64,000 bases of DNA from Paenalcaligenes suwonensis (GTDB lineage Bacteria > Pseudomonadota > Gammaproteobacteria > Burkholderiales > Burkholderiaceae_B), in the NCBI RefSeq assembly GCF_011290505.1, contig NZ_JAANPV010000008.1, positions 124,001 to 188,000 of the forward strand, in the 5' to 3' direction. Shown here piece by piece: positions 1-64,000 of the stretch (positions are counted from its first letter, which is position 1; every line of letters begins with the position of its first letter). A program made the translations under genes and the position numbers. Under the pieces are notes generated by a model that was not told the DNA's origin, did not search any database, and saw nothing but the letters and a program-made list of their open reading frames with translations.

Positions 1-80
1 AGAGATACGTTTGCACTAGCCTTGTGAAAGTGAACTAATCGTTAGAAAACCGTATACAGCCGTCTAGGCAGATGATAAAT

Positions 81-1079
81 CTACCTCCAACGCCCCTTAC
101 GCCAAGCCTCTTGCGCCGCAGGATTTAAAAATGTCCACGCTACAAAGCGACTTTTCTTTTGACCCTGTGTCATTTCCACAGTCCTCACTTTAAACGCATT
201 CGCCTTTCTTAAGGCATGCAATATACCGGGTAAATTAGACTCTTTGGACACCAAGGTACTAAACCAAAACACCTGCCTGCTCACAGCCCTACTCTCTTCT
301 ATCATGAGCCGTATAAAGGCTGCTTCGCCTCCCTCGCACCACAACTCCGTACCCTGCCCACCAAAATTCAGCACAGTATTATTGCTTTGCTTTGGCGCAG
401 CTTTGCCTAAACCTCGCCATTTACGGCTTGAGCCACTTAGCGCCTCTGCTCGTGACGCATGAAAGGGAGGGTTGCACAGCGTCAGGTCAAAATAGTCGTT
501 TGTGCTGACAACGCCTTTAAAAATATGCTTCTGCGACTTTTGCTGGCGCAATGTGATCGCTGTAGATAAGCCCTTATTCGCGTTAATAGTGGCTCGTGCT
601 GCTGTCAGCGCATTCGCATCAATGTCTGAGCCTACAAACTGCCACCCATATTCAGCGTGCCCTATTAAGGGATAAATCGTGTTTGCGCCCACACCAATAT
701 CTAGCACTCGCACCGCATCGCCTTGGGGAATGACTCCTCTATTGCTGCTTGCCAACAAATCGGCCAGATAATGCACGTAGTCCGCACGACCAGGGATAGG
801 CGGACAGAGGTAATTAGCCGGAATATCCCACTGTTCTATGCCGTAAAAGGACTTCAACAAAGCACGGTTCAAGGTCTTCACTGCAGTAGGATTGGCGAAA
901 TCTATGCTTTTATCGCCATGCGGATTCAAGGCTACGAAAGGTGCTAGTTCAGGCGTGTCGTTGATTAGAGCGTCAAAGTCGTAGCGACCTTGATGGCGAT
1001 TGCGCGGATGCAGTAAAGCCGCTGTTTTGTTTGGTGTTGAAGGCGTAGAAATGGGATTATCTGATTTTGAGGATGGCAT
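81..1079 (-). CDS. rlmF: 23S rRNA (adenine(1618)-N6)-methyltransferase RlmF
   Basis: Methylates N6 of A1618 in 23S rRNA, using S-adenosylmethionine, in the cytoplasm. The 332-residue protein has the family's N-terminal block ([12 protein letters not shown], residues 24-35), a glycine-rich SAM-binding motif ([11 protein letters not shown], 127-137) and the catalytic NPPF motif of N6-adenine methylases (203-206). Length is normal for RlmF. The first 22 residues are Ser/Thr/Pro-rich and probably disordered. It is transcribed alone, running toward the left window edge, with no close partner upstream. No terminator is visible in the 80 bases after it. Function is confident from family motifs. Confidence 0.93.
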
Positions 1080-1247
1080 TGTGTTTCAACAGGAACCCTT
1101 ATCGGTTTTCAGGGTTCGTTATGGTAAGTAGGTGCATATGGCGGACATTATAGAATTCATTTATGTTTTGGTTGCTGTTGACCCATGACTCATGCGCAGG
1201 GTGGCAGACAAGAGGGTCAATATCGGCTTACGACCCTAAGTAGCCAC

Positions 1248-1649
1248 TCAGTCTTGTGTGCATGATTGAGGGAAAGGAGACCATGATGGCTGTGACTCTA
1301 AATGGGCATGCTTTTGCTTCAGCACTGTAAAAGGTGAGTCCAAAGTCCCCAAAGCCACACATATCCAATCGTCCCAATCACCTGCTTGCTTGGACCAGAA
1401 AAGAGAGGAACCGCAATGCTTACAAAACTGTCTGAACACCGTTTCCGAGGATGCACAGGACTGTATTGCCTCGTTACCTGCAATGATACATAAGTCGTGA
1501 CGCGGCACTGCTCCATAGGTAGCAAACGCAGCACCATGACTCTTTTGACATTGTTTGCAGTGGCAATGCGTTACAGCCTTTGGTGATAAGCGCAATTGGT
1601 ATTTAATTCGCCCACATAGGCAGCTTCCTAGATAAGGCTCCAGATTCAA
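1248..1649 (-). CDS. GFA-family (glutathione-dependent formaldehyde-activating-like) zinc protein
   Basis: A small CENP-V/GFA-fold protein of 133 residues. It has the zinc-binding cysteines expected of the family: CLCG near residue 10, CHCKQC near 30, and a later CKHCGSSLFW segment near 95. Members bind structural zinc; most, apart from Gfa, have no proven reaction, so no substrate is assigned. The only in-frame start is TTG at 1649, with a weak upstream ribosome-binding site, so the exact N-terminus is uncertain. The next gene upstream on this strand is the antitoxin; nothing in the context suggests a pathway. Confidence 0.8.
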   Translation of the reverse strand: MNLEPYLGSCLCGRIKYQLRLSPKAVTHCHCKQCQKSHGAAFATYGAVPRHDLCIIAGNEAIQSCASSETVFRQFCKHCGSSLFWSKQAGDWDDWICVALGTLDSPFTVLKQKHAHLESQPSWSPFPQSCTQD

Positions 1650-1693
1650 AAGGCGTATCGTAATCAGCTTGGCCTATACCGCCACGCTAAATA

Positions 1694-1993
1694 TCAACCA
1701 TGCGTGGTCAGAGGCTCTACCGTCAGCTTAAAACCCATGGCATGAATAACCTTGAACAGCGTCTCGGAGCTGGGCGCACGCTCTCCAGAGAGGCTTTTGT
1801 AAAGACTTTCCCTAGACAGTCCGGTGTCGCGGGCCAGTTGAGTCATGCCTCTAGCTCTGGCGATATCGCCCAACGCTGCCGCCAACAGTGCTGGATCACC
1901 ATCTTCTATGGCAACCTGAAGGTAGGCGGCAATATCGGCCTCATCGTTGAGGTAGTTTGACGCATCAAACGGACGGGTCTTGATCTTGCTCAT
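1694..1993 (-). CDS. Antitoxin of a HigBA-like type II toxin-antitoxin pair (helix-turn-helix)
   Basis: A 99-residue DNA-binding antitoxin of the putative addiction-module antidote family. The central segment (about residues 45-75, including TQLARDTGLSRESLYKSLSG) is a Cro/C1-type helix-turn-helix. I place the start at the ATG at 1993, because AGGAG sits seven bases upstream and the protein then begins MSKIKTRPFDAS, as is usual for the family; an in-frame ATG at 2065 lies inside the toxin gene. It overlaps the end of the toxin gene by 29 bases, in the toxin-first order of HigBA modules. It is expected to neutralise the toxin and repress the operon. Confidence 0.85.
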   Translation of the reverse strand: MSKIKTRPFDASNYLNDEADIAAYLQVAIEDGDPALLAAALGDIARARGMTQLARDTGLSRESLYKSLSGERAPSSETLFKVIHAMGFKLTVEPLTTHG

Positions 1994-2291
1994 TTTGTAA
2001 CTCCTGAGCCAATGCCTTGGCTCGCTCAATATCTTTCTTCTGGCTGGATTTGTTGCCTCCGCCAAGCATCATAATTACTGTACTTCCGTGCAAGATGTAA
2101 TACATTCGCCAACCTGGACCGAAGGCTTCGCGCATTTCCCAAACGTTATCCCCTACAGACTTATGGTCTCCAAGGTTGCCAAGCGACGCCTTTCGTAGAC
2201 GAAGCTGTAGCCGCGCACGTGTTGTACGATCTTTTAAGCTACCGAGCCAATGTATAAATTGCTCTGTTTCAATGATGCTGTACATGGACAT
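1965..2291 (-). CDS. RelE/ParE-family toxin of a type II toxin-antitoxin pair
   Basis: A 108-residue RelE/ParE-superfamily toxin. The pattern is typical of the addiction-module killer (HigB-like) subgroup: FIHWLGSLKDRTTRARL near residues 12-28, a basic RLRKAS stretch, then GDNVWEMREAFGPGWRMYY and the terminal lysine-rich KKDIERAKALA helix. Such toxins usually cleave mRNA at the ribosome. The toxin gene comes first and overlaps the antitoxin gene, implying translational coupling. No frameshift or truncation is seen, so the pair could be active. Target and activity are inferred from family only. Confidence 0.86.
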   Translation of the reverse strand: MSMYSIIETEQFIHWLGSLKDRTTRARLQLRLRKASLGNLGDHKSVGDNVWEMREAFGPGWRMYYILHGSTVIMMLGGGNKSSQKKDIERAKALAQELQNEQDQDPSV

Positions 2292-2396
2292 ATTGTAGCC
2301 TTGTGGCTACGTTACGCAATAGCTATTTGCATACAGATACTCTAGCCAAACAGATGTCAAAATGAGATCGGACTCTATTCGACCCACCGCGGACGT

Positions 2397-2870
2397 TTAC
2401 GCCTCATCCACCAGATGGACTTGCGGCGCGTCATCCTGATTCCAAGAAAACAAAACCAGATGCCATAGACCTGGTGCCGTTCTCGAGGGATCAATCAAGC
2501 CGTTTGCCCCACAAGCCACAAGACGATCACGCACTGTCCACGAAGGTGGTGTTGCTCCTTTAGATACCAGCTCTTGCCATGGAGCGATGGCATCTTTAAT
2601 GCTTACGCCCACCTCGGACAACGCCGACGAATTGCGCAGATCGATAATTTTTTTGGCCACGACATGAACACTGACCACCTCTAACTCACTACTGCGATTC
2701 CCCTTGTGAGATTGCATCGCAGCTTCTACCCCTTCGCGGGATGAGCTCAGATAGAGCGTAGGTTGTGTGCTCCTAGAGTAGCGTCCTGCACTTCTAGAAC
2801 CTGACAACGAATAAGCACGGTACGCAGGATCGATGGCGCGATAGAAAATGCCTTCAATATCAGTAAACAT
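2397..2870 (-). CDS. RES-domain protein (possible NAD-degrading toxin, no Xre partner beside it)
   Basis: A 157-residue protein matching the RES domain, named for conserved Arg, Glu and Ser. The early arginine is in FYRAIDPAYRAYS (residues 9-21), the glycine-rich turn in SAGRYS, and the central motif reads PTLYLSSSREGVEAAM. A serine late in the domain lies in SRTAPGLWHLVLF. RES toxins of RES-Xre modules deplete cellular NAD+. No Xre/MbcA-type antitoxin gene adjoins it: the gene on one side is the unrelated HigBA-like pair and on the other an unknown divergent gene. It may be a lone toxin remnant, or the divergent gene may be an unusual partner. Confidence 0.75.
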   Translation of the reverse strand: MFTDIEGIFYRAIDPAYRAYSLSGSRSAGRYSRSTQPTLYLSSSREGVEAAMQSHKGNRSSELEVVSVHVVAKKIIDLRNSSALSEVGVSIKDAIAPWQELVSKGATPPSWTVRDRLVACGANGLIDPSRTAPGLWHLVLFSWNQDDAPQVHLVDEA

Positions 2871-3032
2871 TATTCATTCTCAAAAAATCGAAGAAATACT
2901 GTAAAAACAAACCAGCACACCCTCTTGCCTCTGTAACGGTACGCTACCACCAAGGTACGGATGCGGTTTTTCAGTACAATGCTGCATCCAAAACAGCAGC
3001 AACATTCAGTACGCGCAGATAAGGTAATTTAT

Positions 3033-3428
3033 ATGAGCGATTTCCTCTATGAACACTTCCTCGTGGACCCACGTGTATACCGTGTGGCACGAGCGTTCTG
3101 GTTTAAGAAAATAGCACAACTATTCCCTGAACGGAGTGAGCCTCTTAGCCCTTATCTGTCCGATCGGTTCGGAAATGGTGCTCTCTTTTATGATGGAAAC
3201 CCAATAGTCAATGTGATTAACCGTCAAACAGGGAAAGCAGCTCGCGTGATACAGGAGTCACCAGAGGAGTTCGGGAAGTTTTATTCTTCGTGGGAACAGA
3301 CCATATCCTTACAACCCGATGCAGAGAGCCCCACCGTTGAAATTCAAGAAAAGGTCATCACCCTCACACTGACAAGCGACTCGCTTGAGAAGGCAATAGC
3401 CGAACTGCAGGAATGGCTTAAAGACTAG
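3033..3428 (+). CDS. Uncharacterised 131-residue protein
   Basis: I do not recognise this protein. I chose the ATG at 3033, preceded by AAGG, giving MSDFLYEHFLVDP; a start at 2961 is also in frame but has no clear ribosome-binding site. It is soluble, with no signal peptide or membrane segment. The N-terminal half is aromatic and basic; the last 35 residues look like a beta strand and an amphipathic helix ending AIAELQEWLKD. It is divergent from the RES-domain gene, with about 160 bases between the starts. The position invites the idea of a cognate partner or immunity protein, but no motif supports this. Confidence 0.55.
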   Translation: MSDFLYEHFLVDPRVYRVARAFWFKKIAQLFPERSEPLSPYLSDRFGNGALFYDGNPIVNVINRQTGKAARVIQESPEEFGKFYSSWEQTISLQPDAESPTVEIQEKVITLTLTSDSLEKAIAELQEWLKD

Positions 3429-3514
3429 CTCACACGGGTTCAAGGTCACGAACGCCGCCAGTTCTGGTATGCCTGTGTCAGAGCATCAAAGTCAGCGGCA
3501 TTGTACGCGTTGTC

Positions 3515-3640
3515 TAGGTAAGGCTTAAACCACCGTCTGAGAATAGGATTTCACCTGTTAGATAGTCTGATGCCACTAGCATGGCCACAGCCTGTGCAAT
3601 GTCTTCTGGACTAGCAGCTCTACGCCTAGGGGTCTGCCTC
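3515..3640 (-). pseudogene. C-terminal remnant of a short-chain dehydrogenase/reductase
   Basis: The 365-base gap between flanking genes holds, on the minus strand, 41 open codons ending in TAG that read like the end of a classical SDR: ASPEDIAQAVAMLVAS, then LTGEILFSDGGLSLT. These match the conserved PEDIA...FLAS and the TG....DGG end of the fold. A stop codon lies immediately upstream (3641-3643) and no catalytic or cofactor-binding part is found nearby. It is therefore a decayed gene fragment. A second short open frame overlaps its end, reading toward 3446, which I could not identify. The rest of the gap is probably the promoter region of the gene starting at 3794. Confidence 0.6.
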
Positions 3641-3793
3641 TAACACTTGAACCTATTGCTGGGGTTTTCCCTTGAAATCTAAAGTAATTTCGCTAAGTGG
3701 ATAGTGCCTGCGGAAAGCGGCTAGACCACGCTTTCACCCCCACCCTACCATCTGTCTCACCCACAATCACAATAACAGTGGAGACAGATCCTC

Positions 3794-4684
3794 ATGTTAA
3801 AAAACACCCTCGTGCGTCTTTCCTGTGGCGCAGCAGTACTGATCAGCCATAGCGCTGTTGCCATTGAAGGTAATGGCTTGCCCATCTACCCCGATGGGCT
3901 TGAAAACTATATGTCGGGTGCGTTGCCCGGCCCCGGTGTTCATCTGCTGATGTATGCCGGTTCTCTTAGCTACAACTCGGTACGCGATAAACACGGCGAT
4001 AAGTTACCTATTCAAGATTTCAGTGTGGACGTCAATATGGTGGCACCTCGTGTGATCTGGGTAACTGGGGCTCAGGTCGCGGGCGGTCAATTGGCCTTTC
4101 ATGCGCTGTTCCCTCTGCTCACGGTTAAAGAAGAGGCGTTCGGCCAGCGTAAGCGTCGCACCGGTTTGGGCGATATCGCCTTTGGCCCCGCCTTGGGCTA
4201 CCACTTTAGTGAAAATGCCCATGCCGTGGTGGGGGTGGATTTTGTAGCCCCTACTGGCTATTACCGCCAAGACGCGATGGCTAACTTGGGTCGCAACTAT
4301 TGGACTATTCAGCCAGCCGCCGCTTTTACCTATATGCAGCCTAGCGGCATCAATGCCGACTTGAAGGTGATGGTGGATTTTAACTTCCGCAATAACGACA
4401 CCCGCACGCGTACCGGCAATGCTATTCACGCCGATTACGCGCTGGGCTATGGCTTTGGTAACGGTTTTGTAGCGGGTGTGGGGGGTTACGCCTATCAACA
4501 AATTGCCAGTGACTCTGGCCCTCGTTCGGGTGATGGCCGAGCCCGTGCGTTCGCGATTGGCCCATCTCTGCGCTATGCCAACGCCAATGGCTGGTTGTTT
4601 AGCGCCAAGTGGCAACAGGATTTCGGTGTACGCAGCCGCCCTAAAGGGCATCAGTTGATGCTTAAAGCGGCCATCCCCTTCTAA
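3794..4684 (+). CDS. SphA/MetA-pathway-type outer-membrane protein
   Basis: A 296-residue protein with a signal peptide (about residues 1-23, ending SAVA) followed by an all-beta sequence with alternating aromatic and small residues. It resembles the phenol MetA-pathway/SphA family of putative outer-membrane channels linked to aromatic catabolism. The opening EGNGLPIYPDGLENYMSGA is characteristic, and the final strand ends in phenylalanine, as in outer-membrane barrels. It is 24 bases upstream of the SDR gene and probably leads the operon. Its likely role is uptake of a hydrophobic or aromatic substrate across the outer membrane, which is inferred from family and context. Confidence 0.8.
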   Translation: MLKNTLVRLSCGAAVLISHSAVAIEGNGLPIYPDGLENYMSGALPGPGVHLLMYAGSLSYNSVRDKHGDKLPIQDFSVDVNMVAPRVIWVTGAQVAGGQLAFHALFPLLTVKEEAFGQRKRRTGLGDIAFGPALGYHFSENAHAVVGVDFVAPTGYYRQDAMANLGRNYWTIQPAAAFTYMQPSGINADLKVMVDFNFRNNDTRTRTGNAIHADYALGYGFGNGFVAGVGGYAYQQIASDSGPRSGDGRARAFAIGPSLRYANANGWLFSAKWQQDFGVRSRPKGHQLMLKAAIPF

Positions 4685-4708
4685 CGCCTATTTCACGACG
4701 AGACAATT

Positions 4709-5497
4709 ATGAAAGGTTTACAAGACAAGGTTTTTATCATCACCGGTGGCGCTACCTTAATTGGTACGGGCGTGGTGGATGTGCTAACAGGTTACGGCGC
4801 TCGTGTCGCTATTTTTGATATTGATGAAGCCGGTGGCGAGATTGCGGCAGGTAATGATCCCAAACACTGCAAATTCTGGCGCACTGATATCACCGATGAT
4901 GCGGCGATTAGTCGCACTATCTCGGCAGTGAATGCATACTTTGGCCGCATTGATGGGCTGGTGAACTTAGCCTGCTCGTACGTAGACGAGGGCATGAATT
5001 CGTCTAGACAAGATTGGCTGCAAGCGCTGGATATTAATGTGGTCAGCGCAGTTGCCATGAGCAAGGCTGTACGCCCCTATCTGATTGAGCAACAAGGCGG
5101 TGCGATTGTGAATTTCACTTCGATTTCTTCTTCCGTTGCGCAAACGGGGCGCTGGCTGTACCCCGTGTCTAAGGCCGCTCTGGTGCAGTTAACTAAAAGT
5201 TTGGCGATGGACTTCGCCCCCGACCACATTCGGGTGAACTCGGTGTCGCCGGGCTGGACGTGGTCCAAGGTGATGCATTCACTCACCAATGGTAATCGCT
5301 ACAAAACCGATAAGGTGGCCGCCCCCTTCCATCTATTAGGTCGCGTGGGCAACCCCGAGGAAGTGGGCGAGGTGGTGGCCTTCTTGTTGTCTGACGCCGC
5401 TAGCTTTGTGACGGGAGCGGACTATGCCGTGGACGGCGGGTATTCCGCCATGGGCCCAGAACAAAACGTTCCCGCCATTCCCAAACTTGCCCAATAA
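4709..5497 (+). CDS. Short-chain dehydrogenase/reductase (SDR)
   Basis: A classical SDR of 262 residues with a Rossmann fold. The cofactor motif near residues 12-20 reads TGGATLIGTG, in place of the usual TGGxxGIG. The active site has a serine in SISSS and the YxxxK pair in YPVSKAAL, and the end carries FLLSDAASFVTGADYAVDGGYS. It probably oxidises or reduces an alcohol or dihydrodiol with NAD(P). It lies in a tight run with the outer-membrane protein before it and the flavin monooxygenase 32 bases after it, so it likely acts on a pathway intermediate. The substrate is unknown. Confidence 0.87.
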   Translation: MKGLQDKVFIITGGATLIGTGVVDVLTGYGARVAIFDIDEAGGEIAAGNDPKHCKFWRTDITDDAAISRTISAVNAYFGRIDGLVNLACSYVDEGMNSSRQDWLQALDINVVSAVAMSKAVRPYLIEQQGGAIVNFTSISSSVAQTGRWLYPVSKAALVQLTKSLAMDFAPDHIRVNSVSPGWTWSKVMHSLTNGNRYKTDKVAAPFHLLGRVGNPEEVGEVVAFLLSDAASFVTGADYAVDGGYSAMGPEQNVPAIPKLAQ

Positions 5498-5529
5498 CGC
5501 TATTTCAGTAAAAAAATTAGGAGACTCTT

Positions 5530-6777
5530 ATGCGTAAAGTTGCCATTATTGGTGGTGGTCAGGCGGGTATGCCCGTTGCTTTTGGCCTATTAGACAAAGG
5601 CTACGATGTAGCGCTCTACACCAACCGCACCCCCGATCAAATTCGCCAAGGACGGGTCATGTCCAGCCAGTGTATGTTTCCCCATGCGCTGGATGTGGAA
5701 CGACGCCTAGGCATCAATCACTGGGATGAGGAATGTCCCCCCGTTGAAGGTATTGGCTTTGCCCTACCCAACCCCGACAAACCAGACACCAAACTGTTGG
5801 ACTGGGCCAGCCGCATTGAACGCCCCGCCCAAGCCACTGATCAACGGTTAAAAATGCCCATATGGCTGGAAGAGTTTGAGCAGCGTGGTGGCCGTTTGGT
5901 TTTTGAAGACGTAGGCGTAGCCGAACTAGAACGTATTGCCGAGGAACACGAGCTAACTATTCTGGCCGCGGGTAAAGGCGAAGTGGTGCGTTTGTTTGAG
6001 CGTGATGCAGAACGTTCCCCTTTCGATAAACCACAACGTGCATTAGCCCTGACCTACGTACACGGTTTGGAACCCATGCCAGAGTTCTCGCGGGTGTCGT
6101 TTAACTTCATCCCCGGTGTGGGCGAATACTTTGTGTTTCCCTCCCTCATCTTGTCTGGCCCCTGCGACATCATGGTGTTCGAGGGCATTCCAGGCGGCCC
6201 ATTAGACCGCTTCCGCGATACCACCTCGCCACAAGACCACCTAGAACGCAGCGTGTCTTTCTTGCAAGAATTTTTGCCATGGGAAGGCGACCGTTGCCGC
6301 AATGTAGAACTGACTGACGACCAAGGTTATTTGGCAGGCAGCTTCCCGCCCTCCGTTCGTAAACCTGTGTTGACGCTACCTTCTGGACGCATCGTATTAG
6401 GCATGGGTGATGCAGTAGTGGTGAACGACCCTATTACGGGTCAAGGCTCTAACAATGCCGCCCGTTCTGCCCAAGTGTATTTGGACAGCATTTTGGCACG
6501 TGGCGAGCAAGCTTTTGACCGTGAGTGGATGCAATACACCTTTGATACCTACTGGAACTACGCCGGTAAAGTGGTGGCATGGACAAATTCCATGTTGCTG
6601 CCTCCAACGGAATCCGCACTGTCTCTATTAGGCAATGCCGCCAGTTCACCACGTATGGCTAGCTTTTTAGCCAATGCCTTCAATAACCCTACCACCCTGT
6701 TCCCCGCTTGGACTGATGTGTCAGCCGCGCAAGCGCTGATTGCCAAACTGGCCGAAGAACAGACTACGGCTGCTTGA
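5530..6777 (+). CDS. Styrene/indole monooxygenase-type FAD flavoprotein (StyA-like)
   Basis: A 415-residue flavoprotein resembling the oxygenase half of two-component styrene and indole monooxygenases, which use reduced FAD and oxygen to epoxidise vinyl- or hetero-aromatic compounds. The N-terminus has the dinucleotide motif GGGQAG (residues 8-13). The C-terminal half carries GMGDAVVVNDPITGQGSNNA (about 290-310), the flavin-binding GD segment of group E monooxygenases. Length matches StyA (about 415). The start ATG at 5530 follows AGGAG. It is followed directly by a flavin reductase gene, as in styAB. The substrate may be indole, styrene or a related ring, which sequence cannot settle. Confidence 0.85.
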   Translation: MRKVAIIGGGQAGMPVAFGLLDKGYDVALYTNRTPDQIRQGRVMSSQCMFPHALDVERRLGINHWDEECPPVEGIGFALPNPDKPDTKLLDWASRIERPAQATDQRLKMPIWLEEFEQRGGRLVFEDVGVAELERIAEEHELTILAAGKGEVVRLFERDAERSPFDKPQRALALTYVHGLEPMPEFSRVSFNFIPGVGEYFVFPSLILSGPCDIMVFEGIPGGPLDRFRDTTSPQDHLERSVSFLQEFLPWEGDRCRNVELTDDQGYLAGSFPPSVRKPVLTLPSGRIVLGMGDAVVVNDPITGQGSNNAARSAQVYLDSILARGEQAFDREWMQYTFDTYWNYAGKVVAWTNSMLLPPTESALSLLGNAASSPRMASFLANAFNNPTTLFPAWTDVSAAQALIAKLAEEQTTAA

Positions 6778-6796
6778 TCATAAAGGAGAGATTGCC

Positions 6797-7324
6797 ATGT
6801 CCACACAGGCTGAACTGGTTAAGGAAACGGTCACTTTTGATAGCCGCACCTTCAGGCAAGCGCTGGGGCACTTTCCTACGGGAGTTGCCATTGTTACCAC
6901 GCGTAGCCCCGAAGGACGGCCTGTAGGTCTGACCATCAACTCCTTTGCTTCGCTGTCCTTAGACCCTCCCTTGGTGCTGTGGAGCTTGGTGAAACACTCA
7001 CCTAGCCTCGCTTTTTTTCAAGACTGTAAACACTTTGCTATTCATGTGATCAGTCAGCACCAAGTAGAGGCAGCGCTAGGCTTTGCCAATTCGCGTACTG
7101 AAGACAAGTTTTCACTGGTCAGCCACTCTAGTAGTGATGAGGGTATTCCCGTGATTGATGACTGCATTGCCACCTTTATCTGCGAAAATCACAACCAACA
7201 CGATGGGGGTGACCACACGCTATTTATAGGCAAAGTCATACGTCACGATACGGAGCCCACCTTAGCACCTGCGGTGTTTCACCGTGGTGGTTTTACCCAT
7301 CTACAACAACAATCAGGAGACTAA
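6797..7324 (+). CDS. Flavin reductase (StyB-like partner of the adjacent monooxygenase)
   Basis: A 175-residue flavin reductase of the FMN-binding split-barrel fold. FRQALGHFPTGVAIVTT near residue 18 and GLTINSFASLSLDPPLVLWSL near residue 48 are hallmarks of the family. It uses NAD(P)H to supply reduced flavin to a partner oxygenase. I place the start at the ATG at 6797, with AAAGGAGAG just upstream; an upstream in-frame start at 6740 lies inside the preceding gene. It sits between the StyA-like gene and an FAD oxidoreductase, three bases before the latter, so it most likely serves the StyA-like enzyme. Confidence 0.88.
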   Translation: MSTQAELVKETVTFDSRTFRQALGHFPTGVAIVTTRSPEGRPVGLTINSFASLSLDPPLVLWSLVKHSPSLAFFQDCKHFAIHVISQHQVEAALGFANSRTEDKFSLVSHSSSDEGIPVIDDCIATFICENHNQHDGGDHTLFIGKVIRHDTEPTLAPAVFHRGGFTHLQQQSGD

Positions 7325-7327
7325 TTC

Positions 7328-8917
7328 ATGCAGCAACATCAGGATGTGGTCGTTGTGGGCAGCGGTATCAACGCGTTATGTTGTGCCGCACTGCTTGCCT
7401 GTAGAGGGTTAACCGTAACCGTACTAGAGCGCAACGCTGTAGCGGGTGGCTGCATTCGCACCGAGGAGCTCTTCCCCGGCTTTACCCACGATGTGTTTTC
7501 CAGCTGGTATCCCCTGTTTGTAGGGGGTGCCGCATATGCTGAGTTGGCACAACCGTTGGCGGATGCAGGTTTGCGCTTTGTGTCAGGCAACTACAGTACC
7601 GGGTTAGCTACTCCGCACGGCACCGGTATTGCGTTGCGCCAAGATATTGCCGATACCGTACAGCGCCTAAATGCTATAGCCCCCGGTGATGGCGATGCCA
7701 TAGGGCAAGCTGCGAATCAGATCTTCGGCCCTGATGCAGGCTTGGTGTTTGGGCTAATGGGCAACGACCCCTACAGTTGGAAAACCAGCAAATTGCTGTT
7801 TTCGTCTTGGCGACAACGTGGCCTAGACGGCATGATGCACTTTGCGTCTGAGTCCTTAGAAAACTTCAGACGCTGGGCTGAATACGCCTTGCAACATGAC
7901 TTAAGCCGCGCCCTGATTGCCCCTTGGGTATTACACAGTGGCTTAGGCCCAGACGAAGCGGCGTCCTCCCTCATTGGCAAACTCACCTTCTCGGCAGTGG
8001 TCGCAGGTGGCATGCCAGTGGTAGAAGGCGGTAGCTATAACTTAGTAGAGGCCTTCATTCGTGTGATTGAATCGCGGGGCGGCCAACTGTTGACGAATCA
8101 AGACGTGGAAGAAGTCTTAGTAGAAAACGGCAAGGCCATAGGCGTACGCACCACCACGCAACAGCGCTATCTAGCGAGCAAAGCTGTAGTCTGTAACGTT
8201 ACCCCCAATCAACTGTACGAAAAACTGCTGCCCCAAGCGGACGACAGCCACAAGCAAATGGCGCGTCGTTACCGCTATGGGCGGGGTGGCATGCAAATAC
8301 ACTTCGCCTTAAAAGAGCGCCCCCAGTGGCTCAACCCCGAGCTACTGAACGTGCCTATGGTGCACGTGACCGAAAGCATGGAGCAAGTATGTGCCTCGGT
8401 AGTAGAGGCCAATAATGGCTGGTTGCCTGCAAAGCCTACTCTGGCTGTAGGCCAACCCGTTGCGGTAGACCCTAGTCGCGCACCGGATGGCAGTTGGATA
8501 CTGTGGGTGCAAATGCAAGACATGCCTTCTTCTGTGAAAGCAGATATGGGCAACGAGCTGCCTATTCCAGCAGATGGCCGCTGGAACGACACCTTACGCG
8601 ACGGCATGACAGAACGGGTACGACAGCGCTTAGAAACCGTGATGCCTGGTTTTAGCGAACATATTGTTGGCTGCAAAGCCTACAGCCCAGCAGATTTAGA
8701 GGCATGGAATATTAACTTGGTGGGTGGCGACCCGTATTCAGGGGTGTGTTCGCCTGACCAGTTTTTCTTTATGCGTCCATTTGCGGGCGATAACAAAACC
8801 CGTACGGGGCGCACGCCTATTTCTAATCTGTTCCAAATAGGCGCATCGGTGCACCCAGGGCCTGGTTTAGGTGGTCAATCGGGGTATTTGGCGGCTCAAC
8901 GCATCCGCAAAGCCTAA
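7328..8917 (+). CDS. FAD-dependent oxidoreductase, phytoene-desaturase-like
   Basis: A 529-residue flavoprotein of the phytoene dehydrogenase/amine oxidase superfamily. The FAD motif VVVVGSGINALCCA starts near residue 7, followed by TVLERNAVAGGC (about 30-43). The C-terminal FAD segment reads NLFQIGASVHPGPGLGGQSG (about residues 500-520). Family members desaturate or oxidise hydrophobic substrates; the precise reaction is unknown. It starts three bases after the flavin reductase, which implies co-translation, and ends the operon. It converges on the AraC regulator eight bases away. Its tight link to a StyA/StyB pair is unusual in known styrene clusters. Confidence 0.84.
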   Translation: MQQHQDVVVVGSGINALCCAALLACRGLTVTVLERNAVAGGCIRTEELFPGFTHDVFSSWYPLFVGGAAYAELAQPLADAGLRFVSGNYSTGLATPHGTGIALRQDIADTVQRLNAIAPGDGDAIGQAANQIFGPDAGLVFGLMGNDPYSWKTSKLLFSSWRQRGLDGMMHFASESLENFRRWAEYALQHDLSRALIAPWVLHSGLGPDEAASSLIGKLTFSAVVAGGMPVVEGGSYNLVEAFIRVIESRGGQLLTNQDVEEVLVENGKAIGVRTTTQQRYLASKAVVCNVTPNQLYEKLLPQADDSHKQMARRYRYGRGGMQIHFALKERPQWLNPELLNVPMVHVTESMEQVCASVVEANNGWLPAKPTLAVGQPVAVDPSRAPDGSWILWVQMQDMPSSVKADMGNELPIPADGRWNDTLRDGMTERVRQRLETVMPGFSEHIVGCKAYSPADLEAWNINLVGGDPYSGVCSPDQFFFMRPFAGDNKTRTGRTPISNLFQIGASVHPGPGLGGQSGYLAAQRIRKA

Positions 8918-8924
8918 GACAAGG

Positions 8925-9908
8925 CTAAAGCGTACTGTGACGCACGCGCTGCAAACTTTGACTGGGTGTTTCACCAAAACGGTCACGGTACGCAGCGCTA
9001 AAACGTCCTAAATGGGCAAAGCCCCAACGTAGCGCGATATCGGCAACGGAGCATTCAGCAGAGTCGCCGTGCGTCAGTAAGTCGGCACGTACACGATCTA
9101 AACGCAGTTGGCGCAAATACTGCATAGGGCTAACGCCACAATGTTCTTTAAACGCCACCTGCAAGGTACGTACGCTCACCTGCGTTTGAGCAGCCAACAC
9201 ATCCAGATTAATAGGCTGATCTATGTGTTCGTGTAAGTAGTTTTCCACCTGCTTAATGTGGCGCGGCAAAATAGCGCTGCGCACGCGGTTAAAACCCGAC
9301 TGTTGTACGGGCGGATGCTCACCTAACAAGGTGGTCACTACCAGTTGTTCTAATTGCCGTATCAATAAAGGAGAACGCTGCATGGTAAGCGAGTTACGCG
9401 CACAATCTACTAAGTAACGCAGCATTAACTGCCAACTGACGGATTTATGGCATTCGAACTTGGCCGGAAAATGCACCCCACTCACTAAGGTGTCTACCCC
9501 TAAGTCTTGAGCTGTTTGCTCTAGCAACAATCGATCAATTTTGATCATGATTTGTTCGTTACTAGCTTGCCAGTTCATGTCTATCTCAGCATTGGGGCTT
9601 AGCACCGAGGCCACACCCGGCATGGAATCTACTTCTTCCCCCCCACAGCGCACGGTAGCTTGACCATATTGTGGGATTTGAATGAGGTAATAATCCACTA
9701 GGTCGTCTGGCTGAATACGCACATGAGCACCGTAGCCTAGGCGTATCACATCTACCTGACCAAAGTTGGCATGACGTATACACGACTGCAAGCTGCGCGC
9801 CTTCAACACGCTTAGCTTGTGAGGGGTCAGCATGTTACTGATCAACGTTTGCACCTGATCAGCACTGGAAGACATTACGTTTTCCCAAGAAACAGAATCA
9901 GTACTCAT
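8925..9908 (-). CDS. AraC-family transcriptional regulator
   Basis: A 327-residue regulator. The N-terminal part (about 20-200) resembles the AraC-binding-like sensor domain found in regulators of aromatic catabolism. The C-terminal 100 residues hold two helix-turn-helix units: LDVLAAQTQVSVRTLQVAFKE, and SVADIALRWGFAHLGRFSAAYR with the usual FGETPSQSLQ end. It is convergent with the monooxygenase operon and divergent from the flavin reductase gene at 10072; the 163-base gap between them contains an inverted repeat. It probably controls one or both flanking units in response to a pathway compound, by analogy with AntR/CadR-type regulators. Confidence 0.88.
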   Translation of the reverse strand: MSTDSVSWENVMSSSADQVQTLISNMLTPHKLSVLKARSLQSCIRHANFGQVDVIRLGYGAHVRIQPDDLVDYYLIQIPQYGQATVRCGGEEVDSMPGVASVLSPNAEIDMNWQASNEQIMIKIDRLLLEQTAQDLGVDTLVSGVHFPAKFECHKSVSWQLMLRYLVDCARNSLTMQRSPLLIRQLEQLVVTTLLGEHPPVQQSGFNRVRSAILPRHIKQVENYLHEHIDQPINLDVLAAQTQVSVRTLQVAFKEHCGVSPMQYLRQLRLDRVRADLLTHGDSAECSVADIALRWGFAHLGRFSAAYRDRFGETPSQSLQRVRHSTL

Positions 9909-10028
9909 GACAGATACTCGGAAAACCCATTAACCCAGACTTTAGGCCGTATTGGCTAAAGACCTCTTCTGCATTGCAGTAGAGATAGTTTAGTTATAAA
10001 GTATATAGATCCCTATACGTATATTCCC

Positions 10029-10048
10029 CAACAGCTGTAACACTGTTG
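10029..10048. promoter_or_regulatory. Inverted repeat in the divergent AraC / flavin reductase promoter region
   Basis: CAACAG is followed eight bases later by its reverse complement CTGTTG. It lies 24 bases before the flavin reductase start, inside the only intergenic region shared with the AraC gene. An AT-rich stretch (TATATAGATCCCTATA, about 9993-10008) just upstream could hold promoter elements. A regulator site is plausible by position but unproven. Confidence 0.35.
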
Positions 10049-10071
10049 ATTCACAGGAGACACGATTCACC

Positions 10072-10683
10072 ATGCAGCACGATTACCATACTTATGAACC
10101 TAGCCAAGGGCACGGCCTACGCTACGACCCCATCAGCGCGATTGTGGGCCCACGCGTGATAGGCTGGATTGGCACGCAAAATGCAGCAGGTGAAACCAAC
10201 TTAGCACCGTACAGCTTCTGTAATATTTTCAATTACCGCCCACCCATCATTGCGTTTTCTAGCGTGGGCTACAAAGACAGCGTACGTAACGCGATTGAAA
10301 CTGGGGTCTTTACCTGGAATCTGGCAACCCGTCCTTTAGCCGAGCCCATGAACCTCACCAGTGTTGAGCGCCCAGTAAACGAGTTTGAGCTTAGCCAACT
10401 CACCCCTATCACCAGCCAACACATTACCGCACCACGCGTGGGTGAAAGCCCAGTGTCTCTAGAGTGCCGTGTCACCCAACATTTCCCGCTGCAAAAGCTA
10501 GACGGGCAAACCGATACATGGATGGTGTTAGGCGAAGTGGTGGCCGTGCATATTTCTCCTACGCTGATTAAAGACGGCGTCTACCATACCGCCGCCGCAC
10601 GCCCTATTTTGCGTGGTGGTGGCCCTGGCGACTTCTTTGAAGTCTCAGACCAAACCCTTTTTGATATGCGTAGACCCAGCTAA
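10072..10683 (+). CDS. Flavin reductase-like FMN-binding protein
   Basis: A 203-residue protein of the DIM6/NTAB flavin reductase family. The core NLAPYSFCNIFNYRPPIIAFSS (from about residue 44) and GVFTWNLATRPLAEPMN are typical of the split-barrel FMN fold. The C-terminal extension ILRGGGPGDFFEV is typical of this longer subgroup, which binds FMN and may act as a reductase or as an oxidase-like flavoprotein. AGGAG lies about 12 bases before the ATG. It is the first gene downstream of the divergent AraC promoter region and is followed by a terminator, so it is probably a single-gene transcript. It belongs to a different subgroup from the 175-residue StyB-like protein. Confidence 0.83.
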   Translation: MQHDYHTYEPSQGHGLRYDPISAIVGPRVIGWIGTQNAAGETNLAPYSFCNIFNYRPPIIAFSSVGYKDSVRNAIETGVFTWNLATRPLAEPMNLTSVERPVNEFELSQLTPITSQHITAPRVGESPVSLECRVTQHFPLQKLDGQTDTWMVLGEVVAVHISPTLIKDGVYHTAAARPILRGGGPGDFFEVSDQTLFDMRRPS

Positions 10684-10708
10684 CTTCAGCCCGCTTACCT
10701 TCACCCTC

Positions 10709-10744
10709 AAGGCACTAGCGCAAACCCCTAGGTGCCTTTTTTTT
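10709..10744 (+). terminator. Rho-independent terminator after the flavin reductase
   Basis: AAGGCAC and GTGCCTT form a seven-base-pair stem around a long loop, followed directly by a run of eight T. It lies 25 bases after the stop codon and separates this gene from the TRAP operon that starts at 10829. Confidence 0.7.
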
Positions 10745-10828
10745 ATTTCATCATTAATATATTTAGTATTAAAAATATGAGAACAAATACATTAATAACA
10801 CAGCCCTTGAGGAACGGAGACAACCATC

Positions 10829-11800
10829 ATGATCAAACGCACACTATTGGGTGCCGCCCTACTGTCGTGTAGTTTCTTTAGCGTTCATGCTGAAGAAGTC
10901 ACACTAAAGGCCGTCAGTGCCTTTAACACCGATACCTTCTTCACCGACCGCTTTAAAGTCTTTGTCGATAAGGTGAACGAGGACGGTAAGGGCTTAGTAC
11001 AAATCCAATTTTTAGGTGGCCCCGAAGCGGTACCTACCTTTGAAGTAGGCAATGCGGTGCGTGCAGGTGTGGTGGATCTGGCCAATAGCTCTGCCGTGTT
11101 TCACGCCAACTTGGTACCTGAAGCCTTGGCCATGACGCTCACGGACCGCTCTATTCAAGAGCTACGCGCCAATGGCGGCCATGCGCTCATGGACAAGCTG
11201 CACCAAGACAAAGCCAACATGCTGTGGTTGGCCCGTGTTACGGACGGCTTGCAATACCACATCTACACTAACAAGCCAGTTAGCCAAGCCAGCGATTTGA
11301 AGAAAATGAAGCTGCGTAGCGTCCCTACATACTTGGCTTTTTTCCAAGCGCTAGGGGCTTCTGCGCTACAAGTGCCACCGGGTGAGGTCTACACCGCGCT
11401 TGAGCGTGGCGTGGTAGATGGCTACGGCTGGCCATCGGTAGGGGTGCTGGATTTAGGCTGGCAAGAAAAAACCAAATACCGTATTGATCCCGGCTTCTAC
11501 AACGTGGAAGTGAGCTTGTTCATGAACAAAAATAGCTGGAACAAGCTAGATGATGCCCAAAAAGCCTTCCTACAAGAAAAAATCGAATGGGTAGAGTCCT
11601 TAAATCAAGAAGACCTACAACGTGCTGAACAAGAAAAAGCACGCCAAGCCGAAGCCGGTGTAGAAACCATCACCTTATCGGATGAAGCTGGCCAAGAGCT
11701 ACGCGCTATTGCTTATAAAGCGGGTTGGGATGGCATCGCCAAATCCAGTCCAGCGCATGCAGCCGCCTTGCAAGAACTGTTCGGCGACGACGTGCCGTAA
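10829..11800 (+). CDS. TRAP transporter substrate-binding protein (DctP type)
   Basis: The periplasmic solute-binding subunit of a TRAP transporter, 323 residues. It has a signal peptide (about 1-21, ending VHA). The conserved DctP core includes KKMKLRSVPTYLAFFQALGA (around 151-170), whose arginine normally binds the carboxylate of the ligand, and VYTALERGVVDGYGWP (about 187-202). The ligand is therefore probably an organic acid. AACGGAG lies upstream of the ATG at 10829. It is the first gene of a four-gene set with both membrane subunits and a ketopantoate-reductase-like enzyme. Confidence 0.9.
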   Translation: MIKRTLLGAALLSCSFFSVHAEEVTLKAVSAFNTDTFFTDRFKVFVDKVNEDGKGLVQIQFLGGPEAVPTFEVGNAVRAGVVDLANSSAVFHANLVPEALAMTLTDRSIQELRANGGHALMDKLHQDKANMLWLARVTDGLQYHIYTNKPVSQASDLKKMKLRSVPTYLAFFQALGASALQVPPGEVYTALERGVVDGYGWPSVGVLDLGWQEKTKYRIDPGFYNVEVSLFMNKNSWNKLDDAQKAFLQEKIEWVESLNQEDLQRAEQEKARQAEAGVETITLSDEAGQELRAIAYKAGWDGIAKSSPAHAAALQELFGDDVP

Positions 11801-11859
11801 TGCCTTCCTAGCCAGACCTGCCCCTGCGCGGGGCTGGCGCACTCTTTTTCCTAGCCATT

Positions 11860-12381
11860 ATGAAAACAGCCTCTACTTCTAGTGTAGGCGTGCTTGTGCA
11901 CGGCTATAAATTCATCATGACGGCCTGCGGAGCTCTTGCCGCCATTATCTTCGGACTCATGAGCCTACTGATTGGCTTTGATGTGATCTTGCGTAACTTG
12001 GGCTACGACTGGATTCCCTCCAGCGTAGAGCTGTCTGAGTACATGCTTATGATTGCCACCTTTGCTGGTGCGCCTTGGCTCTTGTATCACAACGGCCACA
12101 TACGTGTGGATGTGATCGTTAACAAACTCCCCACCAGCATTGCCCGCCAACTTGAGGTGCTGTGCAACCTCCTAGGCATTGTAGTTTGTGCCACACTGAC
12201 CTGGCAGTCCTACGTCATTGCCATGGACAACGCCACCAACGGCACATTGGTCTTTAAAGAACTGGTGTTTCCAGAATGGTGGTTAAACCTACCTTTACTC
12301 GCGGCCAGTACGCTACTAACCATTGAGTTCTGCCGTCGCTTGTACCAGTCTATTCACCCACTACGTCAGCAAGGAAACTAA
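11860..12381 (+). CDS. TRAP transporter small membrane subunit (DctQ type)
   Basis: A 173-residue inner-membrane protein with four predicted hydrophobic segments, the layout of TRAP small subunits. The second helix is followed by the family's short conserved region (ELSEYMLMIATFAGAPWLLYHNGHIRVDV), with histidine and arginine-valine-aspartate at its end. It pairs with the large subunit whose gene starts three bases after this stop codon, driving sodium-coupled import of the ligand caught by the upstream binding protein. Confidence 0.88.
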   Translation: MKTASTSSVGVLVHGYKFIMTACGALAAIIFGLMSLLIGFDVILRNLGYDWIPSSVELSEYMLMIATFAGAPWLLYHNGHIRVDVIVNKLPTSIARQLEVLCNLLGIVVCATLTWQSYVIAMDNATNGTLVFKELVFPEWWLNLPLLAASTLLTIEFCRRLYQSIHPLRQQGN

Positions 12382-12383
12382 TC

Positions 12384-13703
12384 ATGGACTGGCCACTCGC
12401 GTTGGGACTGATGCTAGGTTCCCTCTTTTTCTTCATGGCTATAGGCATGCCTGTGGTATTTGCCTTTTTGGCCGTTAACTTAATTGGTGCATGGGTGTTT
12501 TTGGGCGGCGAAATGGGCTTAGGCCAATGGGTACGCAACACCAACTCGTCACTGATTAGTTTCTCCTTAACCCCTATTCCCTTATTTGTGCTGATGGGAG
12601 AAGTGTTATTTCACACGGGATTAGCCTTTAGAGCGATTGATGCCATTGAAAAAGCCATTTCTCGCGTACCCGGAAAACTGTCTATCGTCAGTATTTTAGG
12701 GGGCACTACCTTCGCTACGCTATCTGGTTCATCTATTGCTAATACGGCCATGATGGGCGGCATGATGATGCCTGAAATGATGCGACGCGGTTACCACCCT
12801 ACTATGTCCATGGGCCCCATCATGGCCGTAGGTGGTATTGCCATGCTTATCCCGCCGTCTGCCTTAGCTGTCATGATGGGTAGCTTGGCAGGCATCTCTA
12901 TTGAACGCTTGCTGATAGGCGGCATCTTGCCTGGTATTTTGATGGCCGTAGGCTTTTTAGGCTATGTAGTGATTCGCAGCATTATGCGTCCGCAAGACGC
13001 TCCCGTTAGCGAACAAGACGACTCTGGCTTAAGCGGTTGGCAAAAATGGGGGCCTTTCTGCAAAAACGTGCTGCCACTTTTGGCGATTTTCGTCGCGGTA
13101 GTGGGCTCTATGCTTATAGGTTGGGCATCCCCCACCGAGTCTGCTGCCATTGGGGTATTAGCGTCGGTAATCGCGACCTTTGCCTACCGCGTTTTCAGCC
13201 TGCAAGCCTTATGGAAAAGCTTAATTGAAACCGCCAAAGTGTCAGTAGTGATTCTGTTTATTCTGGCGGCCTCTACCACCTTTGCCCAATTGCTCAGCTT
13301 CTCGGGTGCGAGCACAGGCTTTTTAAACCTAATACGCGGCTTAGACTTGTCTCCGGCGATGCTGATTATCTGCATGCTCTTGGTACTGCTGATTATGGGT
13401 ATGGTGCTGGATCAAATCAGCATGATGATGATCACCCTGCCCTTTTTCATGCCCCTTGCACTGGCCGCCAATATTGATACGGTATGGCTGGGTGTAATGA
13501 TGCTTATTGCGCTGGAAATAGGCTTGCTCACGCCCCCCTTCGGCTTATTGCTGATCGTGATGCAAAGCGTGGTTCCCCCCGCGATACGACTGCCACAAAT
13601 TTATAGAGCTGCCGTACCCTTTATTACCATTGAGCTCGCGGTATTAGTGGCGGTATTTTTCATCCCCGTGATTGCGGTGGGCCTGCCCAATTTGATTAAG
13701 TGA
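12384..13703 (+). CDS. TRAP transporter large membrane subunit (DctM type)
   Basis: A 439-residue inner-membrane protein with about 12 hydrophobic segments. The DctM hallmarks are visible: a GSSIANTAMMGGMMMPEM region near residues 112-132, then the glycine/proline-rich hairpin MAVGGIAMLIPPSALAVMMG, and a second set near the C-terminus around EIGLLTPPFGLLL. This is the transport subunit. The gene follows dctQ by two bases, and its stop codon overlaps a possible GTG start of the next gene. Confidence 0.92.
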   Translation: MDWPLALGLMLGSLFFFMAIGMPVVFAFLAVNLIGAWVFLGGEMGLGQWVRNTNSSLISFSLTPIPLFVLMGEVLFHTGLAFRAIDAIEKAISRVPGKLSIVSILGGTTFATLSGSSIANTAMMGGMMMPEMMRRGYHPTMSMGPIMAVGGIAMLIPPSALAVMMGSLAGISIERLLIGGILPGILMAVGFLGYVVIRSIMRPQDAPVSEQDDSGLSGWQKWGPFCKNVLPLLAIFVAVVGSMLIGWASPTESAAIGVLASVIATFAYRVFSLQALWKSLIETAKVSVVILFILAASTTFAQLLSFSGASTGFLNLIRGLDLSPAMLIICMLLVLLIMGMVLDQISMMMITLPFFMPLALAANIDTVWLGVMMLIALEIGLLTPPFGLLLIVMQSVVPPAIRLPQIYRAAVPFITIELAVLVAVFFIPVIAVGLPNLIK

Positions 13704-13708
13704 TCCCT

Positions 13709-14638
13709 ATGAAAATAGCCATTATCGGAGCAGGAGCCATGGGCAGTCTGTTTGGCAGCCTGCTGAGCAAAGTTAGCCAGCCCGTTTTGTACGACCTGAA
13801 TACCCCACATGTGGATGTGATTAACCGACGCGGTTTGTTGGTGTCCTACCCTGACCGCACCGACACCATTCACATGCGCGCGGTCTCTACTGCCGACGAC
13901 TTAGAGGCTATGGATGCGGTCATTTTGTTTGTAAAGCATCCCTATACCCAACAAGCACTGCTAGATGGCCTGAAAAAGGCCATCACCCCCAGCACGCTAG
14001 TGGTCAGTTTGCAAAACGGCTTAGGCAATACCGAGTTAATGCAGCAAGTGCTAGACCCTGCACAAATCGTGTATGGTTTCAGCACTCTCACCAGCGACTT
14101 GGTAGAACCTGGCCACATACACGTTACCTGTGATTTAAGCCTGAACACGGCTATGTGGCCGTTAAATCATCAACCCAGCCCTGCGTTAAAACGCTTGTGC
14201 GAATTGATGAACCAAGCCGGCCTAAACACCACCATTTCCGCCAATGTAGAACACGATATTTGGATGAAGTTGCTGGTTAATGCGTCACTAAACAGTTTGT
14301 GCGGCATACTGCAGCAACCCGTAGGCCAAGTGGTAGACCTCCCTGAGTCTCGTCAGTTGCTTGAGCACATAGTCTATGAAACCGCCGATGTCGCTCACGC
14401 CAAGGGCTTAGCCATATCTAGGGACAATGCTCTACAGCATGTGCTGCATGTAGCCGAACGCACACGTGACCACGTCCCTTCTATGGCGATTGATATACGT
14501 AACCGTAAACCTACTGAAATCGAAGCCATTAACGGTGCCATCGTCAGGCATGGCAAAGCGCTGCGCGTAGCCACACCCTTTACCGAATGCACCGCTAATT
14601 TGGTGCGCAGCTTGCAACAGCATTACCCTACTGCGTAA
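13709..14638 (+). CDS. Ketopantoate reductase-family oxidoreductase
   Basis: A 309-residue protein of the ApbA/PanE family, which reduces 2-keto acids such as ketopantoate with NADPH. The N-terminal motif is IIGAGAMGSLFG. The catalytic lysine lies in WMKLLVNASLNSL, and the conserved EIEAINGAIV lies near residue 275. The start may be the ATG at 13709 or a GTG at 13700 that overlaps the TRAP stop codon. Being last in a TRAP operon inside a catabolic region, it more likely handles a pathway oxo- or hydroxy-acid than serves pantothenate synthesis, which is inference. Confidence 0.82.
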   Translation: MKIAIIGAGAMGSLFGSLLSKVSQPVLYDLNTPHVDVINRRGLLVSYPDRTDTIHMRAVSTADDLEAMDAVILFVKHPYTQQALLDGLKKAITPSTLVVSLQNGLGNTELMQQVLDPAQIVYGFSTLTSDLVEPGHIHVTCDLSLNTAMWPLNHQPSPALKRLCELMNQAGLNTTISANVEHDIWMKLLVNASLNSLCGILQQPVGQVVDLPESRQLLEHIVYETADVAHAKGLAISRDNALQHVLHVAERTRDHVPSMAIDIRNRKPTEIEAINGAIVRHGKALRVATPFTECTANLVRSLQQHYPTA

Positions 14639-14650
14639 CCTGTATTGCAC

Positions 14651-14696
14651 TACCATGCAAACGGCCCATGAAACATCATGGGCCGTTTGCATGGTA
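14651..14696. terminator. Perfect 21-bp bidirectional terminator hairpin
   Basis: Twenty-one bases starting TACCATGCAAACG are exactly mirrored after a four-base loop (AACA). The hairpin sits 12 bases past the stop of one gene and 12 bases from the stop of the convergent CoA ligase gene. It lacks a long T run on either side, but its length and position fit a shared terminator for both operons. Confidence 0.75.
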
Positions 14697-14708
14697 CTTA
14701 CTGCCGTA

Positions 14709-16337
14709 TTAGGACACGGTTTCTGCTTCGGTATGCAGTCTAAAACGTTGCAACTTACCCGTAGACGTACGTGGCAAGGTTTCTACAAACACCACCTGAC
14801 GTGGGTATTTATAGGGCACGGCATTTTGCTTAGCAAAGTCTTGCAGCGCTTTCACCATCGCCTCACCAGTCTCGTGACCAGCCCGCAGCACCACAAAGGC
14901 TTTTACCACTTGGCCACGTAATTCGTCGGCTACCCCCACTACGGCACATTCCGCTACGGCTGGGTGCATCAATAGCACTTCCTCTACCTCGATGGCCGCA
15001 ATGTTGTAGCCTGCTGAAATGATCAAATCGTCTGTACGCGACTGGTAGTAGAAATAACCATCTTTATCCATGACGTACGCATCGCCCGTCACGTTCCAGC
15101 CATTTTGCACATACACTTTTTGACGGTCATCTGCCAAGTAACGGCAACCCACCGGGCCTTTAACCGCCAAACGACCTACGGTACCCGGCGGCACTTCATT
15201 ACCGTTATCGTCCAATACGGCAGCTTTATAGCCCGGAACCGGCTTACCTGTTGCACCAGGGCGTACATTGCTTTCATCGTGCGAGATAAAAATATGCAGC
15301 ATCTCGGTGGCACCAATACCGTCTATAAGCTCTATACCGGTGGCGTCACGCCATGCTGTGCGAGTAGCCACAGGCAAAGATTCCCCAGCCGACACACACT
15401 TACGCAATGTGCCGTTTCGTAGCACATCACCATGCCCTGCTAGCACGCGGTAAGCCGTAGGTGCCGTAAACAAAATCGTGGCACCAAACTCTTGTACTGC
15501 CGCCAGCAACGGTTCAGGGGTACTTTTTTCCAGCAGCACCGTGCTTGCCCCCACACTCATGGGAAACAGCACCAAACCACCCAAGCCGAAGGTAAAAGCT
15601 AACGGCGGGCTACCAATGAACACATCATCCGCCACGGGCTTCAAAATATGCTTGGCCCAGCCATTACAAATCGCCATCACATCACGATGAAAATGCATGG
15701 TGGCTTTAGGAATACCGGTAGTGCCCGACGTGAAGCCAAACAAGCAGTTATCTTCCGCTGCCGTGTCTACGTTTTCAAACTGTGGCGACACCTGTGCCAT
15801 CAATGCTTCTAGACCATCCGCCGCATCAGTGTTGTAGAACAAAACATGTTGTAGCACTGGCTCTTGCTCTTGCTCTTGCGCTTCTAGCAAAGCTTCCGCT
15901 AACGCCGCATCGCACAATGCAAAGGTAGATTGCGATACCGACACAACTGGCGTGAGTTCTTTCACACGCAACAATGGCATGGTGGTGACGGCAATACCGC
16001 CCGCCTTCATCACCGCAAACCAGCACGCGACTAACATAGGGTTATTGGCGGAACGCAGCAACACACGATTACCGGGCACCAAGCCCATGTTTTGCACCAG
16101 CACGTTCGCGATGCGGTTGGCTTTCTCTTGTAAATCGGCGTACGTCCACGTCAAACCTTCGGCGCGTATACATACTCTGTCGCCTCTTCCTTCGGCTACA
16201 TGCTTATCCAATAACTCTGTGGCGCAGTTCAGTTTTTCCGGAAATTGATACTCTGGCAAATCAAACAGTAACTCTGGCCACCATTCTCGTGGTGGTAGGT
16301 TATCGCGGGCAAAAGTATCTTGGTGTGCACTGTACAT
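14709..16337 (-). CDS. Aryl-CoA ligase (benzoate/2-aminobenzoate-CoA ligase type)
   Basis: An AMP-forming acyl-CoA synthetase of 542 residues, activating a carboxylate with ATP and CoA. The phosphate loop FGFTSGTTGIPKATMHFH lies near residues 200-217. The adenylate motifs are IDGIGATEMLHIF and YFYYQSRTDDLIISAGYNI, and the catalytic lysine is in PRTSTGKLQRF near the C-terminus. Sequence style and length fit the benzoate/2-aminobenzoate ligase group. AGGAGGAG precedes the start. It is the last gene of the livKHMGF run, suggesting that the transporter brings in the aromatic acid that this enzyme activates. The exact acid is not determined. Confidence 0.85.
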   Translation of the reverse strand: MYSAHQDTFARDNLPPREWWPELLFDLPEYQFPEKLNCATELLDKHVAEGRGDRVCIRAEGLTWTYADLQEKANRIANVLVQNMGLVPGNRVLLRSANNPMLVACWFAVMKAGGIAVTTMPLLRVKELTPVVSVSQSTFALCDAALAEALLEAQEQEQEPVLQHVLFYNTDAADGLEALMAQVSPQFENVDTAAEDNCLFGFTSGTTGIPKATMHFHRDVMAICNGWAKHILKPVADDVFIGSPPLAFTFGLGGLVLFPMSVGASTVLLEKSTPEPLLAAVQEFGATILFTAPTAYRVLAGHGDVLRNGTLRKCVSAGESLPVATRTAWRDATGIELIDGIGATEMLHIFISHDESNVRPGATGKPVPGYKAAVLDDNGNEVPPGTVGRLAVKGPVGCRYLADDRQKVYVQNGWNVTGDAYVMDKDGYFYYQSRTDDLIISAGYNIAAIEVEEVLLMHPAVAECAVVGVADELRGQVVKAFVVLRAGHETGEAMVKALQDFAKQNAVPYKYPRQVVFVETLPRTSTGKLQRFRLHTEAETVS

Positions 16338-16397
16338 AGGTCTCCTCCTGCTTATTTTTGTCGTCTTAGCACCGCACTGCCCTGCAAACGTCCCGGC

Positions 16398-17123
16398 TTA
16401 TACTCCCAGGTACGTTTTCCAAAGACTGCGATCGCTATCCAGTTCTGCCGACGAACCCTCCCACGCCACATGTCCTTTTTCTAGGATCACATGTCGGTCC
16501 GCCAGCCTAATTAATCGCTGTACATATTTATCTACAACCAGAATGGTCTGGCCTGCTTCGCGCAACATATCCAAACAACGCCAAATTTCTTCGCGCACCA
16601 AAGGCGCCAAGCCTTCGGTAGCTTCGTCCAAGATCAACAGTTTGGGGTTGGTAGACAAGGCTCTACCAATGGCCAGCAATTGCTGCTCACCACCTGATAA
16701 TTGGCTACCCAAGTTGCGGTAGCGCTCTTTAAGCCTAGGAAAAATCGAGTAGATACGGTCTAAGGTCCAGCGGTCTTGCTGGCCACTGCGATTATCGGCA
16801 AAAGCAATTAAGTGTTCTTCTACCGTGAGGTTTGGAAAACACATGCGCCCTTCTGGCACGATGGCAATACCACGCCGCGCAATGGAATCCGCTTTAAGGC
16901 CATTGAGTTTTTCACCCGCAAAGTGGATCTCCCCGCCCTTAGGTTTTAATGCACCAATAATGGTTTTGATGGTGGTGCTTTTACCCATGCCATTACGTCC
17001 TAGCAAGGTCACTACCTCGCCTTCACGTATCTCCAGCCCTACGCCAAACAACACTTGGCTTGCGCCATAACCCGCTTCTACATTTTTGCAGGACAGTAAG
17101 GTCCCAGTATTGGTGCTACTCAT
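16398..17123 (-). CDS. livF: Branched-chain-type ABC transporter ATPase LivF
   Basis: A 241-residue ATPase of the hydrophobic amino acid uptake (HAAT) family. Walker A is GRNGMGKST (residues 42-50), the signature is LSGGEQQLLAIGRAL, and Walker B is LLILDEATEGLAP, which is typical of LivF. It overlaps the preceding livG by four bases. Together with LivG it powers the LivHM channel. In this family, close relatives outside amino-acid uptake import aromatic acids; the CoA ligase downstream supports that use here. The symbol reflects family, not a proven leucine role. Confidence 0.9.
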   Translation of the reverse strand: MSSTNTGTLLSCKNVEAGYGASQVLFGVGLEIREGEVVTLLGRNGMGKSTTIKTIIGALKPKGGEIHFAGEKLNGLKADSIARRGIAIVPEGRMCFPNLTVEEHLIAFADNRSGQQDRWTLDRIYSIFPRLKERYRNLGSQLSGGEQQLLAIGRALSTNPKLLILDEATEGLAPLVREEIWRCLDMLREAGQTILVVDKYVQRLIRLADRHVILEKGHVAWEGSSAELDSDRSLWKTYLGV

Positions 17124-17884
17124 ACCATTGCCTCCACTGCATCGTCTTCGGTACCCAAATACACTTCTTGTACTTGCGGGTGATTACGTATTTCGTCAGC
17201 CGTGCCGGACGTCAGTATGCGGCCGTACACCAGCACAGAAATACGGTCGGCCAACTGGAATACCGCATCCATGTCGTGTTCAATTAGCAAGATGGTGGTT
17301 TCTTTACGCAGTTCGCGAATAATGCCCACCATTTGCAGGGAGTCTTCTGGCCCCATACCCGCCATGGGTTCGTCCAACAACAGCAATTTAGGGCGTGATG
17401 CCAAGGCTAACGCCACATCTAACTTACGCTGTACGCCATGCGGCAAAGTGCCAGCAATACGGTGCAAGTGCTGAGTAAGGTCTAACTTAGCGGCCAATTG
17501 CTCGGCATGCTCTTGCAGCAAAAGCTCATTAGAGCGACGCGACAAAAACCTAAAGCTGGTGCCTGAATGCGCCTGCACGGCTAGCATCAAGTTGTTCAGT
17601 ACTGTGTCTTGCCTGAAGATATTGGTCACCTGAAAGCAACGTGCCATCCCAGCACGTACGCGTAAGTGCGAAGGCATGCCCGTAATGTCTTTGCCATCGA
17701 GTACCGTGCGGCCCTGATCGGCAGGAATCAAGCCAGAGATCAGGTTAACCAAGGTAGATTTACCCGCACCGTTAGGCCCAATCAACGCATGGATTTCGCC
17801 TTTTTCAACGGTTAGTGACACATTGTCTGTGGCCAGCAAACCGCCAAAGCGTTTCACTACTCCTTCGGTTTTAAACAAACTCAT
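17120..17884 (-). CDS. livG: Branched-chain-type ABC transporter ATPase LivG
   Basis: A 254-residue HAAT-family ATPase. Walker A is GPNGAGKST (residues 36-44), the signature region is LPHGVQRKLDVALAL in place of the common LSYGEQR, and Walker B is LLLLDEPMAGMGPED. The gene overlaps livM and livF by four bases at each end, so the set is translated together. The LivG-specific insert around residues 90-120 (MARCFQVTNIF) is present. It partners LivF in driving import. Confidence 0.9.
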   Translation of the reverse strand: MSLFKTEGVVKRFGGLLATDNVSLTVEKGEIHALIGPNGAGKSTLVNLISGLIPADQGRTVLDGKDITGMPSHLRVRAGMARCFQVTNIFRQDTVLNNLMLAVQAHSGTSFRFLSRRSNELLLQEHAEQLAAKLDLTQHLHRIAGTLPHGVQRKLDVALALASRPKLLLLDEPMAGMGPEDSLQMVGIIRELRKETTILLIEHDMDAVFQLADRISVLVYGRILTSGTADEIRNHPQVQEVYLGTEDDAVEAMV

Positions 17885-18864
17885 GCTGTTTTCCCCTTTG
17901 TTTCAAACCATGCAGCAATACCTTTAGGCGCCACAAAGACCACAAACAACAGCAATAAGCCCATAGGCCAGTGCCAGTAATCGGTGTACATGCGCAGCAC
18001 TTCTTCCAGTACCAACCACACGCCAGCACCAATCACACCGCCCCAGCGGTTACCTACGCCACCAATCACCACCATCACAATCAATACCGCCGAGTGCGTC
18101 CACAGCATGAGCGAAGGACTAACAAAACCGTCGTTGCTGGCGAGCAAGCCGCCGCACAAGCCAGCTACGGCACCCGCCCCCACAAAGGCCACCAAACGCA
18201 GTCTGAACACAGGAAAACCCAGTGCGCCCATACGGGTTTCGTTATCGCGGGTACCTTTTAAGGCATAGCCATACTTAGAAACCTCTAAACGGCTATTTAG
18301 CGCAAACACCACGGCAGCAATCACCAACACCACACCATAAAAGCCGTACGACATGTCGTCTAACCAGCCGCCCATGGAAAGCGGGGTATAAATGCTGTAG
18401 CCGTCATCTCCGCCAAAAATACGCAGCGACATGGCGAGGTAATGCAGCATCTCCGCAAAAGCCAGTGTAATCATGATGAAGTACACGCCACGGGTACGTA
18501 GCGCCACCAGGCCAATCAATAACGCAGCCACACCTGACACGGCCAGTGCCATCAGCCATGCAGCCCATGCCGAGCTGTAACCGGCTTCTACGCAAGCGAC
18601 GACGGTGTAAGCCCCCACGCCGATAAAGCCCGCATGTCCCAAGGCCACCAAACCACCGTAACCTAAAATGAAGTTCAAGCTAGTCACCGCCATCATCATG
18701 ATGAGCAAGCGGTTCACAAAGCCAATGTAATAGTCCAGCTCTAGCGCCTGTAGCAACCACGGTAGCGCTGCTAATACCGCAAACACTAGCCATGGAAAGA
18801 GCTTCCCAGCCGTGCTGGAACGCTGAGCGGGTTGAGCCTGTTCTGAAGTCATGGCAATAGTCAT
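17881..18864 (-). CDS. livM: Branched-chain-type ABC transporter permease LivM
   Basis: A 327-residue permease with 8-10 hydrophobic segments after a short cytoplasmic head. The conserved GYGGLVALGHAGFIGVGAY (about 68-86) and the GGVGNRWGGVIGAG stretch (about 265-280) are LivM features. It forms the channel with LivH. It overlaps livG by four bases and follows livH by 14. Confidence 0.9.
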   Translation of the reverse strand: MTIAMTSEQAQPAQRSSTAGKLFPWLVFAVLAALPWLLQALELDYYIGFVNRLLIMMMAVTSLNFILGYGGLVALGHAGFIGVGAYTVVACVEAGYSSAWAAWLMALAVSGVAALLIGLVALRTRGVYFIMITLAFAEMLHYLAMSLRIFGGDDGYSIYTPLSMGGWLDDMSYGFYGVVLVIAAVVFALNSRLEVSKYGYALKGTRDNETRMGALGFPVFRLRLVAFVGAGAVAGLCGGLLASNDGFVSPSLMLWTHSAVLIVMVVIGGVGNRWGGVIGAGVWLVLEEVLRMYTDYWHWPMGLLLLFVVFVAPKGIAAWFETKGKTA

Positions 18865-18878
18865 GTTGTAGTCTCCAC

Positions 18879-19799
18879 TCAGGCACGTGCAGGGAACAGC
18901 CCTGCAGGTTTAAATGTCAGCACAATCGCCATCAGCAAGTACATCGCGATACCAGCCAATGCAGGTGCCAAATCCGCGGCCAAGGCAGGAGAGAGAATTT
19001 CGCGCAAAATAGGAGGCAAGAAAGCACGGCCTGATGTATCGACCAAGCCCACAATCATCGAGGCCACAAAGGCGCCGCGTACAGAACCTATGCCACCAAT
19101 CACAATGATGACCAAGGCAGGGATCAAGATGGATTCGCCCATCCCGACTTGGACGGCACTAATGGGGCCCATCAAAGCACCGGCCAACGCCGCTAATGCC
19201 GCCCCCACCAGAAATACGAACGAGAAAATGTGCCCGACTCGTACGCCCATGAACTCAGCCATAGAACGGTTAGACGCGCCCGCACGTACCAGCATCCCGA
19301 TACGGGTGTGATTCACCAGCACATACAGCGCTACCGCCACTAACAGCCCCGCTGCTAACAGCATTAATCGGTAGGCTGGGTAAGGCAAACCAGGAATGAG
19401 TTCTATAGGCATGGACAAGGCTTCTGGCATGGGCGCCATAATAGGCGCCGCACCCCAGATGGCTTTTACCGCGTCATCGGCCAGCAAAATAATGCCGAAC
19501 GTCGCCAGCACCTGCGCGAGGTGATCGCGCCGGTACAAATGCCGCATGATCAGGAACTCCAGCACCCAAGCAACCACTACCGTGGCAGCGATGGCGACGG
19601 CTAAGGCCAACCACATAGACCCACTGGCCACATGCACACGTGCCGCCACATAGGCACCCACCATGAACAACGAGCCGTGGGCTAGGTTCATGGTATCCAT
19701 AATGCCAAAGACTAAGGTCAGACCTGCTGCAATCAAAAACAGCATCAGGCCAAACCCCACCCCATTTAGCAATTGCTCAGTAATGAAGATCCCGTTCAT
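18879..19799 (-). CDS. livH: Branched-chain-type ABC transporter permease LivH
   Basis: A 306-residue permease with about eight hydrophobic segments. It starts with the LivH-type ITEQLLNGVGFGLMLFLIA and shows FGIMDTMNLAHGSLFMVGAY (about 30-49) and VIVIGGIGSVRGAFVAS (about 230-246). It forms the membrane channel with LivM. It lies 15 bases after the binding-protein gene. Confidence 0.9.
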   Translation of the reverse strand: MNGIFITEQLLNGVGFGLMLFLIAAGLTLVFGIMDTMNLAHGSLFMVGAYVAARVHVASGSMWLALAVAIAATVVVAWVLEFLIMRHLYRRDHLAQVLATFGIILLADDAVKAIWGAAPIMAPMPEALSMPIELIPGLPYPAYRLMLLAAGLLVAVALYVLVNHTRIGMLVRAGASNRSMAEFMGVRVGHIFSFVFLVGAALAALAGALMGPISAVQVGMGESILIPALVIIVIGGIGSVRGAFVASMIVGLVDTSGRAFLPPILREILSPALAADLAPALAGIAMYLLMAIVLTFKPAGLFPARA

Positions 19800-19814
19800 G
19801 CTTACCGCCTTTCC

Positions 19815-20999
19815 TTACATCTTGCATTGAGCAACGTAAGCATCTTGGTGCTGTTCAAGCACTGTACCTACCAACTTGTTCGTCAAGTTGCCGTCGCTAT
19901 CTTTTTCTACTACACGAACGTAGTAGTTCTGGATGGGGTAATGGTTAGCGCCGTAAGTGAAGTCACCACGCACCGATGCATAGCTAGGGTTTTCTAAGGC
20001 TTTCACCAACGCATCTTTGTCTTGCGCGCCACCGGCATCACGTACGGCGGCGTCCATCGCCATGATGGTGTCGTACGCCATCGCCGCATAAACCGATGGG
20101 TAACGGCCGTCGTACTTCTCGCGGAACGCGGCTACGAACTCGGTATTGGCTGGCAATGGCAGATCATGCGCCCAGTGCGCGGTGTTCTGTACGCCCAGCA
20201 TGGCTTCGCCCACCGCTGGAATAATGTCTTGGTCAGCCGAGAAGCCTGGGGCAATCATTGGAATGTCTTGCAAACCACCCGCCACGTACTGCTTCACAAA
20301 GTTAATACCCATGGTGCCGGGCAAGAAGAAAAACACGGCATCTGGTTTTTGGCTACGAATCTGCGCGATTTCGGCGGCGTAATCGATTTGACCTACTTTG
20401 GTGTAGATTTCATCGCGAACTTCACCTTCGTACAAACGCTTAAAGCCATTCAAATGGTCTTTACCTGCTGGGTAGTTAGGCGCAATGATGACCACATTGC
20501 TGTAGCCTTTTTCGTTGGCTAACTTACCACCGGCTTCATCGTAAGTATCGTTCTGGTACTGACCAAAGAAGTAAGGACTGCAACGCTCGCCGGCAAACTG
20601 GCTAGGGCCGGGGTTACTAGACAAAAACGGTACTTTGGCACGGAATAACGCAGGGGCTACCGCCAACGCTGCATTAGACGGGATAGGCCCCGTAAACATG
20701 TCGATTTTTTCACGCTGCAAATAGCGGTTCACCAACTGCGTTGCCTGCTCGGGGCTACCGGCATAGTCTGTTTTGATGAACTCTGCGGGCTTGCCACCTA
20801 AGGTGCTGCCCAGCTTTTCAATCGCCAAATCAAAACCATCGCGTGCTTCAGCACCTGAGGCGGCAAAAGGGCCGGAAATATCCAGTGCGATCCCCACTTT
20901 AACGGGATCATCTGCCCATGCTGACATACTGACACCAGCCGCCAACAGCGCTACTGTTAAACGGCGCGGAGCAAAGCCCAACCAAACTGATGTATTCAT
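19815..20999 (-). CDS. ABC transporter substrate-binding protein (LivK type)
   Basis: The periplasmic binding protein of the HAAT transporter, 394 residues. I use the ATG at 20999, because GGAGACATCA precedes it and the protein then begins with a signal peptide (about 1-30, cleaving near AWA). The core KVGIALDISGPFAASG is the usual first strand of LivK-like binding domains. Compared with leucine-binding proteins (about 370 residues) it is slightly long, as in the subgroup linked to aromatic acids. It leads the livKHMGF-ligase operon. Confidence 0.88.
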   Translation of the reverse strand: MNTSVWLGFAPRRLTVALLAAGVSMSAWADDPVKVGIALDISGPFAASGAEARDGFDLAIEKLGSTLGGKPAEFIKTDYAGSPEQATQLVNRYLQREKIDMFTGPIPSNAALAVAPALFRAKVPFLSSNPGPSQFAGERCSPYFFGQYQNDTYDEAGGKLANEKGYSNVVIIAPNYPAGKDHLNGFKRLYEGEVRDEIYTKVGQIDYAAEIAQIRSQKPDAVFFFLPGTMGINFVKQYVAGGLQDIPMIAPGFSADQDIIPAVGEAMLGVQNTAHWAHDLPLPANTEFVAAFREKYDGRYPSVYAAMAYDTIMAMDAAVRDAGGAQDKDALVKALENPSYASVRGDFTYGANHYPIQNYYVRVVEKDSDGNLTNKLVGTVLEQHQDAYVAQCKM

Positions 21000-21203
21000 T
21001 GATGTCTCCTTATTCTGATTTTTCCACCACTGGCCAGTCAATGTGGGAATCAATAATTGATGCGATGATGAGAAATCCCGCCTGCCCTGTTACTCTTAGA
21101 AAGAGCCAAGCCTAGCGTGTCACACTGGCAATGTTTACTTATGTATTATTCATTTCTAAACTAAATATGCGTAATTGGTGAAAGCCCTAATACTTTTTTT
21201 AGG

Positions 21204-21247
21204 CAAAAAAAACGGCACCAATAATCGTTAGTGATTACTGGTACCGT
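21204..21247 (-). terminator. Rho-independent terminator of the monooxygenase/flavin reductase operon
   Basis: On the minus strand a 15-base-pair stem (two of the pairs G-U) encloses a six-base loop and is followed by eight T. The stem is fully paired only in the minus-strand RNA, which fixes the direction. It lies about 70 bases past the flavin reductase stop and before the liv operon. Confidence 0.82.
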
Positions 21248-21315
21248 AAAAAAACTGCAATGCCTGCACGACAACAACGGCAACTTGCAGCCATTACAGC
21301 TTCTGGAATAGCGTA

Positions 21316-21828
21316 TTACGCACCCTTAGCTTGCAGGGTTCCAAACTGACCTTGCCAATACAATAAAGGCGAAGACATATTTTCCTGTGCTATTTGCACA
21401 TGCAGCACACGTGCCACTACAACAGCATGGCTATGGCACATCACAATTTCCTCCACCTCACAGGCAAAAGCGGCAGCAGCCTCATCTAGCAACCACACGC
21501 CATGATGCTGGCTCCATTGCGCACCTTCGTAGCGCTGCTCACCCTTCACCCCACCCGCTCCCGCAAAACGCATGGCTAGGTTGTCTTGATTGGCCTGCAA
21601 CACGTTGACGCCAAAGCGGCCACTTCGTTCAATTAACGGCCACGCCGAGGCTTGACCATTGATGCACACCAATAGCTCTGGCGGCTCTACCGAGACCGAA
21701 CTTACTGAGGTAACCGTCAAACCCGATCGTGTGCCTTGAAAGTCGGCGGTAATCACACTAATAGCACCGGCCAAATGTCGCATGCCTTGCTTATAGCTAT
21801 GGCTATCCACAATAGTCGTCATAGTCAT
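21316..21828 (-). CDS. Flavin reductase (RutF-like)
   Basis: A 170-residue flavin reductase with the short split-barrel form: YKQGMRHLAGAISVITA near residue 12, GLTVTSVSSVSVEPPELLVCIN near residue 37, and FGVNVLQANQ near 73. Length and layout match RutF and HpaC-type partners of flavin monooxygenases. It lies 12 bases after the luciferase-type monooxygenase gene, so it very probably supplies that enzyme with reduced FMN. It is the third flavin reductase in this 20-kb region. Confidence 0.88.
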   Translation of the reverse strand: MTMTTIVDSHSYKQGMRHLAGAISVITADFQGTRSGLTVTSVSSVSVEPPELLVCINGQASAWPLIERSGRFGVNVLQANQDNLAMRFAGAGGVKGEQRYEGAQWSQHHGVWLLDEAAAAFACEVEEIVMCHSHAVVVARVLHVQIAQENMSSPLLYWQGQFGTLQAKGA

Positions 21829-21840
21829 GCTGCACTCCGG

Positions 21841-22929
21841 TTAAGGGCGTATGCCTCGTGCGCGCAGCAGAGGCAATACTTCATCGCGGAAATACGGAAA
21901 CTCACTGGCATAATCAAAGAACGATAATGTGGTGCCTCTAAAGCCCGCGTCATGCAAAGCACAGATCAAATCAGCCACGCGCTCGGGAGTCCCCACCAGC
22001 GGGAAACCGCCATGCCCTACTGTCATGCGTTCGCGTATTTGTGCCAGTAACTCGTGCGGGAAAGAATGCGCATGCGCAAACTGTAAGTTCACCAAGTTTT
22101 CTACCGCCCCTTCATCGGCGTTATCCAACATACGCTGCCATTCGGCATCCGCCTCGGCTTGGATAGGCCTACAGATCACATGCGAAAACGTCATAACACC
22201 CACATCACGACCTTTTTCTTGAGCTTTTTGTTTAAGCTCAGCCACTTCTTTGCGCGAACGCTCCAGCTCCATGGCTGGCGTAAATAAGAAGTCGGCATTC
22301 TGACTCGCAAAATCACGTCCTTGCCCAGAACCAGCGGCATTAAAAATAGGCGGATGGCAATCGGGGCGCGGGTCGCCGTGCACTTGGTGCAAGTTGAAGT
22401 ATTTGCCTTCCCAATCAAAACGGCCTTCGTGATCCCACAGTTTACGCACCACATCAAACCATTCTTGAGCGTAGCCATAACGTGTTTCATGATCATTAGG
22501 CAGGTCCAAGCCCAGTGCATCGTATTCAGGCTTATTCCAGCCCGCCACAATGTTTAGCCCCACGCGATTGCCACTCATTTGTGCCATGGTGGCAATTTGC
22601 TTTGCCAACACTACCGGGTGGTTAGCCACCGTATGCACCGTCGCAAAAATGTTGATGTTTTTTGTATGTGCCAGCAGCGCGGTGGCCCAAGTGACGGTTT
22701 CTAGTACATAACCATGAAAATCGGTTTCCCCACGGTAGCCCACCCAACGGGCGATAGGCAGCATAAAGTCTATGCCCGCATCGTCTAGCAACTTGGCGAG
22801 TTTAAGATTGTTTTCCCACGTCGCTTGCCAGCGGTCGGGCAACATAGATACCGTCATCCCGCCACCGCAATTACTGGCAAAGGTGCCGAGTAGAAAATGC
22901 TTACTTTCCAGCAAACTATTCTGATTCAC
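21841..22929 (-). CDS. Luciferase-like (LLM) flavin-dependent monooxygenase, RutA/SsuD-related
   Basis: A 362-residue TIM-barrel flavin monooxygenase of the bacterial luciferase family, which uses reduced FMN and oxygen. The motif GNRVGLNIVAGWNKPEYDALG (about 135-155) is shared with RutA-type pyrimidine oxygenases; AGSGQGRDFASQNADFLF (about 215-232) is a further family block. I chose the GTG at 22929, preceded by AGGAGACAACC; longer upstream starts lack a ribosome-binding site. With its RutF-like partner it forms a two-component oxygenase. Possible substrates include N-heterocycles, sulfonates or sulfones; none can be assigned. It is divergent from the AraC gene. Confidence 0.86.
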   Translation of the reverse strand: MNQNSLLESKHFLLGTFASNCGGGMTVSMLPDRWQATWENNLKLAKLLDDAGIDFMLPIARWVGYRGETDFHGYVLETVTWATALLAHTKNINIFATVHTVANHPVVLAKQIATMAQMSGNRVGLNIVAGWNKPEYDALGLDLPNDHETRYGYAQEWFDVVRKLWDHEGRFDWEGKYFNLHQVHGDPRPDCHPPIFNAAGSGQGRDFASQNADFLFTPAMELERSRKEVAELKQKAQEKGRDVGVMTFSHVICRPIQAEADAEWQRMLDNADEGAVENLVNLQFAHAHSFPHELLAQIRERMTVGHGGFPLVGTPERVADLICALHDAGFRGTTLSFFDYASEFPYFRDEVLPLLRARGIRP

Positions 22930-23120
22930 GGTTGTCTCCTGTGTGCGATTTACTTTATTACTGAGTGAAATTCTAGGAATCTCACTCACCACCCGCTATC
23001 AAGAAACTTCAGTACTATCTAAAAAACACAGAAAATTACGCTAAGGAAAACCAGCAGCATCACACCACTCAACACACTGCTCAGCACTACGTGAATACAC
23101 CAATAGGTTATATATAAACT

Positions 23121-23148
23121 ATTTACTACTATAGTAAATTCATGAATT
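23121..23148. promoter_or_regulatory. Two overlapping perfect palindromes upstream of the second AraC gene
   Basis: ATTTACTA, three bases, then TAGTAAAT form a perfect 8-3-8 dyad at 23121-23139. It overlaps a perfect 12-base palindrome, AATTCATGAATT, at 23137-23148. Both lie just before the AraC gene, within its divergent control region with the luciferase-type monooxygenase. Their symmetry and position suggest an operator, perhaps for autorepression. No start or activity is proven. Confidence 0.5.
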
Positions 23149-23164
23149 ACGGGTGGTGGCCATT

Positions 23165-24124
23165 ATGCAAAGCGCGCTGCAACACCATAAGCAGTTACGC
23201 TCTACAGACCCAGAGCAAGTGCAATCGCATATTGCACAGGTGCTGTGCGCCCATCAGCTACACCTTCGTAACCCCAAACAAGCCCTAAATACCGAACTGT
23301 ATTATCGCGCGGGTACGCATTTAGGCTTTGGACGACTGCGTTACGGCACCACCGTACACATTGCCCCAGAGCCCCTGCAAGACTTCTACCTGCTACAGCT
23401 ACCCGTGCACGGCAAAGAACAATTGCATCTGCATAACCAACGTCTGGATTACGGCCTTACGGTTGCTGCCATCATCAACCCCGAGCAAGAGTTTGATATG
23501 CAGCACACCGACACCATCAACAAGCTCTTTGTACGTATTAATAGGCGCAGTCTAGAACACTTCTTCCAGCAACATTACCAACGACCCTTACAGGGCAATC
23601 TGCATTTTTCTCCCCTGCTTTCCCTACAGCACGACGCGGGAAATAGCTTATGGCATGTGCTGCAATGGCAATTTGCAGAAGCCTCAGACGGCGTACTGTT
23701 TGACCGCCCCGACGCGAGGCAACGCTTAGAAGAAACCTTTTTGGCTACCTTGCTAGACTTATGGCCACACAATCAACCTTTGCAGGTAACGGGATCTATC
23801 ACCCCACACGCCATTAAAAAAGCCAAGGACTATATCGCACAGCACCTAGAACAAGCGCTTACCATTAGCCAAATCGCCACGGCGGCGGATATTAGCAGCA
23901 GTAGCCTATACAACGGCTTTAAAAGTTTTGTGGGATTAAGCCCCATGCAATATGTAAAGCAGCAGCGTTTGCAGCACATACATCAACGACTACTGGATGC
24001 CGACCCTAAGTCGGTCACGGTGACAGAATTAGCACTGCAAACAGGGTTTTGTCATTTAGGGCAATTTTCTGCTGATTATCAAAAGATGTTTGGCGTGAAG
24101 CCCTCGGTGACCTTACAACGTTAA
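23165..24124 (+). CDS. AraC-family transcriptional regulator
   Basis: A regulator of about 319 residues with the same two-part layout as the protein at 8925-9908. The N-terminal AraC-binding-like sensor contains LGFGRLRYGTTVHI and LQDFYLLQLPVHGKEQL. Two C-terminal helix-turn-helix units follow: LTISQIATAADISSSSLYNGFK, and VTELALQTGFCHLGQFSADYQ, ending FGVKPSVTLQR. The ATG at 23165 and GTG codons at 23153 and 23156 are all possible starts. It is divergent from the luciferase-type monooxygenase operon and probably controls it. The two regulators look like distant paralogues. Confidence 0.87.
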   Translation: MQSALQHHKQLRSTDPEQVQSHIAQVLCAHQLHLRNPKQALNTELYYRAGTHLGFGRLRYGTTVHIAPEPLQDFYLLQLPVHGKEQLHLHNQRLDYGLTVAAIINPEQEFDMQHTDTINKLFVRINRRSLEHFFQQHYQRPLQGNLHFSPLLSLQHDAGNSLWHVLQWQFAEASDGVLFDRPDARQRLEETFLATLLDLWPHNQPLQVTGSITPHAIKKAKDYIAQHLEQALTISQIATAADISSSSLYNGFKSFVGLSPMQYVKQQRLQHIHQRLLDADPKSVTVTELALQTGFCHLGQFSADYQKMFGVKPSVTLQR

Positions 24125-24220
24125 GGCGTTAGCATTCCCCATCTTCTTGACGGCAGTCAAACACAGGTTGGCAGTCTGGGCTAAGATTGCGACAACGTTG
24201 CCCTACCCGCGCAATGCACC

Positions 24221-25069
24221 ATGGAAACCTTTATGCGCCTTCGCCTGCTCTCCCTGCTGGTCACTACGCTGACGGCATCACTACTCTCAACGACGGTACT
24301 CGCCCAAGAAAAACAGAACGAATGTGGTGAGCGAGCCGAGCAAATCTTGCGTGCGCTGTACCCTCAGGCTCAAAAAGTATCCGAGACTGACTTTGCTGTG
24401 GATGATGCTATGGCCAGAATCTCTACGGATAGCTACCTAGGGCTGTCACCCTATGCCATGGTGTGCAGACAATGGCCAGCACAACCCGAACACCTGTTAG
24501 TTGCACTGCCTCTACTTACCGACGAAGGTGACCACGTTGCCTCCGGTGATCTCGTCGTCGCTGTACTACGTCATGACAACCTAAACCCCGTTGCCCAATA
24601 CCGCATCGAGGGACTTATTGACGACGATGCCATTAGCCTAAGTCTGCTAGATATAGACACGGCAGTATATAGGTTGGTAGAAGGCCGTTTGGCCTTTGGT
24701 GTACGCCTGTCTCGCCGAGGCGCATCGCGCGTGAACCCGTTTTATCAAACAGGCTTGTTCTTATTCAATCTTAAAGACACTACACTGCGTCCCATCCTGC
24801 TTAATCTGGAAGTAGAACGCCATACAGGTGAGTGGGACGGCATGTGCAATGGCACATTTTCTAGCCTGACACGTACCTTAGCTGTAGGAAGGCCTAATCA
24901 ACACCGAGGCGCTGATCTTCTGATTACCACCAAAAGCAACAGCTCTGAAGCCAAGGCAGATCAGGAAGGCGATTGCGATGAGCAAGTCGTAGAAGACACC
25001 ACCACACGTAGCCGCTTGCAATACAACGGACAGCGCTACAGCGTGCCGCAGGATATGCGCATGTGGTAA
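24221..25069 (+). CDS. Uncharacterised exported protein
   Basis: A protein of 282 residues that I cannot name. It begins with a signal peptide (about residues 1-28, ending VLAQE); the ATG at 24233 is an alternative start that would give a more standard signal sequence. The mature part is acidic, has four to five cysteines and ends with a polar stretch rich in Thr, Ser and Glu. Blocks such as DLVVAVLRHDNLNPVAQYRIEG suggest beta strands. It is a single gene between an AraC regulator and a convergent transporter, with a terminator just after it. A periplasmic location is likely. Confidence 0.65.
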   Translation: METFMRLRLLSLLVTTLTASLLSTTVLAQEKQNECGERAEQILRALYPQAQKVSETDFAVDDAMARISTDSYLGLSPYAMVCRQWPAQPEHLLVALPLLTDEGDHVASGDLVVAVLRHDNLNPVAQYRIEGLIDDDAISLSLLDIDTAVYRLVEGRLAFGVRLSRRGASRVNPFYQTGLFLFNLKDTTLRPILLNLEVERHTGEWDGMCNGTFSSLTRTLAVGRPNQHRGADLLITTKSNSSEAKADQEGDCDEQVVEDTTTRSRLQYNGQRYSVPQDMRMW

Positions 25070-25090
25070 GTAAAACTTGCTAGATACAAC

Positions 25091-25115
25091 AAGGGGGCTT
25101 ACGCCCCTTTTTTTT
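25091..25115. terminator. Terminator between the exported protein and the convergent MFS gene
   Basis: AAGGGG, a seven-base loop, CCCCTT and then a T run form a rho-independent terminator for the plus-strand gene. The T run reaches the stop codon of the convergent MFS gene, so the hairpin may serve both directions. Confidence 0.8.
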
Positions 25116-26409
25116 ACTGCTGAGATTTTTGCTCTCTAACCGTTGCCACCGCAAACAGCGAAATCACCGCCGTCAGCACGATGTACACCGCAACAGGTGT
25201 CCACGAGTTATCGTATTTATCCATCAACCATGTAGCGATCAATGGCGCTGTACCACCGGCCAACGCTGCACCAATCTGGTAACCCAAAGTGATACCGGTG
25301 TAGCGAACACGTGTTGAGAAAATTTCCGAGAACATAGTACCCAATACAGCGGTAATAGGTGCCCAGATAATACCCAAACCCACAACGGTCGCAATCAACA
25401 ACATGGTGGTGCTACCGCTATCCAGCATCATGAAGTATGGGAAAGCGTACAGACCCATTGCCACAGCACCCAACATAAACAAGCGCTTACGGCCTACGTA
25501 GTCAGAGCACAAGCCCATCAACGGAATGCAGATAGTGGTCACTAAAGTAGCAATCGTTACCGCGTTCAATACGTCAAAGCGGTTGAAATCCAATGCACCT
25601 GTGGCGTAACTCACTACATAGGTAGAGAAAATGTAAAACGGGGCTGTTTCAACCACTTTTGCACCAATAGCAATCAACACTTCACGTCGGTGCGTGGTCA
25701 GTGTTTCCATAATGGGCATACGTGAAATATCGCCGCTTTCTTTGGCTTTTTGGAAGGCCGGTGTTTCATCAATCCCGTTACGAATCCACAAGCCCAGCAA
25801 TACCAGACCAGCACTCGCAATAAATGGAACACGCCAGCCCCATTTCAGGAAATCCTCATCGGGCAGCAAGCTCATCAATGTCATGGCCAACGTCGCCAGC
25901 AACATACCAATAGTCACACCCATTTGCGGCACACTACCGTACAAGCCTTTACGGTTTTTTGGAGCGTATTCGTAGGCTAGCAGCAAAGCACCACCCCACT
26001 CACCACCAATCCCCAAGCCTTGAATTAAGCGGAAAACAATCAGCAAGATTGGTGCCAACATACCGATGTCATCGTAGCCTGGCAACAAACCAATCATGAC
26101 GGTTGCACCTCCCATCAATGACAAGGTAATTACCAGCGTACGCTTACGACCAATACGGTCACCAATGTGCGCAAAAATAAAACCACCCAATGGGCGAATA
26201 AAAAATGTGAGCGCAAAAGACAGGTATGCCAGCATCAACCCAACGACTGGGTCAACGGTAGGAAAGAACACTTTATTAAATACCAACCCTGCGGTGGTGG
26301 CATATAGAAAGTAGTCAAACCATTCAATGGAACTACCCGTTAAACTCGCGATAAGTACGCGTTTATGCGAAACCTTTGACGCTACTGCGGCCTCGTTTTG
26401 TTGACTCAC
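25114..26409 (-). CDS. MFS transporter, metabolite:H+ symporter (MHS) family
   Basis: A 431-residue inner-membrane transporter with 12 hydrophobic segments. The MHS-type start SLTGSSIEWFDYFLYATTAGL (about 18-38) and the GxxxDRxGRK loop, seen as HIGDRIGRKRTLV (about 82-94), are clear. The GEWGGALLLAYEYAPKNRKGLYGS block lies near residue 136. Members carry proline, shikimate, citrate or aromatic acids with protons. The start is GTG at 26409, with AAGGAG before it. It stands alone, so the substrate cannot be inferred from neighbours. Confidence 0.89.
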   Translation of the reverse strand: MSQQNEAAVASKVSHKRVLIASLTGSSIEWFDYFLYATTAGLVFNKVFFPTVDPVVGLMLAYLSFALTFFIRPLGGFIFAHIGDRIGRKRTLVITLSLMGGATVMIGLLPGYDDIGMLAPILLIVFRLIQGLGIGGEWGGALLLAYEYAPKNRKGLYGSVPQMGVTIGMLLATLAMTLMSLLPDEDFLKWGWRVPFIASAGLVLLGLWIRNGIDETPAFQKAKESGDISRMPIMETLTTHRREVLIAIGAKVVETAPFYIFSTYVVSYATGALDFNRFDVLNAVTIATLVTTICIPLMGLCSDYVGRKRLFMLGAVAMGLYAFPYFMMLDSGSTTMLLIATVVGLGIIWAPITAVLGTMFSEIFSTRVRYTGITLGYQIGAALAGGTAPLIATWLMDKYDNSWTPVAVYIVLTAVISLFAVATVREQKSQQ

Positions 26410-26582
26410 TATGTCTCCTTGGTCTGAATACGCTGGCGTTTACGGAAGCTGCCCACTTCTCTACAAACACAGCCCTACGTTGTCGCTGCATAAGCATCAG
26501 CGACAAAAACAACCGAGAGTATAATGAGGTTGCACCTTTTGGATTATAGGGGTTTACCCGTTATCCCTATGAGACGTCATTC

Positions 26583-27185
26583 TTATTGTTCTTCAGGTGC
26601 TTTTACTTTTTCAAATAGACCTTGGCCACGCGTCATATTGGTAAACGCGTTCTCGAATTCAGGCACGTTTTCTACGGGAATCGCTACGCGCCACACTACG
26701 CCTTCAGCATCAAAATCTTCAGTGACCACTTGTACGCCGTGCTGTTCAAATCGCGAGCGCACCAATGCCATATCACTAAAGCTGCAACTACAGTCTATTT
26801 CAGACAAGGCGATAATTTCGCGTTTATCGGCCAATCGCAAGCATTGCGCTGCGACACCTCCATACGCCCTCACCAAACCACCTGTGCCCAGTTTTACGCC
26901 ACCAAACCAGCGTATCACCAGCACGACTACCTCGTCGCATTGCTGCCCTTCTATGGCTTGCAGTATGGGTTTGCCTGCTGTGCCGCCTGGTTCACCATCG
27001 TCGTTAAAACGGTAGTTATTGCCTATTTTGTAGGCCCAGCAGTTGTGTGTAGCATCTGGAACACTATACGCATCTAAGAAGCGCATAGCATCTTCCACTG
27101 TGCTAACAGGGGCAGCTATAGCCAAAAAGCGGCTACGTTTGATGTCTTCTTCAAACTGATGTACCCCCGTCAAACTGCACAGCAT
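26583..27185 (-). CDS. YigZ/IMPACT-family protein
   Basis: A 200-residue protein of the YigZ (UPF0029/IMPACT) family, with the N-terminal RSRFLAIAAPVSTVEDAMRFL block and the conserved HNCWAYKIG and DDGEPGGTAGKPIL motifs (about 48-80). A C-terminal DUF1949-like domain follows. The cellular role is not established; the eukaryotic relative affects the GCN2 stress pathway. I prefer the ATG at 27185, which has CGGAG five bases upstream, over the GTG at 27191. It lies ten bases after the ABC-F gene and probably shares its transcript. Confidence 0.9.
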   Translation of the reverse strand: MLCSLTGVHQFEEDIKRSRFLAIAAPVSTVEDAMRFLDAYSVPDATHNCWAYKIGNNYRFNDDGEPGGTAGKPILQAIEGQQCDEVVVLVIRWFGGVKLGTGGLVRAYGGVAAQCLRLADKREIIALSEIDCSCSFSDMALVRSRFEQHGVQVVTEDFDAEGVVWRVAIPVENVPEFENAFTNMTRGQGLFEKVKAPEEQ

Positions 27186-27195
27186 ACTCACTCCG

Positions 27196-28797
27196 TTAGG
27201 AATCTAAACCACGGTAGGTTAAGTAGTCGTCGTAGTTACCCACGAAGTCTTCAATCTTACCGTCAGGCATCACTTCCAAAATACGTTGGGCCACGCCACC
27301 CACGAACTCACGGTCATGGGAAACCACGATCAACGTGCCTGGGTATTTTTCCAACGCCATTTGCAAGGATTCGATGGATTCCATATCCAAGTGGTTGGTT
27401 GGTTCATCCATCAACAACACGTTATGTCTGCCCAACATCAGGCGACCAAAACTTAAGCGGTTTTTCTCACCACCAGACAGTACGTTAACGGATTTATTGA
27501 TTTCATCTGCCGAGAACAACAAACGTCCCAATACCGAACGCATGGCTTGATCGTCATCGCCTGCTTTGCGGAACTCGCTCAACCAATCAAACAAGTTGGC
27601 ATCCGTGTCGAACTGGTCCGATACGTCCTGCGCCATGTAGCCAATGTCAGCATTTTCAGACCAAGTTACCGTACCGGAATCGGCTGCCAAGTCTTGTGCT
27701 AGCATGCGCAGCAAGGTGGTTTTACCTACGCCGTTTGCGCCCACAATCGCAATACGTTCACCCGCCTCTACGGCCAAATTCAAACGGTTCACAATAGGAC
27801 GGTCGTACGATTTGCTAAGCAATTCAGTTTTCACCGCCAAACGGTGCAACGGCTTGGTTTGCTCAAAACGAATGTATGGGTTCTGACGTGAAGAAGGTTT
27901 TACCTCTACGGTGTCAGACTTAATTTTATCGATCTGTTTGATACGTGCTGTCGCCTGTCTGGCTTTGGATTTGTTGGCCGAGAAACGGCGCACAAAGTCT
28001 TGCAAGTCAGTAATGCGTTCTTTGGCTTTGGCGTTCGCATTCAGTTGACGCTCACGTGCCTGTGTAGAGGCCAGCATGTAGTCATCGTAGTTGCCAGGGT
28101 ACACACGCAACTCACCGTAATCCAAGTCAGCCATGTGCGTACACACCTGATTCAGGAAGTGACGGTCGTGACTGATGATGATCATGGTGCTTTGGTAGCT
28201 GTTCAGCACGTCTTCCAACCAACGGATAGTGTGAATATCCAAGTTGTTAGTAGGTTCGTCTAGCAGCAATACATCAGGGTTAGAGAACAATGCCTGAGCC
28301 AACAACACACGCAGCTTCCAGCCAGGCGCAACTTGCGACATCAGCATAGTGTGTTGCTCAACCGGAATTTCCAAGCCCAACAACAATTCACCTGCACGCG
28401 ATTCGGCTGTATAGCCGTCGTATTCTGCAAATTGTGTTTCTAGGTCTGCTGCTTTTAAGTAGTCTTCTTCGGTGGCTTCAGGATCCGCGTAGATTGCATC
28501 ACGCTCACTCATGACCCGCCACATTTCTGTGTGCCCCATCAAGACTACATCCAGCACGCGTTGGTCTTCAAACGCAAACTGATCCTGACGCAGTTTACCC
28601 ATACGCAGGCCCGGATCCAGCGTCACGTTACCGGAAGTGGCTTCTAAATCGCCGCCGATAATTTTCATGAACGTAGATTTGCCGGAACCGTTGGCACCAA
28701 TCAAGCCGTAACGGTTACCGCCGCCGAACTTGACGTTCACATTTTCAAAAAGAGGTTTGGCACCAAATTGGATGGTGAGATTTGCAGTGGAGATCAC
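27196..28797 (-). CDS. ybiT: ABC-F family ATPase YbiT
   Basis: A 533-residue cytoplasmic protein with two ABC ATPase domains and no membrane segment, as in translation factors of the ABC-F family that act on the ribosome. Walker A motifs are GANGSGKST (about 34-42) and GANGVGKTT in the second half; signatures are [14 protein letters not shown] and [14 protein letters not shown]. Long stretches match E. coli YbiT nearly residue by residue, for example [19 protein letters not shown] and [20 protein letters not shown], and length agrees (530). The linker between the domains (about 240-310) is rich in Arg and Lys. The start is GTG. Confidence 0.93.
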
Positions 28798-28841
28798 GCT
28801 ATTTATAATTCGCTAAAAACTAAAACCTTCAAGTGTAGCAA

Positions 28842-28863
28842 GGGCTGTGACAAAGCACAGCCC
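28842..28863 (-). terminator. Possible terminator hairpin after LD-carboxypeptidase gene
   Basis: GGGCTGTG and CACAGCCC form an eight-base-pair stem around a six-base loop, 26 bases past the stop codon of the LD-carboxypeptidase gene. There is no good T run in the minus-strand transcript, so termination strength is uncertain. Confidence 0.45.
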
Positions 28864-28888
28864 ATACACTCCCCTAACCAACACGCCT

Positions 28889-29833
28889 TTAGTCGTGGTG
28901 GTGTTCGTCTATCAATAAATACGCCATATCATCTTCCCAAGCCACTCCCACCTGCTTACCTACTGGCAAGGTGGCTTTGACTTCGGTATGCCCGTAAGGC
29001 AAACCACGAATAATGGGCGTTTTTGTGTGGGCTCGTAACCACTGAATGGCGGCCTCCAAGTCGAAACCTTGGTCGTCGTCACTCAGTCTATAGCTACTAA
29101 AATCACCCAATACAATGGCGTGCTGCTTATCTAGCACACCGGAATACAGTAATTGGCTAAACATACGTTCTATACGATATGGGTGCTCACCCACATCTTC
29201 CAAGAACAGAATGCCTTTTTCTATGTTGGGGAAATACGGTGTGCCCATTAACGAGCACAACATGGCCATATTTCCGCCCCACAACACACCACGCTCATCA
29301 ACAGGGTCTGAACCAAAGGACTCAAAACTGAGCACCTCTAATTCGTGGCGCATGGTTTCGGCAAATAAATCTGCCGTTAGGTCGTCTACTTCTTCGGCAC
29401 CAAAGTCAAAGGCAGCGCAAGGGCCGGCATAACTAATCGCCCCCGTTTGTGCCAACAAGGCCAAGTTAAAGGCCGTGAAATCACTGTGCCCCACATAGCG
29501 CTTGCCGCTATCGGCAATGGCTTTCCAGTTAATGTGCGGCAACAGCCTAGACATGCCGTAGCCACCACGGCTCGCCAACACAATGCTTTGATCGGCATGG
29601 ATAGAACGCTCGATCGCAGCCAAACGTTGCTCGTCTGTGCCCGCAAAACGTTGGTGCCTAGCCAGCACATCTTGATCTAGCACGGTTTCAAAACCCAGTG
29701 TTTTCAGGCTTTGTGTTGCTCTTTCTAGCTGGACTGCTTCTTTAACAGCACTGGACGGTGAAATCACATAAATCGCATCATGGTCATGATGATGGGCACT
29801 GCAGGTACAAGAATGGGGATGATGCTGACTCAT
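28889..29833 (-). CDS. LD-carboxypeptidase (muramoyltetrapeptide carboxypeptidase)
   Basis: A serine peptidase of family S66, 314 residues, that removes the terminal D-alanine from tetrapeptides in peptidoglycan recycling. Family motifs are SRGGYGMSRLLPHI, VGHSDFTAFNLAL (probable catalytic serine), FLEDVGEHPYRIERM (probable catalytic glutamate) and GLPYGHTEVKATLPVG (probable catalytic histidine). The first 20 residues are unusual: very rich in His with two Cys (HHPHSCTCSAHHHDHD), and the C-terminus ends DEHHHD. This could bind metal or be neutral tail sequence. No signal peptide is seen, fitting a cytoplasmic recycling enzyme. Confidence 0.9.
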   Translation of the reverse strand: MSQHHPHSCTCSAHHHDHDAIYVISPSSAVKEAVQLERATQSLKTLGFETVLDQDVLARHQRFAGTDEQRLAAIERSIHADQSIVLASRGGYGMSRLLPHINWKAIADSGKRYVGHSDFTAFNLALLAQTGAISYAGPCAAFDFGAEEVDDLTADLFAETMRHELEVLSFESFGSDPVDERGVLWGGNMAMLCSLMGTPYFPNIEKGILFLEDVGEHPYRIERMFSQLLYSGVLDKQHAIVLGDFSSYRLSDDDQGFDLEAAIQWLRAHTKTPIIRGLPYGHTEVKATLPVGKQVGVAWEDDMAYLLIDEHHHD

Positions 29834-29853
29834 GGTTTCGCTGGCTCACTTAA

Positions 29854-29904
29854 GTAAACAAAAACAAGAGAGTGCGCCTTGCTGTCAAAGCTAACAAGGC
29901 ACAC
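29854..29904 (-). terminator. Rho-independent terminator after tadA
   Basis: On the minus strand, GTGTGCCTTG pairs with CAAGGCGCAC (one pair G-U) around a 13-base loop, followed by a T-rich tract (TTGTTTTTGTTTA). It begins about 12 bases after the tRNA deaminase stop codon. Confidence 0.65.
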
Positions 29905-29915
29905 CTACAAGTGAA

Positions 29916-30542
29916 TTACGCTTTTTCGCTATCGTTTTGGCTTTCGCCATCGCACTGACTGCTGCTTTGGCTTTCGCCGTCGCACTGACTGTTGCTTTGG
30001 CTTTCGCCGTCGCACTGACTGTTGCTTTGGCTTTCGCCGTCGCACGCCTTACGTCGTGCTTTGTGTTGGGCACGCCGTTCTTTGAAGAAACGTCGTAATA
30101 AATCGGCCGCCTCTGTTTCGCGCAGGCCTTGTTCAACCGTAGTTTGATGATTTAACTGAGACTGCTGCTGCAAGCATAAAACACTGCCGCAAGCCCCTGT
30201 TTTAGGGTCGGTAGCGGCATAGACTATTCTGCCCACACGTGCATGTAACATAGCCCCCATACACATGACACAGGGTTCTAGCGTGACATACACACTGGCA
30301 CCTGGCAGCCGGTAATTTCCTACATGAGCCGCCGCGGCTCGTAAGGCTACGACCTCGGCATGGGCGGTAGGGTCTGGCGTGGTAATTGTACGATTATACC
30401 CCTCGCCGATGATTTTCCCTTGTATGTCTACTACCACAGCCCCCACAGGCACTTCACCACACGCCCATGCTTGCATCGCTAGCTCTAGCGCGCGATCCAT
30501 GTAGGCTTGCTCAGCCTCGGCACTGAAGATTTGCAGATCCAC
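29916..30542 (-). CDS. tadA: tRNA-specific adenosine deaminase TadA, with a repeat-bearing C-terminal tail
   Basis: Deaminates adenosine 34 in tRNA-Arg(ACG) to inosine. The zinc-dependent deaminase site is complete: H61-A-E63 in TAHAEVVAL and P90-C91-V-M-C94 in PCVMCMGAM. The catalytic core ends near residue 166. The remaining 42 residues are a tandem repeat of a ten-residue unit, CDGESQSNSQ, polar and cysteine-bearing, which normal TadA (about 150-170 residues) lacks. The start is GTG at 30542; an ATG 42 bases further in would shorten the protein by 14 residues but lacks a better ribosome-binding site. The gene stands alone, with a terminator downstream. Confidence 0.92.
   Translation of the reverse strand: MDLQIFSAEAEQAYMDRALELAMQAWACGEVPVGAVVVDIQGKIIGEGYNRTITTPDPTAHAEVVALRAAAAHVGNYRLPGASVYVTLEPCVMCMGAMLHARVGRIVYAATDPKTGACGSVLCLQQQSQLNHQTTVEQGLRETEAADLLRRFFKERRAQHKARRKACDGESQSNSQCDGESQSNSQCDGESQSSSQCDGESQNDSEKA
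29941..30045 (-). repeat. 30-bp in-frame tandem repeat in the 3' end of tadA
   Basis: Three full copies of a 30-base unit (CTTTCGCCGTCGCACTGACT plus GTTGCTTTGG) run from 29941 to 30030, and half a copy follows to 30045. Copies two and three are identical, and copy one differs at two bases. A degenerate copy can be seen at 29921-29940. Thirty bases equal ten codons, so copy-number change would keep the reading frame. Confidence 0.92.
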
Positions 30543-30643
30543 CCTTTACCACCCTACCTGATTAGGCAAATCCCCAGTCGCGACTTTGCTACTAGCGCTC
30601 ATCTGTAGCGAGGCACGTATACTAGAGGACATTCCTATTTTTG

Positions 30644-31606
30644 ATGTTCGCATTCATGTCAAACTCCATGAACACATCCGACTCTACTGTTATACAGATT
30701 GACGGACTATCTAAGCGCTATGCCAATGGCTTCCAAGCGCTAGACAATGTCAGCCTGAATATTAAACGTGGTGAGATTTTTGCCTTATTAGGCCCAAACG
30801 GCGCTGGCAAAACCACACTTATTAGCATTATATGCGGACTGGTAAACGCCAGTCACGGTTCTGTGACGGTGGATGGCTTTGATTACAAACGCCACTACCG
30901 ACAAGCCCGCTCACGCATAGGCTTAGTGCCCCAAGAAATTGGTGCCGAAAGTTTTGAAAACGTCTTGAACAGCGTGAGCTTTAGCCGCGGCCTATTTGGT
31001 AAAGCCCCTAACCCCGAACTCATCGAGAAAATCCTCAAAAGCCTAAGCCTGTGGGATAAGCGCACCAACCCGCAAATTGCCTTATCCGGGGGGATGAAGC
31101 GCCGCGTACTCATTGCCAAAGCCTTATCGCATGAACCGGCTATTTTATTCTTGGATGAGCCTACCGCGGGTGTGGATGTCAGCCTACGCCAAGACATGTG
31201 GGCATTAGTACGCCAACTGCGCGATCAAGGTGTCACCATTATTTTGACCACGCACTACATTGAAGAAGCCGAAGACTTGGCTGATCGAGTGGGCATTATT
31301 CAAGGCGGCAAACTGCTACTGGTAGAAGACAAACAGCAATTAATGCAAAAATTTGGTGAAAAAACCATGCGTTTGCAATTGCAAAACCCTATTACCGCCC
31401 TGCCCGGTGACCTCGCCGATTTAGGTTTAGTGCTCACAGACGACGGTATGGCCTTGCTGTATCACTATAAAACTGATGATGCCCAACTGAGTATTGCCAA
31501 TATTCTCAAGGCCATTGAGCTGCACCATATCGCTGTTCAGGATATAGACACCCACCGTAGTTCGTTAGAAGAAATCTTTGTCAGCCTCATGGAGAAACCG
31601 GCATGA
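30644..31606 (+). CDS. ABC transporter ATP-binding protein (YadG-like)
   Basis: A cytoplasmic ATPase of about 320 residues. Walker A is GPNGAGKTT (about residue 50), the signature is LSGGMKRRVLIAKAL, Walker B is ILFLDEPTAGVDVS, and the switch histidine is in TTHYIEEAEDLADR. A domain of about 90 residues follows the ATPase core, as in YadG-type ABC-2 exporters. In-frame ATG codons at 30644, 30656 and 30668 are all possible starts, none with a strong ribosome-binding site. It overlaps the permease gene by four bases, so the two form an exporter. The substrate is unknown. Confidence 0.88.
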   Translation: MFAFMSNSMNTSDSTVIQIDGLSKRYANGFQALDNVSLNIKRGEIFALLGPNGAGKTTLISIICGLVNASHGSVTVDGFDYKRHYRQARSRIGLVPQEIGAESFENVLNSVSFSRGLFGKAPNPELIEKILKSLSLWDKRTNPQIALSGGMKRRVLIAKALSHEPAILFLDEPTAGVDVSLRQDMWALVRQLRDQGVTIILTTHYIEEAEDLADRVGIIQGGKLLLVEDKQQLMQKFGEKTMRLQLQNPITALPGDLADLGLVLTDDGMALLYHYKTDDAQLSIANILKAIELHHIAVQDIDTHRSSLEEIFVSLMEKPA

Positions 31607-32364
31607 ACCTGCGTGCTTTATTCGCTATTTATAAGTTTGAAATGGCACGTACACGGCGTACTTTAATGCAAAGTATTATTGCCCCCGTCATTTCTACTGC
31701 ACTGTATTTTGTGGTGTTTGGTGCGGCCATAGGCCCACGTATTCACGAAGTGCAAGGTGTAAGCTACGGTTCGTTTATTGTGCCGGGTTTGGTGATGCTG
31801 TCGGTGCTAACGCACAGTGTGTCCAATGCCTCGTTTGGTATTTATTTTCCACGGTTCTCACGCACTATTTACGAGATTCTATCGGCCCCCGTGTCGTACA
31901 CCGAAATCACCTTAGGTTTTGTAGGTGCTGCCGCGACCAAATCCATTATTTTGGCCACCATCATTTTGATTACGGCCAAACTCTTCGTGCCTTTCCATGT
32001 AGAGCACCCATTTTGGATGGTCGCCTTTTTGCTACTGACGGCACTAACCTTCAGTTTGCTGGGTTTTATTGTGGGCTTATGGGCAGATAACTTTGAAAAG
32101 CTGCAGTTAGTGCCCATGTTGATCATTACCCCACTGACTTTCTTGGGGGGTAGCTTTTACACCGTGGACATGCTGCCCAGCTTTTGGCAAAGCGTCAGCC
32201 TGTTGAACCCTGTGCTGTACTTGGTCAGCGGGTTCAGATGGAGCTTTTATGGTGTGGCCGACGTTAATGTGGCATTAAGCCTGGGCATGACCTGCTTATT
32301 CATGCTGCTTTGTGTTGCGGTCATTGCCCAGATTTTCCGTACTGGTTACCGGTTACGCCCCTAA
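31603..32364 (+). CDS. ABC-2 type transporter permease (YadH-like)
   Basis: A 253-residue membrane protein with six hydrophobic segments. It carries the ABC-2 consensus: YGSFIVPGLVMLSVLTHSVSN near residue 46, then PLTFLGGSFYTVDMLPSFWQ and LNPVLYLVSGFRW near 180-208, the last being the classic ABC-2 signature. Length agrees with YadH (about 256). The ATGA overlap with the upstream ATPase gene indicates coupled translation. Exported substrate unknown. Confidence 0.88.
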   Translation: MNLRALFAIYKFEMARTRRTLMQSIIAPVISTALYFVVFGAAIGPRIHEVQGVSYGSFIVPGLVMLSVLTHSVSNASFGIYFPRFSRTIYEILSAPVSYTEITLGFVGAAATKSIILATIILITAKLFVPFHVEHPFWMVAFLLLTALTFSLLGFIVGLWADNFEKLQLVPMLIITPLTFLGGSFYTVDMLPSFWQSVSLLNPVLYLVSGFRWSFYGVADVNVALSLGMTCLFMLLCVAVIAQIFRTGYRLRP

Positions 32365-32377
32365 AGGCGAAAGCCGA

Positions 32378-32860
32378 TTAATCGCGGAAGTTTTCAAACT
32401 GCAGCGGCAACTCTACATCGCTTTGTTTGAGCAAAGCGATGGCCTGCTGTAGGTCGTCACGTTTTTTACCCGTAACACGCAGCTTTTCACCCTGAATTTG
32501 GGCCTCAACTTTGATTTTCGCGGCTTTAATAGCAGCAATCAATTTTTTGGAGGTAGGCTGATCAATACCCTGTTTTACCGTAATCGCCTGACGGGCTTCT
32601 GCCACGTTTTCTAGCGGATCAGCGGTTTCCAAACAGCGCACATCAATATTTCGCGCCGCAATACGTGCACGCAAAATAGGCATCATTTGTGTCAACTGAA
32701 AGGTGCTAGGCGCGTATTGTGTCACCACATATTCGTCTAACTCAAAACGTGCGTTGGTGCCTTTAAAGTCAAAGCGGTTCACCAATTCACGGTTGGCTTG
32801 GTCCACGGCATTTTTCAGCTCTTGTTTGTCTACCTCTGAGACAACGTCAAAAGAAGGCAT
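32378..32860 (-). CDS. yajQ: YajQ family nucleotide-binding protein
   Basis: A 160-residue protein matching YajQ: MPSFDVVSEVDKQELKNAVD at the start, then the RFDFKGTNARFEL segment (about 31-43), DVRCLETADPLENVAEARQ, and a C-terminal block RVTGKKRDDLQQAIALLK. Members bind nucleotides, including cyclic di-GMP in Xanthomonas, and have been linked to RNA and phage transcription. I use the ATG at 32860; an upstream in-frame TTG would add four unlikely residues. It converges with the ABC exporter, 13 bases apart. Confidence 0.93.
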   Translation of the reverse strand: MPSFDVVSEVDKQELKNAVDQANRELVNRFDFKGTNARFELDEYVVTQYAPSTFQLTQMMPILRARIAARNIDVRCLETADPLENVAEARQAITVKQGIDQPTSKKLIAAIKAAKIKVEAQIQGEKLRVTGKKRDDLQQAIALLKQSDVELPLQFENFRD

Positions 32861-32971
32861 AGTGCAATCCAATAGAAGAAGTATTTATCATCCTTAAGTG
32901 TAACGCATTAGCTCGCTTGCTAAATGATGCTACAGTACTAAGTACCATGAATAAAAACCACAAGCATTCAC

Positions 32972-33958
32972 ATGTTATCGAGACTACGCCTTCTATTTGA
33001 CAACTTCACCCTCATCCTAATTGCCGTCGTTGTACTCGCCAGCGTCTTCCCCGCACACGGGCAAGGCGCTGTGTTTTTTGACTGGCTCACTAATGCTGCT
33101 ATTGCCCTGCTATTTTTTATGCATGGCGCCAAACTTTCCCGCGAAGCCATTATCGCGGGTGCTACGCACTGGCGTTTGCACGCCGTGGTATTTAGCTGCA
33201 CGTTCCTACTGTTTCCGCTGATAGGCTGGGCCACGCAACCCATCTTAGTACCTGTACTGGGCTTACAACTGGCTGCAGGCATTCTGTATTTGTGTGTGCT
33301 GCCAGGCACAGTGCAATCTGCTATTGCCTTTACCTCCATTGCTAAAGGTAACGTACCAGCCGCTATTTGTAGCTCATCAGCATCTAGCATTTTCGCCATT
33401 GTGTTAACACCACTGCTGCTAAAACTGCTGCTAGAAACCGAGGTTGAAATTGACATGACCGACACGGTAGTCAAAATCAGCCTACAAATTCTGCTGCCTT
33501 TTGTAGTGGGACACTTGATGCGCCCCTTTATCGGTCATTGGGTCACACGTAACCAAAACTGGCTAAAAAACATCGATCAAGGCTCTATTTTGCTGGTGGT
33601 GTACACCGCATTTAGCGCGTCGGTAGTAGGCGGTTTATGGGCAGAGGTTCACCCCTTGTCGTTGCTGGCCCTGACCATTGTGTGTTTGATTCTGTTGTTT
33701 GTGATTTTGTTTGGTACCCGTTGGATTGCTCGTCGCTTAAACTTCGACCTGCCCGACGAAATCACCATTGTGTTTTGCGCCTCTAAGAAAAGTATGGCCA
33801 CAGGCGTGCCCATGGCTCAAGTACTTTTCCCAGCCAGCATCATCGGCCCTATGTTGTTGCCGTTGTTGATTTTCCATCAGGTGCAGCTCATGGCCTGCGC
33901 GGTGATGGCCAATCAGTACGCCTTAAAACACAAGCAACAGGCTGAACACACCGCTTAA
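32972..33958 (+). CDS. Bile acid:sodium symporter-family protein (YfeH/SBF-like)
   Basis: A 328-residue inner-membrane protein with nine to ten hydrophobic segments, matching the SBF-like family (YfeH group). Typical blocks are LLFFMHGAKLSREAIIAG (near 45), PGTVQSAIAFTSIAKGNVPAAICSSSAS (near 112-139), and FCASKKSMATGVPMAQVLFP (near 268-287). These resemble the crossover region of sodium:bile acid symporters. Bacterial substrates are mostly unknown. It overlaps the convergent thioredoxin-like gene by four bases at its stop codon. Confidence 0.87.
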   Translation: MLSRLRLLFDNFTLILIAVVVLASVFPAHGQGAVFFDWLTNAAIALLFFMHGAKLSREAIIAGATHWRLHAVVFSCTFLLFPLIGWATQPILVPVLGLQLAAGILYLCVLPGTVQSAIAFTSIAKGNVPAAICSSSASSIFAIVLTPLLLKLLLETEVEIDMTDTVVKISLQILLPFVVGHLMRPFIGHWVTRNQNWLKNIDQGSILLVVYTAFSASVVGGLWAEVHPLSLLALTIVCLILLFVILFGTRWIARRLNFDLPDEITIVFCASKKSMATGVPMAQVLFPASIIGPMLLPLLIFHQVQLMACAVMANQYALKHKQQAEHTA

Positions 33959-34779
33959 CGTAACTGCTCTATATATTGCGTTAAGGTAGCACGGGAGACT
34001 TCCCCCATACGGATGGCTTGCACACTGCCATCACTGTTTACGAACAACGTTGTGGGAAGCCCCCTGCTGCGAGCAAACCTCGCCAACTCAGCATCGCTAT
34101 CCAACAGTACGTGTTGTAGATTCAATTGCTGCTCTGATAAGAACTTATCTACCGTTTCAGCCCTTTCTTGCTGATTGGCATAAATAAAGTTCACGTTTGG
34201 ATGTTCGTTTTGCGCCGTTTCAAACACCGGCATTTCGCGCCTACACGGCGGACACCATGAAGCCCACAAATTAATCACCATAGGCTGGCCACTGAAGTTT
34301 TCCAGCGTGACCATTTGTTGATCGGCAGATGTGGCCCACGGGTTTTGCAATTGGGTTTGCAGAGGTAAAGGCTGTACCTCTTTTTTATAAACGCCTAGCC
34401 ACAAGAAGGTGCTGCCCCCTATGACCACAGCAGTCATTACGGTGAGCGCAAAGGTCATGCGTTGCTGCCCTACGCTTTTAACCCCTAGGTATAGCGCCAT
34501 CAACAACGATGCCAACAAACCGGCATAGACGGAAAAGCCCCCATCTCGTATGTCTAGCACGCCAAGTAAGTGATCTTGATATTGCTCCCAATACTGGCCT
34601 ACAAACACCACGCGTGCCACGACCAGCCCGGCTACCGCTGTCAGCCAGACTCGTTTTTCTACGTTGACCTGATATTTTTTTTCCAGCAGCCACGCCAACG
34701 ACACTGAGCACAGCAGCGTTAGTAGGATGATAAAAAGAGGTGTGCTTAACGCAAAAGGGCCAATTGTTATAGAGTTCAT
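33955..34779 (-). CDS. Membrane-anchored TlpA-like thioredoxin with an Lgt-like N-terminal domain
   Basis: A 274-residue fusion. Residues 1-130 form four hydrophobic segments and include RDGGFSVYAGLL (78-89), which resembles the conserved core of prolipoprotein diacylglyceryl transferase. Residues 140-274 are a TlpA/ResA-type thioredoxin with active site WCPPC (175-179), facing the periplasm. It probably reduces or exchanges disulfides of exported proteins, for example in cytochrome maturation. The Lgt-like part is too short for full Lgt (about 270-290), so it may serve only as an anchor. It lies 44 bases after trpF and shares its direction. Confidence 0.83.
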   Translation of the reverse strand: MNSITIGPFALSTPLFIILLTLLCSVSLAWLLEKKYQVNVEKRVWLTAVAGLVVARVVFVGQYWEQYQDHLLGVLDIRDGGFSVYAGLLASLLMALYLGVKSVGQQRMTFALTVMTAVVIGGSTFLWLGVYKKEVQPLPLQTQLQNPWATSADQQMVTLENFSGQPMVINLWASWCPPCRREMPVFETAQNEHPNVNFIYANQQERAETVDKFLSEQQLNLQHVLLDSDAELARFARSRGLPTTLFVNSDGSVQAIRMGEVSRATLTQYIEQLR

Positions 34780-34823
34780 TTCCTGCTCACGTAAACCTTA
34801 AGTGCAACAGGATCAGACCCCTA

Positions 34824-35477
34824 TTAACAGTAAAGGTTGCATTGCTGCATAAAGGCTTGCATGCGCAAGCTAGATTTCTCGCCAGGCGCTTGTTCAATGC
34901 CGCTACTGACGTCCACCGCAAAAGGACGAACGTCTTGAATCGCCGCACCTACATTCAGCGCATCTAACCCACCCGCCAAGATCACCGGGCGTGCGGTAGG
35001 CTGTTTATGCACTTCATTGAGTAATGCGGTATCAAAGCGTACACCGGTGCCGCCATAAGCGGGGCTATAGCTGTCAAACAGCCAGCCGCTCGCACTTTGG
35101 TAATCTTTGCATTGTTCCCACACCGCACGCGCGCTGCTGCTGTGTGCCCCCCCTACCCTAAAAGCTTTAAGGTAGGGGTGCGCAAAGGACTCGCAAAAGG
35201 CAACACTTTCATCGCCGTGGAATTGCAATAAGTTGGGCTGTACCACCTTCAACACATCTTTTACGTAGCGCGGTTCGGGATTCACGAACAAAGCCACGAC
35301 AGAGACAAAAGCAGGTACGTGGCGACGTAACGCCGCCGCCTGCTCTAGGCTCACAAAACGTTTACTTGATGCGTAGAACACGAAGCCTATTGCATCGGCC
35401 CCATGCTCTACGGCAGCGGTGATATCTTCTTCACGGGTGAAACCGCACATTTTCACCCGTACTTTGCCCATACTCAT
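34824..35477 (-). CDS. trpF: Phosphoribosylanthranilate isomerase TrpF
   Basis: Catalyses the third step of tryptophan synthesis, isomerising phosphoribosylanthranilate. A 217-residue TIM barrel; the catalytic cysteine is in KMCGFT (C11) and the catalytic aspartate in FAVDVSSGIE near the C-terminus. NLLQFHGDE and the phosphate-binding ILAGGL are also present. Length is normal. In related genomes trpF often lies between truA and trpB; here TRAP transporter genes separate it from truA, and trpB is absent from this window. Confidence 0.94.
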   Translation of the reverse strand: MSMGKVRVKMCGFTREEDITAAVEHGADAIGFVFYASSKRFVSLEQAAALRRHVPAFVSVVALFVNPEPRYVKDVLKVVQPNLLQFHGDESVAFCESFAHPYLKAFRVGGAHSSSARAVWEQCKDYQSASGWLFDSYSPAYGGTGVRFDTALLNEVHKQPTARPVILAGGLDALNVGAAIQDVRPFAVDVSSGIEQAPGEKSSLRMQAFMQQCNLYC

Positions 35478-35491
35478 GTGTTAACCACTAT

Positions 35492-37177
35492 TTACTGAAA
35501 TGCATTACCTGCATCGGAACCAAACGGATCACCGTACGAGTCCGAACCATAGACATCATCCACACCAAATTCGATGGTGGATTCGTCGATCTTAACTTCG
35601 TTGCCTTTGTAGTGCGTGACAATACCGGGGAACACCAGCACCACCACAATCATCGTGACCTGAATCATGATGAAAGGTACCGACCCCCAATAAATATCGC
35701 CCGTTGTGACTTTAGCAATACGTTGACCTGTTACCACATCGGTGTAGTCCTCTTTAGGTGCTACAGAGCGCAAGAAGAACAACGCAAAACCAAAGGGTGG
35801 GTGCATGAAGGAGGTTTGCATATTTACTGCCAACAACACACCAAACCAGATCAGGTCAATGCCCATCTTGTCAGCCACTGGACCTAAGAGCGGCACAATA
35901 ATGAACGCCAGCTCGAAGAAGTCCAAGAAGAACGCCAACAAGAACGTGAACACACTCACGAAGATCAAGAAGCCCCACTCACCACCTGGCAGATCGATCA
36001 GCAAGCTTTCCACCCACAAGTCGCCATTAATGCCACGGAAGCTCAAGGTGAAGATAGTGGAACCCACCAAGATGAATACCACGAAGCACGATAGCTGAGT
36101 TGTTGCGGTCATCGCTTGCTTCAATTGCGTCCACGACAAGCGTCTACGCGAAGCAGCCATTAACACAGCCCCCACTGCCCCCATCGCCCCACCCTCAGTT
36201 GGCGTTGCTACACCAATAAAGATGGTGCCCAACACTAAGAAGATCAGGAACAACGGTGGAATCATGACAAAGGTAACGCGCTCGGCAATTTGCGACAGCA
36301 TGTTGAGTTTCAACACACGGTTCAAGATTGCGATTACCCATGCAGTCGCTCCCCACAACATCATGATGATGACTACGTGCTCATCAATAGGAATGCTAGG
36401 GTGCGTACTGAAATAATGCATAGAACCAAAGTGCGCCGCTAATGCTGCCACAACGGTTAATACCAGCAATGATTTCAAACCACGAGAACCATTAGGCTCT
36501 ATATAGACACGCGCTTCTTCAGGCAATGCCGGTACTTTATTGGGGCGTACTATCGCCACAATGACCACATACACAATGTAGGACAGTGCCAACAACAAAC
36601 CAGGCAGCATCGCGCCACGGTACATATCGCCAATTGAGCGGCCCAGCTGGTCAGCCAGAATGATCAACACAATAGACGGTGGAATAATCTGCGACAAGGT
36701 ACCCGACGCGGCAATTACCCCTGTTGCTAAACGGCGGTCATAGCCATAACGCAACATGATAGGCAATGAAATCAGGCCCATGGAAATGACTGATGCCGAG
36801 ATCACGCCAGTAGTCGCTGCCAACATCGCCCCTACCAGCACCACCGCAATGGCTAAACCACCGCGCAACGGGCCAAATAATTGGCCAATGGTATCCAGCA
36901 AGTCTTCCGCCATGCCTGAACGTTCTAGTATCAGCCCCATGAGCGTAAAGAACGGCACAGCTAACAGCGTGTCATTCGCCACAATCCCGAATATACGCTG
37001 CGGTAGCGCCTGAAACAGCGCAGGCTGCATCAAATTCAGTTCAATCGCAAATAAACCGTACAGCACACCGGTTGCCGCCAAGGTGAAGGCAACCGGAAAA
37101 CCCAACAGCAAAAAGATAATCAAATTGACAAACATGATGGGTGCAATGTTTGCCACGACAAATTCCATCATGATCAA
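35492..37177 (-). CDS. TRAP transporter large membrane subunit
   Basis: A 561-residue membrane protein of the DctM family with more than 12 hydrophobic segments. Conserved blocks are VVLVGAMLAATTGVISASVISMG (about 110-132), ATGVIAASGTLSQIIPPSIVLII (about 150-172) and QTSFMHPPFGFALFFL near 450. It is longer than the DctM at 12384-13703 because of an added central segment (about 215-300) and a polar C-terminal tail. The start overlaps the small-subunit gene. No binding protein gene is adjacent, so its ligand depends on a gene elsewhere. Confidence 0.89.
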   Translation of the reverse strand: MIMMEFVVANIAPIMFVNLIIFLLLGFPVAFTLAATGVLYGLFAIELNLMQPALFQALPQRIFGIVANDTLLAVPFFTLMGLILERSGMAEDLLDTIGQLFGPLRGGLAIAVVLVGAMLAATTGVISASVISMGLISLPIMLRYGYDRRLATGVIAASGTLSQIIPPSIVLIILADQLGRSIGDMYRGAMLPGLLLALSYIVYVVIVAIVRPNKVPALPEEARVYIEPNGSRGLKSLLVLTVVAALAAHFGSMHYFSTHPSIPIDEHVVIIMMLWGATAWVIAILNRVLKLNMLSQIAERVTFVMIPPLFLIFLVLGTIFIGVATPTEGGAMGAVGAVLMAASRRRLSWTQLKQAMTATTQLSCFVVFILVGSTIFTLSFRGINGDLWVESLLIDLPGGEWGFLIFVSVFTFLLAFFLDFFELAFIIVPLLGPVADKMGIDLIWFGVLLAVNMQTSFMHPPFGFALFFLRSVAPKEDYTDVVTGQRIAKVTTGDIYWGSVPFIMIQVTMIVVVLVFPGIVTHYKGNEVKIDESTIEFGVDDVYGSDSYGDPFGSDAGNAFQ

Positions 37178-37806
37178 TTCCTATTCTGTTTTTGTTGTAG
37201 TCGCTCAAGCTGGCGTCTGTCATTTTCTTCTGCCACTTTGCGAATATCTTCCGCCATTTCCAGCTCGGCCTCACCTGTATTCGGTGCTGCCAATGGATCA
37301 TCGCATTTGCCTGCCAAGAAACCAAACAAGCGTATGAGCCTAGAGACACCTGACAGAATCAGCAGTGCAAAGCCTATAGGAATTAACAGTTTCACGGGCC
37401 AACGAATCAATCCCCCTGTATTGGAGGACAGCTCCATCGTTTCGTAAGACTGCCAAAAGTAAGGAATGGCTAACCAGAACACCAAGATACATGCCGGCAA
37501 CAAGAAAAACAAAATACCGAAAATTTCTATATACACTTGGGTTTTGCGAGAGAAGCGCTGAGCCAGCACATCCACACGCACATGTTCATTGAGCAAATAG
37601 GTATAGCCTGCCGCCAACAAAAAGATAGCGCCAAACAAATACCATTGCAGCTCCAACCACGCATTGGAACTGACGCCAAACACTTTACGCACAATGGCGT
37701 TGCCCGCACTAACTAGCACTACTAGCAGTGTGAGCCAAGCAACCGATTTCCCCACCACAGTATTCAGGCGGTCGATCAGTTGCGATAGACGTAATAACAA
37801 TGTCAT
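37174..37806 (-). CDS. TRAP transporter small membrane subunit
   Basis: A 210-residue DctQ-type protein with four hydrophobic segments. The conserved block WLELQWYLFGAIFLLAAGYTYLLNEHVRVDV lies near residues 45-75, with the His-Val-Arg-Val-Asp end typical of the family. A polar, glutamate-rich cytoplasmic tail of about 45 residues follows the last helix. It overlaps the large-subunit gene by four bases. The next gene upstream is truA, not a binding protein. Confidence 0.85.
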   Translation of the reverse strand: MTLLLRLSQLIDRLNTVVGKSVAWLTLLVVLVSAGNAIVRKVFGVSSNAWLELQWYLFGAIFLLAAGYTYLLNEHVRVDVLAQRFSRKTQVYIEIFGILFFLLPACILVFWLAIPYFWQSYETMELSSNTGGLIRWPVKLLIPIGFALLILSGVSRLIRLFGFLAGKCDDPLAAPNTGEAELEMAEDIRKVAEENDRRQLERLQQKQNRN

Positions 37807-37900
37807 AAAAATAATGATGATGAATAAGCCAGAGTGGATCTCAAGCGGCTACATTCACCTCGCAATGATGATGAAATTTCTTACCATTCACCACGATTAA

Positions 37901-38743
37901 TCATGCGACACCTGGGTCTTCAGGCTCAGGTCGCGCTGGGATTATCCATGGCCCCAAATGCTGCTGGAACAACGTCAATGGATCCTGCATTGGCAGTTGT
38001 ACCGCCTCTTCGTACTTTACGCCAGCTAGGTATAGCCCGTCTGGTGCAAAAGTAGGAGGAGCATACTGCCGATCACGCCGCTCGATCAGAGTCGGTATAT
38101 CGGAAGCATCGAGGCGGCCATAGCCCACGTAGAGCAATGTTCCCATCAGGTTACGCACCATATGATGGAGAAACGCGTTGGCCACAAAACGGAATACATA
38201 GAAACTACCCGACTGTTGTATGTCTATGGTGTAGATTTCTCTTACCGGGCTTTTGGCCTGGCAATCCGTTGATCTAAAACTACTAAAATCGTGTGTGCCC
38301 ACAAAAAGTTCTGCGGCACGGCGCATACGCTCTAAATCCAGCGGACGAAATACCCATCCTACTTTCCCATCCAATAAGGGAGAGCGCACACTGGCTTCGC
38401 GCAACACATAAAAATACGTACGTTCTCTGGCAGAAAAGCGAGCATGGAAGTTTTCATCCACCTCTTGCGCCCATTGCACAGAAATAGAGCTAGGTAGAAA
38501 CGCGTTTAAACCGCTTACCCACGCTTTCGCAGAACGTTTAACAGGCGGGTCCAAGTGCACTACTTGATTCAGTGCGTGCACCCCACGGTCTGTACGCCCC
38601 GCGCAGCATACTGCTACAGGTTGCCCTACAAACTTCAATAAGGCGTTTTCTAATTCTGACTGTACCGATGGAAGTACCGGTTGTCGTTGCCATCCATACC
38701 ATGCACTACCGTCATAGCTTATGCCCAGTGCTACACGATTCAT
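37901..38743 (-). CDS. truA: tRNA pseudouridine(38-40) synthase TruA
   Basis: Converts uridines 38-40 of the anticodon stem to pseudouridine. The 280-residue protein starts ALGISYDGSAWYGWQRQP and has the catalytic aspartate in AGRTDRGVHALNQ (D52). The C-terminal half carries RFVANAFLHHMVRNLMGTLL, the usual second-domain block. Its start overlaps the stop codon of fimV by four bases, so translation is probably coupled. Confidence 0.95.
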   Translation of the reverse strand: MNRVALGISYDGSAWYGWQRQPVLPSVQSELENALLKFVGQPVAVCCAGRTDRGVHALNQVVHLDPPVKRSAKAWVSGLNAFLPSSISVQWAQEVDENFHARFSARERTYFYVLREASVRSPLLDGKVGWVFRPLDLERMRRAAELFVGTHDFSSFRSTDCQAKSPVREIYTIDIQQSGSFYVFRFVANAFLHHMVRNLMGTLLYVGYGRLDASDIPTLIERRDRQYAPPTFAPDGLYLAGVKYEEAVQLPMQDPLTLFQQHLGPWIIPARPEPEDPGVA

Positions 38744-40191
38744 GAAGGCTTGCGCTCCGAAGGCGTTGGCTCATCAGAAGGTGGTACATCCAGATCTAGA
38801 TTAATTTTTTCTAGTTTCTCGCGCACCATTTCCGGAGTCACCGGAGCGGGAGAATCTACTTCGGCGCGGCTATTATTCGCGCGACGTAAAATCCAAACAG
38901 TAATAATGACAATCAATGCCAGCAAGGCTGACATCACAATGAGCAAATGCTCTTGGATCCAAGACAAAGTACTACCCGTATCAGTAATTGATGATGTGTT
39001 TTTCTCGGCAGGCTCTACAAGTGAGGCACTGGCCGCGGTGTCATTGTTGTCTACCTCGCCCGCACTCGAGGTGGTAGCAGCAGGCGTCGTCGTGGGCTCA
39101 GCGTTTTGCTCGGCAGCACTCGTAGCCTCTGTGGCGGTGGTAGCTGCGGCGCCGTCATGGCTTGCCTGTGCTGAAGCACGCGCTTCCTGTTCGCTGACCG
39201 CTTCGGAAAGTTGACGTACGTTTTCTTCTAGTTGTTCTATGTTTTCGGCGGTGTTACTTAGCGCCTGCGCTGTGGCTACAGCTTGATCCTGCTTCACACT
39301 CTCCGCCCAGCTTTCCGTGCTGAGTGTTAGCGTATCGCCTTTGGCGGGTAACTCGGTAGGAGCAGCTGGCTCAACAGGGCGCGTTACCCCTGTGGTGGCC
39401 TCTGCTACGGCCAACGCTGGCGATGCATTCTCGGCCAGTTGCCGTTTGTACTGAGCAAACCACTGCGACTGATCAACAAAGATTTTTCTAGCTTCGGCAT
39501 CGCTATACGCCTGCAGTTGTTCTGCCGTAGGCTCTTGCAACGTAGTGCCTGCTTTAAGCAGGTTCATGTTGCCATGCTGAAAAGCAGTGGGGTTGGCAGC
39601 CAGTAAGGCAGCCATGTATTGGTAAGTACTTACCCCTGCAGGTGTACGCTGTGCAGCAATTGAACTTAAGCTGTCGCCACGACGAACCTGATAACTCCCT
39701 GTGTTGGAAGCCACCGTATTGGCGGCAACGTTAGGGGTATAGTAGTCACGCGTCGTTGTAGGCGCAGTATTAGGTAATTGCAGGGATTCCGCTACCTTAG
39801 CCGCGTTTACCACACTAACTTGGTGGCGCTGTAGGCCTGAAGACGATTGAATGTCTACTAAAACATCAATCACCTTAGCATCCACTGCCTGCGGGCTACG
39901 AACGATAATTTGTGAGTGCTGTGGTTGCAGTTCAATCTGCCAGCCCTCTAACGCAACGGGCGGGGTTAACCCCGCCTGCTGCCATTGTTCCTTTTCAGGG
40001 AACTGGATGCTAAGTATGTCGTCGGGCTTCCAATCCCGCAATGCCACACTTAACACCAGTGGCTGCGCCGGTGGCGACAAGAGGCGGGCTCTGCCCACCT
40101 CTACCGCATGCGACGCGGTCGCAGCCAAAGCCGTCATTGATGCCAATGCAAGTGAACTTACAGTACGCAACGATATACGGCCAGGCCTCAT
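38740..40191 (-). CDS. fimV: FimV-like cell-pole protein with LysM domain
   Basis: A 483-residue inner-membrane protein. The order is: signal peptide (about 1-29), FimV N-terminal domain (EVGRARLLSPPAQPL onward), LysM peptidoglycan-binding domain (about 166-220), a coiled-coil and Ala/Thr/Glu-rich linker (about 285-405), one membrane segment (about 413-435) and a short cytoplasmic tail of about 46 residues. FimV organises polar structures and type IV pilus assembly in Pseudomonas. This version is short and lacks the long acidic cytoplasmic TPR region. It lies between asd and truA, as is common in Burkholderiales. Confidence 0.84.
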   Translation of the reverse strand: MRPGRISLRTVSSLALASMTALAATASHAVEVGRARLLSPPAQPLVLSVALRDWKPDDILSIQFPEKEQWQQAGLTPPVALEGWQIELQPQHSQIIVRSPQAVDAKVIDVLVDIQSSSGLQRHQVSVVNAAKVAESLQLPNTAPTTTRDYYTPNVAANTVASNTGSYQVRRGDSLSSIAAQRTPAGVSTYQYMAALLAANPTAFQHGNMNLLKAGTTLQEPTAEQLQAYSDAEARKIFVDQSQWFAQYKRQLAENASPALAVAEATTGVTRPVEPAAPTELPAKGDTLTLSTESWAESVKQDQAVATAQALSNTAENIEQLEENVRQLSEAVSEQEARASAQASHDGAAATTATEATSAAEQNAEPTTTPAATTSSAGEVDNNDTAASASLVEPAEKNTSSITDTGSTLSWIQEHLLIVMSALLALIVIITVWILRRANNSRAEVDSPAPVTPEMVREKLEKINLDLDVPPSDEPTPSERKPS

Positions 40192-41313
40192 TTACAGCTC
40201 TCCCAGGGTGATCATCAGCATGCGGCGCAGCGGTTCTGCAGCACCCCACAACAACTGATCACCTACGGTAAAGGCGCTGATGTAGTCAGGGCCCATGCCT
40301 AACTTACGTACACGCCCAACTGGGATATCCATGGTACCGGTCACAGCGATAGGCGTCAGTTGCTCCATCGTGGCCTGTTTCTCGTTAGGAATCAGTTTGG
40401 ACCAGTCGCTAGTGTTAGCGATGATTTCGTTGATTTCATCCAGTGGTACGTCTTTGCGCAGTTTGATCGTCAGTGCTTGGCTATGGCAACGCAATGCACC
40501 AATACGTACACACAAACCATCCACCACAACGTGATCTTGGCCTTGGCGACCCAGAATCTTGTTGGTTTCAACGCCGCCTTTCCACTCTTCACGGGACATA
40601 CCATCGCCCAGATCGGAGTCAATCCAAGGAATCAAGCTGCCACCCAGTGGTACGCCAAACTGCACACTGCTTAGGCTAGGGTCTTTTTGCTTTTGCAAAA
40701 TACCACGGTCGATGTCCAAAATAGCTGACGCTGGATCGTCCAATTGTGCTTTAACAGCAGCGTTCAAATCGCCAAACTGCGTCAGCAATTCGCGCATATG
40801 TTGAGCACCACCGCCTGATGCGGCTTGGTAGGTCATGGAGGTCATCCACTCAACCAAATTGTGCTTAAACAAACCGCCCAAGCCCATCAACATACAGCTA
40901 ACGGTACAGTTACCACCGATAAACTGTTTAACGCCTTTGGCTAAGCCAGCGTCGATGACGTCACGGTTAACGGGGTCCAGCACAATGATGGAGTTGTCGT
41001 CCATACGCAATGTGCTGGCCGCGTCGATCCAAACACCAGTCCAGCCAGCTGCGCGCAACTTACCGTACACCTCTTTGGTGTAATCCCCACCCTGAGCCGT
41101 CACAATAATTGGCAGCTTTTTCAAGCTTTCAATATCGTAGGCATTTTGCAAGGCGCCTGCGCCTGCTGCCCATTCCGGTGCTGCCCCACCAGCATTACTG
41201 GTAGAGAAAAATACCGGCTCAAATCGTGAGAAATCGTTTTCTTCGCGCATGCGTTGCATGAGGACTGAGCCCACCATGCCGCGCCAACCGACTAGGCCTA
41301 CCGCTTGTTTCAT
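40192..41313 (-). CDS. asd: Aspartate-semialdehyde dehydrogenase Asd
   Basis: Makes aspartate semialdehyde from aspartyl phosphate for lysine, threonine, methionine and cell-wall diaminopimelate. The 373-residue protein matches the Gram-negative type: [18 protein letters not shown] at the N-terminus (NADP site) and catalytic cysteine C136 in GGNCTVSCM. Substrate-binding histidine lies in [11 protein letters not shown]. Length agrees with E. coli Asd (367). Its stop codon directly precedes the fimV start. Confidence 0.96.
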
Positions 41314-41335
41314 GAATAATCACCTAAAAACCAAA

Positions 41336-42412
41336 TTAATCCAATGCCTTAAGCACTGCATCCCCCATTTCGCGGGTACCCACTAACTGTGTACCTGCTT
41401 CGTAGATGTCTGCTGTACGTAGCCCTTGCTCTAACACCTTGCGTACTGCATTTTCTACTCGTACTGCCTGAGCGTTCTCATTCAGTGAGTAGCGCAGCAA
41501 CATCGCAGCCGACAAGATCGTTGCCAAGGGGTTGGCTTTGTTCTGACCAGCGATGTCTGGGGCGGAACCATGGCTAGGTTCGTACAGACCTTGTTGCGAA
41601 GCATTCAAGGACGCAGAAGGCAACATGCCGATGGAACCCGTCAACATCGCTGCCTCGTCTGATAGTATGTCACCAAAAAGATTACCCGTCACGATTACGT
41701 CGAATTCTTTTGGTGCACGAACCAGTTGCATGGCCGCATTGTCTACATACATGTGGCTCAATGCAACATCAGGGTACTCTTTAGCCACATCAATCATGAT
41801 GTCGCGCCAGAATTGCGAGGTTTCCAGCACGTTGGCTTTATCCACGCTACACAGTTTGCCTTGGCGTTTTTGAGCCGCTTGGAAGGCCACATGTGCAATA
41901 CGGCGCACTTCGCTTTCAGCGTAGTGCATGGTGTCAAAACCCTGACGCTCACCGGCAAAGTTACCTTCGCTCACGGTACGCACGCCACGAGGCTGACCAA
42001 AGTAAATATCACCCGTTAACTCACGGATAATCAAAATATCCAGACCCGAAACGATTTCAGGTTTCAATGACGAGGCATTCGCCAATTGCGGGTACAAAAT
42101 GGCAGGACGGAAGTTGGCAAACAAGCCCATGGCTTTACGCAGACCCAAAATCGCTTGTTCTGGACGTAACTCACGCGCTAAGGAGTCGTATTTCCAGTCA
42201 CCTACCGCACCGAACAACACGGCAGCAGAAGACTTCGCCAATTCCAGTGTAGCGGGTGGCAAAGGGTGTCCATGCAAGTCATAGGCTGCACCGCCAACGG
42301 GCGCATGTTGCAAGTCAAGATCCAACCCCAAAGCGGTTAGAACGCGCGCGGCCTGTTCCGTAATCTCGGTACCAATGCCATCACCGGGTAATACTGCGAT
42401 TTTTGTAGACAT
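41336..42412 (-). CDS. leuB: 3-isopropylmalate dehydrogenase LeuB
   Basis: Oxidises and decarboxylates 3-isopropylmalate with NAD in leucine synthesis. I use the ATG at 42412, which has AGGAAAACGT before it and gives a 358-residue protein starting [14 protein letters not shown], the family opening. The metal and substrate region is [25 protein letters not shown] (about 239-263), and [19 protein letters not shown] follows. An upstream in-frame start (42472) has no support. It follows leuD by 108 bases. Confidence 0.96.
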
Positions 42413-42489
42413 ACGTTTTCCTGTGGTGTTGTAACGAACCGTGCGCTGTTCACACTGTGTTCTGCTGCTCACTTCCTACGAAGCAAGCG

Positions 42490-42512
42490 ACACGGCTGAC
42501 CAGCAGCCGTGT
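42490..42512 (-). other. Intercistronic stem-loop between leuD and leuB
   Basis: ACACGGCTG, a five-base loop, and its exact complement CAGCCGTGT form a nine-base-pair hairpin in the 108-base gap between leuD and leuB. It has no T run. It could stabilise the upstream mRNA or attenuate readthrough; neither is shown. Confidence 0.45.
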
Positions 42513-42520
42513 GGGATTAG

Positions 42521-43171
42521 TTATGCGGAAGGATTACCTACCAACCAAGGGTGCTGTGCCAAACGCTGGGCCTCAAACGCCTTGATGGTGTCTGCTTTTT
42601 GTAAGGTTTGGCCAATTTCGTCCAACCCCTTCAACAAACTTTGCTTACGGAAGGCATCAATCTCGAAACCGTATTCTTGACCGTCTTCAGCAATTACTTT
42701 CTGACGTTCCAGATCTATATTCAGTTCGTAGCCTTCTTTGGCTTGTACTGCATCAAACAATTTTGCAACGACGTCTTCAGGCAAAATGATGGGCAACAAG
42801 CCATTTTTGAAGCTGTTGTTGAAGAAAATATCAGCAAACGATGATGCAATAATGGCTCTAAAACCGTACTGCAACAGCGCCCACGGTGCATGCTCGCGGC
42901 TGGAACCACAGCCAAAGTTTTTACGCGCCAACAAAATAGACGCACCTTGGTAGCGAGGCTGATTCAGCACGAACTCTGGGTTCAGCGGACGCTTGCTATT
43001 GTCCATACCCGGTTCGCCATGATCCAAATAACGCAATTCGTCAAACAGGTTAGGGCCAAAGCCGGTACGTTTGATGGACTTCAAAAATTGTTTAGGGATG
43101 ATCAAGTCGGTATCCACGTTTTCGCGGTCCAACGGTGCAACCATTCCTTTATGAGTGGTAAACGCTTGCAT
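42521..43171 (-). CDS. leuD: 3-isopropylmalate dehydratase small subunit LeuD
   Basis: Small subunit of isopropylmalate isomerase, 216 residues. It has the swivel-domain motifs [18 protein letters not shown] (about 15-32) and [16 protein letters not shown] (about 83-98), which contribute to substrate binding. It forms a heterodimer with LeuC; the genes are two bases apart. Length is normal for the bacterial type. Confidence 0.96.
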
Positions 43172-43173
43172 GA

Positions 43174-44586
43174 TTAGTGCTCCTGACTCAATTCACGTAC
43201 ATCGGCAAAACTGCCCACTACTGCGGCTGCAGCGGCCATGGCTGGGCTCACCAAGTGAGTGCGACCGCCCTGCCCTTGCCTACCTTCAAAGTTACGGTTA
43301 GAGGTAGAGGCACAGCGCTCACCGGGTTCCAAACGGTCGGCGTTCATCGCCAAACACATGGAGCACCCAGGCTCACGCCACTCGAAACCAGCGTCAACAA
43401 AAATTTTGTCCAAGCCTTCTTGTTCAGCCTGCAATTTCACCAAGCCAGAACCAGGTACAACAATCGCTTGCTTCACGTTCTTGGCAACCTTACGACCACG
43501 AGCCACCTCAGCGGCCGCACGCAAGTCTTCAATACGTGCATTGGTACAGGAACCAATAAACACTTTATCAATCGCAATGCTAGTCAAAGGCTGATTTGCC
43601 TCTAAACCCATGTACTGCAACGCACGGATAATACCTTCGCGACGCACTGGATCCTGTTCGTTTTTAGGATCAGGTACGTTGGCATCTACCGGCAATACCA
43701 TTTCTGGCGATGTACCCCATGTCAACTGAGGCTTAATGTCAGCCGCATCAATGCGTACCACCGCATCAAACTGAGCACCCTCATCGCTGGTTAACGTGTT
43801 CCAGTATTCGACGGCTTGATCCCACTGCGCACCTTTAGGTGAGTAAGGACGACCACGGAAGTACTCAACCGTTTTATCGTCTACGGCAACCATACCTGAA
43901 CGCGCACCAGCCTCAATGGCCATGTTGCACACGGTCATACGGCCTTCCATGCTCAACGCTTTAACCGCCGAGCCGCCAAATTCGATGGCGTAGCCTGTGC
44001 CACCCGCCGTACCGATCACACCGATTACGTGCAAGATCAAGTCTTTAGCAGTGCAACCTGCTGGCAAATCGCCGTTAACTTCTACCAACATGCTCTTGCT
44101 TTTCTTCATCAGCAAGGTCTGGGTAGCCAATACGTGTTCGACTTCAGAGGTACCAATACCAAAGGCCAACGCCCCCATGGCACCGTGTGTACTGGTGTGG
44201 GAGTCACCGCACACAATAGTCATACCGGGCAATGTTGCGCCTTGCTCAGGACCGATAATGTGCACAATACCTTGGCGTTGATCGTCCATATCGAACAAGG
44301 TCACACCAAATTTCTGGCAGTTATCTTCCAAGGTGTCTACCTGCAACTTAGAGATAGGATCAGCGATCCCTGCTGCACGCGAGGTAGTTGGCACGTTATG
44401 GTCTGCTACGGCTAGGTTGGCACTGATACGCCAAGGCTTACGGCCAGCCAGCTCCAACCCCTCAAAGGCTTGGGGGCTAGTTACTTCATGCAGCAACTGG
44501 CGGTCGATATAGAGCAAACAGGTGCCATCGTCTTCACGGTGCACCACGTGGCTGTCAAACAGCTTGTCGTATAAAGTTTTTGCCAT
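43174..44586 (-). CDS. leuC: 3-isopropylmalate dehydratase large subunit LeuC
   Basis: Large subunit of isopropylmalate isomerase, 470 residues, holding a 4Fe-4S cluster. Cluster cysteines are in [14 protein letters not shown] and [10 protein letters not shown] (the CxxC pair). The start [15 protein letters not shown] is typical. It is the first gene of a run leuC-leuD-leuB-asd-fimV-truA in one direction, with a likely promoter 55-85 bases upstream. Confidence 0.96.
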
Positions 44587-44641
44587 AACAGACTCTCAAT
44601 CAATCAGAACAAGCGAAACGCTGTTATTTCGCGATGAATTC

Positions 44642-44669
44642 ATTATGCCCGTCTCTAAAACCAGCACAA
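44642..44669 (-). promoter_or_regulatory. Candidate sigma-70 promoter for the leuC operon
   Basis: On the minus strand, TTGTGC (4 of 6 consensus -35 bases) is followed after 16 bases by CATAAT (5 of 6 consensus -10 bases). It lies about 55 bases before the leuC start and after the terminator of the upstream gene, so it is the natural promoter for the run. Assignment is by motif only. Confidence 0.5.
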
Positions 44670-44680
44670 GACCATTAGTT

Positions 44681-44690
44681 ATACTAGTAT
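44681..44690. promoter_or_regulatory. Palindrome upstream of the leuC promoter
   Basis: ATACTAGTAT is a perfect ten-base palindrome located 12 bases upstream of the candidate -35 element. The position suits an activator or repressor site, for example for a LysR-type leucine regulator, but no regulator gene is nearby to support that. Confidence 0.3.
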
Positions 44691-44711
44691 TGGGAGTACC
44701 AGCCTACGCCC

Positions 44712-44754
44712 TAAAAAACACAAAGCGGGTTTTGAGATCAACCCAAAACCCGCT
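44712..44754 (-). terminator. Terminator between the M48 protease gene and leuC
   Basis: AGCGGGTTTTG and its exact complement CAAAACCCGCT make an 11-base-pair stem around a nine-base loop. In the minus-strand transcript it is followed by TTGTGTTTTTT. It begins 22 bases past the protease stop codon. Confidence 0.8.
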
Positions 44755-44776
44755 GTAGCTGGTGACGCATCACTTA

Positions 44777-45613
44777 CTATTTTTTAGTGTCCATATACAA
44801 CGGCATTACCAACTCAGCCGCGACGCGCAATTCATCTATACGGCTTTGGGGTGACGGGTGGGTAGACAATAAGTCTGACTCGCTGCCACTTACGCCCGAC
44901 ATGCTAATCATTTTTTCCCAAAAGCTAATGGCCGCCCTAGGATCGTAGCCAGCACGCGCGGCAAGCTCCACACCAATCAAATCGGCTTCAGCCTCGTGCG
45001 TGCGACTATTGGGCAAATGGAACATCACGTCTGTTAGCGAGCCGCCCAAATCACCTACTGCCTGCGACCCTACTACAGCCGACAAAATCGCTAAACCAAT
45101 GCTGGTACCCATTTTGTGCGACATTTGTTCGCGAGAGTGCTCACGCAACGCATGGGCAATTTCATGCCCCATTACCGCGGCAAGCTCGTCATCCGTTGCT
45201 TTTAAACGGTCTATTAAGCCGGTATACACCGCCATTTTCCCGCCTGGCATACACCATGCGTTAAGCTCGTCGGACTTTAAAACGTTAACCTGCCAATCCC
45301 ACTGCAAGGCATCCGGCCTGAATATAGGCACTTGATTAATGAGCTTGGCCGAAATCTCTCGCACTCTACGAACCTGAGCCGCATCAGGCGACAACGCCCC
45401 TTGTGCTTTGGCCTGTGCTAGCGTTTCGTTGTAGTTCTGGGCAGCCGCTAACGTCAGTTCCTGCTCGGGCACAAAGCTAGACATGTATTGCTTACGTTGT
45501 ATACCGACAACGCCACTGGAAGTGGTGTCAATCGCGGCACACCCCGTCAGAATCACAGTGGCACTTGCCGCCGCAATCACACATGCTTTACGCAATAGCT
45601 TGAGCAGGTTCAT
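44777..45613 (-). CDS. M48-family zinc metalloprotease lipoprotein
   Basis: A periplasmic lipoprotein protease of 278 residues. I place the start at the ATG at 45613, giving a basic N-terminus, a hydrophobic stretch and a lipobox ILTGC (lipidated C25). The zinc site is HEIAH (150-154), with the third ligand glutamate in THEAEADLIG. The C-terminal LLSTHPSPQSRIDEL is typical of BepA/LoiP-like M48 enzymes, which act on outer-membrane protein quality control. It lies 13 bases after aroC and ends with a terminator. An upstream in-frame start at 45679 would place the lipobox too far in. Confidence 0.9.
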   Translation of the reverse strand: MNLLKLLRKACVIAAASATVILTGCAAIDTTSSGVVGIQRKQYMSSFVPEQELTLAAAQNYNETLAQAKAQGALSPDAAQVRRVREISAKLINQVPIFRPDALQWDWQVNVLKSDELNAWCMPGGKMAVYTGLIDRLKATDDELAAVMGHEIAHALREHSREQMSHKMGTSIGLAILSAVVGSQAVGDLGGSLTDVMFHLPNSRTHEAEADLIGVELAARAGYDPRAAISFWEKMISMSGVSGSESDLLSTHPSPQSRIDELRVAAELVMPLYMDTKK

Positions 45614-45626
45614 ACGCAGTACCCCT

Positions 45627-46691
45627 TTACCACTGCCCACATTGAGCGCGTTGGCGCAACGCCTGATCCATGAGCACAATGGCTAGCAGTGCTTCAGCAA
45701 TAGGTGTAGCCCTAATGCCTACGCACGGATCATGACGACCTAAGGTTTGTACTTCTATGGCTTCGCCCTGCTGGTTAATAGAAGGACGTTTAATGCGAAT
45801 GCTAGAGGTAGGTTTAATGGCCAACGACACACGAATATCTTGGCCTGACGAAATACCGCCCAAAATACCGCCTGCGTGATTAGACGCAAAACCGTCTGGC
45901 AAAATCGCATCGCCATGCTCAGAACCACGTTGCGACACGCTTTCAAAACCATCGCCAATCTCTACGCCTTTCACGGCATTCAGACCCATCATGGCATACG
46001 CAATATCGGCATCCAAACGGCCATAAATAGGCTCGCCCAGACCAGCAGGTACACCTTCTGCAACCACTTCAATACGCGCACCGATGGAATCACCATCTTT
46101 ACGCAAGGCGTCCATAAACGCTTCCAGTTCAGGCACCACCGATTCATCGGCTGCATAAAACGGGTTGTTAGGCACGTCGTCCCAGCTTTTGAATGGAATC
46201 ACGATGGGGCCTAGCTGGCTCATGTAACCACGAATCACCGTGTTAAATTCTGCTGCCAACCATTTCTTAGCAATCGCACCGGCTGCTACTGTAGGGGCTG
46301 TTAAACGAGCAGAGGAACGACCACCGCCGCGAGGATCGCGATGCTGGTACTTACGCCAGTAGGTGTAATCAGCATGACCGGGCCTGAAGGTATCCAACAG
46401 GTTGCCGTAATCTTTACTACGCTGATCCGTATTACGAATCAACAACGCAATAGGCGCACCCGTCGTTTTACCTTCGTACACGCCCGACAGAATTTCCACC
46501 TGATCGGCTTCTTGACGTTGCGTAACGTGGCGCGACGTACCTGGTCTACGTCTGTCTAGTTCTAGCTGAATATCTTCAACACTCAGTTCTAATCCGGGAG
46601 GACAGCCGTCTACCACAGCACCAATGGCTGGGCCGTGAGACTCCCCAAAATTCGTTACACGAAATAAGCTACCTAAAGTATTTGCAGACAT
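45627..46691 (-). CDS. aroC: Chorismate synthase AroC
   Basis: Last step of the shikimate pathway, making chorismate from EPSP with reduced FMN. The 354-residue protein has the three classic signatures: [19 protein letters not shown] (near 17), [16 protein letters not shown] (near 117-132, FMN and phosphate binding) and [17 protein letters not shown] near the C-terminus. Length is normal. It is followed by the M48 protease gene on the same strand. Confidence 0.96.
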
Positions 46692-46764
46692 AAACAGTAC
46701 GGTTTATAGACCAATCGAAAGCAGAATTATGGCATTAAAGCCCAGAGCATGCACCGGGCACAAG

Positions 46765-48240
46765 TTAGGAAGAACAACTCAAGGCAATGGATTGTGCCTC
46801 GGGCGGTGGGACTTCCGCATAGCGTTCGTAGCCCGAACGCTCTTCAAACGGGTTACTTAACACCGTAAACAAATCAGACAACACCGAGGCATCACCTTTC
46901 TCAGCCGCCGCAATGGCTTGCTGCGCCAAGTAGTTACGCAATACATACAGCGGGTTCGCTGCATTCATAGCATGTTGACGTTGAGCTGTGGTTTGTGGAT
47001 CAGCCTCTAGCCGCACACGGTATTTATCTACCCAAACACGCGCCTGATCTTGATCGTGAAAACATTGCAAGAAAGCCTCAGGATGTTTTTCAGCCCACGC
47101 CAAAGCACGGAAGCTCAAACTGAAATCGGCTTGATCTCGGTGCAACAAACGCCACCAGTCATCCACTAATTGCGTATCGCCTTCTAACCACTCTTGCCAC
47201 CCCATTTTGCGACACAGGTTCTCGCGGTAACGCTCTAAGAACCACCCCTCGTATTGTTGCAATACGGGGTTTAAGGTTTCTGGCGTTGCACCCAAGGTAG
47301 TCATCGCACTGGCTAATCTATAGAGATTCCAATGGCCCACGGAAGGCTGTTGGTTCCATGCATAACGCCCTTGCTGGTCAGTAGTATTACAAATGTGGTT
47401 GGCTTGGAATGCGTCCATAAAGCCAAAGGGGCCGAAATCCAGCGTTAAACCCAAAATGGACATGTTGTCGGTGTTCATCACACCATGACAAAAGCCCACA
47501 GTTAACCAATCAGCCATCAAGTAAGCGGTACGCTTGGTCACATCAGAAAGCAACAAGCGCGCCAACTCGGCGTGATCTTCACTTTGTTCGTACAAAGCCG
47601 GATAAAAATTCTGTACCACATAATGCAGCAAACTCTGCATTTCTTCTGGATGCCCTAGCCAATGCTCAAAGGAACCAAACCGTACAAAACTGGGGGCAAC
47701 ACGTGTCACTATCGCCGCACGCTCTACAGTTTCGCGGTACACCGGCACAGGAGAGGTCACAATGGCTAGCGCTTCCGTCGTGGGAATACCCAAGCCTTTC
47801 ATGGCGATGCTAGCTAAGTATTCGCGCACTGACGAACGCACTACCGCCCTGCCATCCCCCATACGCGAATACGGGGTCAGGCCTGAACCTTTAAGTTGTA
47901 ATTCTTGAGCGCCATCTGGCCCGTCAATCGCCCCTAATAAATGCGCGCGCCCGTCACCCAATTGACCCGCCCACACGCCAAATTGGTGGCCACTATACAC
48001 CGCCGCCAAACTTTGCCCGCCCGGTAGCGGAGCATTGCCTGACAATACGTCTAGGAACGCTGGCGAATGCAGTAACTCATGACTAATACCCAAACGCTGC
48101 GCTAACGCTTCATTGGCATGCAGTAATTGTGCTTCACGCAAACCCGAAGCGGGTAACAGCGTATAAAAAGACGATGACAACGACGTAGCAAACCCATTAC
48201 TGACTTGCAGCTCGTCTAGCGTGGAGGCCAATGCACTCAT
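46765..48240 (-). CDS. selO: Protein adenylyltransferase SelO (YdiU family)
   Basis: A pseudokinase-fold enzyme that transfers AMP from ATP to Ser, Thr or Tyr of proteins and is linked to redox stress. The 491-residue protein has the SelO blocks YSGHQFGVWAGQLGDGRAHLLG (about 83-104), QLKGSGLTPYSRMGDGRAVVRSS and ERAAIVTRVAPSFVRFGSFEHW. The metal-binding region is CHGVMNTDNMSILGLTLDFGPFGFMD. It ends LSCSS; the conserved penultimate cysteine is where eukaryotic SelO carries selenocysteine. The DUF2069 gene is two bases upstream. Confidence 0.94.
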   Translation of the reverse strand: MSALASTLDELQVSNGFATSLSSSFYTLLPASGLREAQLLHANEALAQRLGISHELLHSPAFLDVLSGNAPLPGGQSLAAVYSGHQFGVWAGQLGDGRAHLLGAIDGPDGAQELQLKGSGLTPYSRMGDGRAVVRSSVREYLASIAMKGLGIPTTEALAIVTSPVPVYRETVERAAIVTRVAPSFVRFGSFEHWLGHPEEMQSLLHYVVQNFYPALYEQSEDHAELARLLLSDVTKRTAYLMADWLTVGFCHGVMNTDNMSILGLTLDFGPFGFMDAFQANHICNTTDQQGRYAWNQQPSVGHWNLYRLASAMTTLGATPETLNPVLQQYEGWFLERYRENLCRKMGWQEWLEGDTQLVDDWWRLLHRDQADFSLSFRALAWAEKHPEAFLQCFHDQDQARVWVDKYRVRLEADPQTTAQRQHAMNAANPLYVLRNYLAQQAIAAAEKGDASVLSDLFTVLSNPFEERSGYERYAEVPPPEAQSIALSCSS

Positions 48241-48242
48241 GA

Positions 48243-48647
48243 TTACACTTCCTTGGCAGCCGCAGCAGCCTCTGCTTGTTTGGCTCGTGCTTTAGCCGCT
48301 TTTTTTGCTGGTCGCAAATAAAAAATAGCACAGAAATAAAACACCGTGGACAACACAATTTCCACAATCGCGCAATACACAGACACCGGATTCGGGTCTG
48401 ACCACGCACGTACACAGCCTTCCATGAAATACAGCAAGATCAACATAGAAGACCACTGCAGTGTATAAATCTTGCCTCGCAAGATACCGGGCAGCGGCAA
48501 AATTAACGGCAATACTTTAAGCGCCAAGTATGACCCACCGGGTCGCAACGGAGCCAACCACATTTCCCAAACCAAACATAAGATGATCAGGCCTATTAAG
48601 GATGCAGCGGCAACACGATGTAAAACGGGATTTAATTGAGCATTCAT
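48243..48647 (-). CDS. DUF2069 membrane protein
   Basis: A 134-residue inner-membrane protein with four hydrophobic segments (about 12-30, 40-58, 62-80 and 90-112) and a basic, alanine-rich tail. LALKVLPLILPLPGILRGKIYTLQW matches the DUF2069 family of proteobacteria. Function is unknown. It is two bases upstream of selO, so both are probably made from one transcript. Confidence 0.83.
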   Translation of the reverse strand: MNAQLNPVLHRVAAASLIGLIILCLVWEMWLAPLRPGGSYLALKVLPLILPLPGILRGKIYTLQWSSMLILLYFMEGCVRAWSDPNPVSVYCAIVEIVLSTVFYFCAIFYLRPAKKAAKARAKQAEAAAAAKEV

Positions 48648-48716
48648 ACTGGTATTATCGCCTAAGGCGGGTTAAAACCCTACACATTGCTTGAAGTCTG
48701 CCGGATGATTTTTACC

Positions 48717-50069
48717 ATGACCAACCAACCGTCCCCTTCTGTTGATGCTGTGGCGAAGAAGGCTAAAACGACGCCCCCTTCTGGCCAACCTCAGCGCAAA
48801 AAGCGTGAACTAGCAAGCGTTATGCTGCAATGCATGGCGCAAAGACGCCTGACTCAAGTCGCATCCAGCCTAACGTACACCACCATTCTGGCAGCCGTAC
48901 CCCTACTGGCTGTTGTGCTGTCGCTGTTCACAGCCTTCCCTCTTTTTTCAGATTTTCGTGAAGCGCTAGAAAACTTCTTCACCACCAATCTGATGCCTGA
49001 GGCTGTGTCGGACACGATCATGTCTTACCTAAACCAATTTGCCGCCAAAGCCTCTAGCTTGACTGCAATCGGTAGCTTGTTTTTGATCATTACGTCCATC
49101 ATGTTGATTTCCACCATCGATGGCACCTTGAATGATATTTGGCAGGTCAATACGCAGCGCCCCCTGGCTCAGCGCTTGTTAGTCTACTGGGCATTGCTGT
49201 CTTTAGGGCCGATTTTGGGCGGTGCTAGCCTGTGGGCCACTACCATGCTGGCTAGGGAGTCCATGGGCTACATTAGCAGCTTTGGGATTGTGATTTCTCT
49301 GCTGCTATCCGCATTGCCCTTCTTGCTGACGGTATTAAGCTTTACGGCGCTGTTTACCTTCGTGCCCAATTGCCACGTGCGCTGGCGTGATGCCTTGGTA
49401 GGTGGTGTGCTGGTGGCATTTTGCCTAGAGCTACTCAAAGCAGGCTTTGCCTTCTACCTGACCAAGTTCCCTACTTACACCTTAATTTACGGTGCGTTTG
49501 CGACCATTCCTATCTTCTTGCTGTGGGTGTATTTGTCGTGGCTGGTCGTGCTGTTAGGTGCCTCGTTTGCCGCCATTTTGCCGGATATACGCAGACACCG
49601 TAACCCTACTGAAAAACACTATTTGGGCGAGTCTTTCTTGCATGCCCTGAGCATGCTGCATAGCCTGTGGCAGCAGCGTGGCAACACTCCAGTCGGCATA
49701 CCAGTGGAGCAATTAAGCGACACTTTGGGTCACGACGCTCACGAGCTCACTCGTACGCTGCTTACGCTTAAAAAGCTGGGATATGTGGCTAACACCCAAG
49801 AAAAGAACCGAGAACGCTGGGTTTTGGCCTGCGATCCGGCTCAAACTGATCTGGCAGCACTGGTTGACACCTTCCTATTAAATAGGTCTCAACCCAGCAC
49901 TGAGGTGGGCAATGGTGTAGCCTTAATATTGAATGCCACCTTGGCGAGCCCCACTTTACGCTTACAGCAAGTGTTTGAACAGCCAGGGTTGCTAGAAGAA
50001 CTTTCCGTATCTATACAAAAACAATTACACACATCACTTAATGCAGCACAGGAGCCCTCGTATGCTTAA
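48717..50069 (+). CDS. YihY/BrkB-family inner-membrane protein
   Basis: A protein of about 450 residues. The N-terminal 50 residues are basic and polar. Residues 50-300 carry six hydrophobic segments in the YihY pattern, including SLTYTTILAAVPLLAVVLSL and LPNCHVRWRDALVGG-like blocks. A C-terminal winged-helix-like domain (about 310-450) has HDAHELTRTLLTLKKLGYV. Family members were once mis-named ribonuclease BN; their true role is unclear. ATG codons at 48705 and 48717 are both possible. It overlaps the CBS gene by eight bases. Confidence 0.83.
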   Translation: MTNQPSPSVDAVAKKAKTTPPSGQPQRKKRELASVMLQCMAQRRLTQVASSLTYTTILAAVPLLAVVLSLFTAFPLFSDFREALENFFTTNLMPEAVSDTIMSYLNQFAAKASSLTAIGSLFLIITSIMLISTIDGTLNDIWQVNTQRPLAQRLLVYWALLSLGPILGGASLWATTMLARESMGYISSFGIVISLLLSALPFLLTVLSFTALFTFVPNCHVRWRDALVGGVLVAFCLELLKAGFAFYLTKFPTYTLIYGAFATIPIFLLWVYLSWLVVLLGASFAAILPDIRRHRNPTEKHYLGESFLHALSMLHSLWQQRGNTPVGIPVEQLSDTLGHDAHELTRTLLTLKKLGYVANTQEKNRERWVLACDPAQTDLAALVDTFLLNRSQPSTEVGNGVALILNATLASPTLRLQQVFEQPGLLEELSVSIQKQLHTSLNAAQEPSYA

Positions 50070-50520
50070 AGTTAGTGAAATTTTACGAGTCAAAGGGGAT
50101 ATTCTCTATACCGCGACTCCTGACATGGCCATCGACACCGCAATCCAGATTATGAGCGAACAAGACGTTGGCTCTCTGGTGATTATGGAACATGGCCAAT
50201 TGGCGGGAATGCTGACGTTTAGGGAAATCATTCGCCACTTGCACAACGTGCAAAAAGGCAATCAAGCAACGACTGTGCGCGCCATTATGGACGACGCACC
50301 GGTTAGCGTCACGCCTAACACCAGCGCCGACGAAGTGCAGCGCTTAATGCTAGATAACCACGCTCGCTACATCCCCGTTATGGACGGCCCAACCTTGTTG
50401 GGCGTGATCTCGTTCTACGATATGTCTAAAGCTATTGTTAAGGCCCAGCAATTTGAAAACAACATGCTGAAAGCCTATATACGCGACTGGCCATCAGACC
50501 AAGGCAGCCCTACTGCCTAA
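50062..50520 (+). CDS. CBS-domain protein
   Basis: A 152-residue cytoplasmic protein made almost entirely of two CBS domains (about 10-65 and 75-132): MAIDTAIQIMSEQDVGSLVIM, and TSADEVQRLMLDNHARYIPVM. CBS pairs bind adenosine nucleotides and act as energy sensors. I use the ATG at 50062, preceded by AGGAG; it overlaps the end of the YihY-type gene, implying joint translation and perhaps joint function. A longer in-frame start at 50041 lacks a ribosome-binding site. Confidence 0.9.
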   Translation: MLKVSEILRVKGDILYTATPDMAIDTAIQIMSEQDVGSLVIMEHGQLAGMLTFREIIRHLHNVQKGNQATTVRAIMDDAPVSVTPNTSADEVQRLMLDNHARYIPVMDGPTLLGVISFYDMSKAIVKAQQFENNMLKAYIRDWPSDQGSPTA

Positions 50521-50524
50521 TGTA

Positions 50525-51553
50525 CTACGCTGCAGGCTCGTTTTGACGGGCTTGCAGCGCTTCCCACGCAGCTAACAGCACCTCAGGTTCGTTTTTATTC
50601 ATCACCGAAGCATCAGATAAGGTTCTGCGCCACTGACGCGCACCGGCCAAACCATGCGGCCACCCCAACATGGCACGCGTTGCCATACGTACACTCAAGC
50701 CCTCTGCCACTAAATGCTGTGCGTATTCGTACATACGCTGCACGATGCTTGTGCCATCCATATAGTGATCATCAGGCCATAAATGCTGGCTAATTTCACG
50801 CAATACAGCAGGCGTATGCCACGCTGCACGGCCCAACATCACCCCCGCAAAAGACGGTAGTTCTGCCAGTGATTCATCCGTAGTAGCCAAGCCACCATTC
50901 AACACAAAAGTGGCATCAGGAAAGTCTTTCACCAACTGACGCGCATAGTCGTAGCGCAGCGGTGGAATTTCACGGTTCTCTTTGGGTGACAAACCTTTGA
51001 GCACAGCATTACGTGCATGCACCACAAACACACGTACACCTGCCTCGTACAAGATGCCCACAAAATTCTGCGCAAAGCCGTAGTCTTGTTCGTAATCCAG
51101 CCCTAGGCGGTGCTTCACCGTGACCGGTACGCTGACCACATCTTGCATGGCTTTCACGCAATCGGCGACTAGGTTAGGCTCGGCCATCAAACACGCCCCA
51201 AACGCTCCTTTTTGTACGCGCTCAGACGGGCAACCACAGTTCAGGTTAATTTCATCGTAGCCCCACTGCTCACCCAGTTTGGCGCTGTGCGCTAAAGCGG
51301 CTGGCTCACTGCCACCTAGCTGCAGCGCTACAGGGTGCTCGCTTGAGTCGTAATCCAGCAAACGCGGCACATCGCCGTACTGCAGTGCGCCCGTGGTAAT
51401 CATTTCGGTATATAAGCGTGCGCGTGGAGCCAGCATCCTATGGAACAAACGACAATGCTTATCCGTTACATCAATCATAGGGGCTACGCAAAGCGTCCAA
51501 TCAGCTTTGGCTGTAGACGCCGTATTGTCTATAACGTTTGGAAGTCCTGACAC
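50525..51553 (-). CDS. dusA: tRNA-dihydrouridine synthase DusA
   Basis: An FMN enzyme reducing uridine 20/20a in tRNA D-loops. The 342-residue protein has the N-terminal VAPMIDVTDKHCRLFHRML, the catalytic cysteine in NLNCGCPSERVQKGAFGACLM (about 102-122, the cysteine being in the GCPS part) and the FMN-phosphate loop GVMLGRAAWHTPAVL. The QKGAFGACLM and HARNAVLKGLSPKENREIPPL motifs are specific to DusA. The start is GTG. It converges with the CBS gene four bases away. Confidence 0.93.
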   Translation of the reverse strand: MSGLPNVIDNTASTAKADWTLCVAPMIDVTDKHCRLFHRMLAPRARLYTEMITTGALQYGDVPRLLDYDSSEHPVALQLGGSEPAALAHSAKLGEQWGYDEINLNCGCPSERVQKGAFGACLMAEPNLVADCVKAMQDVVSVPVTVKHRLGLDYEQDYGFAQNFVGILYEAGVRVFVVHARNAVLKGLSPKENREIPPLRYDYARQLVKDFPDATFVLNGGLATTDESLAELPSFAGVMLGRAAWHTPAVLREISQHLWPDDHYMDGTSIVQRMYEYAQHLVAEGLSVRMATRAMLGWPHGLAGARQWRRTLSDASVMNKNEPEVLLAAWEALQARQNEPAA

Positions 51554-51769
51554 ACACTCACCTGCTTAAAATGGGGCAAAAACAGCATTTTACGCCAGAT
51601 AGCGGCTGCTTTTTTCACCTTGTCACGATATACCCGCGACTAAACGCCAATAAAAGCCGCTAACCCGCTGTTCAGCTATTCACGAGACGCCCTCAAACGG
51701 GTTACAGTAAAGGGTTAAGTCTGGTGCCACGCTTAGGCACTTTCTCTTTTATTTTGCACTATTCATACT

Positions 51770-52741
51770 ATGGCTGTTTTTACCACTGTTTCCGACAATG
51801 ACGCCCAGCAATTGCTTAGCTCCTACGACTTAGGCGAATTGGTTAATTTGCGCGGCATTTCGGCAGGCATTGAAAACACCAATTACTTTCTAACCACCAC
51901 ACGTGGCGAATACGTGCTCACTCTGTTTGAGGTGTTAACTGCCGAGCAGTTGCCCTTTTACATTGAGTTAATGCACTATTTGGCAGAACGCTCTATTCCT
52001 GTACCTAAGCCGCAAACACTCAAAAATGGCAAGCTGATCACCAATCTACATGGCAAACCTACAGCCATTGTTAGCTTGTTACCTGGCAGCTATGAACCCG
52101 ATCCTAGCCCAGCCCATTGCGCGCTGGCTGGCGATACTTTGGCAAAAGCCCACTTGGCCGCCAAAGACTTCAACATTCATCAGCCTAACCTGCGTGGCTT
52201 AACATGGTGGCAACAAACCGTGCCATCTATTCTGGAATTCTTAGACGATAGCCAGCGCGAATTGCTGCTCACCGTGCTAGACGAACAAACCGCGTTTGCG
52301 CAAACAGATACCTATAAGAGCTTGCCTTTTGGCCCCGCTCACTGTGATCTGTTCCGCGACAACGTGCTGTTTAGCGGCACACCAGATGCCCCACAAATGG
52401 GTGGCTTCATCGACTTTTACTTTGCAGGTTGCGATACGTTGCTGTTTGATGTGGCCGTAAGCGTTAACGACTGGTGTATTAACCGCGACGATGGCAGCTT
52501 TGATGCAGCTAAATTGCAAGCATGGTTAACGGCCTATCACGCTGTTCGTCCCTTTACTGAGGCCGAGCACAAAGCCTGGCCCTACCTGCTACAAGCCGCT
52601 GCGCTACGCTTCTGGATTTCCAGACTGTACGACTTCTTCCGCCCACGCGAAGCTGAGACGCTGAAACCGCATGACCCACGTCATTTTGAACGTGTACTGC
52701 GCAACCGCCGTAGTGCGGACACTCCTAAACTCGTAGACTAA
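51770..52741 (+). CDS. thrB: Homoserine kinase ThrB (aminoglycoside phosphotransferase fold)
   Basis: Phosphorylates homoserine in threonine synthesis. The 323-residue protein is the ThrB type of Pseudomonas and Burkholderia, not the GHMP kinase of E. coli. It has GISAGIENTNYFLTT near residue 30, the catalytic loop FGPAHCDLFRDNVLF (about 191-205) and the magnesium-binding GGFIDFYFAGCDTLLFDVA. The C-terminal ALRFWISRLYDFFRPREAE is typical. A BPSS1780-type gene starts ten bases downstream. Confidence 0.93.
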   Translation: MAVFTTVSDNDAQQLLSSYDLGELVNLRGISAGIENTNYFLTTTRGEYVLTLFEVLTAEQLPFYIELMHYLAERSIPVPKPQTLKNGKLITNLHGKPTAIVSLLPGSYEPDPSPAHCALAGDTLAKAHLAAKDFNIHQPNLRGLTWWQQTVPSILEFLDDSQRELLLTVLDEQTAFAQTDTYKSLPFGPAHCDLFRDNVLFSGTPDAPQMGGFIDFYFAGCDTLLFDVAVSVNDWCINRDDGSFDAAKLQAWLTAYHAVRPFTEAEHKAWPYLLQAAALRFWISRLYDFFRPREAETLKPHDPRHFERVLRNRRSADTPKLVD

Positions 52742-52751
52742 GAGACACTGT

Positions 52752-53558
52752 ATGCAAGCTGTTTCCCTGCCCTTTTTCTATGGTTGGCTTTGGGTACGTG
52801 AAGGCTACCGCTTATTCATGCGCCAACCCATGGCCATGCTATTTTGGAGCTTGGTCACCAACTTGCTGATTCACCTTAGCTATTTGCTCCCTCTGTTGGG
52901 GCAAATAGCCTTGTTGGTGGCATCACCGGCACTGACCTTCATTGTGCTGAACGCCAGTCACAACATTGCCAAAGGCCAGCAAATGCAGTTGGGAATGTGG
53001 ACCGCCCCCTTACGGCCAGCCAACGTACGCAACCCGTTGATTAAGCTAGGGGCGTTGTATATGTTGGCCTGCTTAGCCGCTGGTTTGCTGGCCACGATTC
53101 CCTTTGTAGACAGCATCATGAGTGTGATGCCAGAACCGGGCACACCCGTTGATGAAGCAGCCTTCATGCGTGCTTTACGCGCCCCCATGTTTGCGTTGAT
53201 GGGGATTTACGTGCTGGTATCGGCCATTTTCTGGCATGCCCCAGCACTGATAGGTTGGCACCACATCGCCATCAAGCAAGCGCTGTTTTACTCTATGGTG
53301 GCCTGCTGGCGTAACAAACTGCCGTTCATTCTGTACGGCCTATGCTGGTTAGCGTTGTACTTCTTTATGCAGCAGTTAGATATGGTGCTACTGGCTTCTG
53401 GCCTTGCTCCTAGCTTGCAGCAGTTAATACTGACACCCTTAAGCTTAGTGATATTGGCCGTGCTGTATGGCAGCTTCTACCCCATTTACCTCACGGTATT
53501 TGGCCCTAGCGCCATGGCATTAAAAGCAGCAGCGCAACACGAAGACGCAGACCAATAA
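52752..53558 (+). CDS. BPSS1780-family membrane protein
   Basis: A 268-residue inner-membrane protein with six hydrophobic segments, starting GWLWVREGYRLFMRQPM and carrying LINL-type helices across residues 30-60, 100-120, 145-165, 180-205 and 215-240. It fits the BPSS1780 family seen next to thrB in Burkholderiales. The function is unknown. A hairpin follows the stop codon. Confidence 0.8.
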   Translation: MQAVSLPFFYGWLWVREGYRLFMRQPMAMLFWSLVTNLLIHLSYLLPLLGQIALLVASPALTFIVLNASHNIAKGQQMQLGMWTAPLRPANVRNPLIKLGALYMLACLAAGLLATIPFVDSIMSVMPEPGTPVDEAAFMRALRAPMFALMGIYVLVSAIFWHAPALIGWHHIAIKQALFYSMVACWRNKLPFILYGLCWLALYFFMQQLDMVLLASGLAPSLQQLILTPLSLVILAVLYGSFYPIYLTVFGPSAMALKAAAQHEDADQ

Positions 53559-53564
53559 GACGCC

Positions 53565-53590
53565 GTAGTCTCAACCCTGTTTGAGACTAC
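53565..53590. terminator. Hairpin between convergent genes
   Basis: GTAGTCTCAA, a six-base loop, and the exact complement TTGAGACTAC form a ten-base-pair stem overlapping the stop codon of the DUF192 gene. There is no long T run. Position between two convergent genes suggests a bidirectional terminator. Confidence 0.55.
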
Positions 53591-53919
53591 CGCCTCTGTG
53601 CACCGCTACGCCAATTTTCCAGTTCTTGCTCTAGAACCGATTGGCGTAGTGTTAAAACCGCTAAAGGTAGCTCTACCACTTCCCTAGCCCCTACACAGCC
53701 ATAAATACGATTGGGCTTCATTGGTTGTGGGCCTTTCATAATTCTTCCATTCCTATCTAAAAACAGTACCGCATGCGAGCTATACAGCCCTAAGGTATGC
53801 ACCCAACTGCAACGCTTAAAGAACAACACACTATGCTGCCTATGCGCTTTAGCGATGCCATGCATGCCAACTAAGCGCGCCATAAAACTGCGCATGTACC
53901 AAACCTGATGTATTTGCAT
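53587..53919 (-). CDS. DUF192-family small protein
   Basis: A 110-residue protein with the DUF192 core: the opening SWVHTLGLYSSHAVLFLDRNG (about 38-58), followed by GAREVVELPLAVL (about 77-89). The usual CxxVHT start and the ELP-type end are both recognisable. DUF192 proteins are small beta-rich proteins, often exported; this one shows no clear signal peptide. AGAGG precedes the ATG. It lies 30 bases after the TadC gene at the end of the Tad operon, a place where DUF192 genes occur in other Burkholderiales. Function is unknown. Confidence 0.72.
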   Translation of the reverse strand: MQIHQVWYMRSFMARLVGMHGIAKAHRQHSVLFFKRCSWVHTLGLYSSHAVLFLDRNGRIMKGPQPMKPNRIYGCVGAREVVELPLAVLTLRQSVLEQELENWRSGAQRR

Positions 53920-53949
53920 AAGACCCTCTGCTGATTGCCACTACACCGT

Positions 53950-54825
53950 TTACTGAAATAGGCTTTGCGTAATCTGCATCACCAACGGAAAAGCAATCAC
54001 CAAAAACGTACAGGGCAAAATACAGCTCACTACCGGAAAAAGCATTTTTACCGGCGCTTCCAGCGCTTGCTTCTCGGCTCGTAAGAAACGCTCTTGCCTA
54101 TATTGGTCCGCTTGTGCTCGCAACACTGTACTTAACGACAACCCCATTTTGACGGCATTATCCAGATTGGCAGACAGTGCGGCAATTTCAACCAGACCAC
54201 TGTCGTGCACCAGACGTTCGAAACTTTGCTCTCTGCTCATGCCTGATCGCATTCTAAAGAGTGCTTGTTGCAATAGCCGCTGCAAGTCCCCCTCAGGCAA
54301 GCTTTCTGCTGCCGTTTGCAATGCCAACATCACCCCTGCCCCAGACTCTACTGATAACGCCAACACATCGAGAAAAAATGGATACTGACAACGTTGTGCA
54401 TGCACACGCCGCTGCCTTTCTTGATACCGAACCCACCACGGCAGCAGCACGGCTAATACACCAGCCATGAGCACCGCATAGCCATTCACACCTTGTTCGC
54501 CATACCAAGCGCTGAGTACAGCAACAGCTAGCATCACGCCTATGGTTTGCCCCACTACCCGCCCCAACAGCAAGAAAATAGACGATTGCTGTTCTATACC
54601 TAGCCAAAGCGCTACCTTACGCCGCCACTGCCATGGCAATACTGCCCACACCTGTTGCCCCAACAACTGACACAGCCACACAACCCACTCATGTCCTTTT
54701 CTGGCTTTAAGCTGCACTGGTACCTGCCGCCACCCACGTGATAACTCATACCCCATGCCTAACAAACTAAGCATGACAGTAATAGCCACCCACACTACGC
54801 TCGCATACTCCCAAAACCCTTGCAT
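53950..54825 (-). CDS. tadC: Tad pilus inner-membrane protein TadC
   Basis: A 291-residue type II secretion F-domain protein of the Flp/Tad pilus. Hydrophobic segments lie at about 8-25, 90-110, 112-130 and 265-290, around a cytoplasmic F domain (about 145-265) with LDVLALSVESGAGVMLALQTA and MSREQSFERLVHDSGLVEIA. It forms the inner-membrane platform with TadB. It starts two bases after tadB. Length is typical. Confidence 0.87.
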   Translation of the reverse strand: MQGFWEYASVVWVAITVMLSLLGMGYELSRGWRQVPVQLKARKGHEWVVWLCQLLGQQVWAVLPWQWRRKVALWLGIEQQSSIFLLLGRVVGQTIGVMLAVAVLSAWYGEQGVNGYAVLMAGVLAVLLPWWVRYQERQRRVHAQRCQYPFFLDVLALSVESGAGVMLALQTAAESLPEGDLQRLLQQALFRMRSGMSREQSFERLVHDSGLVEIAALSANLDNAVKMGLSLSTVLRAQADQYRQERFLRAEKQALEAPVKMLFPVVSCILPCTFLVIAFPLVMQITQSLFQ

Positions 54826-54827
54826 CG

Positions 54828-55679
54828 CTACACCTTAATTTGTGCAATTTTCCGCATCATGTGTAAGCCAGCCACCTCTAACACAACAATAAAAGTGGCT
54901 ACTCCCCAACCCGCCGGCTCAGCCCAAAAACTCTGCATGAGCTCTGGCTGCATCCAACTTAGTGCGGCAGCAATTAACAATGGCATAGCCGCCATTACCC
55001 ACGCCTGCAATGATGCCTGAGCCGTAAGCGTTTTCACCTTTTCTTCCAAGTAAAGACGCGTGCGTAAACTGTGCGCCAAACGCTCTAACACATCACTGAT
55101 GCGCCCACCACAACGCTGCGACACCTCCAAGCTCGCGGCTAAGAGTTGCGTTCCTTCGTGGGGAATACGGTATGAAAAATTAGCGACTGCTTGCTCCAAA
55201 CCTATGCCTAAGCGCAGCTCACGCAAACACAATTCAAGTTCGGCGCGTAATGGTGATTGGCTTTGTTGAGCTAACTGTTGAAATGCCACTTGCAACCCCA
55301 ACCCCGCACGAGACGCCGCGGCTAATGACTGTATGAACTCGGGCAACTGGCTACACACCTTAAGGTGACGTTTTCGTTGTAGTCGACGTAAATAGGGCGG
55401 CATCACCATCAGCAGTAACACAGGTGCTAACCAAGCCATCAGGATGCTGCCACTTAACCACCACAAAAACACCGCACTGCTGCCCAGCACAATGCTCAGT
55501 AGCAAAGCCAATGCCCGTGCATCCACAAACCAGTATGCCGACTCCAGCATGGCTTGTGACTGAGCATCTACCTGTTTCTTTTTTTGCTCAAACACAGCCC
55601 ATACTTTTGGCGCCATCCCCATCGTAAAGGCTGTCGCCGCTACCACTACGCCCAGCAATGCAGCTATCCACCACATCAT
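54828..55679 (-). CDS. tadB: Tad pilus inner-membrane protein TadB
   Basis: A protein of about 283 residues with hydrophobic segments near the N-terminus, at about 60-95 and at the C-terminus, and an F domain in the middle: ASRAGLGLQVAFQQLAQQSQSP and RCGGRISDVLERLAHSLRTRLYLEEK. It pairs with TadC in the pilus platform. I use the ATG at 55679 because AAGGAG lies six bases upstream; an ATG at 55703, overlapping the CpaF stop codon as ATGA, is an alternative that adds eight residues. Confidence 0.88.
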   Translation of the reverse strand: MMWWIAALLGVVVAATAFTMGMAPKVWAVFEQKKKQVDAQSQAMLESAYWFVDARALALLLSIVLGSSAVFLWWLSGSILMAWLAPVLLLMVMPPYLRRLQRKRHLKVCSQLPEFIQSLAAASRAGLGLQVAFQQLAQQSQSPLRAELELCLRELRLGIGLEQAVANFSYRIPHEGTQLLAASLEVSQRCGGRISDVLERLAHSLRTRLYLEEKVKTLTAQASLQAWVMAAMPLLIAAALSWMQPELMQSFWAEPAGWGVATFIVVLEVAGLHMMRKIAQIKV

Positions 55680-55699
55680 GCTCCTCTCCTTACTTGTGC

Positions 55700-57343
55700 T
55701 CATGCCACATTGCTAAACCAGCCCTGGTCCACCCATTCCATTTGATCGCTGAAAATACTGGGCATTAAGCCCTGACCTTTGAATATCACCTGACCTGTAG
55801 TGGAAACCTCGGCAGCAAACAACTCTTGTAGTTGAATACGCCCAGCCTCTAGCCCACAGATTTCTGTAATGGAATGGATAATACGTCTGCCATCTGACAA
55901 ACGCTTTTGCAGCACCAACACCTCTAGACTGCTCGCTATATGTTCGCGAGCAACCGTTACCGGTAAATCCATACCGGCTAGTAACACCAAAGTTTCCAAC
56001 CTATTTAATGCTTCGCGTGGAGTATTGGCATGCACGGTAGTCAGCGACCCTTCATGCCCCGTATTCATCGCCGCTAACATATCAAACGCCTCACCACCTC
56101 GGCACTCGCCCACCACAATGCGATCAGGCCGCATACGCAATGCATTACGTACTAAATCTCTGATACTCACCACACCCTCACCCTCTACGTTGGCCGGGCG
56201 CGCCTCTAGGGACACAAGATTGGCGAGATTTAACTGCAACTCGGCGGCATCTTCGATGGTAACTACCCGCTCATGCGCCGCGATGTAGTTGGTCAACACA
56301 TTAAGCAGTGTCGTTTTCCCCGAGCCAGTTCCTCCTGCCACCACCACATTTTTTCTGGCCTGCACACAACAACGAAGAAACTCTGCCATGCATGGGCTCA
56401 ACGCTCCGTAACTCAGCAGATCGTCCATCACCAACCGCCGGGAAGGAAATTTCCTAATGGTTAACGTAGGGCCTTTTAATGCGATGGGAGGCAACACAGC
56501 ATTCACTCGCGAACCATCCTTTAGCCTTGCATCTACCATCGGTGACGCATCATCTAAGCGCCTCCCTAAGGGGGAAACAATTCGCTCCATGATAGACACC
56601 AACGCGGCCTCACTGCTAAACACAGCGGCACTTTCTCTGCACTGCCCTTGAATTTCCACAAACACTTCGGTGGGTGAGTTCACCATAATTTCACTCACAT
56701 CGTGATCGCGTAAGAGCGCCTCTAGCGGCCCTAACCCCAACGCTTCGTCTAGCACGGCTTGCACCAATTGCTGTGTATTGATCGAAGGTGGTAAATCTGT
56801 AATTTTTGCCATTAACTGCTGTAAACAGCGCTCGGCCTCAACGCGCAACACGGCCTCATTCATATCACTGTATTGTTTTCTACGCAGTTCCAACGCATCG
56901 ACCAAACGGCTATGTAAGGGAGCCACATGTTCTGACAGCAATAAGGCTTGTGCCCGTTGCTCTGCTAACGAGGCATCGTAGTACTCATACCCTGCTGCGC
57001 TAGGCTCCGATAATGACACTACAGAGGTTTCACGTACAGGTTCCGACACGCTTTTGACTGTAAGCTGGCATGACCCTATCACCACACTATCGTTATCTAC
57101 TAAGGGACCATACTGCGTAATACGCTGCCCATTGACATAGGTACCCGCTAAACTGCCGCAGTCTTCTACAAAGTACTGCTGCGCATGTTGCGTAATACGT
57201 GCATGCTGTTTCGCAATGCGCCAGCCTTTAAGCACCAGTTCAGAACTACTGTCTTTGCCTATGACACAAGGCACCTGCAACGGCCATTCAAAGCGCTCTC
57301 CATTTTGATACTCGCCACACAACGTAAAGCTTTTCTCAGTCAT
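55700..57343 (-). CDS. cpaF: Tad pilus ATPase CpaF/TadA fused to an N-terminal FHA domain
   Basis: A secretion ATPase that powers Flp pilus assembly, 547 residues. Residues 1-110 are an FHA phosphothreonine-binding domain: GKDSSSELVLKGWRIAKQHARI and DCGSLAGTYVNGQRI fit its G, S-x-H and NG positions. Residues 170-547 are the CpaF ATPase with Walker A GGTGSGKTTLLN (near 337), the Asp box TIEDAAELQL, and GECRGGEAFDMLAAMNTGHEGS. I use the ATG at 57343, with AAGGGGC before it. It overlaps cpaC by eight bases. Confidence 0.92.
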   Translation of the reverse strand: MTEKSFTLCGEYQNGERFEWPLQVPCVIGKDSSSELVLKGWRIAKQHARITQHAQQYFVEDCGSLAGTYVNGQRITQYGPLVDNDSVVIGSCQLTVKSVSEPVRETSVVSLSEPSAAGYEYYDASLAEQRAQALLLSEHVAPLHSRLVDALELRRKQYSDMNEAVLRVEAERCLQQLMAKITDLPPSINTQQLVQAVLDEALGLGPLEALLRDHDVSEIMVNSPTEVFVEIQGQCRESAAVFSSEAALVSIMERIVSPLGRRLDDASPMVDARLKDGSRVNAVLPPIALKGPTLTIRKFPSRRLVMDDLLSYGALSPCMAEFLRCCVQARKNVVVAGGTGSGKTTLLNVLTNYIAAHERVVTIEDAAELQLNLANLVSLEARPANVEGEGVVSIRDLVRNALRMRPDRIVVGECRGGEAFDMLAAMNTGHEGSLTTVHANTPREALNRLETLVLLAGMDLPVTVAREHIASSLEVLVLQKRLSDGRRIIHSITEICGLEAGRIQLQELFAAEVSTTGQVIFKGQGLMPSIFSDQMEWVDQGWFSNVA

Positions 57344-58712
57344 GGCTAGCCCCTTGCAACAACGCACTTAGGGGTTGCACGGGTAATGCCCACTCTGGGC
57401 GCTGCGTCTTGTCATTGCCGCTGTGTTCTATGACCGTATTTAACCTAGGGGCCTCAGGGAATTGTTCTGCCACCATGGCTTGCGCTCTATGTACACGTTG
57501 CTGCATCACAGGGTGATCAGCCTCCACGATATGAGGCGTCACAAAGATGGCAAGCTCTGTTTCTTGTCTATGAAAACGTTCAGCACTAAAGGCCGCTCCC
57601 AACCCAGGCAATGTGCCCAAGCCTGGCACCCTATCTTGATTGCGAGCTACTTCTCTGGAGATGAAACCCGCCAGAATCAGGGTTTGCCCAGACTGCACAT
57701 TGAACTCGGTGGCTGTACGTCTGGTTTTAAGAGAGGGGCCACTAGGCACCGATAAACTAGGATCAATAGAACTGACCTCTACCTCTATACGTGAACGTAC
57801 AGCACCAGAACTTTGTATCAGTGGAGTAATACGCAAGGACACGCCATAGGCTTTGAACTGTGTGGAGTTATTCCCATTGTTGTCGGTCACTGTATAGGGC
57901 ACTTCACCGCCTGCCAAAAACTCTGCCGTACTCCCACTTCTGGCCAATAACTGCGGCTGCGCTAAGATAGTCGCCGCCCCCACTTCACTCAAGGCATGTA
58001 TGCGGGCAGACAACAAGGCATTAATACCAAAATACCCTTTGACTGCCGAACTGCCCATATCGGTGCCCACCACGGTTTCCCCTGGTCGTGCGCCTATACT
58101 GCCTGCTGAGCGCTCCCATGCGAGGCCAGCCGTAAACCCGCCCTCTGTGGTGTCACTCCAGCGCGTCCCTAAATTACGTAACGCATTTCTAGGCACCTCA
58201 ACTACCTGCACATCCAGCAGCACCATGGCATCCCACCCTTGGCTATCGCTTAAATCTAAAAGCTGGGGGTAACGCTTGGCCAACACCGCCAAATGTGCTT
58301 GCTGCCGATCACTAAGATGCGTCGCCTCTACCACTAACTTATCGCCCACTTCGCTGATTTCTACGCCGGGGATTTTGGCCAGTAGCTGTTTAAGTTCATT
58401 TTTGCTTTGGCGTACTCCGGTAGATAACACCTCAACCTGATAGGCCTGACTACTACCATTACGCTGCCACAACTGCACCGTACTGCTGCCCTCATTGCGA
58501 GCAAAAACAATCACTTCTTGTTCCTCGGTAGTAACGGCATTCAACACATGACCATCGCCAACCGCTACTCGCGCTAGCTCAGGTACGTTTAACACGCGCA
58601 TATCCCCTACCTGCATTTGCCAGCTTTCAGCCTGCGCTGCTGACATTGCCCAGCCTATCGCCAAACACAAGGCACCCACGCGCACGAAGTAAGCGCTGTT
58701 GTACTTACTCAT
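57336..58712 (-). CDS. cpaC: Tad pilus outer-membrane secretin CpaC/RcpA
   Basis: A 459-residue secretin forming the outer-membrane channel. I use the ATG at 58712, preceded by GGGAGAGG, which gives a clean signal peptide (about 1-28, ending AQA). The N-terminal pilus/BON-like part starts MQVGDMRVLNVPELARVAVG. The C-terminal secretin domain has LDVQVVEVPRNALRNLGTRW, ATILAQPQLLARSGSTAEFLAGGEVPY and SGQTLILAGFISREV. It overlaps cpaB by eight bases. Confidence 0.92.
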   Translation of the reverse strand: MSKYNSAYFVRVGALCLAIGWAMSAAQAESWQMQVGDMRVLNVPELARVAVGDGHVLNAVTTEEQEVIVFARNEGSSTVQLWQRNGSSQAYQVEVLSTGVRQSKNELKQLLAKIPGVEISEVGDKLVVEATHLSDRQQAHLAVLAKRYPQLLDLSDSQGWDAMVLLDVQVVEVPRNALRNLGTRWSDTTEGGFTAGLAWERSAGSIGARPGETVVGTDMGSSAVKGYFGINALLSARIHALSEVGAATILAQPQLLARSGSTAEFLAGGEVPYTVTDNNGNNSTQFKAYGVSLRITPLIQSSGAVRSRIEVEVSSIDPSLSVPSGPSLKTRRTATEFNVQSGQTLILAGFISREVARNQDRVPGLGTLPGLGAAFSAERFHRQETELAIFVTPHIVEADHPVMQQRVHRAQAMVAEQFPEAPRLNTVIEHSGNDKTQRPEWALPVQPLSALLQGASHD

Positions 58713-59685
58713 ATGCCTCTCCCTGCAGCATAGATAAGCTGCTATCTGTATTGCCCCAATCATGACCTGTCGCGTTCTGGGGTTCGGATACACCCTCTAT
58801 CCCATAAGCCTGTGCAGGCAGTGAAAACAAAGCCCGCGCCGCCGAAATAGCCGTTGCAGCAGGAGCTAAGGCTTGCAGCTTCCTATTCTGTTGATTGCCA
58901 TACACCACAGGCGCTGACTTTGCCACTTTGGGTGGTGCTGGCGCAGCGATCCCTAACAACGCCGCCAAATCACCCCGAATTGCCCTATCCGACACCCCTG
59001 TATCGCCCACTGGACGCAACATAGCCGTCAAGGTTCCTGCCTGCCTAGCCGCTAGTAATGTCACGCCCTCTTCAGGGCTTACGTCCAAAGTTAAGGTGCT
59101 GGCCTCATAACTCGTGTCGGAAAGGTATTCCGTATTACGGTTAATCGCCAATACCCGCACACCTTGCAATAGCGGTGATGAAATACGACGTCGCTGATAG
59201 TCAAACGATACATACACATCAATTAAGTCCCCTGCTTGCAGTAAGCCCGCGACCGAACTAAGTACATCGGCAGGGATCGTCAAAGCTCGTCTCCCAGACT
59301 GCAATGTAGAGGAAAACCTATCTGGCTCTGGCTCCTTCACGTGCGCGTGCAAAATCAAGTCTCCCGCTGCCAATGGGTATGCCAATGTTTGATTCTCTAT
59401 CGCCAGAAAATATGCAGGCGACAAACTGTCACTGCTAATAAGGTGCTCTGGAAAATCACGTACAGCCACATCAGCACTCTCTAACATAGCGCCTACTGGC
59501 AACGCTCGTGCAGCCACTAAGCGTTGCACCATAGGTACCGACGCACGCGCCTCTAGTTCTTGTTTTTTGTCGTCCAAATAACGAACACTAGACCACACCG
59601 CCAACGCCGCCCCCATGAATGAAAGCAGTAACCAAATTACGGTGGCCTTATACTCCCACAGCAATGGTCGCCATCCCTTTTGCAT
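58705..59685 (-). CDS. cpaB: Tad pilus assembly protein CpaB/RcpC
   Basis: A 326-residue periplasmic protein with one N-terminal membrane segment (about 12-32). A SAF-type domain follows: VPMVQRLVAARALPVGAMLESADVAVRDFP (about 49-78). A CpaB/RcpC domain comes next, with AGLLQAGDLIDVYVSF and LDVSPEEGVTLLAARQAGTLTAMLRP. It links the inner membrane to the secretin. The C-terminal 80 residues are polar and low-complexity. Confidence 0.88.
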   Translation of the reverse strand: MQKGWRPLLWEYKATVIWLLLSFMGAALAVWSSVRYLDDKKQELEARASVPMVQRLVAARALPVGAMLESADVAVRDFPEHLISSDSLSPAYFLAIENQTLAYPLAAGDLILHAHVKEPEPDRFSSTLQSGRRALTIPADVLSSVAGLLQAGDLIDVYVSFDYQRRRISSPLLQGVRVLAINRNTEYLSDTSYEASTLTLDVSPEEGVTLLAARQAGTLTAMLRPVGDTGVSDRAIRGDLAALLGIAAPAPPKVAKSAPVVYGNQQNRKLQALAPAATAISAARALFSLPAQAYGIEGVSEPQNATGHDWGNTDSSLSMLQGEAYE

Positions 59686-59709
59686 GCCTTCCCCCTTAAA
59701 ACAGTCCTA

Positions 59710-60369
59710 CTATTGCCAGCGTAAAACGTACACGCCCATGAGTTCACCTAGCTGCACCCATGTCAGTAACCACTGCTCAGCACCACGTTGAAAGCTCATC
59801 GCATATTGATCTGCCTGAAACCGAATCGCCGGAAACTCTTGCCGCAACACAGCCTGCAATACCGACTGGGGCTCTACCCCTTTTTGCACGCTGTACCACT
59901 GATGCTCCACCACACTGTCTGCCAACTTTTCACTCCATGCCCAAAGCAGTTGTAAGGCAGAATGCGTTAATAAAGGCTGATGTACCGGCTGCTGTGATCG
60001 CATACAACTGAGTGACAAAAAAGCCTGAGTCGTCGCAATTTTTTGTAGCCGCAACACACACGGATTTACTGTAGCGGACTGCCCCCATGTCACCTCATGT
60101 GTCTGCACAAAGACCTGATCAAACTCCGCGTACGCTTCTTGTAAACGCTGCGTAAAAAGGGATGCCTCCACGCCCTCTACTTGCCAAGCGTAGTACCACA
60201 GCGCTTCTGACTTCATCGCGATTAACGTTTCAACGTTATAAAGGCTAAGCACGTTCTCTATATGCTGCAGCGGCGTGCGCCACTGTGCCTGTGCAGGCGC
60301 GATCCCCATACAAGCCATCACGGCACCACACACTACATAACGCCATTTCAAGTAACGCTCGCGCACCAT
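59710..60369 (-). CDS. Uncharacterised exported protein of the Tad operon
   Basis: A 219-residue protein that I cannot assign. It has a signal peptide (about 1-28, ending AQAQ) and a mature helical part with many Gln and aromatic residues and two or three cysteines. It stands between cpaB and the TadE-like gene on the same strand, with AGCAGGAG before its ATG. The position between pilus components suggests an accessory factor for assembly, in the place where other loci carry TadZ or RcpB-like proteins; no sequence link to these is visible. Confidence 0.6.
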   Translation of the reverse strand: MVRERYLKWRYVVCGAVMACMGIAPAQAQWRTPLQHIENVLSLYNVETLIAMKSEALWYYAWQVEGVEASLFTQRLQEAYAEFDQVFVQTHEVTWGQSATVNPCVLRLQKIATTQAFLSLSCMRSQQPVHQPLLTHSALQLLWAWSEKLADSVVEHQWYSVQKGVEPQSVLQAVLRQEFPAIRFQADQYAMSFQRGAEQWLLTWVQLGELMGVYVLRWQ

Positions 60370-60442
60370 GGTTTACTCCTGCTGCTCATAACGCATAGGT
60401 ACACGATGTTCCCAACGTTGTAGCCAATTACGCTCTGGCCCT

Positions 60443-60991
60443 TCACGCCCCCCAAGCGTGATCCACATCAGACACTACTCGTGCCATGCGTTGCACATGC
60501 CCCTGACTGCGCTGTGCTGATGTGGCCCACCACTGTGGTGCTTTTTCTAACCGCTGTCGTACAGCCGTTGCATCTGTGGCATCCCCACCTCCCACCAGCA
60601 CCACGTGCTGCTGCTGTAACGACAAGGAGGGAAACAAGGCATGATCCAAGGTTTTCTGGATACGACTTTGATGCAGCCCAGAATCTTCAAGCTGTACTTC
60701 TGTCGCTAACCCTCGTGTCTCGTTGCGCAGCCCCATTTTCCAGTCATACGACTCACTGGAGTACTGCATACCTTTGGCTTCCGATTGTTGCAACGCATGA
60801 CGTTGCTGAGGAGTCAGAGCAAGGTCTGCCGACCACAATTTGGTACGTAAGAAAGCACCATGTGCTGCCGCCAACTGCAGACGACTTTTCTCATGCTGCG
60901 CATACAACAGCCAATGTGCCATCACTAGCACGGCCACCAACACGGGAAACAGCACGATCCCCTCTACCATTGCCTGCCCTCGTTGTGTCAT
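60443..60991 (-). CDS. TadE-like minor pseudopilin (possible frameshifted C-terminus)
   Basis: A 182-residue protein with the TadE-type start QRGQAMVEGIVLFPVLVAVL (about 3-22): a short leader followed by a hydrophobic helix, as in minor pseudopilins. The rest is a periplasmic domain. I use the ATG at 60991, which overlaps the TadG-like stop codon. The stop at 60443 follows a run of six G (60448-60453 on the plus strand). One base fewer would extend the protein by about 24 residues to a TAA at 60373-60375, just before the next gene. The shorter form may therefore reflect a frameshift or phase variation. Confidence 0.77.
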   Translation of the reverse strand: MTQRGQAMVEGIVLFPVLVAVLVMAHWLLYAQHEKSRLQLAAAHGAFLRTKLWSADLALTPQQRHALQQSEAKGMQYSSESYDWKMGLRNETRGLATEVQLEDSGLHQSRIQKTLDHALFPSLSLQQQHVVLVGGGDATDATAVRQRLEKAPQWWATSAQRSQGHVQRMARVVSDVDHAWGA

Positions 60992-62277
60992 GGCGCCCCC
61001 TTGCTCGTTGTGTCCCATGGCACCAAAGCCGGCTGCCAATACGGCATAAATAAATTGGGCCTATGCCGCGTTTTGGCGGGTGCCACATACGACACTGCTG
61101 CCGCACTAGAGGTACGCAAGATGGGATCCATCGCTAGCTGTTCAACTTGCACCCTTAACTGCACCCTAGACACCTCGGGCTCCAGAACTACAGCAGGCTG
61201 CAATAGAGCACTTCGCAAGGGTTGTGCCAACTTATACCCATATGAACTGGCCAAGGGGTTGGCATCTTCGCCTAGCAAGTTCCAGCCAGCCACCTCGTTG
61301 ACCCAACGCCAGAAATCTTGTTTAGAAAAATTCTCAGGAGGATCTTCTACAAACACCCCTTGGGGAAGCTGGCCCGGCTTGCCCGGAACCCAGGCATAAC
61401 CCATGGCGTACTCGCGGTAGTAACAGCCTATCCAACGGTTAGAACGCAAGGCGTGGAATGACAAGGTATCACCACTGTGCCAACCCACGCTGTCATCCAA
61501 CTGCGTTTCTCCACGCCTGCGTAACTGATGACGCAAACTAGGACAACGCGCGCTGACTACCCAACGATTTTTAGCGGTGTAGTGTCGAGGCTGTAAAAAA
61601 GCATAGTGACGCGCACTAGCACGCACCCAGTCCGCTACAAATGCCCGCGCTGCTGTAGTCGTCAAGACAGACTGTGGCTGCTGTTGCAACCGTAGCAGCA
61701 ACGTAGAGGTGGTAGTAAGCTCGGGGTAGTTACGGCGCAGTACTAGCTCGGCGTTTTTCTCTGCCAAACTCAAAAAATGCTGCTGTAGATTCTCCTGCAC
61801 ACGGCTAAAAATCTGATTACTAAACTCTGCATGCACGTCTGCAGCGCGTTGCAACTGCGTTTGTAGTGCGAGGCTTTCCCCTAAATTCAGTGCCTTAACC
61901 GACGAGACATAGGCCTTTGCATGAGCAGGCCCGAACATCAGCCCTATCAAACTAGCCGGAGGGTTCCTTCTGCTCACATTTTGGGCTTGTGTCAGCGAAA
62001 AATGGCCCCACGATGCTGTTGTTGCTAAGTGAGCGCTCGCCACATGATGTGCCACATAGGCACGGTTAAGTAAGGCCAACATATTCAGCAACCTCGCCTG
62101 TACCAAGCCCGCACTATACACAGCGGTATCGGTGGCACTGTTTTGTCGCATACGCGCAGCGCTGATATCCCCTAGCCAAAATGCACGATTAAATAACAGC
62201 AGCAGCACCGCTACACAGACTATCCCCAGCACCAACACCTGCCCTTGCTGAGCGGATGAGTTGAGTGGGTGCGTCAT
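60988..62277 (-). CDS. TadG-like pilus assembly protein
   Basis: A 429-residue protein starting with SSAQQGQVLVLGIVCVAVLLLLFNR: a short basic-polar head, then a hydrophobic segment at about 13-32, as in TadG/RcpG-type proteins that are processed like pilins. The large periplasmic part (about 40-429) is helical early on (many Ala, Gln and Leu) and has five cysteines or so. The usual von Willebrand A domain of some TadG proteins is not evident. It overlaps the pilin and TadE-like genes by four bases each. Confidence 0.74.
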   Translation of the reverse strand: MTHPLNSSAQQGQVLVLGIVCVAVLLLLFNRAFWLGDISAARMRQNSATDTAVYSAGLVQARLLNMLALLNRAYVAHHVASAHLATTASWGHFSLTQAQNVSRRNPPASLIGLMFGPAHAKAYVSSVKALNLGESLALQTQLQRAADVHAEFSNQIFSRVQENLQQHFLSLAEKNAELVLRRNYPELTTTSTLLLRLQQQPQSVLTTTAARAFVADWVRASARHYAFLQPRHYTAKNRWVVSARCPSLRHQLRRRGETQLDDSVGWHSGDTLSFHALRSNRWIGCYYREYAMGYAWVPGKPGQLPQGVFVEDPPENFSKQDFWRWVNEVAGWNLLGEDANPLASSYGYKLAQPLRSALLQPAVVLEPEVSRVQLRVQVEQLAMDPILRTSSAAAVSYVAPAKTRHRPNLFMPYWQPALVPWDTTSKGAP

Positions 62278-62507
62278 TGCGGAACCCCAGAATTATTACC
62301 GGTAAAGGACTGTAGGCTTTTGGTGTTGGCTTGTTCGGTTGCTGACTTCGCTGCTTGGCTTGCCGCTTGGCTCATCTGTGAACCATCTTCACCCGCTAGT
62401 TCATTCGCAATCGCCGCCGTCTGCGAGCGCACCACTTGGCCAAACAATTGGAAAACCGCAATAGCGGCAATTGCCACTAATGCCACAATAATGATGTATT
62501 CGACCAA
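62274..62507 (-). CDS. Flp-type pilin, 5'-truncated
   Basis: The reading frame encodes VEYIIIVALVAIAAIAVFQLFG, the hydrophobic spine and processing-site glutamate-tyrosine of a Flp pilin, then a 45-residue Ala/Ser/Gln-rich tail. The family's leader (basic residues and a GQG- or GQA-type cleavage site) is missing. Upstream the frame reads HVL and closes at a stop codon about 35 bases away, with no ATG; only a TTG at 62507 without a ribosome-binding site could start it. An ATG eight bases upstream is out of frame. The gene is thus probably cut at its 5' end by a rearrangement and may be non-functional. Confidence 0.7.
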   Translation of the reverse strand: MVEYIIIVALVAIAAIAVFQLFGQVVRSQTAAIANELAGEDGSQMSQAASQAAKSATEQANTKSLQSFTGNNSGVPQ

Positions 62508-62770
62508 TACATGATTGAAGCTATCTAATATATTGATCTATATGGTTTTTATTATTTATTTTGTCTAATATGAAACGACCACCTCGTGTCTGTAAGCCTT
62601 TGTTTTGTATAGATAGCCCATGGAAGTATTAGACAGTACTGTTCTGCTATCTCAAAAAACTCAAAACGACAGAATCACCATAGACAGCACCATTACCTAA
62701 CCCAGCGTAGTGATGCGTGATACGCTTATCAAAATCTGTCTTAGACTAACTCAAATAAGGAAGATAAAAC

Positions 62771-63403
62771 ATGAAGAACTTGGCCCTTCTTATTATCGCT
62801 GCATCACTACTTACTGGCTGTCAATCAGCAATGCACGCAGGAGCAGGCTCTGTTTGGGCTGTTACTAAGAACCAAGATCAATTCACTGATGTTGAAACAA
62901 AGATGGTCACGGTCGGAGAAGGTCTATCGGATAGTTTTATTTTCACTAGATCACTAAATTACTACCCCTTTGTTGGAACCCAAGATGGAGAGCTATTTGT
63001 TGGTATCCGCTCTGGAGGTAGTTATCGCATTCCTACCGGCACGGTTCAAATCCGCATTGATGCAAATAAGACCTGGACGATCTCACCAGACGAAACTCCA
63101 ATTTATTTAGCACCCACTACATTGCCAACAACAACTCCGACCGATCTAGATGAAAAAACGGCAACTAATGTAGCAATGATTCAAGCCGAAGCAATGAAGA
63201 ACATGACTAAGGCCATGTCACCGTACACTGCCGCTACTGGCGAAAAAGCAAAAAACATTCTTCGTGAAATGGTTGCAGGGAAAACAATTAAGTATCGGAC
63301 TGTTGGAATGAATCAGGCAGCGTCCTCAACAGGTGAAGTGCATATTAATGACTCTTTTCTTGAATCTCTCAAAGCCATTGGCATTGATCCCGAGAATATA
63401 TAA
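62771..63403 (+). CDS. Uncharacterised lipoprotein
   Basis: A 210-residue protein I cannot name. It has a signal peptide with a lipobox LLTGC (lipidated Cys at about 17), so it is an outer- or inner-membrane lipoprotein. The mature part has a beta-like N-terminal half and a helical C-terminal half with a run of Lys/Met/Ala (AMIQAEAMKNMTKAM). AAGGAAG precedes the ATG. It is AT-rich and lies between a broken pilin gene and a possible integration scar, followed by a strong terminator, so it is probably acquired DNA. Confidence 0.7.
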   Translation: MKNLALLIIAASLLTGCQSAMHAGAGSVWAVTKNQDQFTDVETKMVTVGEGLSDSFIFTRSLNYYPFVGTQDGELFVGIRSGGSYRIPTGTVQIRIDANKTWTISPDETPIYLAPTTLPTTTPTDLDEKTATNVAMIQAEAMKNMTKAMSPYTAATGEKAKNILREMVAGKTIKYRTVGMNQAASSTGEVHINDSFLESLKAIGIDPENI

Positions 63404-63450
63404 AGCTTTTTTTATATAATTCATCAGGTAAGAGCTATCAAAATATAATC

Positions 63451-63477
63451 GGCCTACAAATATGTAGGCCATTTTTT
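63451..63477 (+). terminator. Rho-independent terminator after the lipoprotein gene
   Basis: GGCCTACA, a four-base loop (AATA), and the exact complement TGTAGGCC form an eight-base-pair stem followed by ATTTTTT. It lies about 48 bases past the stop codon. Confidence 0.88.
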
Positions 63478-63510
63478 CAGCAAACACAGAAACAATAAGA
63501 GTTGTATCCC

Positions 63511-63550
63511 GGTGATAACCGGCGGGAATTGAACCCGCGACCAGCGTATT
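63511..63550 (-). other. tRNA/tmRNA T-arm-like fragment (possible integration scar)
   Basis: On the minus strand GCGGG, TTCAATT and CCCGC (63522-63538) form the stem and loop of a T arm, followed by CGG. This is like the 3' end of a tRNA or of tmRNA, but no acceptor end CCA and no complete cloverleaf can be built around it. Mobile elements often leave such fragments where they integrated in a tRNA or tmRNA gene. The stretch 63404-63810 otherwise holds the terminator and no gene that I can support. Confidence 0.4.
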
Positions 63551-63810
63551 TAGCCTCAACAGTTAACATTTGAACTTCAAGGGCTTACATTGACGCGTTT
63601 TGCTGCCCCACCCCTTCGGTGTGAAATCGGTGTGATTTGAGATAGCCAACCAAGAAAACAACATCATTAAACAACTGTTTGGGTGCGGTGGCTTAGAGGC
63701 CTCAACCCCCTCGATAGCTCTACGATAATATAAACCTGTTGGCTCCCCACTAAGAGAGGAAGCTCCGTTGAATCTACTTTTGTGAAAGTACCTTATTCGC
63801 GAAACCCTGC

Positions 63811-64000
63811 ATGGACCTAACACCCTATTTTCTTCTGCCTATATTCGGCCTATTTCTTGCCATCACGCCTGTTCCATATCTTCCTTACATGCTTGCTATC
63901 GGCGCCCTGTCACAGTACAAAAGCAGCTTTATTTTTGGGTGTATAGCTACTGTCGGAAGCATACCTTTTATTGCCTTCCCCTTTTTATTGATTTGGTTAG
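63811..64000 (+). CDS. Membrane protein, cut by the window edge
   Basis: An open frame starts at the ATG at 63811 and runs off the window. The first 63 residues, beginning MDLTPYFLLPIFGLFLAITP, form two or more hydrophobic segments typical of an inner-membrane protein. No ribosome-binding site is clear, so the start may be further in or upstream. Family cannot be determined from this part. Confidence 0.5.
   Translation, partial: MDLTPYFLLPIFGLFLAITPVPYLPYMLAIGALSQYKSSFIFGCIATVGSIPFIAFPFLLIWL

Follow-up and report, generated by a model that had tools for sequence, protein, structure and literature searches.

Gut and root microbes have indole and auxin among their signals, and the systems closest to the locus analysed here belong to the degradation of these two compounds. 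Indole operons designated iif, ind or GS were described for Acinetobacter baumannii, Acinetobacter sp. O153, Cupriavidus sp. SHE and Providencia rettgeri GS-2. IifA is a 416-aa protein of the dienelactone hydrolase family acting as a cofactor-independent oxygenase, and the GS cluster contains an oxidoreductase gene of 1613 bp, coding for about 537 aa, as well as a member of the PF04199 family. The iad locus is known from Variovorax, Bradyrhizobium, Alcaligenes and Achromobacter, and its PF04199 hydrolase IadI has been annotated as kynurenine formamidase. In the Variovorax preprint anthranilic acid is given as the end product; its authors infer for IadI the role of a broad amidase working downstream of C8H7NO2, and isatin is thus not singled out as its substrate. 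An anthranilate-to-gentisate route was reported for an Alcaligenes in 1983, and a 2018 review (PMC6221969) states that the functional gene was not revealed. The 2-aminobenzoyl-CoA (abm) pathway, RutA/RutF and SfnG are the remaining points of comparison.

The window is the whole analysed stretch of 64,000 nucleotides of Paenalcaligenes suwonensis, which begins at position 124,001 of its contig. All 20 open reading frames listed in the initial annotation were open at their places, and the families assigned to them were recovered by profile and family searches in all 20 cases. Every gene family it named (StyA-like and luciferase-type monooxygenases, reductases, SDR, ligase, TRAP, Liv, AraC) is present, with three Flavin_Reduct proteins between 3794 and 24124; one ketopantoate-reductase-like gene had been overlooked (Table 1). 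The window likely contains the downstream half of a region for indole, indole-acetate and anthranilate catabolism in Paenalcaligenes, and a four-step scheme explains it best. Most of the gene types, including the iif-type operon and the import and activation families, are familiar; what may be new is the second oxygenase, a luciferase-type monooxygenase (LLM), as a possible undescribed step.

Table 1. Features of the segment 3794-24124 of the window (strand relative to the sequence as given)
Feature	Position	Strand	Evidence
Outer-membrane MetA-pathway protein, IifE/IpoC-like, porin-like	3794..4684	+	PF13557 (Phenol_MetA_deg) 2e-62; family common to iifE and GS-E
SDR, IifB-like	4709..5497	+	PRK08265; 63-65% to SDR adjoining IMO in A. 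baumannii, B. pyrrocinia
Indole monooxygenase (IMO), IifC/IndA-like, group E, Smoa_sbd	5530..6777	+	60% to protein in A. baumannii records
Flavin reductase, IifD-like	6797..7324	+	PF01613
CrtO/phytoene-desaturase-like FAD oxidoreductase, 529 aa	7328..8917	+	Profile matches
AraC regulator, position of IifR	8925..9908	-	AndR model 178 bits, under its cut-off of 350
Split-barrel flavin reductase-like protein, 203 aa	10072..10683	+	PDB 3bpk 3e-21
TRAP importer DctPQM	10829..13703	+	Profile matches
Ketopantoate-reductase-like protein	13700..14638	+	PF02558/PF08546; overlaps dctM end
Benzoate-CoA-ligase-family AMP ligase	14709..16337	-	TIGR02262 367 bits, narrowly under the cut-off of 375
LivF, LivG, LivM, LivH, LivK branched-chain-type ABC importer	16398..21053	-	Profile matches
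Intrinsic-terminator-like hairpin between rutF and livK	21212..21247	-	15-bp inverted repeat, T-runs
Flavin reductase partner of LLM, RutF/HpaC-like	21316..21828	-	PF01613; RutF model 107 vs cut-off 255
Luciferase-type monooxygenase (LLM), RutA/SfnG-like	21841..22992	-	Bacterial-luciferase family
AraC regulator divergent from LLM	23153..24124	+	AndR 149 bits, under cut-off 350

Judged by its gene families, the block 3794-8917 with the adjoining AraC gene is an iif-type indole operon without iifA, thus a system of known type, and the opinion that no described pathway has this set of genes has to be abandoned for this part. Equivalents of IifB, IifC, IifD, IifE and the AraC regulator are present; the SDR and the flavin reductase share the operon with the monooxygenase (4709-7324), as in iif operons, and both the IifE-like outer-membrane protein and the regulator stand beside it. 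The monooxygenase matches the PDB entries 9lrq (2e-170) and 7z4x (3e-165), and StyA (3ihm) with just 5e-40. Its residues S45, Q47, M49, V72 and I75 agree, with a numbering offset of one, with the residue fingerprint separating indole (IMO) from styrene (SMO) monooxygenases in PMC13101512, and the sixth residue, A96, is placed less certainly at A100, past an indel; the fingerprint is of the IMO rather than the SMO type. Identity with StyA, and styrene as the substrate, were rejected on the score of 214 bits against the StyA equivalog cut-off of 550 together with the IMO residues. From its sequence, the enzyme looks like an indole and not a styrene monooxygenase. For the IifD-like reductase the ATG at 6797, which follows AAAGGAG, is a more probable start than 6740.

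In contrast to the iif and GS operons, iifA is absent from the operon and a PF04199 gene lies about 16.5 kb upstream, in an iad-like cluster. A. baumannii IifA (PF01738) gave no tblastn match at E 1e-5 in the window and the 36.5 kb upstream of it. The 203-aa flavin protein was considered as IifA and dismissed, as it is a split-barrel protein and IifA belongs to another family of twice its length. The gene for the 203-aa protein is conserved on the 3' side of the iif operon: of the 10 further IMO genomes, 7 (G001, G002, G003, G005, G007, G011 and G082) have it on the contig of the IMO gene, with starts 2-7 kb apart. The CrtO-like protein is close in size to the GS oxidoreductase; its relatives (68-89% identity) are located inside the iif operons of seven relatives, and in distant loci the gene accompanies cyclase and IOR genes.

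The iad-like (auxin) cluster occupies 99-123 kb of the contig, just ahead of the window, and holds the PF04199 hydrolase, IOR, a 2-aminobenzoyl-CoA/salicylyl-CoA hydroxylase and a gentisate-dioxygenase-like gene. By family, it shares with the iad locus the Rieske reductase, alpha and beta genes, acyl-CoA ligase, thiolase-like protein, SDR, PF04199 hydrolase, IOR subunits and MarR; the assignment is based on matching families, order and descriptions. Unlike in the iad locus, these genes are joined here to the iif operon and to genes for the hydroxylase, a gentisate-dioxygenase-like protein, FAH and nitrilase. The hydroxylase scores 1285 bits against PRK08255 (cut-off 1078), which we take to be the model covering the described 2-aminobenzoyl-CoA bifunctional hydroxylase/oxidoreductase; a suspicion that the gene is broken was dropped, the flagged TAG being its normal stop. 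The complete order is MarR, IOR, MarR, thioesterase, hydroxylase, gentisate-dioxygenase-like, FAH, nitrilase, cyclase, Rieske set, ligase, thiolase, OB, SDR, TRAP, iif, AraC and the 203-aa protein, and it matches gene for gene in the genome itself, in P. hominis (G005) and in a genome of the genus Alcaligenes (G011), the two latter rechecked by tblastn; the P. hominis copy has no iifE. In another relative, G038, a PF04199 gene (69%) sits within the iif operon. The gentisate-dioxygenase-like gene scores under curated cut-offs and is found about 19 kb upstream of where the indole genes begin. This candidate runs against the earlier statement that a ring-cleaving enzyme is missing, an apparent lack which is an effect of the window edge because the gene is located 16 kb outside it.

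The first step of the scheme is well supported by sequence likeness: the IMO and its flavin reductase would oxidise indole, and the SDR, by analogy with IifB, is predicted to convert indole-2,3-dihydrodiol to 3-hydroxyindolin-2-one (dioxindole). In the second step dioxindole would be routed to isatin because iifA is missing, probably through the CrtO-like oxidoreductase, which is a candidate for this reaction, and isatin, or dioxindole itself, would be opened by the PF04199 hydrolase. Isatinate could then be turned to 2-aminobenzoyl-CoA by the IOR-type oxidoreductase, the PRK08255 hydroxylase would work on the ring, and the gentisate-dioxygenase-like enzyme, the nitrilase-family amidase and the FAH-family hydrolase may complete the route. 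Dioxindole is thus proposed as the common intermediate joining the iif operon and the iad-like locus, and the iifA-less operon, the iad-like locus, the 2-aminobenzoyl-CoA-type hydroxylase and the gentisate-dioxygenase-like gene together form candidate genes for the Alcaligenes route of 1983. In the third step anthranilate would be activated by the ligase and perhaps taken up by the Liv importer, and the TRAP system may import an indole-derived acid.

As in the abm pathway, a PRK08255 hydroxylase and a ligase of the benzoate-CoA ligase family are found, however about 31 kb separate the ligase from the hydroxylase here and a ring-cleavage-type gene follows the latter. The ligase is a candidate 2-aminobenzoate-CoA ligase. 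In 41 of 60 genomes a homologue of its family is encoded within 12 kb of the hydroxylase gene; of two homologues with 72% identity one adjoins IOR (G038), and the 18 kb of the other (G058, locus L158) contain no pathway gene. A DctP relative lies no more than 10 kb from IOR-beta in 6 of 26 genomes, and no more than 10 kb from LLM in 4. For the Liv and ketopantoate-reductase-like genes contextual support was found in G010 only, where the Liv genes follow the ligase in the same order (97-99%). The initially suggested combination of uptake with oxygenation and CoA activation is supported, and so is a shared indole-like or aminobenzoate-like theme.

The LLM has the RutA fold, as fixed by the sequence match (full-length alignment, E 2e-41), and shares with RutA/RutF and SfnG the family, the full-length alignment, pocket residues and a separate flavin reductase. 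It carries the RutA pocket residues T, N, W and E, presumably T105, N134, W139 and E143 in RutA with the roles assumed for them there; the corresponding T118, N147, W152 and E156 are kept in all 76 alignment rows, and T118 is common to LLM and RutA and not to SfnG. Nevertheless, LLM falls under both equivalog cut-offs and was rejected as RutA proper (TIGR03612, 169 vs 498 bits) and as SfnG proper (TIGR04021, 189 vs 383 bits). It was likewise rejected as a SkaA-type skatole monooxygenase, since SkaA is a group E enzyme. In the speculative fourth step LLM and the RutF-like reductase would open an indole-derived lactam (isatin or dioxindole) by RutA-like chemistry, and the isatin peracid would shed CO2 to give anthranilate. 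Such an undescribed flavin-peroxide step opening the lactam oxidatively is a tentative proposal which we regard as unlikely, and among the literature matches listed none pairs an LLM-type monooxygenase with indole or isatin. If true, this would add a third mode of ring opening to the cofactor-free oxygenase IifA and PF04199 hydrolysis, and in LLM there is a candidate for a new flavin reaction that can be tested.

It could also be that the genes are unrelated neighbours by chance, i.e. an indole operon, an LLM for sulfur or nitrogen scavenging in SfnG/RutA style, a benzoate-CoA ligase plus an ABC importer for aromatic acids, and a TRAP system. This reading, which we hold to be quite unlikely, draws on the distance between LLM and IMO in relatives: in a sample of 150 genomes (IMO called at E 1e-80) both occur in 9, and the genome of the window is the only one where the two share a contig at a distance of up to 40 kb, though contigs in some genomes (e.g. 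G001, G007) are too short to tell. One conserved block, as first conceived, finds no support in the relatives, and the outcome named initially as refuting it has come about by half; the co-occurrence of LLM with the pathway is strong, since all 17 LLM genomes have both IOR (48 of 150 overall) and hydroxylase (62 of 150), which speaks against chance neighbours, as do the scores under the RutA and SfnG cut-offs. In a phylum sample of 265 genomes the same holds for 5 of 5 LLM genomes (IOR in 19, hydroxylase in 36). Of the 11 IMO genomes, 7 have IMO itself at most 30 kb from IOR and hydroxylase, and in none of the 17 does LLM start within 40 kb of the start of either. As 31 of the 48 IOR genomes have no LLM, the hydrolytic route does not need it. 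Separate units are further suggested by the hairpin dividing rutF from liv, because of which rutF-LLM and the Liv/ligase genes look like separate transcription units; it is the longest stem listed in a scan which proves nothing alone (26 terminator-like sites vs 21.6 expected). Moreover, LLM adjoins a PtsP-like gene in Mesorhizobium/Aminobacter loci and DsbD- and CutA-like genes in Alcaligenes loci, and 47 of the best 80 LLM loci, 14 of them shorter than 19 kb, contain none of five indole/2-aminobenzoyl-CoA marker genes. Against this, at least one marker is present in 33 of these 80 loci (IMO in 19, hydroxylase in 17, IOR-alpha in 17, cyclase in 13). In distant bacteria LLM relatives are often members of clusters for indole/anthranilate breakdown, and, against the independence of the sub-operons seen in close relatives, LLM and IMO share clusters in those 19 loci of distant taxa.

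The same loci bear on the substrate. In 14 of the 17 loci holding both genes LLM is separated from the PRK08255 hydroxylase by 39-1084 nt, as would be expected if LLM worked downstream and hydroxylated anthranilate or a CoA-bound aminobenzoyl intermediate, or acted on a side product and not on a lactam. This is somewhat unlikely, as ring hydroxylation is expected from the hydroxylase itself, RutA opens an amide, and the shared T118 suggests an amide-type substrate. In 8 of the 17 LLM genomes IMO is absent (E 1e-80) and IOR and hydroxylase are present, therefore the substrate need not stem from indole oxidation; it might be another tryptophan-derived carbonyl (e.g. skatole-derived oxindoles or 2-aminoacetophenone) entering the same 2-aminobenzoyl-CoA funnel. 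We find that rather improbable: among the classified neighbours, a minority of single neighbours, no known gene for such a route was recognised adjoining LLM. Equally, besides the reductase no rut- or sfn-like partner was seen among the genes classified between 10 and 30 kb in the window. That LLM simply replaces IifA is less likely because both stand side by side in an Acinetobacter MAG (L075, beyond the 33 loci), where an IifA homologue (71%) lies 137 nt upstream of LLM, which speaks against plain replacement. In two Bacteroidota loci (L053, L055) the gene set and LLM are found inside 21 kb, and lactam opening by LLM, if true, would be common to Pseudomonadota and Bacteroidota. A relative (40-64%) of the AraC regulator divergent from LLM adjoins LLM in Paenalcaligenes and Alcaligenes loci, and the two AraC regulators of the window are 30% identical (E 2e-44).

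The genes named by the initial annotation were all found as open frames in the window (contig 9, 124001-188000, of a 3.54 Mb genome), with an additional ketopantoate-reductase-like gene overlapping the end of dctM, and its guess of an indole-like or aminobenzoate-like substrate is supported. The first block is, judged from sequence, an indole operon. The StyA-like monooxygenase (IMO) of this block is 60% identical to a protein from A. baumannii records, and its top solved-structure matches are 9lrq (2e-170) and 7z4x (3e-165), with StyA (3ihm) far behind (5e-40). We take 7z4x, titled in its record just as an oxygenase, to be the Variovorax indole monooxygenase VpIndA1. The fingerprint of indole monooxygenases given in PMC13101512 is found in the window protein as S45, Q47, M49, V72 and I75. 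According to PMC4577076, the iif genes of A. baumannii are iifA (dienelactone hydrolase), iifB (SDR), iifC, iifD, iifE (MetA family) and the AraC-like IifR. The window order is E-B-C-D, accompanied by one gene of the CrtO-like and one of the AraC type; the A. baumannii IifA query gave no match at E 1e-5 within the window and 36.5 kb upstream. Among the arrangements compared, the closest described is that of the Providencia GS cluster (PMC9871250), which includes a PF04199 cyclase as well as an oxidoreductase gene of 1613 bp. In the iif operon of G038, a relative, a PF04199 gene 69% identical to the own-genome one is flanked by the CrtO-like gene and the reductase gene. A 203-aa flavin protein (10072) follows the operon in seven of the ten IMO genomes besides the own one (G001, G002, G003, G005, G007, G011, G082).

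An iad-like cluster ends 1 kb before the window start. Its reductase, Rieske subunits, ligase, thiolase, dehydrogenase and formamidase-like hydrolase correspond to the Variovorax iadCDEFGHI set (PMC12633357) by family and not by sequence comparison; PMC9613470 adds that iad loci include the alpha/beta oxidoreductase pair (IOR) and are highly prevalent in Alcaligenes. P. hominis G005 and Alcaligenes G011 keep the same order gene for gene, from MarR to the AraC gene of the iif operon, with iifE missing from its position in G005 and the RES and rlmF-like genes absent between the two parts in both. IMO, IOR and the 2-aminobenzoyl-CoA-type hydroxylase lie inside 30 kb in 7 of the 11 IMO genomes among 150 relatives; G001 and G010 are cut by contig ends, G010 without an IOR match, and in G038 and G044 the genes are apart. 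The iad-side TRAP importer has two DctP-type binding-protein genes in succession, where G005 and G011 have one.

Features and their positions
Feature	Position	Placement or score
MarR, IOR alpha, IOR beta, MarR, thioesterase	contig 99.3-123.0 kb (whole cluster)	first genes of upstream cluster
PRK08255 hydroxylase/oxidoreductase		after thioesterase; 1285 bits, cut-off 1078
Gentisate/5-aminosalicylate-1,2-dioxygenase-like (GDO-like)		after hydroxylase; 310 and 266 bits, below cut-offs 442 and 650
FAH-family hydrolase, nitrilase-family protein (scanned as fragment), PF04199 cyclase		after GDO-like gene
Rieske reductase, alpha and beta subunits, acyl-CoA ligase, thiolase-like, OB-fold protein, SDR, second TRAP importer		after PF04199 cyclase
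GDO-like, FAH-family and nitrilase-family genes (L142-L143)	contig 9 107294-110439	directly 3' of hydroxylase
Two DctP-type genes (L143)	contig 9 120878-122957	iad side
rlmF-like methyltransferase	window 81-1079	between iad-like cluster and iif operon
RES-domain protein (toxin-like family)	window 2397-2870	between iad-like cluster and iif operon
Hairpin with T-runs	window 21212-21247	between LLM-rutF and Liv/ligase genes
282-aa ORF	window 24221-25069	directly past second AraC gene
Secretin and ATPase genes	window 55700-58793	
Gene sets with LLM, Bacteroidota	L053 1757-17246; L055 4173-19600	
IifA homologue and LLM	L075 8533-11089	
Tandem LLM homologues	L097 8812-11119	

The two parts are linked chemically: the iif product is given in the literature as 3-hydroxyindolin-2-one, i.e. 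dioxindole, and an iad strain was found to contain this compound together with isatin and isatinic acid (PMC9613470), so the missing iifA is plausibly replaced by iad-side enzymes. The GDO-like, FAH-family and nitrilase-family genes are candidates for a route of the anthranilate-to-gentisate type; a nitrilase-family amidase beside a GDO-like enzyme would fit cleavage of an ortho-amino ring acid with a carboxamide left over.

The luciferase-type monooxygenase (LLM) is present in 17 of the 150 relatives (own genome included). IOR and the hydroxylase occur in all 17 (against 48 and 62 of 150 overall), the DctP family in 16 (against 26) and IMO in 9 (against 11), the hypergeometric values ignoring relatedness. 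A phylum-wide draw gave LLM in 5 of 265 genomes, the own one and four of one genus, all five with IOR (19/265 overall) and hydroxylase (36/265 overall). On the opposing side, and with contig ends limiting in some, none of the 17 genomes has LLM at a start-to-start distance of 40 kb or less from IOR or hydroxylase, and LLM is at most 40 kb from IMO solely in the window's genome. The region looks like modules under separate regulation with one shared funnel, neither a single operon nor a conserved block.

LLM matches RutA (2e-41) and SfnG (3e-39), below the equivalog cut-offs of both. Its T118, N147, W152 and E156 are shared with RutA in alignment and invariant in 76 rows (the window LLM and 75 of 79 homologue ORFs, four being dropped for length outside 300-430 aa); unlike LLM, SfnG lacks the threonine. 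These residues presumably equal T105, N134, W139 and E143 of the RutA flavin-peroxide pocket. The proposed reaction is that LLM attacks the lactam of isatin in the manner of RutA; the resulting alpha-keto peracid would lose CO2 and yield anthranilate, which would join LLM to the ligase and hydroxylase. Among the papers listed for LLM together with indole, isatin or anthranilate in an open-access library without most subscription journals, none describes the LLM step, the sole catalytic part for which no described counterpart was found. The parts are mostly known, their combination is informative and one enzyme, LLM, is worth assaying.

Out of 257 relatives, the best-scoring 80 LLM loci, a non-random set with many Rhizobiales and Rhodobacterales, were read at marker identities set by ourselves (styA 45%, abmA 38%, iorA 50%, iorB 38%, cyc 40%). 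IMO was found in 19 of these, hydroxylase, IOR-alpha and IOR-beta in 17 each and cyclase in 13; at least one marker was present in 33 and none in 47. Of the 59 loci that span 19 kb or more, 26 carry a marker. Median gaps from LLM were 783 nt to hydroxylase and 1230 nt to IMO, and in 12 of the IMO loci the sequence in view showed no cyclase and no IOR. Sphingobacterium (L053) and Soonwooa (L055) carry FAH, GDO-like, nitrilase, SDR, IMO, hydroxylase, LLM, cyclase, IOR and CrtO-like genes inside 21 kb, suggesting transfer of the indole/2-aminobenzoyl-CoA set with LLM as a unit. In an uncultured Acinetobacter MAG (L075), LLM is preceded, at a distance of 137 nt, by a same-strand IifA homologue (71% to A. 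baumannii), which ties LLM to dioxindole again and argues against LLM as a mere IifA substitute; none of the five markers, the indole monooxygenase included, was present in the 21 kb read. Two LLM homologues stand in tandem in the Gram-positive Microbacterium sp. BR1 (L097).

DctP relatives were at most 10 kb from IOR-beta in 6/26 genomes and from LLM in four, all Paenalcaligenes, and the ligase family at most 12 kb from hydroxylase in 41/60. Outside the closest relative, G010, there are two 72% ligase homologues: that of G038 is separated from IOR-alpha by ~1.3 kb and a MarR gene, and that of G058 has no adjoining pathway genes within the 18 kb read. G010 keeps the TRAP, ketopantoate-reductase-like, ligase and Liv genes in the window's order (86-99%), and contextual support for the Liv importer is confined to it. 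The 282-aa ORF has a signal-like start and gave no match in Pfam comparison. Farther along the window, genes for a secretin and an FHA-linked type II/IV secretion ATPase perhaps mark a tad-like pilus region.
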